From positions 496,001-560,000 of the forward strand of contig JAFCMP010000557.1 of assembly GCA_017506865.1 (NCBI GenBank): 64,000 nucleotides of DNA, read 5' to 3'. How positions within the stretch are numbered: position 1 is the first letter of the stretch; the number at the start of each line of letters is the position of its first letter. The notes below the pieces were generated by a model. That model was not told the origin of the DNA. It saw nothing but the letters and a program-made list of their open reading frames with translations, and ran no database searches. Positions 1-64,000 of this stretch are shown piece by piece. The position numbers and the translations under genes were made by a program. This DNA comes from Tribonema minus (lineage: Eukaryota; Sar; Xanthophyceae; Tribonematales; Tribonemataceae).

Positions 1-1005
1 CCACCCCGTTTCCGTGTTGCTCAGAAATGCAGCTTGGTCCTAAACAGTACCGGCGTGCTCAGTGATCCGTGGTGACTCGTTTTGGCCTGTTGCCTAACTT
101 CTCTATTTCTCAGCACACATTACGGGAGGGGGGGGGGGGGGGTATGCACACTGGTCACGCACCGCCTTTTCAGCATTATCTGCAGGTAATACCCATAATG
201 ATTGGTAAAACGCCCCTCGCCTACACTTGTAGTCCGTCACAGGGGCTGGCTATCGCACCCCTTCAGCCGCACAGAGCCTACATCATGGGGGGGTCAGTCA
301 CCAGTGTATGGGGGTGACTTGTGGTGATTTTGACAGGACGGGGTGAGCAAACTTCAACTTACACTGCCGAAGGGAATGGTTGCTTTGTGAGCACAAGCGG
401 CGCAAGCTTACACTGCAGCTGGCACTTGGTATGCATCTTACGAGTGTGATGGCGTGCAGCACCAATTCAAAGTAGGGGTGAGCGCTGCTGCATGCTGCAT
501 CCCCCCCCCCCCGATTTCAGAGCCTTTTCGTATCGTACCAAGCTGGTCGATATTGTCTACGTGGTTGTTGGCATGCAGGGCTCTTCTAAGTGTGTGTTCA
601 TGCCATGTAAATGGAAGGGCTGCCCCTGTCCACAGCAGATCACTGCACAGCTACGCTTCGCTGGGTGACGCTCGAGACGCATTGCAGACAACTGGTCAAC
701 CTGGTGTGACAGGGGGGCAACTGCTCGCAGGCTCAGGCCGTGCACTCAATACGTAGAATCCGGCCGTAGAGGGTTTGCTAGCAGCAGCCAGTTGTTGGCA
801 TTTCATGAAGAGCACCAACAATCATGCATCTTTGCATCACCGATGCTGGTTGGACTGTAATTTGCAGGCCCCTTGCTGCTGCTTCCAACGCACTTGCTAC
901 AATCGGGCATATGATGTTGTTGTGGTACTGATCTCACCGTGGCACACTGCCTGCCGTCCTTGCGCTTGCCTTGATGCGCGCTGGCGCGACGCTTTCAACG
1001 TGCAG
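1..1005. other. No confident gene; upstream or intronic DNA of the RDR locus
   Basis: No open frame here resembles a known protein. The stretch holds a G homopolymer (about 128-142), a C homopolymer (about 501-512) and mixed-composition DNA like the introns further on. It may be 5' intron or flank of the RNA-dependent RNA polymerase, whose N-terminal exons I cannot find; they may lie outside the window. Confidence 0.5.
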
Positions 1006-1323
1006 CGACGAGAACTACGGCAGGGTACCGGCGCAGGATCAGGTGCGGCCATGGCCTAATAAAATCGGGCTGCATACTGGTCTCATACTCTCTCAGCAGT
1101 GCTCACACTCTTTCAGCTGTGACCAGTTACAATTTGACAAACATCAACGCGATGGAATCATTAGCATTGCAAGGCATGTACAAGGCGTGTGTAGAGTCTG
1201 TAGGGCCTCTGGTCGTATGTGTTGCGCCATTGGACTGCCTCAAACTGCTTCAGACCGCTGCGAGTGCTGCCGGTCACATGTGACCTGACAGTGATGTGTA
1301 CATGCTCATCTCAAGAGCGCTTG

Positions 1324-1401
1324 GTTAGAGTTAGGGTTAGGGTTAGGGTTAGGATTAGGGTTAGGGTTAGGGTTTGGGTCAGGGTTAGGGTTAGGGTTAG
1401 C
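1324..1401 (+). repeat. Interstitial telomere-type (TTAGGG)n tract
   Basis: About 12 near-perfect TTAGGG units with a few variants (TTAGAG, GATTAGGG, TTTGGG). It lies in the probable intron between the tentative first RDR exon and the exon at 1992. Confidence 0.9.
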
Positions 1402-1473
1402 GCTGGGTCATTGCCGCTGTGACGTAGCACCCATTCAGAGAGCGGCGGCCATCGCAGCCTCAGCTTACTAAGC

Positions 1474-1542
1474 AAGCGTCAGCAGCTGTACAAATAGTAT
1501 AGTATAGCTGTACAAATAGTATTTGTGCAGCTGCTGACGCTT
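1474..1542. repeat. Inverted repeat, 23-bp arms with 23-nt loop
   Basis: Arms 1474-1496 and 1520-1542 are reverse complements with one mismatch, so the RNA or single-stranded DNA can fold into a strong hairpin. The loop contains a partial repeat of the arm (AGCTGTACAAATAGTAT). It lies in a probable RDR intron. Function unknown. Confidence 0.8.
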
Positions 1543-2714
1543 GCGCCATCCAGCACCCATCTGACAAGGTTCTGACCAGTGGCACACAGCCCCGCCTGCA
1601 GCGCATTGCATCGATCACATCGCATGCGTGCAAGCGACTCTTACCATCGCCTGCAACGGCGTATAGCACACGCGACGTGGGCCCGTGCACGGCGCCGGCA
1701 GCACCGGCCACGAACCGACCATCGTAGCCACGATCAGCTGGCAGCATGTACTCGTGTGATGTGCTGCTGTCGCGGCGCGGTCTGCGGTGAAGGGAGCGCA
1801 TCTTCACGGCAAATGACTGCGCACCCACTTCGTCTGCGCCGCACATTCAACAAGTGAGCTGCGCATACGCAGCACGTCGCCGACCCTTTCCCAGCATGAC
1901 ACTTCAATGTAGCACTGTCCATCGTAATGACCTGCGCCGCCAATTCTGTGCTGGCAATTCTGCGCCGCCAATTCTGTGCTTCGCGACGCAGGCGAGCACC
2001 ATCGTCGACCGCATCCGCGCGCTTGTTCACGGCGGCCTGCGCTTCGCGGGGCGCCACTATTAGTTCCTGGCGTACTCCTCGGGGCAGCTGCGCGAGGGCG
2101 GCGCGTGGTTCTACGCGGACCCGCAGCGCGGCGACGCCGACGCGCACGCGCCCACGGGCAATGCCATACGGCGCTGGATGGGGACCTTCGATACCATCAA
2201 GGTTGGTGCGCATTACGCCAGATGCAGCGAAATGAGTGAAGGCGGTCCCATCATGTCTCGGCAGGGTGCGTCTGGGCGCGCTCTGAAACTCGATGTTGAA
2301 GTTTGGGGGGGGGGTGTCAGAACAGCGTGAGGCAATGCATATATGCATATACTTAAGGTATATATGATAATCTCATCGCTGACTACTTGGCTATGCAGGT
2401 GATTCTTCAAAGAGCCTGATGAAAGAAACCCTCGTTTGGGGAGTGGTCACGGTGGTCATGTTTTTGAGTGTTGTCGGGAGCTTGTACAACTTTGAAACAC
2501 CAGGGTATGCTGACGGAACTGTGGAAACTGTTTTGGTAAAAGCGCTGATGTCACGAAGAACCAATGTATGCATCGGTGTACACTACTCTCCACTTGATGC
2601 ACTACGTACAATTAGGCTTGCGACAGAGTATCATGCACACCACATGACCATATGAGCTGTTCCCTTGAGTGTCCTCATTCCAAACGTCATGGTGCTGGTA
2701 AACTCAGCACGGTG

Positions 2715-3060
2715 TTCAACAGCTCCAGTGTGGAACCACCGTCAATCTCACTCCAGTTCATCCTTCCTGAAATGCTTACTAAAAATGCTTACTATGATGC
2801 AAGTGTGCCCTATGACTCATTGCGGCGCTGTAGATGGTGGCCAAGTACGCGGCGCGCCTGGGCCCGATTCACAGACATGCTCATCTCATGAATCAGCAGA
2901 GCATTCACTGCACTACTCTGGAACCACCACCCATTCTGACCCCGGTTCATCATTAATGCAGTGCTTGCATTTTTCAAGTCTGCTCTATGTCTCGTTGCGC
3001 CGCTGCAGGTGGTGGCCAAGTACGCGGCGCGCCTGGGCCAGAGCTTCGGCGTCTCCACCT
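2715..3060 (+). repeat. Tandem duplication carrying an acceptor and exon 5' edge (RDR)
   Basis: Two diverged units of roughly 190 bp. Unit 1 (about 2715-2900) contains, at 2816-2863, a copy of the intron end plus the first ~33 nt of the KYAARLG exon, with its acceptor changed from GCAG to GTAG. Unit 2 contains the real acceptor and exon start at 3009. The flanking intron sequence (TGGAACCACC, GTTCATC) is duplicated too. Confidence 0.7.
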
Positions 3061-3295
3061 CCACCGTGCACGTGCATACGAGGTCATCCCCGACAAGATG
3101 GCCGACGGCGGGTACTGCTTCAGCGATGGCGTGGGCAGGATGTCAACGCAGCTGGCCGGAGACATTGCAGACAAGTGAGCGACCAGGTTGAGCATTGTAG
3201 GAGCCGTCTCGATTGGTTTGTGAGCGTAATGCTGAGCGACTGAGGCCAGAAGATAGTGGCATAGTGCAACTGTCGAATAGGGCACTGATTCAGCG

Positions 3296-3345
3296 ATGGC
3301 GTGGGCAGGATGTCGACTAAGCTGACCAGAGACATTGCAGACAAG
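3296..3345 (+). repeat. Echo of RDR exon 3' edge with donor
   Basis: A close copy of the end of exon 3009-3174 (the DGVGRMS...DIADK coding end) followed by an intact GTGAGT donor, about 170 bp downstream of the original inside the intron. Confidence 0.8.
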
Positions 3346-4408
3346 TGAGTCAATGGGCGCAGCGGCGTCTCGGTGAATGCGTGTGCCTGACGCTGAGTGA
3401 GCTGAACTAGAATGGCTGATAGTTCTCTAAGGTGACTAGGTGACTAGGCAGAGAGATGCAGCAGTCGTCGCAATTGATGTGTGCGCATGACGCTGAGCAA
3501 GTAGAGCCACGAATAGTGACTTCGTGCAAAACGCACACATCGTACAAAACGCACACATACGCGCCATGTCGACGCGATCACACCTGCGCGCGTGTGCATG
3601 ATTTCCGTGGTATCTCCGCGCGAGTCTTGACACCGCGCGAACGCTGCTGACTGCCTGTCGTTTGCGGCTGTACTGCAGGCTCGACTGGCCGCCGGACTCC
3701 TACCTGCCGTTGGCGCTTCAGGTACCCTCCAGAAATTGTCATGACTGTAGGGTGTGTCTGCACAATCCATCACACCATAGCCGTTGAGTCGTGAGCTCGA
3801 TGCACGTGTTCACGCAGTGTCATGTGGGTACTGGCGGCGGTCACTCTACTTGACAGTGTGCATTACACTGCCAGGCATGGTGAGCAAGCATACATCATGC
3901 AAACGGGCATTCGGCCTTCGTGCACATCGCAGAGGACTGCCTGTGTCGTCCAAGGTTCGCCGCAGCAGTTGAGCAGCGCTGCATGGAGCAGTGCACGATG
4001 ACGAGTCGCAGCAAGTCCCTGTGTGTGCTTCTGGCTTCGGCACTGCTCTGCATTACGTGACTTCACCCTGCCGTTCAGCTCTTGTCTTGCATTCTCTGTG
4101 CAACCAAGCGCAACCGTCAATTGCAACAATACAAAACAGTGCAGGCGGTGTGCGTCCTGAAAGAGCGGAAACACATCACTTTGAACACGACGCCTCAGTG
4201 CGTGTGCAGCTTAGTCTTGATCCGCACAACTTTGTCATCTGTGCCAGCGCTGCCACGGCGCCATCCATCGCGACAGATGATGCGCAGTGAAGGCAGTGTA
4301 CACAGTGGAAGAGCGAACACCAGCTCAAGGAACACCACCTTGATGCATGCGCACGCTTGTGCTGATCGACAAGCTGCCGCCGTCTGCGGCATCGCCGCCA
4401 TGGCGCCA

Positions 4409-4453
4409 CAGGTGCGGTTCGCTGGCGCCAAGGGCATGGTGACGCTGTGCCAT
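4409..4453 (+). repeat. Echo of RDR exon 5' edge with acceptor, frame intact
   Basis: A copy of the acceptor CAG plus about 42 nt of the exon beginning at 4699. It reads VRFAGAKGMVTLCH in the phase expected after the preceding exon. The downstream, longer copy lacks one T (GGTTGCTGG against GGTTCGCTGG) and is out of frame. Confidence 0.75.
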
Positions 4454-5452
4454 GCTGACCCAGAGTCTTTCGGTGCTGCTACCACAACTGCGCCCGCTGC
4501 TTCCGTGCCGTAACAACCACTTGTGCGGCCATGTGCAAGGACCCAGTGCGAAAGGCGACGGAGCTGACGACAGTGACCTCGATGCATTTCCCAGAGCAGA
4601 CTATGTCAAACTTGCAGGACAACACGTCAACATGTGTGCAGCCCTAGCTTCATCCACACGGTCAACTTGTTAACCCCATCGCCACAACGGCACTGCAGGT
4701 GCGGTTGCTGGCGCCAAGGGCATGCTGACGCTGTGCCACAACATGCCGCGCGGGGTGCTCCTGCAGCTGCGGAAGTCGCAGATCAAGTACGAAGCGCCGC
4801 ACCGCAACATGGAGGTACGTATGTGTACGCCCCTCAAGTATAACAGTACGATATGTATACGTGTGTACGCCCCTCAGGTTGACCATTACTATAGAAGTAT
4901 GTACATGCTAGTCGCCGCGTGCTTGGGCGCTTGTCAGGTTCCGGCAGGTCACGAGGGCGCGCTACTCATCAGCCGGATTGATAAGATTGGCAACCCGTGC
5001 AAGTAAGCATTTCATTGAAAGTTGGCATGGGATCATTGCCATTGCTATTGTCAAACGTTGCGCCAGCGGCTGCGCCGTCTGGAGGTAGAAATCCAGCAGC
5101 GCTCCACACCAGTGTGCACCGACATTATTGTGGCTCATGTCAGCTGACATTACGCACATAAGCGGTACATAAGCGGTGCGGTGATGTGCGTTCAGCGTGC
5201 ATGCCCCATCTCAGCGCATTGCCTACTGAACTGCGTTCAGGAAGCCAGTGCCTGTGTAAGGACGCGTGCAACCATTGCGCACCTCAGCGGCACAAACTGT
5301 TGTCATTTGCCAGGTGCTGTTGATGCATGCCATGCGATATGTGGAAGACGCCATAGGGGCTCCAAGCCACTGTGTGACAGCAAAGTTGATCGAATGCATA
5401 CCACCTATCCGCAACCTTGCCCCTCACCTCTTTCCGGCAGACTTAAAGCATG

Positions 5453-5584
5453 GGTCACGAGTGCTGTGCTCTGCTTGGCTGGCATGTTTAGAATCCACGC
5501 TGAAGTTGCCTTGAGCTTGGTCACGAGTGCTGTGCTCTGCTTGGCTGGCATGTTTAGAATCCACGCTGAAGTTGCCTTGAGCTT
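5453..5584 (+). repeat. Perfect 66-bp tandem duplication in RDR intron
   Basis: Two adjacent copies (5453-5518 and 5519-5584) appear identical, so this duplication is very recent compared with the diverged repeats around it. No exon sequence is included. Confidence 0.9.
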
Positions 5585-7770
5585 GTGCTGCAAGTTCAAA
5601 CAGCCTGTCACCAATGCTTGCACGATCAATGATCGTGTGCGCCGCATGCGTGTTTACGACAGTTGTGGTCGCGCCGTGGGCAGGCGGCACGAGCGCTTAC
5701 AGACAGACCGACACATGACGCACCATCCCTCGGGCCAACACTCTTGCGTGTCCCACTGCTTGAAGCGTGTTCAAAGGGGTCTACGGCCTGCATCTTCAAA
5801 TGTGCAACAGCGATTGCGATTACTCTACCCACTTTCCGCATGTACCGGATCATAGCGTCGTGACAACGCTAGGGCATTCGCCCCCACATCACTCAGATGT
5901 GCGGTGCTTGCTTGTTGAGATTCAAAAGTGTACTTTTACTAATTTCGCTTCGCAAGGGGCGCGAAAGGCCCTCTCTGTGGATGTGCATTCAATGCAACAT
6001 TTCTTCTCCGAAGAGAGACTCAAACGCAAACAGGCTTCCCCCTCTTCACACTACCACCAACACCCCACAACCAAACCCTACTTAGGGTTGCCCAGCAGCG
6101 AGGCACACTTGTCCCGTGTACTCAAGTAGTATTAAGGGCAGTTGTGAATATCCGGGTCACAGGTACTGGACTGGGCGAAGCACATGCCGTGCTACCTCAA
6201 CCGCCCCCTGGTGATGCTGCTGGAGTTGCTGGGCGTTCCGCAGCGCTCGTTCATGGAGCTGCTCGAAGACATGCTGAAGGCAAGTCACTTGCTTGAACTT
6301 GACAGTGCTCGGCGAGCCTGCATCGCCTGTGCTTCAATGAGGGTGCTTTGGTGGCGTGTGGCGCTGCTATATTTGTGTTGTCTCTCCCGGATGTGTGCGT
6401 CTGTGCTGCAGTTTGTCCAGGTTAGCTTACCAGCTGGTACTCTGCTACGGCCGTGTGCCTATCGTTGCTGGTCGGTGCCATGCAAGGACTACTGCAAACG
6501 TTGCTGCCTCTCCCAGACTCTTAGCAAAGAGTTTGCCCTCCTTTTACACGGCGTGTTCCCCCTTTCCCGGATGTGTGGGTCTGTGCTGCAATTTGTCCAA
6601 AGGGCGCCTGGCGCGCGCTGCGCGCATCATGTCATCTCGCGAGCGCGCTGCTGAGCAGCGCTGCAGGCCATTGAAGATCTGCCACTTGGTTGCTCGATAA
6701 CGTACGGCACGGTCGCTGCGCTCGTTTTTGAGCGCGCGTCGAGCTTGAACCGTGCTTGTGCTGAGCGTGTACTAGAGCGTAGAGCGTGGTACCACCAGCA
6801 GCGAAAGCGCCGTTGCAGCGCTCGACGTGTGCACACGACCACGCATGCCACTCCAGCTGCTCCAGCCCCTTCCAGTCTCGTTACTTTGGCTGATGAAACA
6901 TATGTGATGTCTTGTGCAGAAAGCGCATTCCATTCATGACGTGTTTGCCGCTTGTTATTAAGTTGGTATTGACCATTGTCCGTCTTCGCAGGCCCTGGAG
7001 CGCGTCACCATCAGCGAGAGCGCCGGCCATGGGTGCGCTCCTCAAGTTTGGCTGCCTAGGCAGGTGACGCACCTTCAATGCTAACTCCAACGCTGCTTGC
7101 GCGTGTGACGCCGTCCGACCCTACGCCTCACTCGCGCTCTGCGCGCCTCGCGCTCTGCGCGCCACGCGCTTTCGCGCGATTGTGAGGCAATGGACAGTGT
7201 TCACAACACAGCAGTTGTGAAGACAGGCTTGCCAGCGCATTGCTTCAGCACCAGGGTGCACCACCAGCGCAGCGGCGCATCCGACTGATTGGCGCACCGC
7301 CCAGCGCGAGCATGCACAGAGTACACGGCTGTACATTTGAGCTGGACCCCATTGACCCGGCCATGCGCATGCGCCTGCTTTGTGTTGACCATGTCCTGGG
7401 CTTGCCGCATAAGATCGAGCCGTGTCAGCCTACTAGTATGGTATACTCACATAAGCGGATAGTATTGGCTGCGGTTGCACGCTCGTGACGAGCTGCACGT
7501 TGACTGTGCGCAACGTCATCAGTTCAAGCACGTGGTATTTTATATTTCATATGCTACTGAAGGCGGGGCACTTTCAAGTAGGCAGAGAGCCAGCTCGCAG
7601 TGCGCGCGATCACGGATGGGGGGGGTGCCGTGATACGGCTGAGAGATTCCCTGCGCACAGCCATGCCCATCACCAAGAGTGTTGCATGCACGCCGCGCCT
7701 GCGCTGCAGCGTCGATACCCTGCCATATACTGACCCCGGCTATGGCAAACTGGTGTGTGCTGGGCAGCTG

Positions 7771-7798
7771 ACCCTAACTCTAACCCTAACCCTAAACC
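7771..7798 (-). repeat. Interstitial telomere-type tract (CCCTAA orientation)
   Basis: Four to five CCCTAA-type units with one variant, inside the RDR intron between 7063 and 8081. Confidence 0.85.
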
Positions 7799-9720
7799 AT
7801 AAGAAAGCCAACCCTTGGTGCGCAATCGCGGCGGGGGGTGACGGGGGAAGGCTCGGACGCGGCCGCCGCATCTGCTTGAACTGCCAGAGATGCTGCATGC
7901 GATGACGCGCCTGCGCTGCAGCGGCCTCCCGTACCAACAGCTGTAGCACGCCGGTGCGCGGAACCTCAACATATAACTGATATGTAGTGAAGTTTGTTCA
8001 GTGGCAGGTGCCGCTGCAGCACTACCAAGCTCACAGCACCGTGCTTGCTCGTCTATTCTTGTAACTGCTGTGACGTGCAGCGGAAACCTGGACGACCCTG
8101 CGGCAGGCGCGCCGATGGTGGTGGCGATGGACCTACTTGAAGCAGGTGGCGCATACAACCTTTTGATAAATTCACATTTCCAAAGTATATTTTTATTGAT
8201 TTGTAACCAAATGCAAAGTGCATTTGTTTACAGTAGTGCCATCTCTGTAGTGCTGGTGATCCTTGTGCAGTGCTTGTTGGCATTGCATGGAATAACGTCC
8301 ACGTCTGTGAAAAGCGTCAATGTTACGAAAACTTGAATCTGTGTTGATGATGAAGGCAAGCCCTAGTACATGGGAGTTCAGCAACTGAGTGTTCTTCACA
8401 GTTCCTTTGGCGTGAATAGATGCTCAGTGACAGCATGTTAGCCACTTGGCAGCTGGCAGAAGGCGTTTGACTCATACATAGGGGTGCTACGAAGCGGCAC
8501 ATGTTGCGAATTTTTGTGAGTTCATGTGACATCAGACTTAGAGAACTTAAAGTGTAAGGACTAAGAGAACTTTAAGCGTGAAAAAAAAGCTGGATCGTCT
8601 CATGTCAAATCAGTGTTTTGACAGCAGGGGTCTTATGGCCAAGCTCCCAACACCACAGACTTGCTCAAGATCTTACATGATGCACTAACCCAGAAGAGAA
8701 TCGGCAGTGCTCGCACACTGCTTGCACAACTTATGATGCATCTTACTGTATCAGTAATGTGATTGATTCAGCCTTGAAGTTCAAAGCCACAAGCGGTACC
8801 ATCTGCCTGTGTGCCATACACAGCGCCCGCAACAGTCACATGCACTGCACACAAGGAAACTTAGATGTAGCCTTGCAGTCTGCTGAAGTTATACTGGAGC
8901 TGGTTGCTGCATGCACAGGATCGCTCTCACTGTGGTTCAACCCCCGCCAAGCAACATGACTGCTGGTTGCACTTTGAAGCCGTGTGAGCAGTATCTCAGG
9001 AGCAGCAGTCAAGCTACATACCCGTCATTGCCATCTCGTAACATGGTACTGCCACTCGTCGCGACGTGCGTCTGCGCATGCAGTTTGTAAGCCCCTGATG
9101 CGCCGTCGGCAATACATCAGTACGGTGATGCAGTTCATTCTGCTCAAACTGCCAATCAAATGTCACCAAACACAAAGCACCTTACCTGTGACTGCCGCAT
9201 TCTCAGGCTTCAAGCTGTCCGAGGAGCCGTACCTCAGGGGAATCATGGACGCTCTGCGCAAGAGCATGATGGAGGAGCTCAAGCAGAGAGCCAGGGTGCT
9301 AGTCCCGCAGGCTGTGTGAGTGCATACCTGTCAAGTTTGCTGAGCACGCCGCCCCTGGAACATGCATGCTGCCATCGCTAGCTACGCTTGCGTATGGAGC
9401 TTCTGAGTACTGACACAGTTAATGTGACTTCATTCCAATGACAGACTCCACAATGTTGCTTGAGTATGCGCAGAGCGCGTAGAAGGACCTCGCAGACAAT
9501 GACCATTTCGACTTGCTGCACAGCTGCCGCATGGGGGTGGCAGTCTATCTGAACCAACTCTGTTTGCATCACCACTATGTAGTATAGGTCCCCTGCCACA
9601 TAAAAAACCACAGCGAACCGCCTCTTCGCACTGCCCTTTGCGCGCAGCGTGCTCTTTGGAGTCATGGACGAGACCAATAGCCTCAAAGACGGTCAGTTGT
9701 TCGTGCAGTACAGGCAAGTG

Positions 9721-9750
9721 TAACCCTAACCCTATCTCTAACCCTAACCC
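9721..9750 (-). repeat. Interstitial telomere-type tract next to an RDR donor
   Basis: CCCTAA units begin seven bases after a GC-type donor (AG|GCAAGT, exon end 9713), so the tract forms the start of the intron. Confidence 0.85.
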
Positions 9751-10401
9751 TGAGACGCGCCTGTAGACTAGCCATGTAGGTGTTGTACTACAAGGAACCG
9801 AGTGCCCCTGCCCCCCCCCACCCCCCCCCGGTGCTGCAACACCTGTAGGGAGTATTGAGTATTAGAAGCTTAACACGTTGGATGATGCACTTGTTTTTGT
9901 TGAAGTACATGCGCATGCATGCCGCCAGTACAGGCGCGTGCACGTGGTACATGCGAGTGCATGAGATACACGCAAGAACAGTGGGGGGCACAGAGGCTGT
10001 CGCGCACAGGTTGCGGGAACGGGTTCCCCCCTTGCCCGCCCCATACAATGAGCATTGAGCGCTGCGGCTTGCCATGGGGTGAACTTAACGGTGCAGTACG
10101 AGCGAACACGCGCTCGAAGCAAAGCCCGCGCATCAAGAGGGATACAGTACATCAGACCACTTACACTGCAGCGCTCAGCGTCGTGACCCTGCAGTGGGGC
10201 AGGGTGCGGAGGCCAGAAGGTCGTGTTAGTTGGACCGTGGAGCCATGCTTGTTTTGACTGCTTGTCGCAATGTGAGTGGCACCCAAGCGGACAGTACCCT
10301 GCAGCAAGTGTCCCTGAGCGCTCGCATTCCGGCTGGCAGCATGCCCTTCTTCGCAGTAAGTACTGTATAAGTGTGGTGATCCGCTGTGGTGATGCGTCCC
10401 T

Positions 10402-10420
10402 GGGGTAGGGTTAGGTTAGG
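10402..10420 (+). repeat. Short telomere-type tract
   Basis: Degenerate GGGTAGGGTTAGGTTAGG in the RDR intron between 9713 and 10723. Confidence 0.6.
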
Positions 10421-12183
10421 ATCGGGGCTAGCATAGCCCACCCATACTGCGTGGACACCAAATTGGCCCATGCACTGCATGGACACCAAATTGGCCCATG
10501 CGGCACATGAAGACGCGGCTAGTTTTCCTGCTAATTGCGGTCCACCAGTGCTCAGTGACAGCACACACACCGAACTCTTCTGCGGCACAGTGTGAACGAG
10601 GTCTTCTGATCTACAGGTAGTGACTGTGACAGTGTTATGTTTACAGGCGTTGGCTGCACCGCTTCATGCATCTGATTGTGAACGTCATGCCCGTGACTCT
10701 CTTATGAATTGGTCAACTGCAGGCCCCCGGTTCAAGGCAAGCACAACAAGAGGGGCTACGAGGGCGGCCCAGCCGTGCTTAGGCTGGGGGAGGTGCTCGT
10801 CGGCAGAAACCCATCGCTCCATCCCGGCGATGTGAGGGTACTGGAAGGTCAGCATCGAGCTCGAACCGGCCCTGCATACACTTTTGTATTGCGGTACCGA
10901 AGTAGAGGAAGGGGCATCTTCGGAGTGCACGAATGGCATTCGCGCCACGACTGTCCTGCGGGTTTGTCGCTCCGTTCTTGCCGATGGCGTTGATGCAGGC
11001 ATGTCGGTAAGTTGAGCAGCGCTGCACTTGACAATTTGCACGCCGCCGCCGCCGCTGCGCCTTGCTGGCGTGGCCAACCCTAGCATGCACGGCGCTGCAG
11101 CTGTGCGCAGAGCGAGGCGTACACGCTACAGGCAGGACTAGTGGGGCAGATACCCATGTACACGAGATATCACCGCCGAAAGTCGGCCAGCCGAAATGTT
11201 TGCGACACAAAAACTCGGCTCGCTTTGCACGACTGTACACTGTACGGTCCCGCAGGGAGTTCTCTACATTGCGCAGCTGTTGTACTGCCTGCTGGGTGCT
11301 CGAGTCAGGCATAATCAACATCAGCGCTCAGGCAGAATCGACGCGCCAGGACAGATCAATGTCGGAGCAAGAATCAGTGCCAGCGTCGCCGGCGTGCGTT
11401 CCGGCTTGTGCGTGCGCCAACCGGGCGTTGTCTCTCGGCACGCCTAGTAGCATGAACTCAGGAGCAGACTTCAACTTGAAGCACGCGACTGACACTTGCG
11501 TAGCGCCAGCCCGCGCTCATACTGCCGCAGCGCCGGTGGAGCGCTGTTGTCAAACGCCTCAGGCAAGCGCGCGGCGTCGAATTTGGTGCGCTACAGTAGT
11601 TTATCGCTTCCGCGCTGCGCAGCCGCATGCGTCGCTTGCGCCTTTTCTACCGTGCAGCACTGCTCATACTGTCATCACCTCCTCCCCGAACGATGCACTC
11701 TCAATTTTGTGTATCATTAACCCACGCTGCTCTGCGCGCACCGGCTCAGCTATGGACGCGCCCGTCGGCTGTATGCGCCGCTTGCACCCTCCTGCCCTGC
11801 AGCACTGTTCACCAATCATGCCGTGCGATGCACACAACGATGCGCGCATATACTTCAATACCAAGTGTATAGTATCACTTTGAAGTCTGTATGACGCGCT
11901 CTGTATCACGTATGCACTGGCGCAGCCGTGGACGCGCCAGCGCTGCGGCACCTGACGAACTGCGCGGTGTTCCCGGCGGAGGGGCAGCGGCCGCACCCCT
12001 CGCAGATGGCAGGCGGGGACCTCAATGGCGACATCTTCTTTGTGTGCTGGGACGAGTCGCTGCTTCCGCCGCCCTGGCAACGCAATCAGGTGCAGCGTTC
12101 TCGCGGTCTGATTTGACTTGTCCTGTTTGCGTCTGTATGAGAACTGGTCGCCACATAGTATTACATACCTTGAAGTACTTGTA

Positions 12184-12278
12184 CCCCTCGCAGATGGCGG
12201 GGGGCGGATCTGGATGGTGACATCTTTCTTGTGTGCTGGGACAAGTCGCTGCTTGCGCAGCCCTCGCAAGGCAACCAG
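12184..12278 (+). repeat. Frameshifted duplicate of RDR catalytic exon encoding DLDGD
   Basis: A copy of the 3' part of exon 11926-12089 plus its donor and about 15-20 nt of intron. One extra G in the G-run near 12200 puts the upstream half (PSQMAGG) out of frame with the downstream half. That downstream half encodes DLDGDIFLVCWDKSLL, with the canonical catalytic triad, and ends in a GT donor at 12279. As spliced from its own AG it meets a stop at once, so it cannot replace the main exon directly. Confidence 0.85.
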
Positions 12279-14088
12279 GTGCAGTGTTCCCGCGACCTGC
12301 TATGGCGTAATGCCCCTTCGTCAAACTTGAACGAAGTGACCTGACCTTTTGCAAATGCTGGGTCACGATCTGGTGACATGAAAACGAATCAAAAGATCGT
12401 AGAGCTCTAGGTGACAAGGGATGGTTAGCCGCAAGTGCCTTCCATCAATAACCGTGGTCGCCGCTGCTGCAGCAATTGGCCACAAGACATCTTTGCTGTT
12501 GACTAAGACTTGGTGGTGCTGCATTCTCATACGATGCGTGTATGCGACATGCGGCTGGCTGCCACAGTGCTCATGAGGTTTGCAACCCTACGGCGCTGTC
12601 CGACCTTCAGACTGTACAATCATACCGGTGCGCAAGTGGTCATAGTGTAGTGCCAACTGTCTCCGCGCAAGCTGAAGAGGTCTGTATACTGTAGTACACA
12701 GTATACTGTAGTACACAGTATAATGTTGTGGCAGCAGCATGGAAAGGCCCTGCATGCCAAATGTTAGAGTTTGCTCCAGGTGCAGCATCATTGGTGGAGG
12801 ACTTGCTTGCCAACTGTACAAGTCCTCTCCAGCAGTAAAAAATTGCTGGGGACTCTCATTGCGTCTGCACGAAATTGAAACTTGCACATCTTGTTTGTCT
12901 GCCGTACCTGTGCGCTCATCCCTGCGCTGAAGCGGAAGGTTGTGTAGGATGCTACACTTGCATACACCAAATGGCATTTTAATACTGCAGTGTCTGACGT
13001 ATGACTTTTGTCCTGTATGCAAGCGCAGCATACATACCCCAGCAAACCTCTTTTTTCACTGCTGCAACGGCATCCCATCCAACTCCAGCCCCAATCCTTT
13101 GCTGCGTTCGCAAGTTTTCTCACACCCTCTGAGTATCGCAACGGCCCGAGCTGAGCTGCATGATATCGTAGATGAACGTAACATTGAATGCTTCCAGTTT
13201 GCTGATGTACCTACTTCAACTATGTACTAAGCCTCAAGGTCAGCAACAACGGCGTCACACAACCCACAGCTGCAGCAGCGTGGCGTCGGTCGCTGCCTTT
13301 CCATATACAGCAAATTGGTGTTTGTTGCTGCCTTGGGTGCACTGCGCTGACACACGCGGCTTCGTCGCTGCGCGCGCAGGAAGCCATGGACTACACCGCG
13401 CCGACCCCTCAGAAGGTCGATGTTGTCACCACCGCTCACCTGAAGGTGAACGCGCGATGCCACTTGTCTTGCGCGACTTAGATCAGAGTCTGCTTGCGGT
13501 CTTGTGTAGTGTAACAGTTGTGGGCGTCATAACGACGCCATAGAAACTGAAAGCGCTGGCTCAGTTTCCTGTGCGGAGCGCCGAAAGCTCTGGCGCAGGC
13601 AAGTGTATCTGCCCTTCCATGCTGAACGTGCCATGTCGTGATGTTTCACAGCCAGAGGCAGTTGAAAGGCCGCTTGCCTGGTAACGGCTGCTGGAGGGAC
13701 CCTCACGTGCATGTACACACCATGTATTGCTAGTACGTCTTGCTCTATGATGAATGCTGTACTTGCTGTACTTGTTGAAGTGAGTTCGCTTTGCATGTAT
13801 GCTCTCGTTGCGGTATCATCCACCGCACTGCAAGGCGAGCACCCATAAGAGTGTAGCGTCATACCGAGTTGCGTTCACTGAAACTGTTACACACGCACGC
13901 CGGAGCAACACCTGCCACTACCACTCTCATGTACTACTAGCTGCTTGAGTTCTACAATTTGCACCATGTGCGACCGCAGCTCAATAGGCCCTTATGCCCA
14001 CCACATAGCTGCACGTGCTTGAGAAGCATGTGAGTTGGAAGCGTGCAACGCCCACTGTTGCACCCATCAAGTCGTGTGCCGGGATCAT

Positions 14089-14110
14089 AACCCAAACCCT
14101 AACCCTAACC
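14089..14110 (-). repeat. Short telomere-type tract
   Basis: AACCCAAACCCTAACCCTAACC in the RDR intron before the exon at 14310. Confidence 0.75.
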
Positions 14111-16520
14111 AAAGCCTGCGGTTTGCGGGCCCGCAATCTGGTGGCGTGATCTAGCCTCGTCTCTTCCGAACCGCAAGCCACCATTCTTATGTTGCGGACA
14201 GAGTTGCAGACCGTGCGTTCTCTCATTCAAGTTGGGCTTCAAGTACAGGGGATGGATGCTAACCTCAACTTCAAACGTCATCGATGCAATGCTCTGCACG
14301 GTTTTGCAGGACTTCTTTGTGGACTACCTCGTCAATGACATCCTCGGATGGTAAGAGACGGCTCCTCCATTCAACGGCGCATTGTGGAGGGTTTCTCGCC
14401 ACGCATGCGTCATTGCATACATGCGTGTACTGCTATATACCCCGTTGTATCTGTTGTTTTCATAGGTCATAGTGCTACTGGCGCAGACGGTGCGCCGATC
14501 TGTGATCCCATCAAGCTGCAAACGTCTTCCACGTCAATGTAGATGGAAGTGGGCCACCCAAGAAACAGTGAAAGCTGCTTTCACTGGGTCGATCTGCGGA
14601 CGTGCAAGCTGTGAAGTACCCGGTACAGAAGTGGAGGTGTTGCATATCCAGGTGACTTTAAAACTTTGGGGACACACAAGGTGGTTTGAACTTCGGGGAC
14701 ACAAAAGCCCAAATGATCACACTCAAACGTGCCACGTACCAACCTCTGCGCATTTGTCACAGAGGTTGCAGTGCTCATCGGCGATCATCCAGATGATGCT
14801 CATCGTGATGCTCATCGGCGACCACTCTGTACGACAGCGCCGTACGGCAGTCGCAGCGCACCACACTTAAAGTTCGCACGTGCTTCACATACACGAAGCT
14901 ACATCCACCATGGCTCCCTCACACCAGAGGTCCGCCGGCTCAATCACGCCCGACTCTGACGCCACCAAGTACTTGAAGTACTCCCAAAGTTTGAAGTTCC
15001 AGGCACCATGGCTCGCAGCGCTCCGCTGATTCGGTCCATAATGTTTTGATAATCATTATGATTGTCCCTCTCTGACGCCACCAGGGTGTGCACCACGCAA
15101 CTCATCACCGGCGACGCGTTCCCCGAGGGCGCGCGCTGCGACAATTGCCTCCAGCTCGCGCCGCTGGCGTCCATGGCGGTGGACTTTGCCAAGACGGGCG
15201 TCCCCGCACAGATGCCGCCGGAGCTGCGCAGGAACAGCTACCCGCACTGGTTCGGCGGGCGCGTGGGCTCGGGTGTCCACAAATCCAAGAAGGCTCTGGG
15301 AAAGGTTTGCCGCACCGCCAGCTTCTTGCACTGACGGCTGCTTATGGTACCACGCGCCGCCACTGCTCCCTTTGGCAGCGGTGAGATCCCCAAGGAGTCA
15401 GCGATCGAGGCCATCGGCGTGGGCGCCGGCCAGAAGCCGCTTCACAGTGACTGCAGATGTCCACCTGGATGTCAGCATGCACTTTCAGCTGACACAGCTG
15501 CCTCCACAAACACATGTGTGCATGCTGATGCTGCAGTTTTTGTGATTTGCAATGGACAGAAATACTATCAGCCAGACACACGGTGCTACTCACAGCACTA
15601 CTCTAGGCCATCTGATACGGCATGGTAGCCGTGAATCAGCAGTTGCACGTGTATGTATGCTTGCTGTGCTCGTCTAGCAAATGCCAGCGCGCGTGCGCTG
15701 CGGCGGTGCAGCCTGTACCAAATGCGCCCTGAACACTACAGGATAACTCAACTCTCCCCTCATGCTGCCTTACCACTGCCTGCGAGCGCAGATGTACGAC
15801 CGCGTCTGCCAGGTTGGCGAAGCGCAGCAAGCCGACATAGCGCAAGAGGTCATGGAATCGCTGCCGTTAGCGTTTGGATACCAGGTGTGTACCCCTGGGT
15901 GTACGGTGTATTCAGAGAGTGCCGTGCACCTGGCTTTGCTGTCAGCACTAGCGTACACTCCGCAACGTGCATACATTTGGTCTGCTTTGTCAGCACGCCG
16001 TGCGGATGTTGAGGTCACCCCTACACACACTGTGACCGCATCCGATGGCGGTGTAGCACCGCGAGCGCAACTGTGTATCAATGCAAGTTACGAGCACAGA
16101 ATGGGTTCCACACCCACAAGCAAATGGAATCTTTGACGGGCTGTAAGCTTGTCTGCGCATCGAGGCCGCAGCGCGTTCACATTTGCACTCAGCAGCGGCT
16201 CGGAGCCATGGGCTCACCTCTGCCGGCGCGTCGCAACGGGCCTCGGACACTCACACCGCACGGTCGTCAGCACATGGCTGCGCTGCAGCCGCTGTGTGAT
16301 AGAGCATCCACTGCCGCCGAATTGGCGCGTGCCTGTGAGTATGCTTTGTGCGAGCTCCTGATTGCAAGCGTGCGACAAATCGAGGGCTCGCGGCGGCGAC
16401 CCTCGTTGCAAGCATGCATCCCAGAGCCCGCCATTTAGTGTGCTTGCATACTGCTCGAGCCACGGGCTCCTGAGGGTGCGTGTTTGAACCTCGGCTGCCG
16501 CTGACTGCAGTGCTATCGTT

Positions 16521-16526
16521 TGCGCT

Positions 16527-16569
<43 letters not shown>

Positions 16570-16582
16570 GCTGCTGCTCTTG
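16521..16582 (+). repeat. (GCT/CTG)n microsatellite serving as an intron 3' end
   Basis: About 13 uninterrupted GCT units followed by CCGCTGCTGCTCTTGCTGCAG, running directly into the acceptor of the exon at 16589. The triplet tract occupies the place of the polypyrimidine tract. Confidence 0.9.
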
Positions 16583-17776
16583 CTGCAGGGGTACATGGAG
16601 GAGGCCGAGCAGCACCTGCATCACTACACGTACGAGCTGCGCCAGATCATGAAGCAGGTGAGCACTCGGTCAGAGTGTACGTACGCGCAGCAGCACATGT
16701 TGCACACAACCGTTACCATCGTACCGCGTTTGGCAGGCTGTGCACCGCATCTACGGCAAGAACTGTTGCAGACATGTACTTCTCGCCAAATGTATAGCAC
16801 CGAATTACCGACAGTGTACTAGTGATCGCTGCATGCCATCTGCATAGGGTGAGTGTACGTGCTCTCTTGAGCTCCAGGGCCGCACCTGGTGCAGGGCACG
16901 GGCTCGCGCATGTCAACAGCTCAGTGGTTCTCACTTGAAAAAGGTTGACCATTCCGCCGCCGCCGCATGCGCTTCACCGCTGCTTGCAGTTCGTCGTCAG
17001 CGACGAGCACGCCCTCATGAGCGGCAGGGCGAAGCCCGGCGCGCGCGCGGCCGCCGGCAGGCGCAACAAGCACCACGGCGAGGCCCAGAAGCAGATGGAC
17101 CTGCAGCTCGCGCGGCTGCGCGCCGAGTACCGGCGCCTCTTCTTCGAGGGCTTTGCGCAGGTAGGTGATTGACCTCAGGCTAGGTATGTATGTATGATGG
17201 TGGCTCACGCCTCGTGCCGAGGGAGTGCAAATATGGTTTTGGAGCTTGCGCGGTCCCTTCTCCCTGTCACGTCGACTTGGTTGGTGCGCTCAGAAAGGGG
17301 GCGACAGCTCGTTCATGTAGTGTCAGCACGGGTGATCTTGCAAGCCTCAGCTCCAGGCAAGGGATGACGCACCTTTACCCCGCAGTTTCCGCACCGTTCA
17401 CGCGCTGATCACGCCGCGCATGAAATGAGGGCGACAGCAGCAACGGCGCCACTGCCAGCGGCGGCCGCCACGTCTCATATAGAGTATTTCCATACAACAT
17501 ATGCGCAGCACATGCAGCGTCTGTGCTCAGCAGCCTTCGGCGTTTCACACTTTGGTCACTTGCCTCGCACGCAATCAGGACGGCCGCGGCGCCGGCGCCG
17601 CCAGTGGCAGCAGCAGCGGCACCGCCGCCGTGAGCGGCGCGGAGCTCTTTGAGCGGCTGCGCAAGGCGAGCGCGTGGTACGCGACGGCTGCCGAGCACAA
17701 GCACGCGGACGTGGCGATGAGCTTTCCGTTCGTCGTGCACGATTTGCTATGCGAGCTCAGGGGGGCGCCGCAGTGA

Positions 17777-19924
17777 CAGCGCAAACGCCGTTATTGAGTG
17801 CCCAGGGAGCGCGTTCCACAGCGACGCCTTGTGATGTGGCTAGCTCGCAGCAAGGGGGCGCCAGCTTTGCCCCCCCCCCCCCCCCCTCCCTGCGCACCGA
17901 CGCTTTTGGCACGTTTGCGCTGACGCCAAGGCATGTGTGTGTTTGCCGACAACGTGTGACGGCATTCATCAGCAGTTAGCAGCAGCATGCGCGCCTAAGG
18001 TGCAGCTTGCTCATCCTGTACAGGGCATTCACGATCATGATTGAAGTACCGCATCAGCAGTTGTAGCCAAATGCCATCATGCAGCGTAAAAATGGCACAG
18101 TGATCTTGTATCTTTGCGCTTGCGTCACACAACGTGCGGTCACCGAGCGTCGCACAGGACTGCGTCTGGCAGGCTTCCAGCATCGTTCGTGTGTACATAG
18201 CGTAGCCATGTAGCAGTCATGGAAACTTATCTGGCAAGCATGAGTATTGCATATTCCAGGCAGAGTACATGGTTGTCCGCAGCTCAGCGACGCAGTGCGC
18301 GCGCGCACATGTGAGCTTTAATACATTGCATACGTCACTAGGACAGGGTCCCGCCACTCAAATGGAATTGAATATGTTCATGGAGTGAGCAATTGATGTG
18401 CTGAGCCTTTGTTGACTGAAGCGCGGCCTTGCGCCTTTGTGTGATTGTGTTGTGCACATTTCTACATGCTGGCTGCTTTGCACAGTGCCACATGGGGCTG
18501 CATACAGAGGCACCAGCATGCACAACTAACACGTGGCCACCGCTGCTCTGTCTGCATACGCTTCATGGCACAAGTGGCAAATGAGATGCGCGCTGCAAGC
18601 AAGTCATCCGTGCCACATCTCTTTGTCAGTGGTTCTGACCATGACTGCTTTGTGTTCCATGAATCACTTTTTTTCTGAGATGGACCATATACACCCCTGA
18701 TGAATCCTTGCCCACACCTGAGCCCTCTGCTCTCTATTCAACTGATAGTATCAGTTCAGCTGTAGTGACTGGCATCCCAACGCAGTTACAAAAGCGTCGG
18801 CGATCGTCGTGCAGACAGCACCATCACATACTTCGGCTAATACCGACTTTAGATCGGTTTACGCCGAAACTGACCCCCGATCGGTTGGGAGGTAACGTTC
18901 GCGAAACGTTCGTGTGATGTGACCGCGAGTAGCATTGGTGCCTTACCGCTGCCTGCAGTCAGTCACTGTACCGCTAGCACATTGTATCATGCAAGCCATC
19001 GGCTGGTGAGCGACTCAGACGCTACGCTGAATGCTGGAGGATTCCATTGCTGCAGCCAGTGCTGCACTGCAGTAGTTCGAGATGGGAGCAGCAGCGAGCC
19101 TGCCAGGGCTGCCAAGGAAAGCTCAATACGCGGCTCAGGATGGCGCTCAGTGCGTTACATGTCCCACTGCACAACCTGGTGTCAAGGTGAGTTGTATAGT
19201 GACAGCAATTGAAACATTTCAGATCTCTCTCACCGCTGACTCACTGGCGTGGAGGTTCATGTTCGCATCGGGGATAAGGCGCTACCGAGGCCTTTGTCAG
19301 GTCCGGCTGTCAGAACAGCTGATCGGCGTCTTAAGGCCTCAGCCGCCTTGTGTCGTCCGACTCGTCAACGTCATGTCACAGGACTCGCGGCAGAGGAACG
19401 GCGCTTTGCGGACGCTGTTCTCGCCGGCACTCATCGCCAAACGCCGACGTCGGTCATCGGACCGATCCACTGGGTCGCTATCTGGCGAGATATCAACAGA
19501 GCGGATGAGGTTGCAGCAACAGCAGGCGCCGATACCCAGTCCTGTCGCGTTGACGTCCTCAAATGTGTCCTCGCTGTCCGAGGTGAGTCCAAATTGAAGT
19601 TAGTGATGGTGTACAGGACTGCCGAGCATGCTGATGCTCTACGGTTCATGACAGAGCTAGAAGCAGTCAGTAGGCAGTTTGCGGCAATCGCCACGGAGCA
19701 AACATCATCTGCCACTGCTTCAGCCCCACTCATGCTGTGCCATTGCCGCTGCCACGTATTTCTCACTGCCCCTCTACCCACCGCTCTATACCCTCTGACT
19801 TAGACTTTGCGATGAGCATGCCCTCATGCTCAAAGCTGAATCATGTCTTTTCTCGCATGCGTGCAGCAAAAGCACATGCTCCCTTCAAGCTCTGCGGCCA
19901 CCGCAGGCCCCCACTGAGACGCCC

Positions 19925-19958
<34 letters not shown>

Positions 19959-19962
19959 AAAA
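17777..19962. other. RDR-MKK intergenic region; no confident gene
   Basis: It holds a C homopolymer at about 17870-17886. Open frames at 19082-19597 and 19249-19803 overlap in different phases and match nothing I recognise. The first ends in a donor-like CCGAG|GTGAGT (about 19580), so a 5' non-coding or alternative exon of the kinase is possible but unsupported. Just before the kinase ATG is a run of about 20 C then 10 A (19925-19956). Confidence 0.4.
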
Positions 19963-20151
19963 ATGCAGTCCACGACCCACTCCCACAGTTCCCCCGTCAG
20001 CGTCCCCGTGACGGTGCGCGACCTCGCGCTAAGGCACGCCCTCAGCCGCGGCGCCAGCTCCATCAACATGGCGGACGACCTGCTGCACGCGTACGAGACC
20101 TCCGTGTGCACAGCGCTCAGCTCCCCCGTCAGCATCGCCGCCCCCCCCGGC

Positions 20152-20195
<44 letters not shown>

Positions 20196-21310
20196 GCCGC
20201 AGGAGTCGCCACGCGCGCTCCTGGCAGCGGCGCCACCGCCGGAACGGCCGCGCCGCCTGACGAGCCGCTCGCCGCCGCGCGACAAGGGCGGCGCGGGCGT
20301 GGAGCGCGGAACGGCGCCGGGAAGAGTCCTGCCGCGCGCAGCAGCGCTCGGCCAGGAGGCCGCCGACTGGCTCAACCGCTCGTCCACGACGCAGGGGTCG
20401 GAGGGCGTGCGCACACCGCCGTGGCACGAGGCGCTGAACGCCGCCGCCGCTGCCGCTGCCGCCGCCGGGAGCGCGGACGCCGCTGCCGCTGCCGCCGCCG
20501 CCGCAGCAGCGACGGAGGGAGGCGCTGCGGTCGGCGGCAGCGCGGCGGCGGCGGCGGCGCTGCCGGCGCGGCCGCTGCTGCCGCCGCTGCTCACCAAGCT
20601 CAGCGGCGCGATGCGGCTGCCCTCGCTAGGACCTATTGTGGACAGCCCCACGGCGGCGGCGGCGGCGGAAGCGGCGCTGCTGCGGCCGCCGCTGGGGGCG
20701 ATCGGCAGGGGCGTCAGCGCGGACCTGCCGCCGCAGCAGGCGCGGAGCGAGCGCGAGAGAGCGGAGCAGAGCACTGCTGCAACCATCAGCGCAGCGGCGG
20801 CGGCGCTGGAGTGCCACGCGGCCGCGACAGCGCCGCCCGATGCTGCCACGACCTCTTTGTGTGTGCAGCTGCCGCCGCTGCCCGTGGGCGGCGCCGTGGC
20901 CGGCAGCGCCGATGGCGGGGGCGGCGGCCATGCACGGCGCCGCGGCGGCGGCGGCAGCAGCGCAGGCAACGGCAGTAGCGGCGGGCCTGTCATTGCCACC
21001 GGCGACGCTGGCGGCGGCGCATGCGGCATCGACACGAGCGCAGCACGCGTCTGCAGCACTCACGCCGGTGCCGGCGACGCAGCGAGGGCAGCAGCGCCAG
21101 CAGCAGCAGCGGATGCGGCGGGTGCCGCAGCTGTAGCGGCCGGAGGCGCGGCGGCGGCGCTGCTGCAGCAGCGCGCGCGGCGCGAGCCGCTCGGCCGCGG
21201 CCGCAGCCTCGGCGCCTCCTCCATGAGCGACGCGGAGGGCGAGGGCGGCGACGTCGTGCACGACGCGCTGGACGCGCCGCACCGGCGGCGCTCGAGCGCC
21301 ATCGACTCGG

Positions 21311-21341
<31 letters not shown>

Positions 21342-21426
21342 GGCAAAGAAGCCGCAGCAGCGCGCAGCGGCCGGCGGCAAGCCGCGGCGGCTCAGCCTGA
21401 GCCTGGAGGGCGTCATGGCGCGCCGC

Positions 21427-21457
<31 letters not shown>

Positions 21458-24400
21458 CTGACGGCGGAGGCGGCGCAGCCGGAAAGCCGCCGCGGAAGCT
21501 GAGCCTGAGCATAGACCTATCAGCGACACGGCCGCGCAACGGCGCCGCCGCGCCGCTGCGCCGCACCCTCGCAAATCTGGCCACACCGGCGGCGGCAGCG
21601 GCAGTGCAAGCGCCGGTGACTGAACTGCCTGTGATCCCAGTCACATCCGTTGCCAAGGCGTCACTTGAGGGCAGGCAGCAGCAGGTAAAGGCGGAGGCGC
21701 CGGCTGCGGCAGCAGTGGCGCCGAGGCCGCTCATTGGGCAGCTGGGGCGGAGGCGCGGCGGCGGCGATCATGAGAGGGGGGGCGGCGGCGGGGGCGGCGG
21801 CGGGGGCAGGAGCGTGGCGTCGCTCAACGACGAGGAGTGGGTCAAAGTGGTGAGCGCTGCAGCCATGAGATTAGGGTTAGGGCTTGGGGTTTAGGAGTTT
21901 GAGAGCAGCGAGTGCGGTGCTCAAGATTTGAGGAGTAAAACAGTGCGTGCTTTGCGCCGCCGCAGTGAGCGCTGCCGCGAGAGGCAGTCATTCCGTAACG
22001 CGCGGTAAGGTAGGCATCATGTTTGGTGCTACCCGGTGGGCGTCGCTTTACGTGTTGTGCAGTCAGTGGGACTGGTCTGAAAGCGGGAGTGCACGGCAGG
22101 AGTGTCACCTCGTGCACACGACCCGCCCAGCGGGCCTACGGTTAGTGTCACTCGTGCCATGGTGTGCACAGCACTAGTTTTTGAGCTGCCTTGCGTAACC
22201 GCGCACGCCTGACCGTTGATTGTAACTGATGTGATTGTTAATCGACTCATGCAAAGATCTGCAATTTCCTGATAATTACAACACCAGGACTGTGGGAAGC
22301 GGTGCTGGCACAGCACGGAAAAAGCCACTGTCACAACGGCTCAGGCTTGCAGACAGCGGTGCTCTGCATTTGTATCAGCGCCTGAGCTACACAGCACGCA
22401 GCGCTTTCTCTTCATCTTTAACTTTGACTCTGTGTGAGCACAATGGAGAGTCACTCAAGCTCATGATGCCGCCCGAACTGTACGAGGTCATGCCCACAAA
22501 ACCACGTTAATGCAGAGCGGCGACGCGACTCTAGAACAGAGTCTCGCTCGGCGCTTCAATTCTGACTTGTGACTCTGACTCCCACTTGAGGTCTTGTCAC
22601 CCGTTGTCATGACGCCGCCTGCGCCGCGTCCGCGCAGCACAATCGCACGACAAGATCACGCAAGAAGTGGCTCAGCTGACTTGTGACTCTGACTCCCAAT
22701 CGTGTGCAGGACGACGAGTCACTCATCTTTATGACGCCGCGCGAGCCGCGCGAGGCGGCGCTCGCGCAGCACGGCTACGACAGCTACCGCTTCACGCAGA
22801 GTGGCGCCATCCTGCTCGAGGGCTTCGGCGCCAAGATTGGGTGAGAGAGATGCATACATACATACCCTAGCGTCATCGAGCGACTCGCGTTGGTTTACAG
22901 AGCTGATGTGAAGCAGGCCAGAGAGCTGTTCTGATTCGGCGCACGGAGCTTTTGTGCCCTGAGAGAGACGTACACGGTCGATCGCCCTCACAGTCTGCTG
23001 GCGTCGAGTGATCTGCATTCACTTCCGGAGCCGTCGCGTGCAGCTTGCGGAGTTCTCGTGATTCGGCTCATGGAGCTCACGCGACGACAAGAAGGCTCTG
23101 AGCACCACGTCTTGTGCTCCGATCCTGCAGCTGAGGAGTGCCTATTACTAGGGCGGCAGTTCAGGGGTACGGTTGGGGTTGAAGTTTGGCTGCCATGCTA
23201 TGTGCTCGGCAGATGAGCACGGAAACTCCTGTTCGCTCCGAGATCCCAAGTCGGGTCAGGTCTGTACACCTGAGCACTACCGCTGGCTTAGTATCAGGGT
23301 TAGAGCTTGGTATGAGCAATGCCACCGTGCGCGCGCCTCGGGAGCGGCAGCTGCTGCGCTGATGCCATGTGAATGCGAGCGCCACGTGGGTATCGAAGCC
23401 AGGCGGCGCATTCGCATGCGATGCACACCATCTCTTCATGCCCCTGATGGCACCGCGCGCCTGGTATCATGCGCACGGCGCTCTTCTTGCGGCAACCTTC
23501 GACACAGGATCACGCGCCCGTGCTCGGGTTCGACGCGCTGCATTAGGGCTAGGGTAGGGTTAGGGTTAGGGGTTAGGGGTAGGGTTATGGGTAGGGTTAG
23601 GGTTAGGGCTAGGGTAGAGGGAAGGGGTAGGTCCTTTCACGGATGTTCACACACACACACACATCATGCTCGCAGTGGACACGCTGCGCGGTGCGCGACG
23701 CGAAGCTTGCCGCGGAGGTCGTGTCATCATCGCTCAGTAACATGCATACCGTTCGGTGCAGCGTGGCAGAACTTCAACTGACAGTTTAATTTTCTGCAGG
23801 GAGTGTGCCATGGGGCACGCCGCGGCGGTCGTGCCATCGTCGCTCACCACCATGCGCAGACATGCGTGCCGTTGCCGCAGCGTGGCACAACTTCAACTGA
23901 AAATTGAACATTTTTGGTGAGCGCTGCTGCAGGGAGTGCGGCATGGGGCACTCCGCGGAGGTGCCCATGCAGGAGCGACTAGTGGTGCTGGACAAGCTCG
24001 GCAGAGGTGAGCCACAACCCTAGCCCTAAATCAGAACCAAACGCTTATCCGCCCCTGGAGCGGCTTGCCAGTCTGGATGAGCTCCAACCCTACACCGAAG
24101 AGCTCTAACCCTAGCCCAACCCAAACTATGGTGCAGATCTGAACCCCCACCCCCACCCTTTGTCTGACAGTAACCCTGCTCAAAGACTCGTCCAGGTGGG
24201 TGGTCCTCGGCGAAGCTCAGCAGACGTAACGTACTCTAACGTGGGCGCTCTCCCCCTTGCCTTCACGACCCTTGCACGGAACCCTGTTTCTACTGAGAAT
24301 AACATTGCGCAACTTGTAAGGGAGTCCCAGTCCTTGTAGACTTGCAAGGCCGTACCTGCTGGCACTCAGCAGAGTCATGCGTACATGTGTCTTGTTTCGA

Positions 24401-27400
24401 CAGAATCATCAGCTGGCGACTGCCGGCGAGAACATTTGCGGCCAATGTGTGTGTGTGTTGGTGTGTGTGTGGGGGTGGGGGGGGGGGGGGTTGCGCGCAT
24501 TGCATGTTGCTGAATATACTGCGGCAGAGCGACGCCGCGTTGCGCTGCTTGCTCGCCTTCTCGTGTCAGGGTGAGACTGCCCGTTGGCTGTCTTGTCGTC
24601 TGCCTGTCAGCCAGCTTGTGCTGAGCGCTGCGCAGCACCGCCAGTGATCCACCCATGACACGGCTTGCGGTATGTGCGGTGTGTGTTGACATGCACTGCC
24701 GACTCACCCCCTGTATGAGGGGGGCTTGTTGCATGGCGAGGGCACGTCGCTGTGCCAATGATTGACCGTGATTGCACACCAGATGCCTACCTACTCCGCC
24801 ATCTTGTGCAGGCGTACACACGTGGATCGCGAATGCTGGGCCGTGTTGCAGCGCCGGTATCCAAGCTCCTAGGGCGCAGTGCAGACTAGGCGCTGGTATC
24901 CAAACTCCTAGGGCACAGCGCAGACTAGGCTGCTGCATTGAAGCAAACTTTCTGATTGCATAGGCAACCCGGCCTCCCTCCCTTGGGCCGTTGTAAATAC
25001 AAGTCCATAAGTGCATGGCGGGACCAAACCCCTCAAGGCGCAAGCCTTCATGATTTGACTTGTTTGACTCATGGTCGCTATCGAGCAGCAATGGTGTTTC
25101 CCTGTGGCACAGTGACACATTTTTGAGCGCTGCTTTCTTTGCTGCGTTGCTCTGAGCACACCAGGCGCCAGCGGCGTGGTGTTCAAGGCATTCGACCTGC
25201 TGGAGCTGAGGCTCGTGGCGGTCAAGATGATGCCCGTCAACGACCAGGTATTCATGGAGCAACAGTGCTCAGCTGATACTTGTGGAGCAACAGTGCTCAT
25301 ATGATACTTATGGAGCAACAGTGCTCAGATGATGCAGCAGTGCTCAGATGATACTTATGGAGCAACAGTGCTCAACGACCAGGTTTTTTTAACGCAACAG
25401 TGCTCAGATTATACCCATGTACAATCAGGTACTTGTTATTATTCAGCAACAGTGCTCAGATGATGCCCGTCAAACGACCAGGTACCTGGCAGCGCAACAG
25501 TGCTCCGCACACAGCAGGTTCAAATAGTGGGTGCTACACCTCCCATGTGTACGTTTTACCAGGTATCGGATTCAGCAACTACACTGTGTAGATCATACAG
25601 GACTGGGCTGTACCTCGCAAAGAATCAAGCATTGACCAAGTCTAGGTCTTCCTCAGCGACTGTTGCCAAACCTCAAGACAATCCTGGCGCAGCATGCATG
25701 CGACCAGCGTTCGACCCGTACAGCGGCGAAACCAAACATTGTTTTGTGCTGACATCAGGATGTGCAGCACAGCCTGTGCTGGGTTTCCTCATCTGCGGCA
25801 GAGATGTCGTGCCGCTGTGTTGACATCCCTGAATAGATGCCCCCACCACCAGTATGACTCATGGTCGGCAGCATGCAAGTTCAAGGCATTAGTGTCGTTC
25901 ATACTTGCAGGTGCAGCTGCTTGAGTCCTCTTAATTCAGGATTTGGTCAAGGATAATGCCTGAACGCCTGGCAGTCGCCCTTCCGCAATCTGTGCGTCAG
26001 GGTTAGGGTTAGCTACCCCTAAGGGTTAGGGTAAGCTAGCCTCTCGTCGGGGTGCCTGGCCTCATCATTGGTTTCGCTCTGCAAGCGCACTGCTGATATG
26101 CACATCGCAACTTTTATGCAAAGACAGAGCCTTTCCAAAAGACGCCGCAGCACTGCAGCCATAGTTGAATTCCGGAAATTCACTAGCGCCAGTGCACTGC
26201 AGTGCCCCCCTGCCGCCGCGACGGCGTCTCGTCGCGCTCCGAACCTTTGTCCCAACCCTAACTTCAACCATGAGCGGCACATCACCCCCATGCCAAGCCT
26301 TACATTTGCCGTGCGCGATGCTGTGTGTTTGGTGTGCGCCGCAGGCCAAGCGGCGGCAGATGGTGCACGAGCTGACGGCGCTGTACGATAGCATCGGCCG
26401 CGTGGGCAAGGAGGAAAGGTGGGGAGTGCGGATGACCACGTCTCTCAACGCTCTGGTCGTGCCTTGGGATGAAGCACAATTGGTGCCCGTATCGCGAAAT
26501 TCAACCGCTGGATGACGGTGCACATCACAAACTTGGACCAACCTGAGATAAAGCAGTGCTGGCGCATGAGGAAGTGTTCACAAATGTGCACGAGGTGTGA
26601 ATAGTGGGCAAGGTGGATGCGGTGACAACCACGTCTCTCAGCACTCTGGTCATGATTCAACATGATGTGGGACCGGTACGCGATGGCACATTTGAGCGCC
26701 TGTTTCTGTTGTTGCGTACACATAGATGCTGTGGCCGCTGCAGGACCCGGTGTGCAGGACTCACTGTATATGCTGATCTTCCCCACCGCACATGGCCATC
26801 GATCGCTTTACGATGTGGATGCATTGAGCTTGAGGTGTTTGCAATGGACGCCTCGTGTGAATCGACCTGTCAAGTACTTCAAATTTACGACAGCACCGGC
26901 CGCGTGGGCAAGGAGGAAAGGTGGGAGCAGTGGCGACATTCATGTCTCTCACAATGCTGGCCGTGCCCTGAGATGAAGTACTATCGGTGCACGCATTGTG
27001 AACATCAAGCGCCTGTACCTGCTGGTGGGCGACCGCTGATGACGATGTCTCACGACTTGGGTCATGACCTAAGACGAAGAAGTATTGGTTTGAACTTCAA
27101 GATGACCTTCACAACCTAGTGCCTGCAGTAGCTGCCAGTGTGTACATGCGGATCCTGCAGTTGCTACAAGACGCGGTTGCATATTCTGTTCTGCTCCACC
27201 ACAGTTGGTCATCGCGCAGTGCAGCCCCCCCCCTATCGAAACGAAAGCGACATCATCTGCATATGCTTCAAGCACCGCGCCAGCTGCTTTACTCTGTCAC
27301 GACGCCTGCACAGCCACGCGTCTATGCGTGAACGCTGCAGCGGTCGCCTCTTGTGAATCAACCTGCCCAAATACTTCAGATTTGAAGTTCACACGAGCTG

Positions 27401-30400
27401 CCTCATCGCTCAACGCAGTCTGGCGTCGCCGCGGTCGCGCGCGGGCTCCGGGCGCTGCGCCATCGTCGACTTCGACGACGCGTTCGCGACCATGGGCAAT
27501 GCCACCGTTGGCCTGCTCGTGGCCAGAGCGAAAATAAGCTCAAATTCATCAGGCCTCGCACATAGTGCTGCCTCCTGCGAAAGAGCTGTCTGAACCTGTT
27601 CAACTGCTCATCGCTCGACGCAGTCTGGCGTCGCCGCGGTCGCGCGCCGGTTCCGGCCGTTCCGCCATTGTCGACTTCTACGACGCATTCGCGACCATGG
27701 GCGACGCCACCGTGGGCCTGCTCGTGGAGTACATGGACGGCGGCAGCCTGCAGGTGAGCGTCACACGTCTGTCAAGTGCAACATTCACTTGAAGTTGCAA
27801 CCGGGCGGCAGCGGCCGTTGGCTGGAAGCGGGACTTGGCCTGGTTGTGACACCGCGTACGCCTCGCATGCCTGCAGGTGAGCGTCACAATCTGTTAAGTG
27901 CAACACCCGCTTGAAGTTGGAATTCGGCGGCAGCGGCCGTCGGCTTGAAGCTGCAGCCAGCCTGGTAGTGACGCCGCATGTGCCGCTGCACGCCTGTGCA
28001 TCACCGGGCGTGCTGACGAAGACGAAAGCTGATCACCCAGCTGTTTTGTACTTCGGCGGCCATCGCTGTGCCCTCAACTTCGTTGCCTCTTCTTCCAGTT
28101 GTCTGCTTGCACGCGCACAGCCGTCTCTCTTGCACCACTGCGCGTGCACTGACAACTGCGTGGCACAATTTCTTGTTCTGACACCGCGCGCCGCGGCAGG
28201 ACGTGGCAGACGCCAGTGGCTATCAGGACTTGCACAGTTGGCGTGGCAGGCGCTGCAAATGTACTGCATTGTCCTACGAGCTTCAACGCTTGCTCGCGAC
28301 CCTACCTCTAACCGTACAGTAAGTATCCCATGACTCTGTGTCCCCCCAGGATCTCTTGTAGTGGCCAACGCCACTGACGATATGTCCACGTGCGCTGTCT
28401 ACGTAAATGTGACTGCTGGGGCAGGATCTGGCGGACGCCGGCGGCTGCCAGGACGAGCGCGCGCTCACGCAGATGCCGTGGCAGGCGCTACACAGTCAAT
28501 TTACTGCATTGTCCGATGAGCTTCAGCGCTTGCTCGCGACCGTCACCCTTGAGTGTCCCACTACTCTGCGCCCCCCCAGATCTCTTGCACCAGCCCTGCG
28601 CCCGCACTGACAACCGCGTGGGATATTTTCCTGGTTTTTCAAATGCCGTGCGCCGCGGCAGGATCTGGCGGACGCCGGTGGCTGCCAGGACGAGCGCGCG
28701 CTCGCGCAGATGGCGTGGCAGGCACTGCAGGGGCTGCACTTCCTGCACGCCAACTGCCAGATACACAGGGACCTGAAGCCTGCCAACATGCTCATCAACC
28801 ACAAGGTGAGTCGGGAGGCGCGCAACACGGACATGCTTGTTGATCAACGTGCTGATCAACCACAAGGTGAGACAGGAAGCACAACTTCAACATGCTCACA
28901 AACGACAAGGTGAGGAGCAGCGTCAACAAGTCAGCGCTGTGGCTCGGTGTGGGTGGGGGCGGCGGTTACGAACTGTTAAGAACCGAAGGTCTGAGGCGCA
29001 ATGCTGGCGACGCTCATCAACCACAAGGTGAGACTGGAGTGCAGTGTCAGTTGCTGCGGAGACGCCCCGTGGGGTGGTCACGGCTCGCTGCATGGACAGA
29101 AAATGGAATGCGGTTTATCGTCGATGTGTGACGATGGGGGCAAGCGCTGCAAGGATCGCGCTGCGTGGCGCTGTGACACATGTGCATGGGCCGTTCTGAT
29201 GCATTTATTTGCGTCACGTGCATGGTTTGTGTCATGCAGTCACTTGCTGATCGACCACACGGCGAGACGGAAGGAGCAACTTGCAACTTGATCAAGTCGG
29301 CGCTGTGGCTGGGTGTGTGTGGGCGCGCCAGTTACGAAGTGTTATAAAACAAAGGACTGAGGTGCAAAGCTGGCGATGACTGCGGGCAGCGCTGTGACGT
29401 ATGCATATTGCGGGCGCAGCAATCCCAGGAGGGTACGCTTCGAGTACAATGAACGCACGCTCTGCGCATCATCTAGTGCCAGATGTGCAGGGGTCTCAAG
29501 CCTTGTACCGCCCCCTTGCCTATCCACAACGCCCCCCTGCAGGGCGAGGTCAAGCTCAGCGATTTCGGCATTGCGCGCCGCCTAGGCGAGCGCGCCCCCC
29601 CCTCCGCCGCCGCCACCGCCCCCCCCACGCCCGCTCAGGCCGCTGCCGCAACGGGCAGCGGCGACGGCGGCGGCAGCGGCGGCGGCGGCGGTGACGGCAG
29701 CGGCGCCGTGGCATCCCCGCCCGCGGTGCTGCGGCGGCCGACGCTGCACACCGCAACGACGTTTGTCGGCACGGTGACGTACATGTCGCCGGAGCGCATC
29801 AACGGCGAGCCGTACTCGTGAGTACAGCGGTGAACTCGCGCGCTGGCGGTGCTGTACTTGTGTGTGAGTACTACGCTGAACTAATGTCGTAGCGGTGCAC
29901 GGCGGCGGTGGTGGCGGTGCGGCGCTGCATTGCAAACGGTGCGTAGGCTGGGCGAGGCCCCGCGGGTTGTGCACCCCCGCGGTGAAGTGATGAGCTTGCG
30001 CCGCCGCTGGCGCAGTGGCGCTGCGCCACAGCACATGAATAGGCGTCGCACGCTCAATGCGTTAGCATGCTATACACTGTCGCTTCTCGAGTGAAAGAGT
30101 GCCGCCATCGCAAGTTCCGTAGGCTACTGTAGGCCACTGGGTGCCTCACCTGTGCGTAGTCGTGTTCTCCCAACGCTTCAGGCTAATGCACGCAACTCCC
30201 CATATGCCGCGACACTCTTGCAGGATGCGCACCACGAAACCAGCCCACTATAAGCAGTCCCATGACACCGTGTAAAACGCAAGACATGCAACACTCTTCC
30301 GCGCACATCATCAAGCGCGCGCGCTCACATGCATCCGTGAAAACCGCGGCGCCCCCCCCCCCCCCCCCCCACACACCCCCCCCAGGTACCCCTCGGACGT

Positions 30401-32437
30401 CTGGTCGCTCGGCCTCTCGCTGCTAACCACGGCGCTCGGCGCGCTGCCGCTCGACACGCGCGGCGGCTACTGGAGCGTGCTGCACGCGGTGCGCGACGCG
30501 CCGCCGCCAGCGCTGCCGCCGGGCGCGGCGTGGTCGCCCGCGTTCCGCGCCTTCATCGCGGCGTGCCTCACCAAGGACCCCGCGCGCCGCCCCGACTGCG
30601 CCGCGCTGCTTGAGCACCCGTTCCTACGCGGTGTGCCGCTGCAGGTGAGGCGTCGCGCCCCGTGTCAGCGCTCAGATGCTAAGGTGGGGGGGGGGGGGGG
30701 GGCGTGTCATCGCCTAGAAGCTGAGGCTGAGGGTAATGTGCTGTTGTGCGAGAAGGAAAAGTCGGGGAGAGGTTGGGCGCGGGGTGGCAGGGTTAAAGTG
30801 AAGTTGAACTCGGAGGGCGGTGACGCGCGATGGCGCGCTTCCCCGTCTGCGGTATCTAGCATCTGTCCGATGAGAACGGAAGATGTGAATGTGATGCGGG
30901 CAACATTGATCAGTAAGGTCAGTATCAACTCAAGCTATCTGCCATGTGCAGGCATGCGCTGTGCATGTGTTCACAATTGCTGCCAGCAGCACTACAGCTG
31001 AACACTGGCTCACTGCGCCCCCGATAACGGCACAACAAACAGCGCTGACGCCACTGTGTATGTTTATTGTTTATGCAGCATTATTATTGAGCACCGACTT
31101 GCTGCGCTCCCAAGATGAGAGCTTTCATACTGAAAACCCATGCCTCGAACGCTAAAGAGCTTGCACACAGATGTCTTTTGACTATTGTGCATATGGTGGC
31201 ACTGTTTGACTCGTGGCCAATTGCCGCAGCAGCGGCGACCACGGTCATTGGTGGAAGGCAGTCAATGTGACGGCTAACCACACCTTGTTACCTAAGTAGA
31301 GTTCTATGATCGTTTGATTCGTTTCCATGATGAGCGCTGACACGGCGCCGCGCCGCCGCATCCCTCCTACCGCGACAGCTTCAGATGGCGACCGTCGCCG
31401 CGCAGAGCACCCGCGCATGCGACGCCATGAAGCTCACCGAGCTCGACGCTGTTCTGGCAGCGGTGGAGAAACACGTGCGGCGCCTGCTGGCCGCTGCTGC
31501 CGCCGCCGCCGAGCCGGAGGAGCGGTCGCCGACTGTTGCCAGGGTAAGTATGGATTGACGGGACGTGAAGGTGCGGGGCGCGGTCGCTGTTGAAATACCG
31601 ACGGCAGGGGGAGATGCCAAACGCGGCGGCATCCAGAGTGGTTGAGCATGATTCCATGACGCGACGGTCTCATTCCTTGTTGGCAAGCGCAAACCTGAGC
31701 TCTCTGCGCCCTGCGCACAAATGAATTGAAAAGCGCCAGGAGGCGGACGAGGCTGATGCGGAGGATAGTCGCCACATTGGAATGACGATTGTCGCGGTTG
31801 GGATCAATTTGTACGGCGCCATCATGTGATGTGACAGTGCGTGCACCTGTCAAGATGAAGTTGGGGGGCAATGTGCAATGAGTGAGCACCAAAGTTTAAC
31901 ACGTGGCCGTGGTACTGACGGCAGTCCTAGGGCACGCACAGGGCCCGCCTGGCCTGCCTGTTGGCTGCCAAATTCGAATAGAGGAACGGAAAGCGGAAGA
32001 CGAGCACTGAGGTCCGTGCTTTGTGTACTGCCTGCTCAGCTCTAAGTCTGCTACGATGCGTTTTAGGAGCAGGCCCGTGTTGCCCAGCGCAAGTGTCAAT
32101 TATCCTCACGTCTCGACCTCCACGTCTTCTTGTTTCGCAACCAGCCGCCGGCGGTGGAACGTGGGTCGCCGCCTAACCGCAGCATCAGCAGGGCCTCATT
32201 CACCGCGCCGGCGGCAGCAGCAGCAGGGTCATCGCAGGCGCCGCCTGGCAAGGACCCCGCTGCCGCCGCCGCCGCTGCCACCGTCGCCGCAGCTGCGGAA
32301 GCGCACGCGTCGCGGCGAGCAAGCGGCGAAGTGACACCACCGCACCACCCTGCCGCAGCAGGGGCGATGCAGTCGCCAGCTGGCAATGGCAGTGCAACAG
32401 GCAGCGCAGCGACGGCGGCAGCGACGGGTGCGCCAGT

Positions 32438-32471
<34 letters not shown>

Positions 32472-33050
32472 GCGGCGGCGGTCAACCACTTGCAGCGTGC
32501 GGGCGAGCCCGCGACAGCCGCAGCGACCAAGCCGCATACAGCTGCCGCCGCCCCTGCGGGCGCCGCGGCCGCCGCCGCCGTCGCAGCCTCCGCTGCTGCA
32601 GCGGCGACGCCCCCAACCGCGCACCAGCAACGGCGCCCCAGCACAGAGTCCGGCAAGCCGAGCCAGCTGCACGCGGGCGCGCGGACGGGGTCGCGGCGCG
32701 GCAGCAGCACCAGCACGCGCAGCTGCCTGCTGCGCTTGGGCGCGAGCTCGCTACGCACGGTGCTGCTCGGGGAACCGGCGGCGGCCGCCGCCCCTGGCAG
32801 CAGCAGCAGCGGCGGCGGCGGCGGCGGCGGCACCAGGTGCAGCCACGCCAGTGGCGACGGTGCCACCAGAACCGGCGGCGACGGCGGCGGCGGCAGCCAC
32901 AGCAGCGGCGGCAAGTGGGATCCTCGTCTGCGGCAGCTCGCGCTGCAGCTGAGCCTGCCGTGCTCCGTCGTCGCGGCGCGCGTGGCGGCGCTCGTCGCCA
33001 GGGTCGAGGAGGGTCCGTCGAACGGCGGCGGTTCGAGCGATGGCGCGTGA
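19963..33050 (+). CDS. MAP kinase kinase-like (STE7-type) Ser/Thr protein kinase, 1373 aa
   Basis: Exons: 19963-21849, 22710-22840, 23933-24006, 25165-25247, 26345-26418, 27624-27753, 28662-28805, 29543-29817, 30386-30644, 31385-31543, 32145-33050. The total of 4122 nt closes in frame. Residues 1-629 are one low-complexity exon with long poly-Ala and poly-Gly runs. Kinase domain about 688-1015: glycine loop GRGASG (696-701), VAVK Lys718, helix-C Glu734, hinge VEYMDGGSLQ, IHRDLKPAN with catalytic Asp830, DFG Asp848, and TTFVGTVTYMSPERI, the MKK activation segment that a MAP3K would phosphorylate. A roughly 60-residue Ala/Pro/Gly insert splits the activation loop (about 29581-29745). The C-terminal tail is Ala-rich and ends with a helical block (WDPRLRQLALQLSL). 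The start is the first ATG after an in-frame TGA at 19915. Its MAPK substrate is unknown. The introns carry many exon echoes. Confidence 0.88.
21871..21893 (+). repeat. Telomere-type tract in MKK intron 1
   Basis: TTAGGGTTAGGGCTTGGGG, 22 bp after the first exon's donor. Confidence 0.75.
23543..23620 (+). repeat. Long degenerate interstitial telomere-type tract
   Basis: About 12 units mixing TTAGGG, TAGGG, CTAGGG and GGTTAGGGG in the MKK intron before exon 3; a (CA)n tract follows at about 23649-23662. Confidence 0.85.
23690..23932 (+). repeat. Tandem array carrying echo of MKK exon 3 5' edge
   Basis: Units of about 133 bp before the exon at 23933. One unit has a CTGCAG acceptor at about 23800 followed by GGAGTGTGCCATGGGGCAC, closely matching the real exon start (ECGMGHS region), then GCGTGGCAnAACTTCAACTGA, which is repeated in both units. 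A partial, older unit lies upstream. Confidence 0.8.
24013..24180 (-). repeat. Dispersed degenerate CCCTAA-type motifs
   Basis: AACCCTAGCCCTAAA at 24014, then AACCCTACACC, CTAACCCTAGCCC and GTAACCCTGC, spaced through the start of the intron after MKK exon 3. This looks like a decayed telomere-type tract. Confidence 0.6.
25225..25500 (+). repeat. ~30-bp tandem array containing echoes of MKK exon 4 3' edge
   Basis: Seven or eight copies of a GGAGCAACAGTGCTCAGATGATA-type unit follow the exon ending at 25247. Two units contain near-exact copies of the exon end plus donor: CAACGACCAG|GTT (about 25374-25386) and ATGATGCCCGTCAAACGACC ending in AG|GTAC (about 25461-25482). The exon edge and the minisatellite are interleaved. 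Confidence 0.85.
25999..26035 (+). repeat. Telomere-type tract in MKK intron
   Basis: AGGGTTAGGGTTAG, a short spacer, then AAGGGTTAGGGTAAG. Confidence 0.8.
26384..27110 (+). repeat. Repeats with echo of MKK exon 5 3' edge and donor
   Basis: The end of exon 5 (to 26418, GRVGKEE then AG|GTGGG) recurs nearly unchanged at 26887-26920 with its donor. The flanking intron motif ACGTCTCTCAACGCTCTGGTC recurs, diverged, at about 26629, 26942 and 27043. Confidence 0.7.
27402..27522 (+). repeat. Partial duplicate of MKK exon 6 with acceptor
   Basis: About 120 bp copied from the acceptor and first ~105 nt of exon 27624-27753, about 200 bp upstream of it and an estimated 88-90% identical. It keeps the CGCAG acceptor and reads SLASPRSRAGSG...VDFDDAFATMGNATVGLLV in frame, then loses similarity without a donor. 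If spliced in, it would truncate the kinase before the catalytic loop. Confidence 0.85.
28120..28600 (+). repeat. Two tandem partial duplicates of MKK exon 7 5' edge
   Basis: Units of about 230 bp precede the real exon at 28662. Each has a GGCAG acceptor followed by a copy of the first ~65-70 nt of the exon (about 28200 and 28425) and then a shared intron block (TACTGCATTGTCCnAnGAGCTTC). The younger copy matches at almost every base; the older one is diverged and out of frame. Confidence 0.85.
28826..29275 (+). repeat. Serial echoes of MKK exon 7 3' edge with donor
   Basis: The exon end ATGCTCATCAACCACAAG|GTGAG (to 28805) recurs at about 28845-28871, 28890-28914, 29007-29033 and 29245-29273, with decreasing similarity. 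Most copies keep a GTGAG donor; the last reads GGCGAG. Confidence 0.85.
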
Positions 33051-34275
33051 CGCTGTCGAGCGTTGGCGCACGATGGTTCTGCGCGCAGCGCCTTTAGCGG
33101 TGATGTGTACAGTATGTGTTCACACGTCAACGACAAAGTCTCAATTTGTAGGACACTGCGGTTTATGAGCTGCCACTAGGGCAGCCCAGGTTTGTCGGCG
33201 GCGCAAGCCAGGCCGGGATGGTCACAGCGCCGGCGTCTGCTCGGGGGGCGGCGTGCAATTGCACTGCCCTCCGCAGCAGATGGTAGGCGATTTTGATACA
33301 CAGAGCAGTGCACGAGGGACGATATGATGCTACACAGGGATGCTGCCTTGGCTCTGCACCATGGTGCTCACTGCATGCCTTGTGCCTGCTGAGGGTTGCT
33401 TGCCGCGCCGCGCTCAAATACAGTGGCTGCATGCTCTAGAAGCAATGCAAAGCAATGTCCCATCATTTTGCAATTGGATTCCGACTTTGTATAATTGGGG
33501 CATTGCAGAGGCGGTTGTTGCAGTGGCCATCATGCAGATCGTACGCTGAGAATCTACCTATTACTATTTAAGTTTCTCATTGATGAGGATGGCCGTCATG
33601 TGGTGCAGTAACTGGTATTGAGGGACGCCGGCCTTGCTCATAGTCCTAAATGTTAGGGCCAACAAGTACATCTGCTGGGCTTTTTCGCGCCGTGAGCGAG
33701 AATTGACAAGAAGTAGACATGCAGCAGCAGAGCAGCACATGACAGGCAGCACCGCAAGACCTCTGATGGCAGTTCAGTCTGCTGGCATGCCAGCAACCAG
33801 TAAATTGTCAGCGGAAAAGATGGTGTGTTGGCCGGTGCAGCGGCACTACAGAGAGTGCGCAATGCTCACAGCCAACCGTTCAAATCGCCGGCGGCAGCAG
33901 CAGCAGCAGCATCGAGCCCATGACGCGTGCTGCAAGAGAGCAGCGCAGCCCACTCGCATCCGCAGCGGCAGCAACAGCGGCGCGACAGCTGCAGCATGCG
34001 CACGACGCGGCGCGTTCGGTGCCGCACCGCAGCGTCGTAAAGAGACACACACTCATGGTCCGCGGCCAGAGCGCACGGGTGCGCCGCTTCGCAAGCCGCC
34101 CCGCGAAACGCGCAGCGACGACGCGCACAACGGCCGCCCGCAAGCCCGCGCTGACGAACCCTCTCAGGTCAAAAACGGAGCCGCGCTTCAGTTCAAGCTG
34201 AGGTCGCTGTGGCTGGGCCTTCAACTGGCGGGGCATCAACGCTCAGCGCTGACCGCATCGCCCCCCCTCCCCTCT
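33051..34275. other. Convergent MKK/PGAM spacer; no confident gene
   Basis: 3' flanks of two convergent genes. Long open frames here (for example 33634-34590 on +) run antisense through the PGAM last exon, and the 33920-34201 Arg/Ala-rich frame has no recognisable domain. I call no gene. Confidence 0.4.
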
Positions 34276-34510
34276 CTACTTGGTCTGGTTGGCGACGCCC
34301 TCGATGCGCGCGCGCACGGCGGCCTGGTCGCCGAGGTAGCGCCCCTGCAGCGGCGCGATGGCGTCGGCGTGCGGGACGACCTTGAGGTCCGCGTCGAGCT
34401 CATACACGAGCGGCGTCGCCGTGGGGATGTTGAGCCCCGTGATGACGTCCTCGGGGATGCCGTCGAGGTGCTTGACGAGCGCGCGCAGCGAGTTGCCGTG
34501 CGCCGCGATC

Positions 34511-34545
<35 letters not shown>

Positions 34546-37500
34546 GTGCTGAGCGTCAACACTCACGCGGCAGGTACACGGCTCCGCTGAGCACTGATGC
34601 AAGATCGCGCGCGCGGAGAGAGAGGGGGAGGACGACGCTGAGCGTCAGCACTTCAAGGTGGCAGCGATGGCGCGCGTTGAGTCACGTCGTGATGACGTCC
34701 TCGGGGATGCCGTCGAGGTGCTTGACGAGCGCGCGCAGCGAGTTGCCGTGCGCCGCAATCTGCGCTATTGCGCGTGCAGGGAGAGAGGGGGGGAACGACA
34801 CTGTACGTAAGCACTTGAAGTTGGCAGGGATGGCGCGTGTTGATGCCATGCACGCGCTTCAGAGCGAATCACAGCGCTCAGCTCGAGGGCCCTGATGGGG
34901 TACTCGCAGGAGCACATCGCGCGCTCGCGCTGACGCACTTGCACCGAAGCAGAGCGCAAGGTCGACGCGCGCCGCACTGATGGGCACACATTGGAGTACA
35001 TTGTGCAGTGATCGCCAATGCGCGTTAGACGCGTTCGAGGTGCTCACGAGGTGCACGTAGATTCTGGCGGCAAGCAAGCTGAACATCCGCCATCTGGGCT
35101 TCTTCGCGCCCTACACGAGAAAGTACAATGTGCGGCTTGGTTGTGGGGTGGTGGTGATAGGGTGAAGAGGGGGAAGCCTGCTCGCGTTTGAGTCTCTCTG
35201 CGGAGAAGGAGCGAGTGCTGCTGCATTGAGTGCAGTCCGATATGAGTGGGCTTTTCCCGCCCCATTGGCAAGCGAAATCAATAAACAGTACATGCGTGCA
35301 CACGCAGGAGGAGTACACACAGGAGAACACTGCGCACTCACGATGACACGCTCGCCGGCGCGGATGCGCGGCGCGATCTCCGCCTCCCAGTACGGCAGCA
35401 CGCGCTCCAGCGTCGTGGCGAGCGACTCGGTGCGCGGCAGCTTGTCGCGCGGCAGCGCGGCATACTTGTCGTCGTTGCCGGGGTAGTGCTCCGAGGACGT
35501 GTCCAACGCAGGCGGCGGGATGTCGTAGGAGCGGCGCCACACGAGTACCTGCGGGGGGGGGGGGGGAGGGGAAGGGGACAGCGCTCAGAAAAGGGGGGGA
35601 AGGGGGGATAGCGTGCATATCTGCGGAACCCGCCATGGGCTTCTGTGTGTAGGTTTGTGGGGGCATGCCTGCCTCAATCTGAGCCTCGCACGAACGTGAC
35701 GCGTGATGCTGGGCGCGCTGTGACTGCGTCAATTTGGCGGCGCGACAGGGCCCGCCTATACCTAGGTACCTACATGGCACAGGGCACGAGCCAGCCGTTG
35801 CCCCATCTTGCAGCTGAGTACCATGCCGCGAGTGGTGCAACAGCGGCGGCGATAGTCAAAATGAAACGCGCGGGCATACCTGCTCCTTGCCATGCTTGGC
35901 AATCGTCTCCTGCTTGTCCAACAGCGACGGCGATACTGAAATGAAAACCTGCGTGCGCATGCACCTGCCGTGCTTGGCGACCGTCTCCTGCTTTCCAACA
36001 GCGATGGCGATAATGAACTAGAAACCCTAGTGCGTATCGTGTGCATGTACCTGCTCCTTGCCGTGCTTGGCAACCGTCTCCTGCTTGTCGAGCCCCGTAA
36101 GCCCCCCGTAGTGGCGCTCGTTGAGCTGCCACGCCGGCACGACCGGCAGGTGCATCTGGTCCGTCTGCTCCAGCGCGTGCCAGCAAGTCTTTATCGCGCG
36201 CCGCAGGTAGCTGCGGCGAGAGCGCAAATGTGATTATCGTCAGAAAATGACAATCACCGAGGCAAAAGAAACAGAAAATTGCTGCAGGTGCGGGCACAGG
36301 ACGACGCGCCAGAGGGTGGCAATGTGAGCGATGATGACAGTTGTGGCGAGCGACGTCCACGAAAGACAATGTCAGCCATGTGCGTGTGCCTTTGATGTGT
36401 TGCGCCATTGGCTGCACCCGAGGCCAGGTGCGGTGTACATCACTCTCATACCGGTTTGTTACATTTGCACTTCGAAGGCAGATCCATATGGTTTGATTTT
36501 TGACAGTTCATGTGTGGCATGCGGCAGCTCTGAGCCCCTCACACACCGCTGCAAATGACACTTCTGCAACTTGTGGCCAGAGACACCTTTTGAAGTACAT
36601 GAGGTTTAAAAAAAAATTATTCCCAATGGCACTACGTGTATGCCTTGCGTATCGGACCAAGGTAGAACGTGACTCACATCTCCCTTGCGCAAATCGTGGC
36701 ATCATCTTGAAAGCGACGATGGCCGTGCGGTCGCCACAGAGATAATGCTGCAGCTGCAACTTCAACTGCAACTGCAACAAGGTCACTGGACTGAAAGCGC
36801 GATTAATTTTTGTGGTGTGGCCACCAAGTGAGTGGCTCACAAATAACTGCTGAAAATGGTTTCAGGGCGGGTCACCTCTCCTCAGCCAACTATGCACATC
36901 TGTTCTACTGCGTGACCTTCACATATGGTGTATGAGCGTCAATCTATAGAAATCAGAGACACTAGTTGACTTTTGTGACCCTTCAGGATGCCTGCCGCAA
37001 AGTGTACATACATACTTCCGACCAGTTCAAGTGCGAAAACTGGACATTTTTTTACAAGGTGTGACCTCAGGAATGGAGACAAACACCCTGATGAAGCCAT
37101 CATGCAGACTAGTTGGATAATTGTTGCACCAACCTGGTGTACGCCAAGTCAAACTTGAAGTTCCCCTGCTTGAGCAGCTTGCCCGCCTCCACTGCCTCCT
37201 TCTCTCCCGCAGGCGACAGTGCCACGTCGTACCACCCCGTGAATCTCTGCAGCGTGCGATAATGTACCATCAGATCAGGGACAGCAGCGTGTACGCAGGC
37301 ACAGTTGCACGGCGCGCACTTGCTGATGCATGCGCACCGATTGCCAGCCGCAATTCTTCATCATTTGCCAATGATTGGCGAAGAAATATGAGCGCTTGAA
37401 CGACGTCTATGAGCTCGCTCTGCATGCCTGCAGAAACTGCACAGGCACAGATCCTTCGATAGCTGCAGCGCGATTGCACAGCACCACACACCCGTTTGAC

Positions 37501-38098
37501 AATACTGGGCATGCAAAGCATGTCACTTACGTTGGCATCGTTCCATTCAGAGCGTCCGTGCCTGATGACAGTGCAACAACAGAGAAAGACCATGATGAGG
37601 CTTGGGAGACGAATCCACACAGACATTTCCGAGTGGGTTCGTGGACAGGGTGGCCATCAATACCATCAATACCGCCAACAACCGCGGTTGATTTTCCATC
37701 GACTCAATCAAACTTGAACAATCTCACTGATGCGTCTAGCGAAGAGATCGGTGCGGAAAATCCGCGTTACAGCCATGTTCGTGTGGCTGCTTCAGCACAC
37801 GATGACGAGTCGGAGACGATAAGTGTGGTCGGTGCACACGTGCCGGCGGTGCACAGCACCAGCAGCACAGTTGATGACAAAGGGTCGATAATTTGTTCAG
37901 CAGCAACTTTGATTGCCCTGGCAGATGGTGGTAAGCTTGGGATGCTGTAGATCAGATGTTTGATTCTCGTACGTACCTGATGAGGACAAGGGTGTGCTTC
38001 GCCTCGCCCAGCGCCGCTTTGCTGGAGGTGAAGGTTCTTCGTCCAGTGGATTGCAGCGCCCGCCGCAAACCCAGTCTTGAAACTGCTGCCATGGACAT
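34276..38098 (-). CDS. PGAM: 2,3-bisphosphoglycerate-dependent phosphoglycerate mutase, probably mitochondrial, 288 aa
   Basis: Interconverts 3- and 2-phosphoglycerate in glycolysis and gluconeogenesis. Exons on the minus strand: 38098-37977, 37561-37531 (31-nt micro-exon), 37246-37134, 36210-36051, 35548-35342, 34509-34276. The total of 867 nt closes in frame. Visible motifs: [12 protein letters not shown] with the phospho-accepting His split across exons 1 and 2, [50 protein letters not shown], and [17 protein letters not shown] with the second His. This is the full set for the cofactor-dependent family, at normal length plus about 30 N-terminal residues. That extension ([20 protein letters not shown] then RTFTSS) is Arg/Ser-rich without acidic residues until about residue 32, like a mitochondrial presequence. 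An upstream in-frame ATG at 38155 is possible. The gene diverges from the WD40 gene with a 118-bp gap. Two introns carry echoes. Confidence 0.93.
34513..34541. repeat. (GA)n / (CT)n microsatellite at PGAM acceptor
   Basis: About 14 GA units, which read on the gene's strand as a CT-rich tract ending at the CTGCAG acceptor of the last exon, i.e. its polypyrimidine tract. Confidence 0.9.
34613..34850 (-). repeat. Tandem unit with echo of PGAM last-exon 5' edge
   Basis: The segment at 34686-34762 copies the first ~74 nt of the last exon (34436-34509), including the AHGNSLR active-site His, with about one mismatch and an AG acceptor. The flanks (GA-rich tract, CTGAGCGTCAGCACTTCAAG and GGCAGCGATGGCGCG) are repeated on both sides. 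This places the duplication unit at about 170 bp. Confidence 0.88.
35877..35998 (-). repeat. Two echoes of a PGAM exon 3' edge with donor
   Basis: Copies of the exon end coding [14 protein letters not shown] (real edge 36051) at 35963-35998 and 35877-35920. The latter retains a donor-like boundary. Both are followed by a shared CAACAGCGAnGGCGATAnTGAA block. Spacing is about 85-90 bp. Confidence 0.8.
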
Positions 38099-38216
38099 CG
38101 TCTCTCTCTTCACAGCGTTTTGGCTCGACAACTTCAAACCTGAAACTTCAAACATGGCTTTAAAGTTGTAAGTTCATGTCCATCTAGTCATCGAGCTGGA
38201 GGAATCATCCATCGCC
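38099..38216. promoter_or_regulatory. Compact divergent promoter between PGAM and FHA-WDR70
   Basis: Only 118 bp separate the two start codons, so the genes must share regulatory DNA or 5' UTR space. I see no TATA box. Two copies of AACTTCAAAC-type sequence (about 38130-38152) are the only repeated motif. Confidence 0.55.
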
Positions 38217-41200
38217 ATGGAACCCACTACTGCAAGGGATCTGGGGCTGGAGCTGTCGACAGCTGCACCACCGGAAGGAGCTGCCACGCCGGAGCTGCTT
38301 GTGCAGAAGCAGGGGCAGAGGGTGGGCACAATACGATTGCATAGGGAGATTACGGTACTGGGGCGCAATAGCAACATGGCGGATGAAGTGCTGGAGCACC
38401 AGAGCGTCAGCCGGAGGCATGCAGCCATCCTGCACGGTGCCGACAGCGCTTTGTACATTGCAGATCTTGGCAGCGTTCATGGCACCTTCACAGGCAGCAC
38501 AAGACTGCCGAAGAAGACGCCCGTGGTATTGGCAGACGGTGATGTCCTACGCTTCGGAGAAAGCAGTCGGTCCTATACAGTCCAACTGCCGCCACCTGAG
38601 AAGCCCGCGATGATCGCACCTGCGCCGCGCGCTGCACAGCGGCAGCAGCAGCGACCGAGCAGCGACGACGACGAAGGCAACGAAACCATGCCGCCGCCGC
38701 AGCACTCACCGTCTGTCACAGAGCCGGCAGCGCAGGCGCCGCAGGACGCGGCGGCCGAGCGCGAGCGACGGCGAGCAGAGATCGCCGCCGTGACGGCGCA
38801 GCTGAGTGCGGCGCCGACCTTCACGCGGGCGGTGCCCGAAGCAGCAGAGGGGGGGGGGCGAAACAACGGCGGCGGCGGAGAGGACAGCGACGAAGAGGAG
38901 GAGGAGGAGGAGGAGACGCCGGAGCAGCGCGCGCGGCGCACGGCGCGGCGCCTGGAGCTCCCCTTGAGCCACGAGGCCGCGCTCAAGGGGCACCGCAAGG
39001 CGGTCACGGCGCTGTCGGTGGACCCGGGGGGCGGGCGCGTCGCGACGGGCGGCACCGACTACACGGTGCGCCTGTACGACTTCGGCGGCATGGACCGGCA
39101 CCACCGCGCGTTCCGCGAGGTCGAGCCGGAGGACGGGCATGTGGTCGTCGCGCTGAGCCACAGCGGCACGGGCGACCGCTTCCTCGCGTGCACGGCGTCC
39201 GCGCAGCCCAAGGTGTACGACAGGGACGGCGTCGAGCTCGCGCACTTCGTGCGCGGCGACCCGTACCTGCGCGACATGCGCCAGACCAAGGGGCACGTGA
39301 CGTCCGTCACGTGCGGGCAGTGGCACCCGTCGCAGCGCAACACGGTGAGTGAGTCCTTCAGGGAGTGAGTCACTGAGTGAGTGAGTGAGTGAGTAGTCTG
39401 AAATTGCTGCAGCCTGGCGGTCGCTGCTTGCTCGACACGGTCATCTGCTTCGTGACGAGGCCGACGTGCAGATCTGCGGCGAGTTGGCGGCAGGCAGCAG
39501 TGATTAGGTGTCTGCTGCTTGAGCACTTGGCTCAGCGCAGAGGGCCGCAGGGGTCAGGTCACAGGGGTCAGTTGGGGTGTGCGGCATGCAGAGAGACGGC
39601 CAGACCGTCTGCAGCGAGGCTTGTCTGATGTGAACCTGCTACTATGCAAAGGGGCACCTGCAAGTGCAGCCGCGAGACCAGCGATACCTGCGCTTGAGGT
39701 ACGCGCGGTGAGGACTTAGAAGTACATCTTGACTGACTGCTTCCCAGCAGGGTATGCCGCACCGGTACACCTGCACACTTCATCCGCCGCCGCCACCCTT
39801 GCACTTCCCTCGCCCGTTTCATCGCGTCGCGTCGCGACGTTCCGCCGCAGGGCCTGACGGGCTCCATGAACGGCACTGTGCTGTCGTGCTCCGCCCCCGC
39901 AATGATCTCGCTTCCTCATCGCAGTGCCCCTCTCCGTGCAGGGCTAGGGTCAAGGTCAGGGTTAAGGGTTTCCTAACCATAGCCCTGACCCTGACGCACA
40001 GTGGCTCCGTCGACCGCTCGGCCGGAGTGTGATGCTCACTGTCACATGCTCAGTTCACCTGAGTCTCGGCCCGCGCCTCACTTGCTCACGATGCTTTGCC
40101 GCTGCAGGTGCTTACCTCTACCCGCGCCTCACTCGCTTGCGGTATCGCGCTGTTGCAGGCCCTCACGGGCTCCGTGGACAGCACCGCCCCCATCTGAGAC
40201 TCGCTAGTACCAGCACGCGCACAATTCACCTGCGTCGGCGCCCGCGCCTCACTCTCGCCGTCCGCACCGCACCGCACCGCTGTTGCAGGTCCTGACGGGC
40301 TCCGTGGATCGCACCGACCGCCGGAGTCCGATGCTCACTGCCACGCGCACAATCCACCTCGTCTCCGCTCACGCCTCACTCGCTCTCGTTGCCTTGCTTG
40401 CTCACGACGCCGCGCTGTTGCAGGTCCTCACGGGCTCCGTCGACGGCACCGCGCGCGTGTGGGACCTCAACGGCCCCACGACCTTCGACAAGCTGCACTG
40501 CAAGCTGGTGCTGCGCGTGAAGCCGGCGCGCATCGGCGGCAAGGTGCCCGTCACGAGCGTGTGCTACGACCCGGACGCGCGCTGCATCGCGGTGGGGGGG
40601 GGCGACGGATCGGTGCGCGTGCTGCCGGCGGGCGGGGGGACGGGCGGCTCTACGGCCCTGGGCAGGTACGTATGTACTTTTTATTTAGTTCTTGCTCAGG
40701 GCGCGAACGCGCAGATGTACCCATTTATACATGTATATTTCGAAAGTACATGCTTCGAAGTATATATACATGTATGTTATGTACATGTATACTCTGAAAG
40801 TACGCTGGCGGGCGGCGGGATGGGCGGCTCCACGGCCCTGGGCAGGTACGTATGTATACATGTACACTTTTGAAGTAGGTTTGTGCAGGCATGTGAGTAG
40901 CGTCTTTGGCGCGCGCTGCATTGCGGTGTGGGGGGGGGGGGACAGATCGGTGCGCGTGCTGCCGGGGGGCGGCGGGACGGGCGGCGGCGGGACGGGCGGC
41001 TCTATGGCCCTGGCAGGTATTTATCATGTATACGTACATGTATACTTCGCAAGTATATAGAAGTACTTCAAGTATATATTTTGACTCGTGGCCAATTGTC
41101 GCAGCAGCGGCGACCACGGTCATTGGTGGAAGGCATTCGATTCGACGGCTAACCTCACCTTGTCGCCTAGAGCTTTACGATCTTCTGATTCGTTCCCATT

Positions 41201-44200
41201 CGTTCAAGAATCCTCCTTTCATCTACACAGAAATGGGTCGCTCATGACCTGTGCCTCTCTGCTGATCGCTGCTGCAGCGTCGCGGAGGCCGCGCACGGCG
41301 CGGGCAGCGTCGTCACGTGCGTCGCGTACCACGAGGAGGGCCACCTGCTGGCGTCGCGCGGGACGGACGACTGCGTGCGGCTCTGGGACGTGCGCAAGTT
41401 CAAGGAGCCCATCAGGGTGAGTCACGCTGCCTGCCGCACTTCAACAGTTGCGGTTGCAGAGCGCATCAGGGGTTGCAGAGCGCAGGAGGGGTGTCGCTGT
41501 TTTGCTTAAAAACTGCAGTTGCGGCAGAGCCCATCGACTGCGTGCGGCTCTGGGACGTGCGCAAGTTCAAGGAGCCCATCAGGGTGAGTCTCGCTTGAAG
41601 TTCAACACTTGCAGGGGCAGAGTGCATCGTGTCGCTGTTTCACTTCGTGAGTTGCAGTTGCGACAGAGCCGATCAGGGGGTGAGTCTCGCGCTGTTTAAG
41701 TTCTATACTGCCTAACTCCAACACGGGCAGCTGCGCCAAAACGCAGCTGCTGGAAAGCGCGCCTTCTGGGACACTACAGCCACTACAGCGCGTTCGCCCG
41801 TGATGCGTGCAACGCTCGCGATCTTGAAGTCTGTGTGGAGCGCTGCTGCGGCGCGCGCTGGGCCATCACGCAGGCCACCCTGCGTGGCATCAGGCAGGCC
41901 ACCCGTACGCCAGCAGGCTGCGCGCGCGCAGGCGCACTTTCTTACAGGCCGCGGCAGCGTGCGCTGCATTACACAACACTGCGTATTCCACCCCCCCCCC
42001 CCCTCTCGTCTTTGAAAGCGTGAACGTCTCGCTGCTGCCTTGCACCACCACGTCCGTGGCACACCGCGTACCCCAATACTTAACCCCCCCCCCATCCCCC
42101 TGCTCCTCTCGCACCGAATACTTATGCCCCCTTCCCCCCCCCCAATTGCTCCTTGAACGCGCTGCAGATCGTCCGCGGCGTCGGCACGCACATGGAGACG
42201 AGCAACGTGGCCTTCAGCCCCGACGGGCGCACGCTGGCAGTGGGCACTAATGCGCCGCCCAAGTCCACAGAGTGCGGCGGCATCAAGTTCTTCCCCGTGT
42301 ACGGGGCGGTTGAAGAGGTAAGCGATGTGATACTTCAACTTCAAGTACACACAATTGAAGTATAAGCGACTTTTGATGCTTCAACTTCAAGTACCCATAC
42401 TTGAAGTTGCCCCGTGGGCACACAACGCGCCGCCCCAATTACACAGAGCGCGGAGGCATCAAGTTCTTACCCGTGTACGGGGCAGTCAAGGAGGCAAGTC
42501 TGACTGACACCTGCGCGCCAGTAATCCGCTGCGGCAGGGGTCCTTGTCTGCCGCAAATGGCAATGCCGCACTGCGCAGCGGCTTCATGATTGCGTGTTCG
42601 AGTGCAGCATCGAACTACCACATTGCTCAGCGATGGAAGTACATCATGGTGTCTGCGTGGAGCTGGGTGGCCCTCAGACGGGTCTGTCTGTGGGGGGAGA
42701 GGCTTTTAGCTTTGTTTGGTATCCCTGCTATTATGTGGGGGACAGTTGCTTGCGGGTGCTTTGTTGGGGGTGATGTGGGGGGCGGGATGGGGCGTGCGAG
42801 CTTTGCATGCTACATCCAAGAGTGAAAACAAGGCGACACACCTACAGCATGGCATTTCCACAGCCACAAGTGGAATATAATACAAGTACATGATGGAGTA
42901 CAGCCTTGCTACGCAGCACTGCTCAACGATAATGGTACACCGTCGTGTTCAGCCTTGTACTGCAGCACTGGTGAAATGTCGTATAGTAGCTATGCAGCAC
43001 TGCTCAGTGACAATGGTACACCGTCGAGTTGAGCGTTGTACTGCAGCACTGCTCAGCGAAGATTCTACACCGTCCAGACACAGCCCTGCACTGCTGCACT
43101 GCAACGATGCCACACTGGCGGGTACAGCCTTGCACGCGAATCATTGCCATACACCGCCCGAGTACAGCCGCGTACTGCAGCAACGCTGCTCACCGTGCCG
43201 AGCGCTGCAGGTGACGGAGCCGGAGCTGCAGATCAGCGTGGCGGCTGCGGGGGAGAGCGTGGTGCGTGTGCTGTGGCACCCCAAGCTCAAGCAGATCCTC
43301 GCGTCCACGACAGGGGGCTACACCAAGGTGAGTTCGCCGACGCTTATGCGCTGCGTTAGTTGGAACTGGTTGCTTTTTCAGTGTTTCAAGTGAAGGCATC
43401 CTTACCGACATGAGACGGAGTAATAAATTAAGATTACAAAAATCTGAATTTGAAAATAGTTACAGTAAACTTTGCGGGGGAGGGGGGTGAGGGACCTGAT
43501 GCTGCGTGTGTTGGAGCCTTTCCGTGCTTTTTGGGGGGAGGGCGGAGGGGAGGATCGTTCCGCTTACTCGTCTCACGAGCCTGTCACTTTCTTGTTCAAC
43601 TTGTGGTCACCACTGCCGCACAGCGCCGTCGGTGTTTTCCGGGGACTTGCTCCGTTGTACAGCAGCAACCATCCACATTGTGTGCATCACACAAACCTGC
43701 TGTGAGAGAGGAGACCGCGTCCCGGTCGTGCAGCGCATATGTTCTTAGGTTCCGAGCCGTGCGCGCAACGCGTGCCAACGAGCCGCAGGCAATTTATTGT
43801 CTGCTGCTGCGCGCGTGCTCGGAACGTGCTACCCGCAACGTTTGTATGCCTACATGCGCCCGCGTCTCGTCATTGACAGCACCCGTTACTAATGCTCACG
43901 TACCCACATGCGCTCGCCCCGCATCGTCGGCAACACCCATTCATAATGCCTATATAGTATGTGCCCACATATGCTCGCCCCGTGTCAGCAACCCATTTGG
44001 GAATGCCTGAATTGTACTTCTATGTGCTTACACGCCCCGTGTCATGGGCAACACCCATTCAGAATGCCTATATGCCTACATGCACTCGCCTCTTGTTGTC
44101 AGCAACACCCCTCTTTGTTGATGCCTATATGCCCACATGCGCTCGCCCCGTGTCGTCGGCAAATCCCATTCAGAATGCCTATACTTCTATATAGTATAGG

Positions 44201-45718
44201 CCAACATACACGAGCCCCGTGTCAACGACAACATCCATCAACAATGCCTATGTAGTATGTGCTTACATGCACTCGCCCCGCGTCGTCGCTGCGCAGGTCC
44301 TGTACGACCCCGCCATGAGCGTCAAGGGCGCCATGATGACCAGCCAGCGCACGCACCGCGCCGCCACGACCGACTACGTGCCGGACAACATGGTGAGTAC
44401 ATCTACTTGTCATATCTACATCTATGCGCTTAGGTTGCGAGGGGGGTACACGGCAAGGCCCATGCTTGCACAGCTGCGAACCGGCCTGCATGAGTGGGAG
44501 GCTGGCAGTGTCCGCAGGTGGCAAGCGCGTCACGCCCGGTGGCCTGTAGGCAGTTGCCGCCATGTGTAGCGACCTGTGCAGAGGCGTATTGCTTCGTTTG
44601 GGGCGGTCTGTGCTGGCTCGCAGCTGGCGCGCTGGCAGCTTACCGCATGCTCGGCGAGCTCGCCGCGCATGCGCACTGCGTGCGACGGCGCCGTTGTCAT
44701 GCGCGCATTGCTCAGCAGTCGTGGAATTCGGACGCGCTGGGTGCGCATGCCCCGCCAAGCGTGCGTCGTAACTTCGCGTACGCTTCAACGCGGGGCGCCT
44801 CTGTCTGTGGCACGCCATGCGTCGGCCACACACGTTGCCGCCATCGTCATCTCGATGATGCTCCGCGGCCTGCATGCGCTCAGGTGCCAGCGTTCTGCTG
44901 GTACATACATAGTGCAGCTGCATACAGTGGCAGGCGGCGCACGCAAGCGCTCGCCGGGCATGTCGATGTCCTTTTTTGTGCAACTCGTTACTTTTGCAGT
45001 GCGAGTTTGAAGTAATTTCCGCGAGGATGCAAGGCATGCTGCGGCGCTCACGTCGACCAGGCAGTGGCGCGTGTCGTGTGCATTCCACAATTGGAAGATT
45101 TGCAAACTCTGAGACGCCATCGCACCTTGCTGCAGCCTGGTTTGAGCGTCTCAGAGACCCCCAGCTGGCGAATGCCGACACCACGATCACATGCTTTGTG
45201 ACAGACTCAGTGTCACATGCGTCTCTGCGTCAGGATCACACCCCGCTGCCCCCCCCCTGCTCTAACTCACTTACTTACCGCCCCCCCGCCCCGCCCCCCC
45301 TTCCTTCCCCCCCCCCCCCTTACCCCCCAACCAGGTCGGCGTCATCCACAACCCGTACGCGCTGCCCATGTACCGCGAGGAGCACACGTCCAAGCGCAAG
45401 CTCGCGGAGCAGGCGCGCAAGGACCCGAAGCGCTCGCGCAAGCCGGAGCCGCCGCTCAACGGGCCCACCGGCGCAGGCGGGCGCGTGAGCTCGAGCACGT
45501 CCTTCACGCAGTTCGTCATGAGCAACAAGCTGCTTAATAAGCCCAAGCTGCGCGAGCAGGATCCGCGCGCGGAGCTGCTCAAAGTGGCGAGCGCCGCGGA
45601 GGCGGACCCCGCGTACTTTGGCGCGTTCGCGTGGAACAAGGCGCCCCTCGCGTCCAAGACGATTGACGAGGAGGCCGCCGAGTTTGAGGAGGAGCAGAAG
45701 CGCCTGCTCGACAGCTGA
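38217..45718 (+). CDS. WDR70: WDR70-like WD40 protein with N-terminal FHA domain, 751 aa
   Basis: Exons: 38217-39344, 40424-40665, 41278-41416, 42168-42317, 43211-43327, 44297-44392, 45335-45718. The total of 2256 nt closes in frame. Residues 35-122 form an FHA (phosphothreonine-binding) domain: LGRNSNMADEVLEHQSVSRR then H, and DLGSVHGTF. The H in place of the usual N, and the GR...HQS.SR.HAA layout, resemble NIPP1/PPP1R8. An acidic stretch (EDSDEEEEEEEE) follows, then the WD40 domain with family-specific blocks: LKGHRKAVTALSVDP, YDFGGMD, AQPKVYDRDG, DMRQTKGH, GSVDGTARVWDLNG, DDCVRLWDVRKFKEP, VLWHPKLKQI, VLYDPAMS. The conserved C-terminal tail (DPRAELLKVASAAEADP) is present. WDR70 is a nuclear protein linked to DNA-damage responses and H2B ubiquitination. 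The FHA and the first WD repeats share one uninterrupted exon, so the fusion is read directly. Confidence 0.92.
39840..40423 (+). repeat. Array of echoes of WDR70 exon 2 5' edge with acceptors
   Basis: Before the real acceptor (40421-40423), copies of TTGCAG|GTCCTCACGGGCTCC occur at about 39848 (GCAG|GGCCTGACGGGC), 40159 and 40290, with a remnant at about 40004. Each has a usable AG. Spacer sequence (GATGCTCACTGnCAC, CTCGGCnCGCGCCTCACT) is repeated too. Unit length is about 130-150 bp. Confidence 0.85.
39940..39995. repeat. Telomere-type quasi-palindrome
   Basis: GGGCTAGGGTCAAGGTCAGG, then GTTAAGGGTTT, is followed at once by CCTAACCATAGCCCTGACCC: telomere-like units in one orientation then the other, able to fold back. 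It lies in WDR70 intron 1. Confidence 0.7.
40803..41016 (+). repeat. Two echoes of WDR70 exon 2 3' edge with donor
   Basis: The exon end coding VRVLPAGGGTGGSTALG plus its GGCAG|GTACGTATGT donor recurs at 40803-40845 (donor intact) and, as a longer copy with a duplicated GGGACGGGCGGC, at about 40908-41016. AT-rich GTATACATGTA-type sequence follows each. Confidence 0.88.
41533..41583 (+). repeat. Echo of WDR70 exon 3 3' edge with donor
   Basis: About 50 nt appear identical to the end of exon 41278-41416 (DCVRLWDVRKFKEPIR) followed by GTGAGTC. Shorter remnants lie at about 41455-41480 and 41660-41685. Confidence 0.9.
42330..42493 (+). repeat. Echo of WDR70 exon 4 3' edge, donor changed to GC
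   Basis: 42426-42493 copies the exon end coding CGGIKFFPVYGAVEE (real end 42317). Its junction reads GAG|GCAAGT where the original has GAG|GTAAGC. The interval starts with three ACTTCAAGT/ACTTGAAGT-rich blocks (42331-42410). Confidence 0.85.
42890..43195 (+). repeat. Minisatellite leading into WDR70 exon 5 acceptor
   Basis: Four or five diverged units of about 55-60 bp: GTACAGCCTTGCACTGCAGC then ACTGCTCAnnGATAATGGTACACCGTC. The array ends just before the acceptor at 43210. Confidence 0.85.
43830..44290 (+). repeat. ~60-bp tandem array leading into WDR70 exon 6 acceptor
   Basis: About eight units of CACATGCnCTCGCCCCGTGT, then CGTCGGCAACACCCATTCAGA and ATGCCTATAT, including diverged ones (CCAACATACACGAGCCCCGT). 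The last unit (ACATGCACTCGCCCCGCGTC) merges into the GCTGCGCAG acceptor at 44296. Confidence 0.9.
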
Positions 45719-45750
45719 GCGCGCTGAGCGCTGAGCGCTGCTGCTGCTGC

Positions 45751-45797
<47 letters not shown>

Positions 45798-46358
45798 AGG
45801 AGTCTTGCTGCTGCTGCTGCTGCTGCTGGTGGTGGTGGTGTGCCGGTGCTGGGTGCCCACTGTAGTGGTAATATTAGTCTATGGCTACTGCACTTTGAGT
45901 GCTGTCAGCAGCTGAGAGCAGCTGCTGCTCTGCGCAGCGCTGCGTAATTGCGCGCTCTGCGGTGTGCATTGTGGATAAATGTACAGAGAGGCCTGCAGCG
46001 CTTTTGGTCGATTCTTTTCCATGCCCCCCCCATGTTTCCTGCTGTTGCTGCACAAGCGGGGGAGGGGTTAAAAGTTCAATCGTACCCCCGTCTTCAGCGC
46101 ACTGTACAAAAGCAGTACGGACGCATATCGGGGGTTCAAAGTTTGAACTGTGATCGTCAGTTGCGTGACTCATCGCTTAAGCTTGCGCAGCCTGGCGGCT
46201 TGCAGGATCTGTGTGTCCATAGTATATTGGCACGCAATCGCCGCTGTACACTACTCTTTGAGGTTGGTAGCTCAACCTGTAGATTTGGCGCAGGGCTGTG
46301 CTGCTGCCAGTATTACACCAGCTTCTGTTTCAGCTACGATCGAATACAGAACAGGACC
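45719..46358. other. WDR70 3' flank with CTG repeat; no gene
   Basis: Directly after the WDR70 stop: GAGCGCTGAGCGCTG, then (CTG)n at about 45737-45795 (one CCG interruption), (CTG)7 at 45808-45828 and (GGT)n to 45840. The remainder up to the next ATG has no supported gene. Confidence 0.7.
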
Positions 46359-49300
46359 ATGCGGGGCTCACTGCTGGCTTTGCTGGGAGCTGCAGGCTTG
46401 CTGCAGTCGTGTGCGGCATTGTCAACGCTGGCCAGCAGTCGAACCTGCTCCATGCGGCTCACCTTGTGGCCCACAAAGGCAGTCAAGGCACCAGCACTGA
46501 AAACCATTCCAGCCTCTGTACTCGGCAATCCCGCCTTTCAGAGGCGGTGCACGGCATATGCATCCGGTGCCATCACCCCCCAGGACCTTCTGAAGAGCCT
46601 GGATCAGATTGCACAGCAGTCCAGCGGCAGCGCGCAGCTGAAGGACCTCGTGGAACACGTCGCTGCGACAGCCTCCGCCAGCCCCCAGCGCAGCGCACAG
46701 CTGCTGTCTGCCTTCGAGGCCAAGAGCAGAGCGCAGTCCTCGGTGCGCGGCACCGTCTCTGACCTGCAGATAGGCCAAAAGTACGTCATCACACCCGGCA
46801 CGCCGGCCATCAGCAGCGGCAAGAGCCGCATCGTCGACTGCGCGCTGGCGGAGGCAGCCACATCTCGCGGCTCCGCTGCGGCGATGAAGGCGAAGATGGT
46901 GGGGCCGCGCGGCAGCGTCGCGCTGCAGAGGGAGGCGGACAACTTCGGCCGCGTTGCGCGCAGCGGCGGCGCTGCCGCGTTCGTGCAAGTATATGACTTT
47001 TTGCCGGACTTCAGCGGGCGCGGCGACGCGGCGCTGGTCATGGAGTCCGGGGAGGGAGGCGATCTGATGCAGCGCATGCAGGTGCGTCACGCGCGCTGAC
47101 CTGTTGCCGTTCCATGCTGCTGTGCACTAGCGCATGATACATTTTGCCAGTGCTTGCAGCACTTGAGGGGGGGGGGGGGGGCGAACCGCCGCCAGTTGTG
47201 CGCCTGCGTTTTTGCGACCAAGGCCAGTGGCCTTCAGCATGCAGCTGAGGCGGAGGGTGACAACAGAACACACGGCCACGGGAGCGCGAGAGTGAGAGCG
47301 GTGCTTGCATTCTTTGAGACGCATGTGTGTCACTTGCAGTCTTCCCTCGGAGTGCTGCAACCCACACGCTACCCGCGCGCAAGCAGAATGGACAGAGCTG
47401 GCGCCGCACATAGTTGTGCAGTTCTTACACACCTCAGCTCGAGGCAAAACGTTCAGCAGCAACGGTGTCGCAGCGGAACTCGTGCCGCTTGCTGACTGCA
47501 CCCCATCTCTTCTGAACCGGATTCGAGTACTGTAGGTGCTGGTGCCGTGACCCACCGCCATTGCGTCGCCACGATGCATGCGCACGCAGGTTGACAGGCA
47601 CTCATTACAGTCGCCTGGAGCGGCGCCCAATGCACTATTCCAGCATGCTCTGTCTCATAGTTTGCACACTAAAAAGCTGCAACCGACGGTGTGAAGCGCC
47701 GTTGCGCTGAGTTCAACTGCTTTGTGCGCTTCGGCATAGCTTCCATATTGATCACACGGCTTTGCAACTGTTTGTGTCTTGTGACCTCATCACGAGCAGT
47801 CGCACGGCGCGGTGAGGGGCGAGGAGCTCAGGCGCGCAGCTGTGGCGGCGGCGGCGGCGGCGCGCGCGATGCACGCTGCCGGGCTCGTGTGGACAGACCT
47901 CAAGGTATGTATGGCAACGCTCTTGTTGATTGTGACTTAAAGCCAAGACGCTTCAAGTTGGCGTTCTAGCACGCTAGTATCGGCTGAATTGTGATAAATT
48001 GCATTGCACTCCCTGGCTGCTCACTACAACTGTGAACTTGTCTGTTTTCATGCACTAGCTGCATGGCGCGCCATCGCACCTGCGCGAACTAAGCCGCTGT
48101 TCAAAGGGCCACCATGCCTTACCAGCGCAGTGTGGCGGAAGTAGCAGGAGATCTGGTGACAGCTGCTCTTGTTCGAAAAGCTCAAGCGAGAGCAACTGTC
48201 AGATGCAAACCACTGTATACGTTCGCCACATGCTAGGGCATGAATTTTCCTCAGAACTTGACGTAATCTGCCAGAACTTGCAAAGAAATGTCGAAAATTA
48301 ACCTGTGAAGATTCCACGCACCCTCTGAGTGCTCAAGCTTCAACGGTCCAAGATGACAGCTCCATTCCCGCTGATTTGCACTCACTATCCAGTGAGTCTC
48401 CGATCTAACATGTCATTTTGCACGATCTATATGTTCGCCACACGCCAGGGCATAAACTGCCCTCAGAAGTTGACATCATCTGGACTTGCAAACAAATGTT
48501 GAACAGCAACCCGTGATTCCATGCTCCCACTGAGTGCTTCACATCTTTCAACAGTGCAAGATGACATGATCACCGTCCCGCGAGTCTCCTCTCTACTATG
48601 CCAATGTTGAAGAAGCTGGCCCTGATCAAATCAGTTGCATGTGCCTCAATGGTATGACAGCGGTGTTGTGCCGCACCTACAGCCGTGCCTTCATTATGGC
48701 GAGGGTGTTTCGTCACGTTGCTCGGTCAGCGCTGATGGACACTGTGTACCACTGCTGTTGAGCGCTGCTGCAGTCGGAGAACTTTGTGATGACGCGCTCC
48801 GGAGCTGTCAAGGGCATTGACCTGGAGAGCGCAGTGCCTACAGGTGAGAAGTGCTGATGTGAAGTTAAAATTTTTGTTGTGCTTTACTTCGGAAGTATAT
48901 CTGAACGTTGTGCTTTATATCTGAACGTTTTTTAGACCTGAATTTTTAAACCGTATTGATGAAATTATTGACTAACAAAACGTTTCCTGTAAACTTCTTC
49001 CTTTTGAAAAACCGACTTCTCGATAAGGAAGAAATTTGAACCAAGCTTTGGAATAGTACTGGAGAAGTACTTGAAGTACATTAATGGAGAATCACACAAC
49101 CTCGAAGCTTCAGGCTCCTAGATGCCTGCACCAGCATTGTTTGTCGCGCAAACACTTCAAACGGGTACTTCTAGACGTGTTGTAGGTCCTGTTGCATGGG
49201 CAAGTCATGCATCAGGCTCTAGGTTGGTGCTGAAGCAGTTGGCAATGACCATGTTGTAATGTGACAGGTTTGAAAGCTGCGCGGAGTGCTTGTAGTGCTG

Positions 49301-50226
49301 GTAGTGGCTCTGGGCGCCATTGTGGGCCCTTTTACGCCGTGTGCTACTGCCTTGCAACTGTCAGGTCAGGCAGCATGTTACTGCCGCCTTGATGCAACGC
49401 GATACGTCACTTTATTGTGCGACGCTGGGAAAATCGCAGCTGATTGGTAGTGCTGAACTGGAGCAGTTCAACTGTTGAAGCTGTGCGCCAGGCACGCACA
49501 CGCACAGTCTTGTGCTCAGTTGCGTTGTACTGACAACACCTGGGTGCACATAGTGCAGCGGGTCAAGTGCATGTGTGTTGTACTGGTATGCCATCCGGCG
49601 CCTCTCCCCATAAACCCTAACCCTGACCCCTACACCCGACCTTAATGTAGTGACTGGCGCAGCCCTCAGTCGCTGCCATGCCTGCATTCATTCCCACATA
49701 AAAGTTGCCGATGCCTCATGCACCACAACATAACTGAGTGTGGTATGCTCCATCTGAGCAACATGCAGCGCGGCGAACGCACGCCGCAACAGCCATCTGC
49801 ATAGCCACCTCACAATGGGAGCGCATTCCTTCCCGTCATCATCGCTCACCATCACTCTCTCTCCTCTCCAAACACTGTCGAACCGCAGGCCAGCCGTGCG
49901 TGGACTTCACGCCCAAGGGCGTCCCGCCCGAGGCGGCGCGCGCGTTCCGCGCCGGCGGCCCCGGCGGCTACGCCGCGCACCCCAGCTACGACGTCTGGTC
50001 CCTCGGCATGATGCTCCTCTTCCTCTACAACGGCAGCAGCTACTTTGGCGGCATGAACGACGCGCAGATCATGGCGCAGCTCACGGCGCCGGACTTCGCC
50101 GTGGACCTCTCCAGCGTCGCGGACGGTTCCCTGCGGCGCGTTCTCGGCGCGTTCCTGGCGCCGGACCCGCGCGCGCGCCTCGCGGCGTTCCGGCGCCCCT
50201 CGTGGTACCTGCGCAGTTTCGGCTGA
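46359..50226 (+). CDS. Divergent protein kinase with N-terminal signal peptide, 411 aa
   Basis: Exons: 46359-47081, 47800-47904, 48774-48843, 49889-50226; 1236 nt, in frame. The N-terminus (MRGSLLALLGAAGLLQSCAA) is a signal peptide, followed by a Ser/Thr/Arg/Lys-rich stretch without acidic residues, compatible with plastid targeting although the usual Phe is absent. Kinase fold: candidate Lys in AAMKAKMV, candidate helix-C Glu in LQREADNF, hinge VMESGEGGDLMQRMQ, catalytic-loop block GLVWTDLKSENFV (W-T-D replaces H-R-D; Asp274 and Asn279 kept), metal-binding block KGIDLESAVP (D-L-E replaces D-F-G; Asp292 kept), then SYDVWSLGMMLLFL. So the catalytic acids remain but the signature neighbours are changed. 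It belongs to no subfamily I can name. It may be an active atypical kinase; location and substrate are inferred only. Confidence 0.8.
48218..48575 (+). repeat. Diverged ~215-bp tandem duplication in kinase intron
   Basis: About 48218-48365 and 48432-48575 share GTTCGCCACAyGCyAGGGCAT, TCAGAAnTTGACrTmATCTG and CAAGATGACA blocks in the same order. No exon sequence is involved. Confidence 0.7.
49612..49640 (-). repeat. Short telomere-type tract
   Basis: AAACCCTAACCCTGACCCCT in the last intron of the divergent kinase. Confidence 0.7.
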
Positions 50227-51634
50227 GCGCCGCCGCCGCCGCCGCCGCCGCTGCTGCTGCTGCGCGAGCGCGCCGCTGCCGTCGCTGACAGCTGCATGGA
50301 GCAGCGGGTCGGGCGCGGGTGCGCTGGCACCGGAGGGGCAAGAGAGCCTCTGAGAAGCGCGCGCTGCGTCGATGCGATTGTGGGGCTGTGGCCTCCGCTG
50401 CGGCAGTCCTGCGCCGCCGCTTCAGCTGAGTGGGCGCGCGCGGCGCTCCTTCACAGGCTGCGCACGTGCGGCGGTGGCGCTTGGGCGTTGCGCGCGCATG
50501 TCACTGCGAAGGTCTCGCATTCAGCGCGCCGCAGCGACTGCGTTGGCGCCAGTGAGTGGAGCTGGAATGGCACCGGGGGGGAAGTGTGTGTGGGGGGGGG
50601 GGGGCAGGTTGGGGGTCGGGTTATGCAGGGAGTGTCCAAGTGGGTGGGCGCCCATCGCCATTGCCGATGACGCTGTGAGCTGAGGTTATTGTGGGAGCAA
50701 GCGGCCTTCGGAAGCGCTTTGGTCCGCGCAGAGGTGACGTCAGCTGCTTGTTCTATGGCACGTCGAGCACACACAAACACATGTTTACATGAATCCCGGG
50801 AGTTTTGGGTGGGGTGGGGGGGGTGGGGGGGGGGGGGGGTATTTGTCTGTTGTGATTGGATGTAGATTGGCTGTGCCAGCGCTCTCCAAGAACCGGCGCG
50901 CTGCGGTGCTGAGCGTGGCTGCTCTCGTGTGCTGCAACTATATAGCAGGGCAGATGCTCACATGCCAGCAGAAGTGCGCTATGGAATGCGATGGGATAAG
51001 CTGACGCATGGCAGCATATCTGTCAACTCATGTGGGCACATGAGCACAGTGTATTCGTTGGTTGGCAATGTACGTCCATAGAGCATCGGGTGGGATGCTG
51101 TGGCACCGCCACCCATGTAGGCAAAACTAAGTTGACAACTTTGTCCATATGACACAGCACATTGAGACCGCTCTTTAAGTGGTTCAGAGGGGCACTGCTG
51201 TGGCTTCAATGAGAAAGTGTTGACGACCTGCACATTTACTTCTGTTCTCCCTGTTTGTTGGCTACAGTTTTGCCATTATGCCCTTGTCACCACTTGTTTG
51301 CCAAATGCTTCGTTTGACCATCTGGCACGTATAGCCAGCTCTCTGCATCGGTGGGCATTCGAGCTGGGTGAAGTCTTTAATCGTGATAAGCCTGCTGCCC
51401 TCCTGTTCTCATGCCTAGGAGCTCATGCACAACCTCAGGTCAAATGTGTTGCATCCTTAGTAAGTGCAACCCAAACCTGCTCCACAGCCAGAACCCAGGT
51501 CGAAACCCGGGATACCCCCGTCCCCCGTCCCCCGCGAAAACCCGAGCTGCCTCCCCCTTCAACATGGCGAGACTTCTTGATAGAGATCACTCTGCCAACT
51601 CTATTCTAGTCAAACGCATCACCGCACAAGCACC
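50227..51634. other. Intergenic; triplet repeat after stop, no gene
   Basis: Right after the kinase stop, (GCC)n then (GCT)n at 50228-50262. G-rich homopolymer tracts lie at about 50576-50604 and 50806-50838. No supported coding region. The last ~100 bp is CCC/AAC-rich and is probably the 5' UTR of the next gene. Confidence 0.55.
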
Positions 51635-53737
51635 ATGTACAAGGCCCTGGCTGTTGTGGCGCTCGTCGGCTCCGTCGCCGCCTTCGCCCCTGGTGAGTGG
51701 CGCTGGCAGCGGCAGCACATTTCTGCGAGGTTTCCATGTTGTAGTAGGGGCACGCATACACGGAGGCGCGCCTCTGTAGCGCACGGCGCTGGATGTGCTT
51801 GCTGAGACAGCTGGAAGGATGCGTGGACCTGTTGTTGGAGCTCCTGCGCTGGGCGCAGTGTCCTCTTGCATGTGTTATCTTAGTTTTAGGAGATCGGCCC
51901 ACACTTCAAGCGCGGCGGCATTGTTTCTAATGTGCTCGCTGCTCTCTGCCTGCTGCAGTGGCACCAGCGGTGGCCCGCGTCAGCTCTTCCGCACTCAAGG
52001 CTGGCTACGTCCCAGACGGCTTGTCCGAGGCTGAGTGGGAGGTGCGTGTTATTTCTGCTTTCCAAGCCTTTTGGTGTTTGCTCTCGAACGTCTTGTTCTC
52101 GATGCCGCAGCTAGCTGCTCCGGATCCGCTGAAGGAGCATGGGCGTAGCGCTCGCGTCATTAGGACGCGGCTTTCCTACAGTGTTGTCGATGCGCATGCT
52201 CCTTTTGACGGCCTGTGAGGATGAGCTGGCGCATGTTCTAATGGCTTCTCTGATCTTCAATCTCTACTCTTCTGGTGCTGTTGTGGCTGCTGTGGTTGTA
52301 CTTCCTCACGAAACAGGCACAGAAGGCGGCTAAGGCAGAGGCAGCAGCAGCCAGGAAGGCCAAGTTCGCCGCACAGACATTTGAGGACCTGTCTGAGTGG
52401 TGAGTTCCCGGAAAGATACATATATCGTCAGCGCGAAGTCTCGTTCGGTTTCCGGGCGAGCCGTAATCTTAGTGTAATTGATTGCACTCTGGAGCCTCCA
52501 GAGTCGCGAGCGCGCCTGGTACGATTGATGTTTCGTGGGTCTGACCTTCAGCCGCGTGATATGGTCAACAGTCTCAGCTCTCACCAGAAGCTGTGATGCG
52601 TGTGGTGTATTCAGTGCCAACCGAATGCAAATCAGGGCTTGCCCATGGCACCCCATCTCATGGGCTTTGGCTGATGGAGAGTGCGGTCTCTGAGGGTCTA
52701 GCCTAGGAATTCAACTCGTGTTTCCAGCAGTTATTGCGAATTTTACCACAGTAGATCACCACAGCTGTGATCTTTGTGGTGCCCACTTGGCGTGGCTCAC
52801 CAGTGAAGTCAACCGTAGCTGCGTAACACTGATAAAAACAGCTGTGATAGACCACACTCAAAATTTCCCCGGCACAGTTAGCTGGTTGCGTGGGGCGAGA
52901 AGCATTGATTTTTATAAAGGGGAACATGGTGTTGCTGCCAGCCACTCTACGCATCTACCTGATGACAGCATTGTTCTGAGCGCCCACTTTAAGAATTGGT
53001 TTCACACAGCAGAGTCAAAGTCAGGGACATCCGGCAGTGTCGTGCGTACACACCGATTTAAATTGTTGGCATCATGACTTTTCCAACATCACTTGCAGCG
53101 CCTTCGGCTACAGATGGCGAAGTGCGGTGGTGGTGCGCACTCAGAGTCTGCAGATGCTCACTGGTAATTTACGCATGTCACTGAAGGTTGCCGCTGTGCA
53201 GCGTTGTCAAGTATGTTGTAATTGCTCCGCGCTTAAGTATGTAGCAGGTGTCAGCCCAGTCTCTGGACCCATCGACAAAGCAGGCACCACGACGCGGCGA
53301 CGTTCTCTTCTTTTTTGGCTGGCTGCTCCCTTGCAGTTCAGCACACCATTCAGTTACTATCATCGCCAAGCCTTGTATTTCTGCCGCCACACACATCCTC
53401 AATGCGCACGGTGGCGTTGAAGTTAAGCCTGTAAACCCCAGCTGTGTGAAATGGAAGCAAGCGGATTGTTGGGGACAAATTTACCATCTTTGTCCGCATG
53501 CCACAGGAGTGCTGTCATCAGCCGCTGGAATGGGCGCTCAACATCCAGGCAGAACAAATGTATCGCATGCGATGAACACACGGCCTCACACACCCCTTTG
53601 CTCTCCTCCCATGCGCCCCCTGCAGGATGACCAAGCGTGACGCTAAGTTCCCCGGACAGATCGGCGCCGGCCACCGCATGGCCAAGGTCCAGGACAGGGA
53701 GCAGGCCAAGCCCCGCGCGAGCTCCTTCCTCAAGTAA
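51635..53737 (+). CDS. Small plastid-targeted protein of unknown function, 111 aa
   Basis: Exons: 51635-51692, 51959-52041, 52317-52399, 53626-53737; 336 nt, in frame. The N-terminus MYKALAVVALVGSVAAFAP is a signal peptide followed by an AFAP-type motif, the bipartite plastid-import signal of algae with complex red plastids. The mature part (about 90 aa) has GYVPDGLSEAEWE, an Ala/Lys-rich helix (KAAKAEAAAARKAKF), FEDLSEWMTKRDAKFPGQ and a basic tail ending ASSFLK. It has no Cys and no membrane segment. The GYVPDGL...W block reminds me of small unannotated plastid proteins in stramenopiles, but I cannot name a family. The third exon could begin at 52323 instead (two residues shorter). The last intron is long (1226 nt). 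Confidence 0.82.
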
Positions 53738-55441
53738 ACGCGCCGCGCGCGCCCTCGGAGATTACGCCATGGTTTTTGGCCAGGTTTTCGGCGCACACCT
53801 GTAGCAACGCCCTCACCCCTCTACTGACGTCAGCACGCCGCCCACGTGTACACGCACACCGCCGCGGTGGCCGTCCTAGCGGCGCACGCCCGCTAACACG
53901 CGCCCTCCACGCCGCGCCCCATATCACAAAAGTGTGGAGAGAGGAGAGAGCCGTTTGGGCTGGTAGACTCTCCCCGCCCCCCCGCCCCCCCTCTATTTCT
54001 GTATAAAGGTTTATTAATGTAATGGGTGCCTCTGTGGGGCCCGCCCCTGCCTAGTCAATCCTTCTCCGTGTGTGTTCTGATTGGGTTTTGTGGTGTGTTT
54101 TGAAAGCCTCTTGTAGCTTCCCAGCATGCTGTGTTGTCAGATAATGCTTGCTCATGCTTTCAGTCATCATTGTGCGCGTTGAGCTGCAGCTGATGCCAAT
54201 GATTGAGAAACTCAACAGAGGCAGAGTACATTCAATCTGCGCAGTAGTGTAGATCCAGCTGTGACGGTCATTGCCTGTACATGGACCGTGTTGTTGGGAG
54301 CTTGTATGCTGCACATCCAGTGCATCATGCCGATAGATACATCTGGTAACAAATCACACCCTTTGCAAAGCAAATGACACTTGAGCTGCTATGCACCATA
54401 GGAGAGCGCATCAAAGCCTACGAGGGCAAGGTGTCTCAAAAAGCATACCCCATGTCTTAACATCGTAGCTTCGTCACAAGCACATAACTCAGTCCCACAT
54501 GTCTTTGCGGTGGCCACAGTTTCCTGTGTGAGCAGTTGTGCACCTTTCACAAGAAAGGCATGAATGGCTGCCTCATCCTGAGTATGTTGCATCTCAAAGC
54601 CAAGGAGACAAGTGCACATTTCTGGACCAAGCAAGGAGCGTGCAGCCCAGCAACCACTTTAAGTGGGGCCACTGCAAGCAGAAGTTGCAAGAAGCAAACA
54701 TCAAAGGGGCTTCATATTCGTATGAGCGCTGTGGGGCAACAGAACTAGCTTCAGAGTAAAACCTATGTAGCACGCCGCTTGCTCAACCGCGCCGCAAGAT
54801 TTCTGTGCAGAAGTGACTGGTCCAAGATCTGGGGTGCAAGGCTTGCACCTGCTGGCCGGTAGCTTGTGGGCCCTCGCAAAGGTTTAAAAGGATGGCGCAC
54901 GCATATGCTCAACAGCAGCAGCTTCTTTACGATGGCAGCGCGTCTCACCAGCACTGATGTGCCATCACAAGCATCCTTTCAACATGCCCATGAAAAGGTC
55001 ACCGGTTGCCGTTGAGCATATGCCATAATGGTCCCAGCCTGACATAACAATCACACGCCAATGACTTGTTGAAAGGGTTGTCCAGTGTGCTAGCCCACGA
55101 CCCTGGAGCCGTTGCCAATTACCTGCAACACCATTGCTGACCACCTCTATCTGGCAGCCCGTGCAGCAGCGGCAGTGCTCCGGAGCCGCCCAACGTGACA
55201 TCCAAGAAGCTAATTCCTCTCTCAGTGATCACATCATGCCAGACGCCCTTTAAAAAAAGCTTGTTGAAGGCAACCTCCCGGGGGGGGCAAAAAAAGCACC
55301 TTATTTGCATGCACGCGCACAGGCGCACGCGCGCGGTCACATCGGTGACGTGGCTAGCTTGCTTTGGATCTTCGCCCTCAAAGGGCACACACAGCCCTTG
55401 TGCGCAGAATCACTCCATCGCTTCAGCAACCAACCATCAAC
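53738..55441. other. Intergenic; no confident gene
   Basis: It starts with the 3' flank of the 111-aa gene (GTATAAAGGTTTATTAATG near 54000). Short open frames on the minus strand (54389-54634, 54965-55201, 55119-55388) are adjacent but in different phases and unlike any family I know; they could be remnants of an old element. The last ~50 bp is the LHC 5' UTR (CAACCAACCATCAAC before the ATG). Confidence 0.45.
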
Positions 55442-56915
55442 ATGAAGGCCTGCGCAGCTGCCCTCCTCCTGGCCGCCGGGGCCAATGCCTTCGTCGCCCC
55501 CAACGCCCTGCGGGTGAGCCTTGTCTCTGATTGACAAAGAATAGGTTTATGTTGAATCGTGAACAAGCTTTGCCAGCGCGGAGGAAAGCGTTGTGTGTGT
55601 CTCGTGCAGGCACCCCTTGCAGTTCACACGCTCACTCGCTACGAGTGCTTCCCTGCTGCCTTGCCAGATATGCTATAGAGGTTCATCGCGCAGTTTAGTA
55701 TCCGGCAGACGCGTGCTGCTCCCCTTCGAGCTTGCGCTTCTCAAGCTGACTTGCTGCCAGCTTCTCAAGCTGGCATTGCTGCCAGCTTGCCTGCAAAGCC
55801 ACCGCAACAAGTCCAGACGAGCTCCGACAGCTCATGGACTCGGTGCATGCTCTGCTCTTGAGCCAGGACGGCACAACACACACCAGCACCCCGCGCGTAT
55901 GTTTGTGCTGCTTCATGCTAGCTTCATTCGTTTGAACCTCTTACAAAAACCAACAGTCCTGTGCATCAGCATCTGATAGGAAACCAGCTTCTGACAACAC
56001 TGCATCCTTTCCGTCTTCCTCAACAGGCGGCGGTCCCCAGCAGCTCCTCGGCCATGAAGATGAGCTTCGAGAACGAGGCTGGTGTGGTGGCTCCTCTGGG
56101 CTACTGGGACCCGGCTGGCTTCAGCGCTGACGGCGATGTGGAGAAGTTCAACCGCTACCGCGCCATCGAGATCAAGCACGGCCGTGTTGCCCAGCTTGCC
56201 ATGTGAGTTGACTCAGACTTTCCGTTGCAACACGAGTAGTCAAAAGGCTGTCTGCACAGTTGCACTGCAGTGTCTGCAGCTGTGCCGAACATGACTGAAC
56301 TTGTCTGTTGTCAGCGTTGTTTTTTGTGGAATAGCTGTGTGGTTTACTTCAGATGCGCTAGCCATGTACGCCGGGATGTGTGCACGCGCTTGGGTGTACC
56401 ATGCCCTTTCCTACGCACCCAACAAATTATATCCACCATTGCGCGGCACTTTGAGCGCGCCCACTCCCATCAGACAATACGACGCTGTTGTTCACCCGCA
56501 TGTCTCTTTCCTCCCCCTGTGCACTCTACTATCTTCCAGGCTCCACACATTCGTGACCCACTTCTACAAGTTCGACGGCCTGGTGTCTGCTGGCGACGGC
56601 ATCCCCTCCACCATCCCCTACGGCTTCGGCGCCATCGGCCCCTGGCCCATTGCCGGCGTGGCGCAGGTCCTCCTGTTCTGCTCCGCCCTGGAGATCCTGG
56701 CCCCCCAGAAGGAGGACAAGGCCCCCGGAGACGTGCAGCCCGACACTGGCGCGTTCCCCAAGCTGGAGCAGTACGACGACGAGGGTGCCTTTGAGATCCA
56801 GACCAAGGAGATCAACAACGGCCGCCTGGCCATGGTTGCCTGGACTGGCGCCACCGTTGCCGCGTTCCTCACCGGCGGCCAGGACCCCATCGACACCCTG
56901 CTCAGCAAGTTCTAA
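55442..56915 (+). CDS. Fucoxanthin-chlorophyll a/c light-harvesting protein, copy A, 207 aa
   Basis: Binds chlorophyll a/c and carotenoid in the thylakoid antenna. Exons: 55442-55513, 56027-56202, 56540-56915; 624 nt, in frame. Exon 1 is exactly the targeting signal: MKACAAALLLAAGANA, then FVAP. The mature protein starts near MSFENEAGVVAPLG. The first membrane helix carries the pigment-binding EIKHGRVAQLAM motif. A middle segment with IAGVAQVLLFCSALEIL follows. The third helix carries the matching KEINNGRLAMVAWTGATVAA motif. Length is normal for the family. The coding exons are nearly identical to the inverted copy B, while the introns differ. The 3' UTR just after the stop is also conserved between A and B. 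Confidence 0.95.
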
Positions 56916-58574
56916 ATTGTTTCTTTTGTGACACCCATGTTATTACACCCCCTTAAAACCAAGGCGATGCGTGCCTACCGGCGACAGCCCCTTTAATCTC
57001 ACAATTTTGACAAATGCCCCCATGACTCTGACTCTTTATTGTGGTGTTGCCTGCCCTTTGTAAGAGAAGTCGGTGTTGAGCATCTGCTTGCGCTTGCACG
57101 GCTTGTGTGTGTGTCTGTGATGGTTTGTTGAACACTTGTTGGTCTGCGCCCTTGTACAGCCAGCAGAGCCAAGGTGCCTTGATCAGCAGCAGTTGTTTTC
57201 TGAGGCCAGCACTGGTGCAATGCTGTGGGCCCTGTGCATGCTGTGCGTAGCACTGGTTGGGTGGTAGATAGATCACTGACTAGACACATGCCGCATTTTG
57301 TCACAATGTGCGTGCACATACCTCTGCGCAGCATGAATGTTGCATCACACATTAGGGCAACCTAGGCATGACCAAACACTGCATGCCAACAGCACCTGAT
57401 GCAAGAGTTTCCCTTTCTACGAACATTGGCAAAATCCAACAACGCGCAATAACGCTTTAAAACGTGCTGCGAACGCACTCGAGTGCGTTAATGCGCATTT
57501 CTGCCACAAGCTTGCATGCTTCTTTTTTCACATGATGTGCGTTAAAACGCGTTCAAACGCGTTATAAAGCGTTTTCCGAACAAACGCACTTCAACGCGTT
57601 TTGCCCGTGTGGAGGTTTCAATCCTGTTGAGGGTCAACAAACGCACTTTAATGCGTTATAACGCGTTTCTGGCAGTGGCGTGCACAGATTAGTTTAGAAT
57701 GTAGTGGAACTCTTCTGCAAGTCATCACTGACATGATACATGCCTGTGAATGCGCACCAAAGAGAATTGCAAAGAAAGGCGTCTCGCTCAGCTTTGGTTC
57801 CCATGTACTTATGATCTTGTATTTATAGCAGCCCCAAGGTGGGCTTGATGCGTTGGATAAGAATGCAAAAAACTAAAATCGGACGGGCCCTTAGAGCCCT
57901 GCGTTGCAGGCTTGTACTAGACTCATGGGGGGCAGACACAGCGGCACCCAGTCTGAGCCACACCTATCGTAGCCGATGTCTCCATCTCTTGAGCGAAAAC
58001 GCCGGAGGACCGCGGTTATGCCTCTAGTATACATTTGGGCCAGAGGCGCCCGGTCCTCGATTCCTTGCCTAAGCACGCCGCTGACGTGCCTGGCCGAGGT
58101 TCTCTTTCTTGCGTGTTCAAGCAAACGATCTACAGTGTGCCCTGATGCTATCCGTATCCCCATGTTCCAATATCCCCTGCTGCTGCCCAAAGCCGTATCC
58201 TCACCACACGCGACTCCGCAGCTCCTGCTCACAGCCAGCATCTCCCATCCCCTTGCTGCCTGATGCACCCTCGCCACCATCAGCGCCACCGCGAGTGCTG
58301 CCGCACCTCTCGGTGCTAACGAGCAGTATATATGTTCCCATGTACACACAGCAAGAAAGGCGCCCACCGGCCGTATGCAGGATACTCTTGTTGTGTGTGT
58401 GTGTGGTGTGTGTGTGTTAAAGTTCCTCGTGCTTGTGCTCGCAATTGCAAGCCACTTTTCACATTGCCCCCCTTCCCCGGGCCCCCACCCACCCCACCCC
58501 CCTACGAAGGTTGGTCTGAATGTATGCAGGCATACATGGGTTCAGCATGCAACAGGAAGCATACACAGTGAAAC
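56916..58574. other. Intergenic downstream of LHC copy A
   Basis: The first ~65 bp is 3' UTR conserved with copy B. It contains the AACGC-motif cluster listed separately, a (TG)n tract at about 58397-58418 and C-rich runs near 58470-58500. No supported gene. Confidence 0.5.
57441..57667. repeat. Cluster of AACGC / AACGCGTT palindromic motifs
   Basis: Within 227 bp the cores AACGC, GCGTT, AACGCGTT and AACGCACTT recur more than a dozen times in both orientations. They include a perfect 18-bp palindrome at 57472-57489 (AACGCACTCGAGTGCGTT) and three AACGCGTT octamers around 57546-57600. The sequence is otherwise A/T-rich. This is not a simple tandem repeat. It could be a binding-site array, a replication-related element or a structured RNA end. 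Confidence 0.75.
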
Positions 58575-58964
58575 ATGCTCAGATTCTCTCGTTCAAAAGT
58601 TGTGGCTACTGTACGCTCAGGTATTGTCAGATGTCGAGGTGTACGCATTTGCATCGCCAACATCTACCACAGGAAGCGAGGCATTGACTCATCGGATGTG
58701 CATGAAACAGGGCTATCACTGGTGCGTGCCCGCGGGGAGGCACAATTCAATGTGACAACTGATGAACTCATTGAGATTCAAGAGAGACTGTGGTCATATG
58801 CAATACAAGCAGTAGATGGTGGCGAGATTAGGGTGGCCATGTTCACGCGTCTGATGAGGAGGGGGGGGGGGCATGTTGAGGGTTATATTGTTGGACTGGA
58901 CGGCAGCCTGAGAGTGCAAAACGAGGCCTTTTTCAATCATCTGTCAACAAATCACATTGAGTGA
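58575..58964 (+). CDS. Uncertain open frame, 129 aa
   Basis: A single frame starting MLRFSRSKVVATVRSG and ending FNHLSTNHIE. Its amino-acid mix is more protein-like than neighbouring chance frames (balanced acidic and basic residues, LIEIQERLWSYAIQ helix-like stretch). It matches no family I recognise, and no introns or neighbours support it. It could be a chance frame or a fragment. Confidence 0.2.
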   Translation: MLRFSRSKVVATVRSGIVRCRGVRICIANIYHRKRGIDSSDVHETGLSLVRARGEAQFNVTTDELIEIQERLWSYAIQAVDGGEIRVAMFTRLMRRGGGHVEGYIVGLDGSLRVQNEAFFNHLSTNHIE

Positions 58965-59538
58965 AGCACACGGCAATGGCTCAGCAATGCCTTCAGAGGT
59001 ATCCCTACTGCAAAGTATACGATATCAGTCAGCAAGGACAGTCCAAGTCTGGCGGTCTCGACACTTTCACACATTGCCACCTGCCGTACCATTTTTGATG
59101 TACTTCTAGGTCTTTGTACAGCTAGAGCCTGCATGCCGAAACAAGCCACGTTGCCTAAGTGCCCTTGCTGAGCACTGTGCTGCTGCGTCAAGGGCTGCCT
59201 TGACGGTACAGGCAGCTCATTTGCGTGGACACCAACCACAGCGGAGCGCTGCACTCGCCTGCACTGCACAATGGAATGTGAGGCTGCTCTAGCCTGCCAT
59301 GAAGAGATATGCTGGCAGCAGTATGGCAACATTGGCGGCAGCACACTCGCACTAAGCACGGTGACGGCAGCAAAAAAAAGCACACAGAAAGGCAGCCGTT
59401 GTGCTGGCGCCCGCTGCTGGTGCCAGTGCTCAGCTTCCATTGCCGCTCGGCGTCAAGGCGGTGGCAGTGCTCAATGCCACTGCGCGCCCTGTCCCGGGCG
59501 CGTGTTGCGCCGGAGCCATTGACGTGGTGATGCTCATG

Positions 59539-59658
59539 CTGCCGCTGCCGCTGCCGCTGCCGCTGCCGCTGCCGCTGCCGCTGCCGCTGCCGCTGCCGCT
59601 GCCGCTGCCGCTGCCGCTGCCGCTGCCGCTGCCGCTGCCGCTGCCGCTGCCGCTGCCG
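59539..59658. repeat. (CTGCCG)20 hexanucleotide microsatellite
   Basis: Exactly 20 uninterrupted units, followed to about 59880 by degenerate CCGCTGCCGTTGCC-type sequence. It is open in several frames on both strands (Pro-Leu, Gly-Ser or Ala repeats), which explains the long overlapping frames here. Confidence 0.95.
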
Positions 59659-62167
59659 ACGGCAGTGGCGCCGCCGTGCTGCCACCGATGACGACGCCGC
59701 TGCCGTTGCCACCGTTGCCGCATTGCCACGGCTGCCGCTGTTGCCGATACCGCCGCCGACGCCGACGATGCCGCGTTGCCACGGCTGCCGCTGTTGCCGG
59801 TACCGCCGCCCCCGCTGACAATGCCGCCGCTGCTGCTGTTGTTGTCGCTGCCGCTGCTGCCGCTGCCGTCGAAGCAGTTCCCCAGTCCACCTGCTTCAGC
59901 CTGGTGTACCCCTGCTGCACCATGCACAGTGTCGGAGGCGACCTCGTGCGCATGAAGTGCGGCTTCTGCATGAGAATCTGCCAAAAGTGGCCAGCCAGGT
60001 GTCTTCTGCCAGCAGCGCAAGTGCTGAAGTGCGAAGTCAATGCTTAACGCCCAACTCACGTTCAGCTGCTTGCTTACCTGCTGAGACCAAGCAGCGGTGA
60101 GGGGTGGCAGTGAGCGGGACGCAATGTGACAGGGCATTCAGGCATGTATGCTTGTGTTTTTTTAGGACTTGCAGAATGAAGTCAAAGCCTCGCAGAAATT
60201 GACGGCATCAATTTGACTCGCTGGAGCCTCCTCACCCTAACCCCCGCGGTGACCCTCGCCACAACTTCAACCCTGGTCGCCGAGCGCTGCTTGCCGTGAG
60301 GCGCTACACCTGCTTGAGCGCTGCTGTTGCTGCCACCGCTGCTGCTGCTGAACAAGCTGCCGGCCGCGTCAACGCATGCCGTGTACCAGCAAGAGCACTT
60401 CAAGCATCTGCAACACCATTCCGTCAAGAGGCCTGCCTGAGTGCCAGACGTGGAAGCGGCGCCGCATCCGGGGCTCACCTGCCACTGACGTGTTGTTCCT
60501 GCGTGGGTGCCCGGCGCAGGTGCACGAGACGTTCGACGTGCGCCCGCAGCCGACCTTGTTGCAGCCATTCGCTGCAGCAAAGCATGAGAGGGGGGCACAG
60601 GCGTCAGTGAGCAATCCTGAGTGTGTAGTACGCTCAAGGGTGAGGTCATAAATGTACCATGCAGCTGACTAGTGATGACACTGAATCATTTGTAACGTCA
60701 TAAACTGGAATGTGAGCGAGGTACACATTTCAACAAGGTCAGGGTCGGAGTCGTAAATGCGCACCGCCACGCCTACCTCTTGCCCCTACCCCAAATCCCC
60801 CACAATGTATGCCTAGCAAGGTCAAGTCACGGTTCCAGCCTGCCTGAGTGCTCAACGCAAATTTGCGTGTCTGCGTGCAAATTCATAGTCAAGGTGATGG
60901 GACTGACCTTCCAAAGCTGGATATCACAGAGCAGCGTGCCTGCGACCTGCGTCAGCAGTGACTCAAGGCATGGAGCTGCTGCTCACTGTTAAACTGAGCC
61001 TGGCACGCGCTGGTGCATCACAGCAAAAGGCACAGTATATAAATGCAGCCACCAGCACTAACACAACATACAAATTCAAAAGTGCCGGCCGCCGCGAGGC
61101 CTCTGTCGTAGGCAACTTTGTACAGGCCTGGAAGACGCATGTGATGCCGATGCTTTCTGAAATGCACAACGATTGTGAACGCATCTGTGAGGGGCGGTCA
61201 CGACGCACCGCACAGGCAGTTTCAATGGGGGCGTTTGATGCGCGGCACAGCCACCCTGTTGCCGGCATGCATGCCTACATCATCATCCATGGTCATCTAC
61301 ATCATCATCCATGGTCATCCACCACATACTTTTTATTATCTACCTCATACCTGTGCTTGCCGTTTGATGTGCAGACACCCCTGCCAAATGGTGAATGGTG
61401 CTGTTGTTAAGTACTCAGAGCCACAACAGCTGCCACGCGCGTGTGCCTTGCAAACCCTCCTGTGGATGCTGCATACATTGCGGTAGCAGTGCAAATGTGA
61501 TGCGCATGTGCTGTGGTCTCTTGAGGCCAGCAAGCAGCTGCCATTTGCTTTGCTTATGCCCAATGCCTCCATGCATGTACGCGATGATGGCATGTGGCAG
61601 TGATGGATGCCTACATACCTGCAGCAGTGTAGAGGTGAGGCGCACGTGGAGGTATCAATTGCATCTGCCTACGATAAACATGTGCCTGTCAAATCGGTAT
61701 CAGTCGACGAGGAAACTCGCACAAACTCACCACGTGATAGCGCACCAGCAGATTCGCAACTGGCGGAGTGACTGTTGAGCATGCATACGCCTGCCGCTCA
61801 GCCTACGGTGCTCACATGAAGCAAATGCACCAAGTTACAACTATTTAAGTACTCAAAACCAACTGCATTTTTGCACATTTGAGGCATGGCCTGTACATGC
61901 TGATGGTTGTCCAGATAAACCGATAGATGCTGAGTGCTGACAATCAACAGTGCAACCATGATCACCAAATGTAAATTAAGCCTCTGGAGCAGCAACGTGA
62001 TCCCACAGTCATGAGCCAAGCACAAACAAGAGTACAAACAAGGGAACACTAAAGACGTACACCGCAAGTTCACGTCAAAAAAGTGCATTGTAATGGCAGT
62101 GTCCAGTAGGCACGCAGCGCCTTGGTTTAAAGGGGGTTTAAAACATGTGTGTCACAAGAGAAACAAT
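59659..62167. other. Intergenic; no confident gene
   Basis: A locally GC-rich patch at about 60440-60600 has coding-like composition. One minus-strand frame there is Cys-rich (NGCNKVGCGR, SCTCAG) and ends in a donor-like GGTGAG, so an isolated exon is conceivable but not supported. A short direct repeat (CATCATCCATGGTCATC) lies at about 61278-61320. The last ~70 bp is the 3' UTR of LHC copy B. Confidence 0.4.
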
Positions 62168-63586
62168 TTAGGACAGCTTGCTGAGCAGGGTGTCGATGGG
62201 GTCCTGGCCGCCGGTGAGGAACGCGGCAACGGTGGCGCCAGTCCAGGCAACCATCGCGAGGCGGCCGTTGTTGATCTCCTTTGTCTGGATCTCAAAGGCA
62301 CCCGCGTCGTCGTACTGCTCCAGCTTGGGGAACGCGCCAGTGTCGGGCTGCACGTCTCCGGGGGCCTTGTCCTCCTTCTGGGGGGCCAGGATCTCCAGCG
62401 CGGAGCAGAACAGGAGGACCTGCGCCACGCCGGCAATGGGCCAGGGGCCGATGGCGCCGAAGCCGTAGGGGATGGTGGAGGGGATGCCGTCACCAGCAGA
62501 CACCAGGCCGTCGAACTTGTAGAAGTGGGTCACGAATGTGTGGAGCCTGGGAGAAACAAAGGGGTGCAGGGGGCAAAGCATGTGAGAAACAGTGCCGCAC
62601 AGTGTTGAAGAAAATGCAGAGGAGAGCATCGAAAAGTACCTCAAAAGAGCTAACTTAAGGGTGGGTGTATTGTGAAGTATCGACAAGGGGTGCATTGGAA
62701 CGGAACAAGAGCAGCAGCGGTTTGTGAACTAGCATTGCTGCACACTATCAAGAAGCACAAATCAAACGCAAACCTCTCCTTTTGATCTGCTCTTGTGAAC
62801 ATTTCAGCATTTGCTGGTGGGTGATTGGAGGCGGGTGACTGGCTACATCTGACAGAGCACATTTATCTGCAGCAGGCCCGCGAAAGAATGTGTGGTGTCT
62901 GACAGGCACTGTCACGCAGACAGCCTATTGAGTTGAGGGCAGCGCTGCTCTAAAATGCCAATGCCAAGACCAAGTCCAAGGGGCTATCAAATTGCTGAGC
63001 AAACTCACATGGCAAGCTGGGCAACACGGCCGTGCTTGATCTCAATGGCGCGGTAGCGGTTGAACTTCTCCACATCGCCGTCAGCGCTGAAGCCAGCCGG
63101 GTCCCAGTAGCCCAGAGGGGCCACCACGCCAGCCTCGTTCTCGAAGCTCATCTTCATGGCCGAGGAGCTGCTGGGGACCGCCGCCTGGTGAATATTAGTA
63201 TGGAGGCAGGCTTGTCAGAACCCGCATATGTAGATGCTCACCTGATCGCTGGTCATGACTAGTTGCAGCTCCATGGAGCCGAGCCAGCAACAATGCCAGC
63301 CAGGTCGGCAAAAGCGCCAAGGCATGGCAAAGGCTTTGTTGGATATGCTGTGAAGCAGTGCATCTACGCGATGGCCTGCCGATCAGCAGAGGCAGTCCCC
63401 TATATTGCTTGAGCTGCTAACGCTGCGCCCACATCGGCCACTGAGCTTATGGAGGCATCCTTCATCGACACACTATTCAATCTTACAGATCATCGAGCAG
63501 AAGCAAGAGCTTACCCGCAGGGCGTTGGGGGCAACGAAGGCGTTGGCCCCGGCGGCGATGAGGAGGGCAGCTGCGCAGGCCTTCAT
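62168..63586 (-). CDS. Fucoxanthin-chlorophyll a/c light-harvesting protein, copy B, 208 aa
   Basis: Same family and role as copy A, in inverted orientation. Exons on the minus strand: 63586-63515, 63184-63009, 62546-62168; 627 nt, in frame, with exon 1 and exon 2 lengths identical to copy A. The protein differs from A at only a few places: LIAAGANA in the signal, DAG for DEG near QYDD, and an end reading SKLS for SKF. Both pigment-binding motifs (EIKHGRVAQLAM, EINNGRLAMVAW) are intact. Introns are 330 and 462 nt against 513 and 337 in A and show no obvious similarity. It faces copy C head-to-head across 246 bp. Confidence 0.95.
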
Positions 63587-63832
63587 GATGATGGGTGGAT
63601 GTTGTTGGGTGCTGAGAGGCTGGAGTGATCACAACCTGGGCTCGCGAACTTGGTGCGTGCCTCTCAAAAACCGTTGGCGCCCCTTGGCAGGATCCAACGT
63701 CAAGAAAGTGTCAAGCCACGTAGGCGTGGGGCGGACAGCTTGACTTTCGATCCTGGCCGGGACAAAACAGGCAAGCTAGCGCAACGAACATTCACTCCCT
63801 CTGTTTACAGTCACCAACAACCACCCATCAAC
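63587..63832. promoter_or_regulatory. Shared divergent promoter region of LHC copies B and C
   Basis: 246 bp between the two start codons. No TATA box is seen. Each side ends in an A/C-rich leader: CAACAACCACCCATCAAC before copy C, CACCCAACAACATCCACCC before copy B, CAACCAACCATCAAC before copy A. Shared light regulation is a reasonable inference. Confidence 0.6.
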
Positions 63833-64000
63833 ATGAAGGCCTGCGCAGCTGCCCTCCTCCTCGCCGCCGGGGCCAACGCCTTCGTCGCCCCCAACGCCCT
63901 GCGGGTAAGCTGTGTGCTCTGATTGAGTAGCGCTTAATCTGCTGCTGTAGCGGTCGGCAATGCCTTCATAAGCTTAGGACGTGTGAAAGGAGCGCAAGTT
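63833..64000 (+). CDS. Light-harvesting protein, copy C (partial, runs off the window)
   Basis: Exon 1 (63833-63904, 72 nt) encodes MKACAAALLLAAGANA then FVAPNALR, the same targeting peptide as copy A, followed by a GTAAGC donor. The rest of the visible sequence is intron; later exons lie beyond 64000. Assignment rests on exon 1 identity and the matching exon length and phase. Confidence 0.85.

Follow-up and report, generated by a model that had tools for sequence, protein, structure and literature searches.

Genes in the window

Tribonema minus is a yellow-green alga, and its assembly comprises 158 Mb in 554 contigs. The stretch analysed here, referred to as the window, is 64,000 nucleotides long and corresponds to bases 496001-560000 of a contig of 569,426 bp. 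Local repeats were surveyed in 313 kb of sequence, made up of the window, the flanks of its contig and stretches of other contigs, including C1, C50, C112, C150 and C223. Genes were predicted using a simple self-written gene finder, for which this sequence served as the training set. All junctions reported below are predictions of this gene finder, with the exception of the WDR70-like gene, whose exons were placed with the deposited protein P0001. Among the predicted donors 79% were GT and 20% GC, most acceptors read GCAG, and the median intron length was 458 bases.

The four genes named in the original prediction (RDR, MKK, PGAM and WDR70) were all recovered by the gene finder, and their Pfam domains agreed with the names at the level of RdRP, Pkinase, His_Phos_1 and FHA plus WD40.

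974..17776, + strand: RNA-dependent RNA polymerase gene; own model; Pfam RdRP PF05183, 362 bits with the model's own letters
19963..31543, + strand: protein kinase gene (originally MKK); own model; Pkinase PF00069, 183 bits
34276..37512, - strand: phosphoglycerate-mutase-like gene (originally PGAM); own model; His_Phos_1 PF00300, 89 bits
38217..45715, + strand: FHA + WD40 (WDR70-like) gene; exons placed by deposited protein P0001, which contains both domains

The joint model of the kinase gene extends to 34201, and its 3' end is uncertain. In the fourth gene an FHA domain is fused to a WDR70-like WD40 protein (window 38217-39344); FHA (PF00498) was also present in the matches from Ectocarpus, Phaeothamnion, Nannochloropsis and Odontella. 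By eye, the RdRP frame seems to be broken at about 3060-3085, between STVHVH and the next PDKMADGG stretch, by sequencing error or gene decay. Three very similar genes in both orientations, which we take to be light-harvesting protein genes, were seen at 51.6 to 64 kb of the window and in L017. Interstitial telomere-like TTAGGG runs lie at 1323-1400, 23543-23631 and in further places.

Exon edges are repeated inside the neighbouring introns

In the four genes, exon edges had been described to recur, together with their donor or acceptor, as extra copies (echoes) inside the neighbouring intron. Self-alignment of the window confirmed this, with pairs such as 2786-2867/2962-3042, 11995-12115/12183-12304, 27402-27522/27607-27727, 40624-40676/40804-40856, 41368-41467/41535-41628 and 42240-42322/42414-42498. 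Copies of donor edges were located downstream and copies of acceptor edges upstream of the real edge, as claimed. A repeat copy covered the junction, reaching 8 or more bases to either side of it, at 14 of the 81 scored junctions in the window, two of which (28485 and 40289) are edges of exons that the model had built on an echo. Exons that scored below 8 in the gene finder, or whose protein consists of A, G, S, P and Q to more than 60%, do not enter these spanned-junction counts; without the latter filter 30/298 junctions were spanned and the deep-intron coverage was 2.6%.

When 44-base queries from exon edges were compared with their own intron, a score of at least 18 was reached at 14/89 window edges. 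This test uses the same gene models, and among its 14 edges 59751 is a coding microsatellite, while 28425 and 40289 are edges taken by the model from an echo. Among 3,703 control queries, compared with introns from other genes, the highest score was 17, so that none reached 18. As regards introner-like mobile introns, which would show as related introns at unrelated loci, a random stretch of other introns drawn for each query gave no match, a sample that is not genome-wide. The following echoes were found in the window; percentages give the identity of the copies.

2786..3042, + strand: acceptor-edge echo 2786-2867 of edge 3009 (real copy 2962-3042), 84%
3110..3349, + strand: donor-edge echo 3280-3349 of edge 3175 (3110-3179 judged real by eye), 90%
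4390..4738, + strand: acceptor-edge echo 4390-4452 of edge 4699, 87%
11995..12304, + strand: donor-edge echo 12183-12304 of edge 12090, 83%
25225..25508, + strand: donor-edge echo array of edge 25248
26384..27012, + strand: donor-edge echo 26886-27012 of edge 26419, 76%
27402..27727, + strand: acceptor-edge echo 27402-27522 of edge 27624, 90%
27746..27996, + strand: abutting donor-edge echo 27869-27996 of edge 27754, unit about 123 bp
28113..28729, + strand: acceptor-edge echoes, sites near 28200 and 28425, of edge 28662
28784..28880, + strand: donor-edge echo 28845-28880 of edge 28806, 86%
34438..34815, - strand: acceptor-edge echo 34688-34815 of edge 34510, 84%
35877..36089, - strand: donor-edge echo 35877-35918 of edge 36051, 95%
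40148..40456, + strand: acceptor-edge echoes, site 40289, of edge 40424; another at 39851 is a P0001 exon
40576..41038, + strand: two donor-edge echoes, sites 40846 and about 41017, of edge 40666, 89-92%
41368..41690, + strand: two donor-edge echoes, sites 41584 and 41680, of edge 41417; 41530-41583 is a P0001 exon
42240..42498, + strand: donor-edge echo 42414-42498 of edge 42318, GT changed to GC, 84%

Past 44296 the sole junction-spanning pairs in the window belonged to a coding microsatellite (59538-59868). A side observation concerns the RdRP gene, where by eye the predicted exon at 12020-12034 encodes DLNGD and the intronic echo at 12206-12222 encodes DLDGD in a shifted frame; this position is presumably the catalytic motif.

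The copy at 41533 had been called apparently identical. This was true of its exon part but not of its intron part: between edge 41417 and the echo at 41584, 49/49 exon bases and 37/45 aligned intron bases were the same, and the echo at 41680 is shortened. Since 8/45 intron bases differ, we concluded that this copy is no assembly duplicate. An exact pair like 5453-5585 may be spurious, but about 5 to 28% of positions differ within the curated junction pairs, by substitutions as well as indels, and such pairs were found on several contigs, which makes an assembly artefact as the general explanation barely credible.

Properties of the copies were determined on 23 curated echoes. This set leaves out a doubtful exon at -9778, the coding microsatellites at 32448 and 59538, the multi-copy acceptor at 40148, extra copies at junctions already counted, and rows on C50 (9695, 9728) and C150 (2141 and the 36756 array). 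At the junction near 25248, pair 25237 was used for the substitution and gap counts and pair 25225 for the splice-score and frame tests.

The echoes arose by tandem duplication

In the 313 kb surveyed, 139 local repeat pairs (64 clusters) were direct and 3 were inverted, a ratio that points to tandem copying rather than to inserted fragments. The 139 pairs include coding microsatellites, several rows per array and 19 pairs from the C112 stretch, which was excluded from all junction counts because of its viral appearance. This stretch (C112:1500001-1530000, L021-L023) encodes proteins that look giant-virus-like, has tandem repeats of its own and is a possible insertion.

The echo units hold exon and intron together with the splice site, the dinucleotide of which was kept at 25/25 scored junctions (23 alignments, two serving two junctions each). 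As the copies hold intron in addition to exon, they are the product of a tandem duplication of DNA, and as the junctions in them are unspliced, an origin from RNA is excluded. Some copies abut, e.g. 27746/27869. Among 64 spaced pairs, homology continued through the spacer in 22 at z>3 and in 33 at z>2; the remaining 31, without spacer homology at z>2, require a subsequent deletion or insertion. Of the original prediction, both the tandem duplication across the splice junction and the growth of the intron were supported.

Duplications within introns were common; the share of deep intron sequence that they covered was 3.5% for the window and 1.7% for four other regions. Inside exons we found no convincing recent duplicate, as is expected if selection removes such copies while splicing hides those that span a junction. 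Thirteen exon-exon pairs were 59-69% alike, except for one 35-base pair at 89%; we take these as compositional or protein repeats, and the 35-base pair as a codon repeat.

Two candidate causes of the duplications were considered and set aside. The motif TTGAAGT/ACTTCAA is over-represented in introns (e.g. at 42332 and 12170) and was found within 25 bp of 29/297 intronic repeat ends, compared with 11.6 at random intron points; the repeat ends are non-independent and no element was seen. A subtelomeric position was rejected, as the last 240 bases of the contig are without telomere repeats.

Echoes outside the window and their density at junctions

In the contig flanks 6/37 junctions were spanned, two of them being both edges of one doubtful exon. 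In four other regions the number was 5/144, all in C150 and C223; echoes in C50 were doubtful, and none were seen in the sampled stretch of C1. The echoes are therefore not limited to the four genes, and that limit was the limit of the window.

The original prediction had also suggested a process biased to splice junctions, and random exon positions as the control. Exon-interior windows seldom matched neighbouring introns (8/219 in the window, 0/93 in the flanks and 3/662 in the other regions), and some of the 8, e.g. 40576-40648, belong to units that reach the edge. This control cannot reveal a bias, because selection removes duplications inside exons; the proper yardstick is intron-interior DNA. 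In simulations a junction pair was detected more readily than an intron pair of the same age, by a factor of 1.26 for spanned junctions and 1.43 for edge queries.

Measured against the intron-interior rate, with the factor of 1.26 applied, the 14 spanned junctions of the window compared with 3.6 expected and the 6 of the flanks with 1.8. Such numbers would result if a duplication process favoured splice junctions or exon borders, for example by being tied to transcription, chromatin or exon sequence, and expanded introns from their edges. The edge queries pointed in the same direction, with copies at 14/89 exon-edge windows in the window, 4/35 in the flanks and 7/138 outside the contig (25/262 in total). 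The corresponding counts for intron windows were 59/804, 25/443 and, in the other regions, 40/1220, in which an intron event enters about two times, as each of its copies is an intron window. The share of intron windows with a copy also fell away from exons, from 28/384 at 60-120 bp to 22/862 beyond 500 bp; this higher density of duplications around exons, whatever their kind, explains part of the remaining junction excess. Against a junction-favouring process, the four other regions gave 5/144 versus 3.0 expected. When only copies of at least 80% identity were counted, observed and expected numbers were 9 and 1.0 in the window, 5 and 1.1 in the flanks, and 1 (of 144) and 1.5 in the four other regions. 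Moreover, the length of the exon piece in a duplicated unit varies between 8 bases (the set minimum) and 104 bases without a fixed breakpoint, and the window had been picked because of its visible echoes. Among junctions not seen in the original prediction, 11/181 were spanned compared with 5.1 expected (Poisson p 0.015, a value that takes account neither of clustering nor of the error in the control rate). An excess of perhaps 2 to 4 times, depending on the test, thus remains at the junctions of this contig, which was chosen for it, and the data lean slightly towards the suggested bias here; elsewhere it was not established. We consider a junction-favouring process unlikely as the main source of the echoes.

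Splice strength, reading frame and coding differences of the echoes

The splice dinucleotide was kept in 23/23 curated echoes, in one of them as GC for GT, and 19/23 echoes scored within 1.5 units of the real site, with a mean drop of 0.5 compared with 1.7 to 3.6 expected. Three exon-edge pairs outside the 23, in which the alignment ends before the junction, seem by eye to keep the site as well. If sites decayed neutrally at 6 to 11% each, 3 to 6 of the 23 dinucleotides should have been lost (P 0.03 to 0.0007). Such retention would fit echo sites that are used, as alternative or unproductive (poison) splice sites under selection, and in the same sense the deposited WDR70-like protein P0001 has two echoes as exons, 41530-41583 and 39851. 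The retention is less striking at a lower true decay rate, which the second codon positions (14/321 differences) allow, and the echoes may be younger than assumed. The acceptor echo at 2834 has lost its whole score despite a kept AG. Moreover, the distances between echo and real site showed no bias towards multiples of three (9/23), and use of the echo instead of the original gave an open, in-frame extension in 1/23 only. The two P0001 pieces were absent from 8/8 relatives compared, and the deposited model may be a prediction; judged from these comparisons, the echo exons in P0001 are likely an annotation error. Nevertheless, that P0001 carries them is a warning that gene models of T. minus can contain echo exons.

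We regard selected use of the echo sites as quite improbable. Still somewhat less probable is that the echoes are decoy or poison sites selected as such, in which the duplicated junction would give a second strong, frame-breaking site that tunes the share of productive mRNA. As the frame stays open in only 1/23, the echoes look like tolerated decoys. The decoy splice sites of the original prediction hold up in the sense of sites with decoy strength, and we take the echoes to be, most probably, tolerated by-products.

Between the real and the echo exon parts 46 non-synonymous and 43 synonymous differences were counted, distributed over codon positions 1, 2 and 3 as 28/316, 14/321 and 47/320. 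The non-synonymous share is 52%; 73% would be expected with neither copy constrained and, by our own arithmetic, about 60% with one copy free and one constrained. A coding constraint on the echoes was considered from these codon positions and set aside, as one constrained copy explains most of the pattern. Gaps numbered 6 in 957 exon bases and 52 in 1,572 intron bases of the echoes.

Proposed origin and comparison with known systems

The explanation that we prefer, with a probability of roughly 0.72, is frequent local tandem duplication, in which junction-spanning copies are tolerated as neutral intron growth and exon-internal ones are lost. T. minus would often gain short local tandem duplications, perhaps by slippage or unequal exchange; at junctions the distance between copies is about 60 to 500 bp. 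Duplications wholly within exons would harm the protein and be lost. A duplication spanning a junction would place an extra piece of exon and an extra splice site in the intron; splicing would presumably stay on the exon-proximal, original site, leaving the protein unchanged, so that the duplication could persist as neutral growth of the intron, and repeated rounds would give arrays. Several points count against neutral tandem growth, namely the excess of about 3 to 4 times over the intron-interior rate that this contig retains after the 1.26 correction, the excess at previously unseen junctions, the complete retention of dinucleotides, the few gaps in exon parts and the 31/64 spacers without homology.

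About one sixth of the scored junctions (14/81 in the window, 6/37 in the flanks) form a natural set of paired, near-equal splice sites at varied distances. Such pairs would permit splice-site choice, intron growth and exon birth to be measured directly.

To our knowledge, tandem duplication across a splice junction is known from single cases. A search of mostly open literature, at the level of titles and abstract openings, returned no account of many such units in one genome. In a potato RdRp gene, one tandem duplication crosses an intron-exon boundary and a second one nearby lies within an intron; the copy gave rise to an extra spliced exon and a new intron, a structure backed by RNA and by reads (Ma, Lan, Niu 2016, PMC4974935). 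The copies in T. minus are likewise direct and adjacent and the unit likewise consists of exon and intron with a splice site, whereas T. minus has about two dozen units in about 280 kb, inside existing introns and mostly impossible to read through.

In the classical model an intron is gained when a piece of exon containing AGGT is duplicated (Rogers 1989, Hellsten 2011; via PMC4974935). Both have in common that tandem duplication supplies splice sites; in T. minus, by contrast, the unit crosses an existing junction, the copies share the type of site and no intron is born. In agreement with the original prediction, which had set the echoes apart from this model, the surroundings of donor and acceptor in 100 introns had a mean of 11.87 matches compared with 11.73 after shuffling, and no run of at least 9 was found.

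For Drosophila, novel intron positions have been attributed to sliding or tandem duplication (Lehmann et al. 2010, PMC2891723). Regional tandem duplication that changes gene structure is common to both systems; the Drosophila cases concern coding units with a proto-splice site recognised by comparison between species, and echoes do not appear in the abstract of that study (PMC2891723). We conclude that the echoes of T. minus are a dense form of a known kind of mutation and not a new system, and that they are distinct by their density and their outcome.
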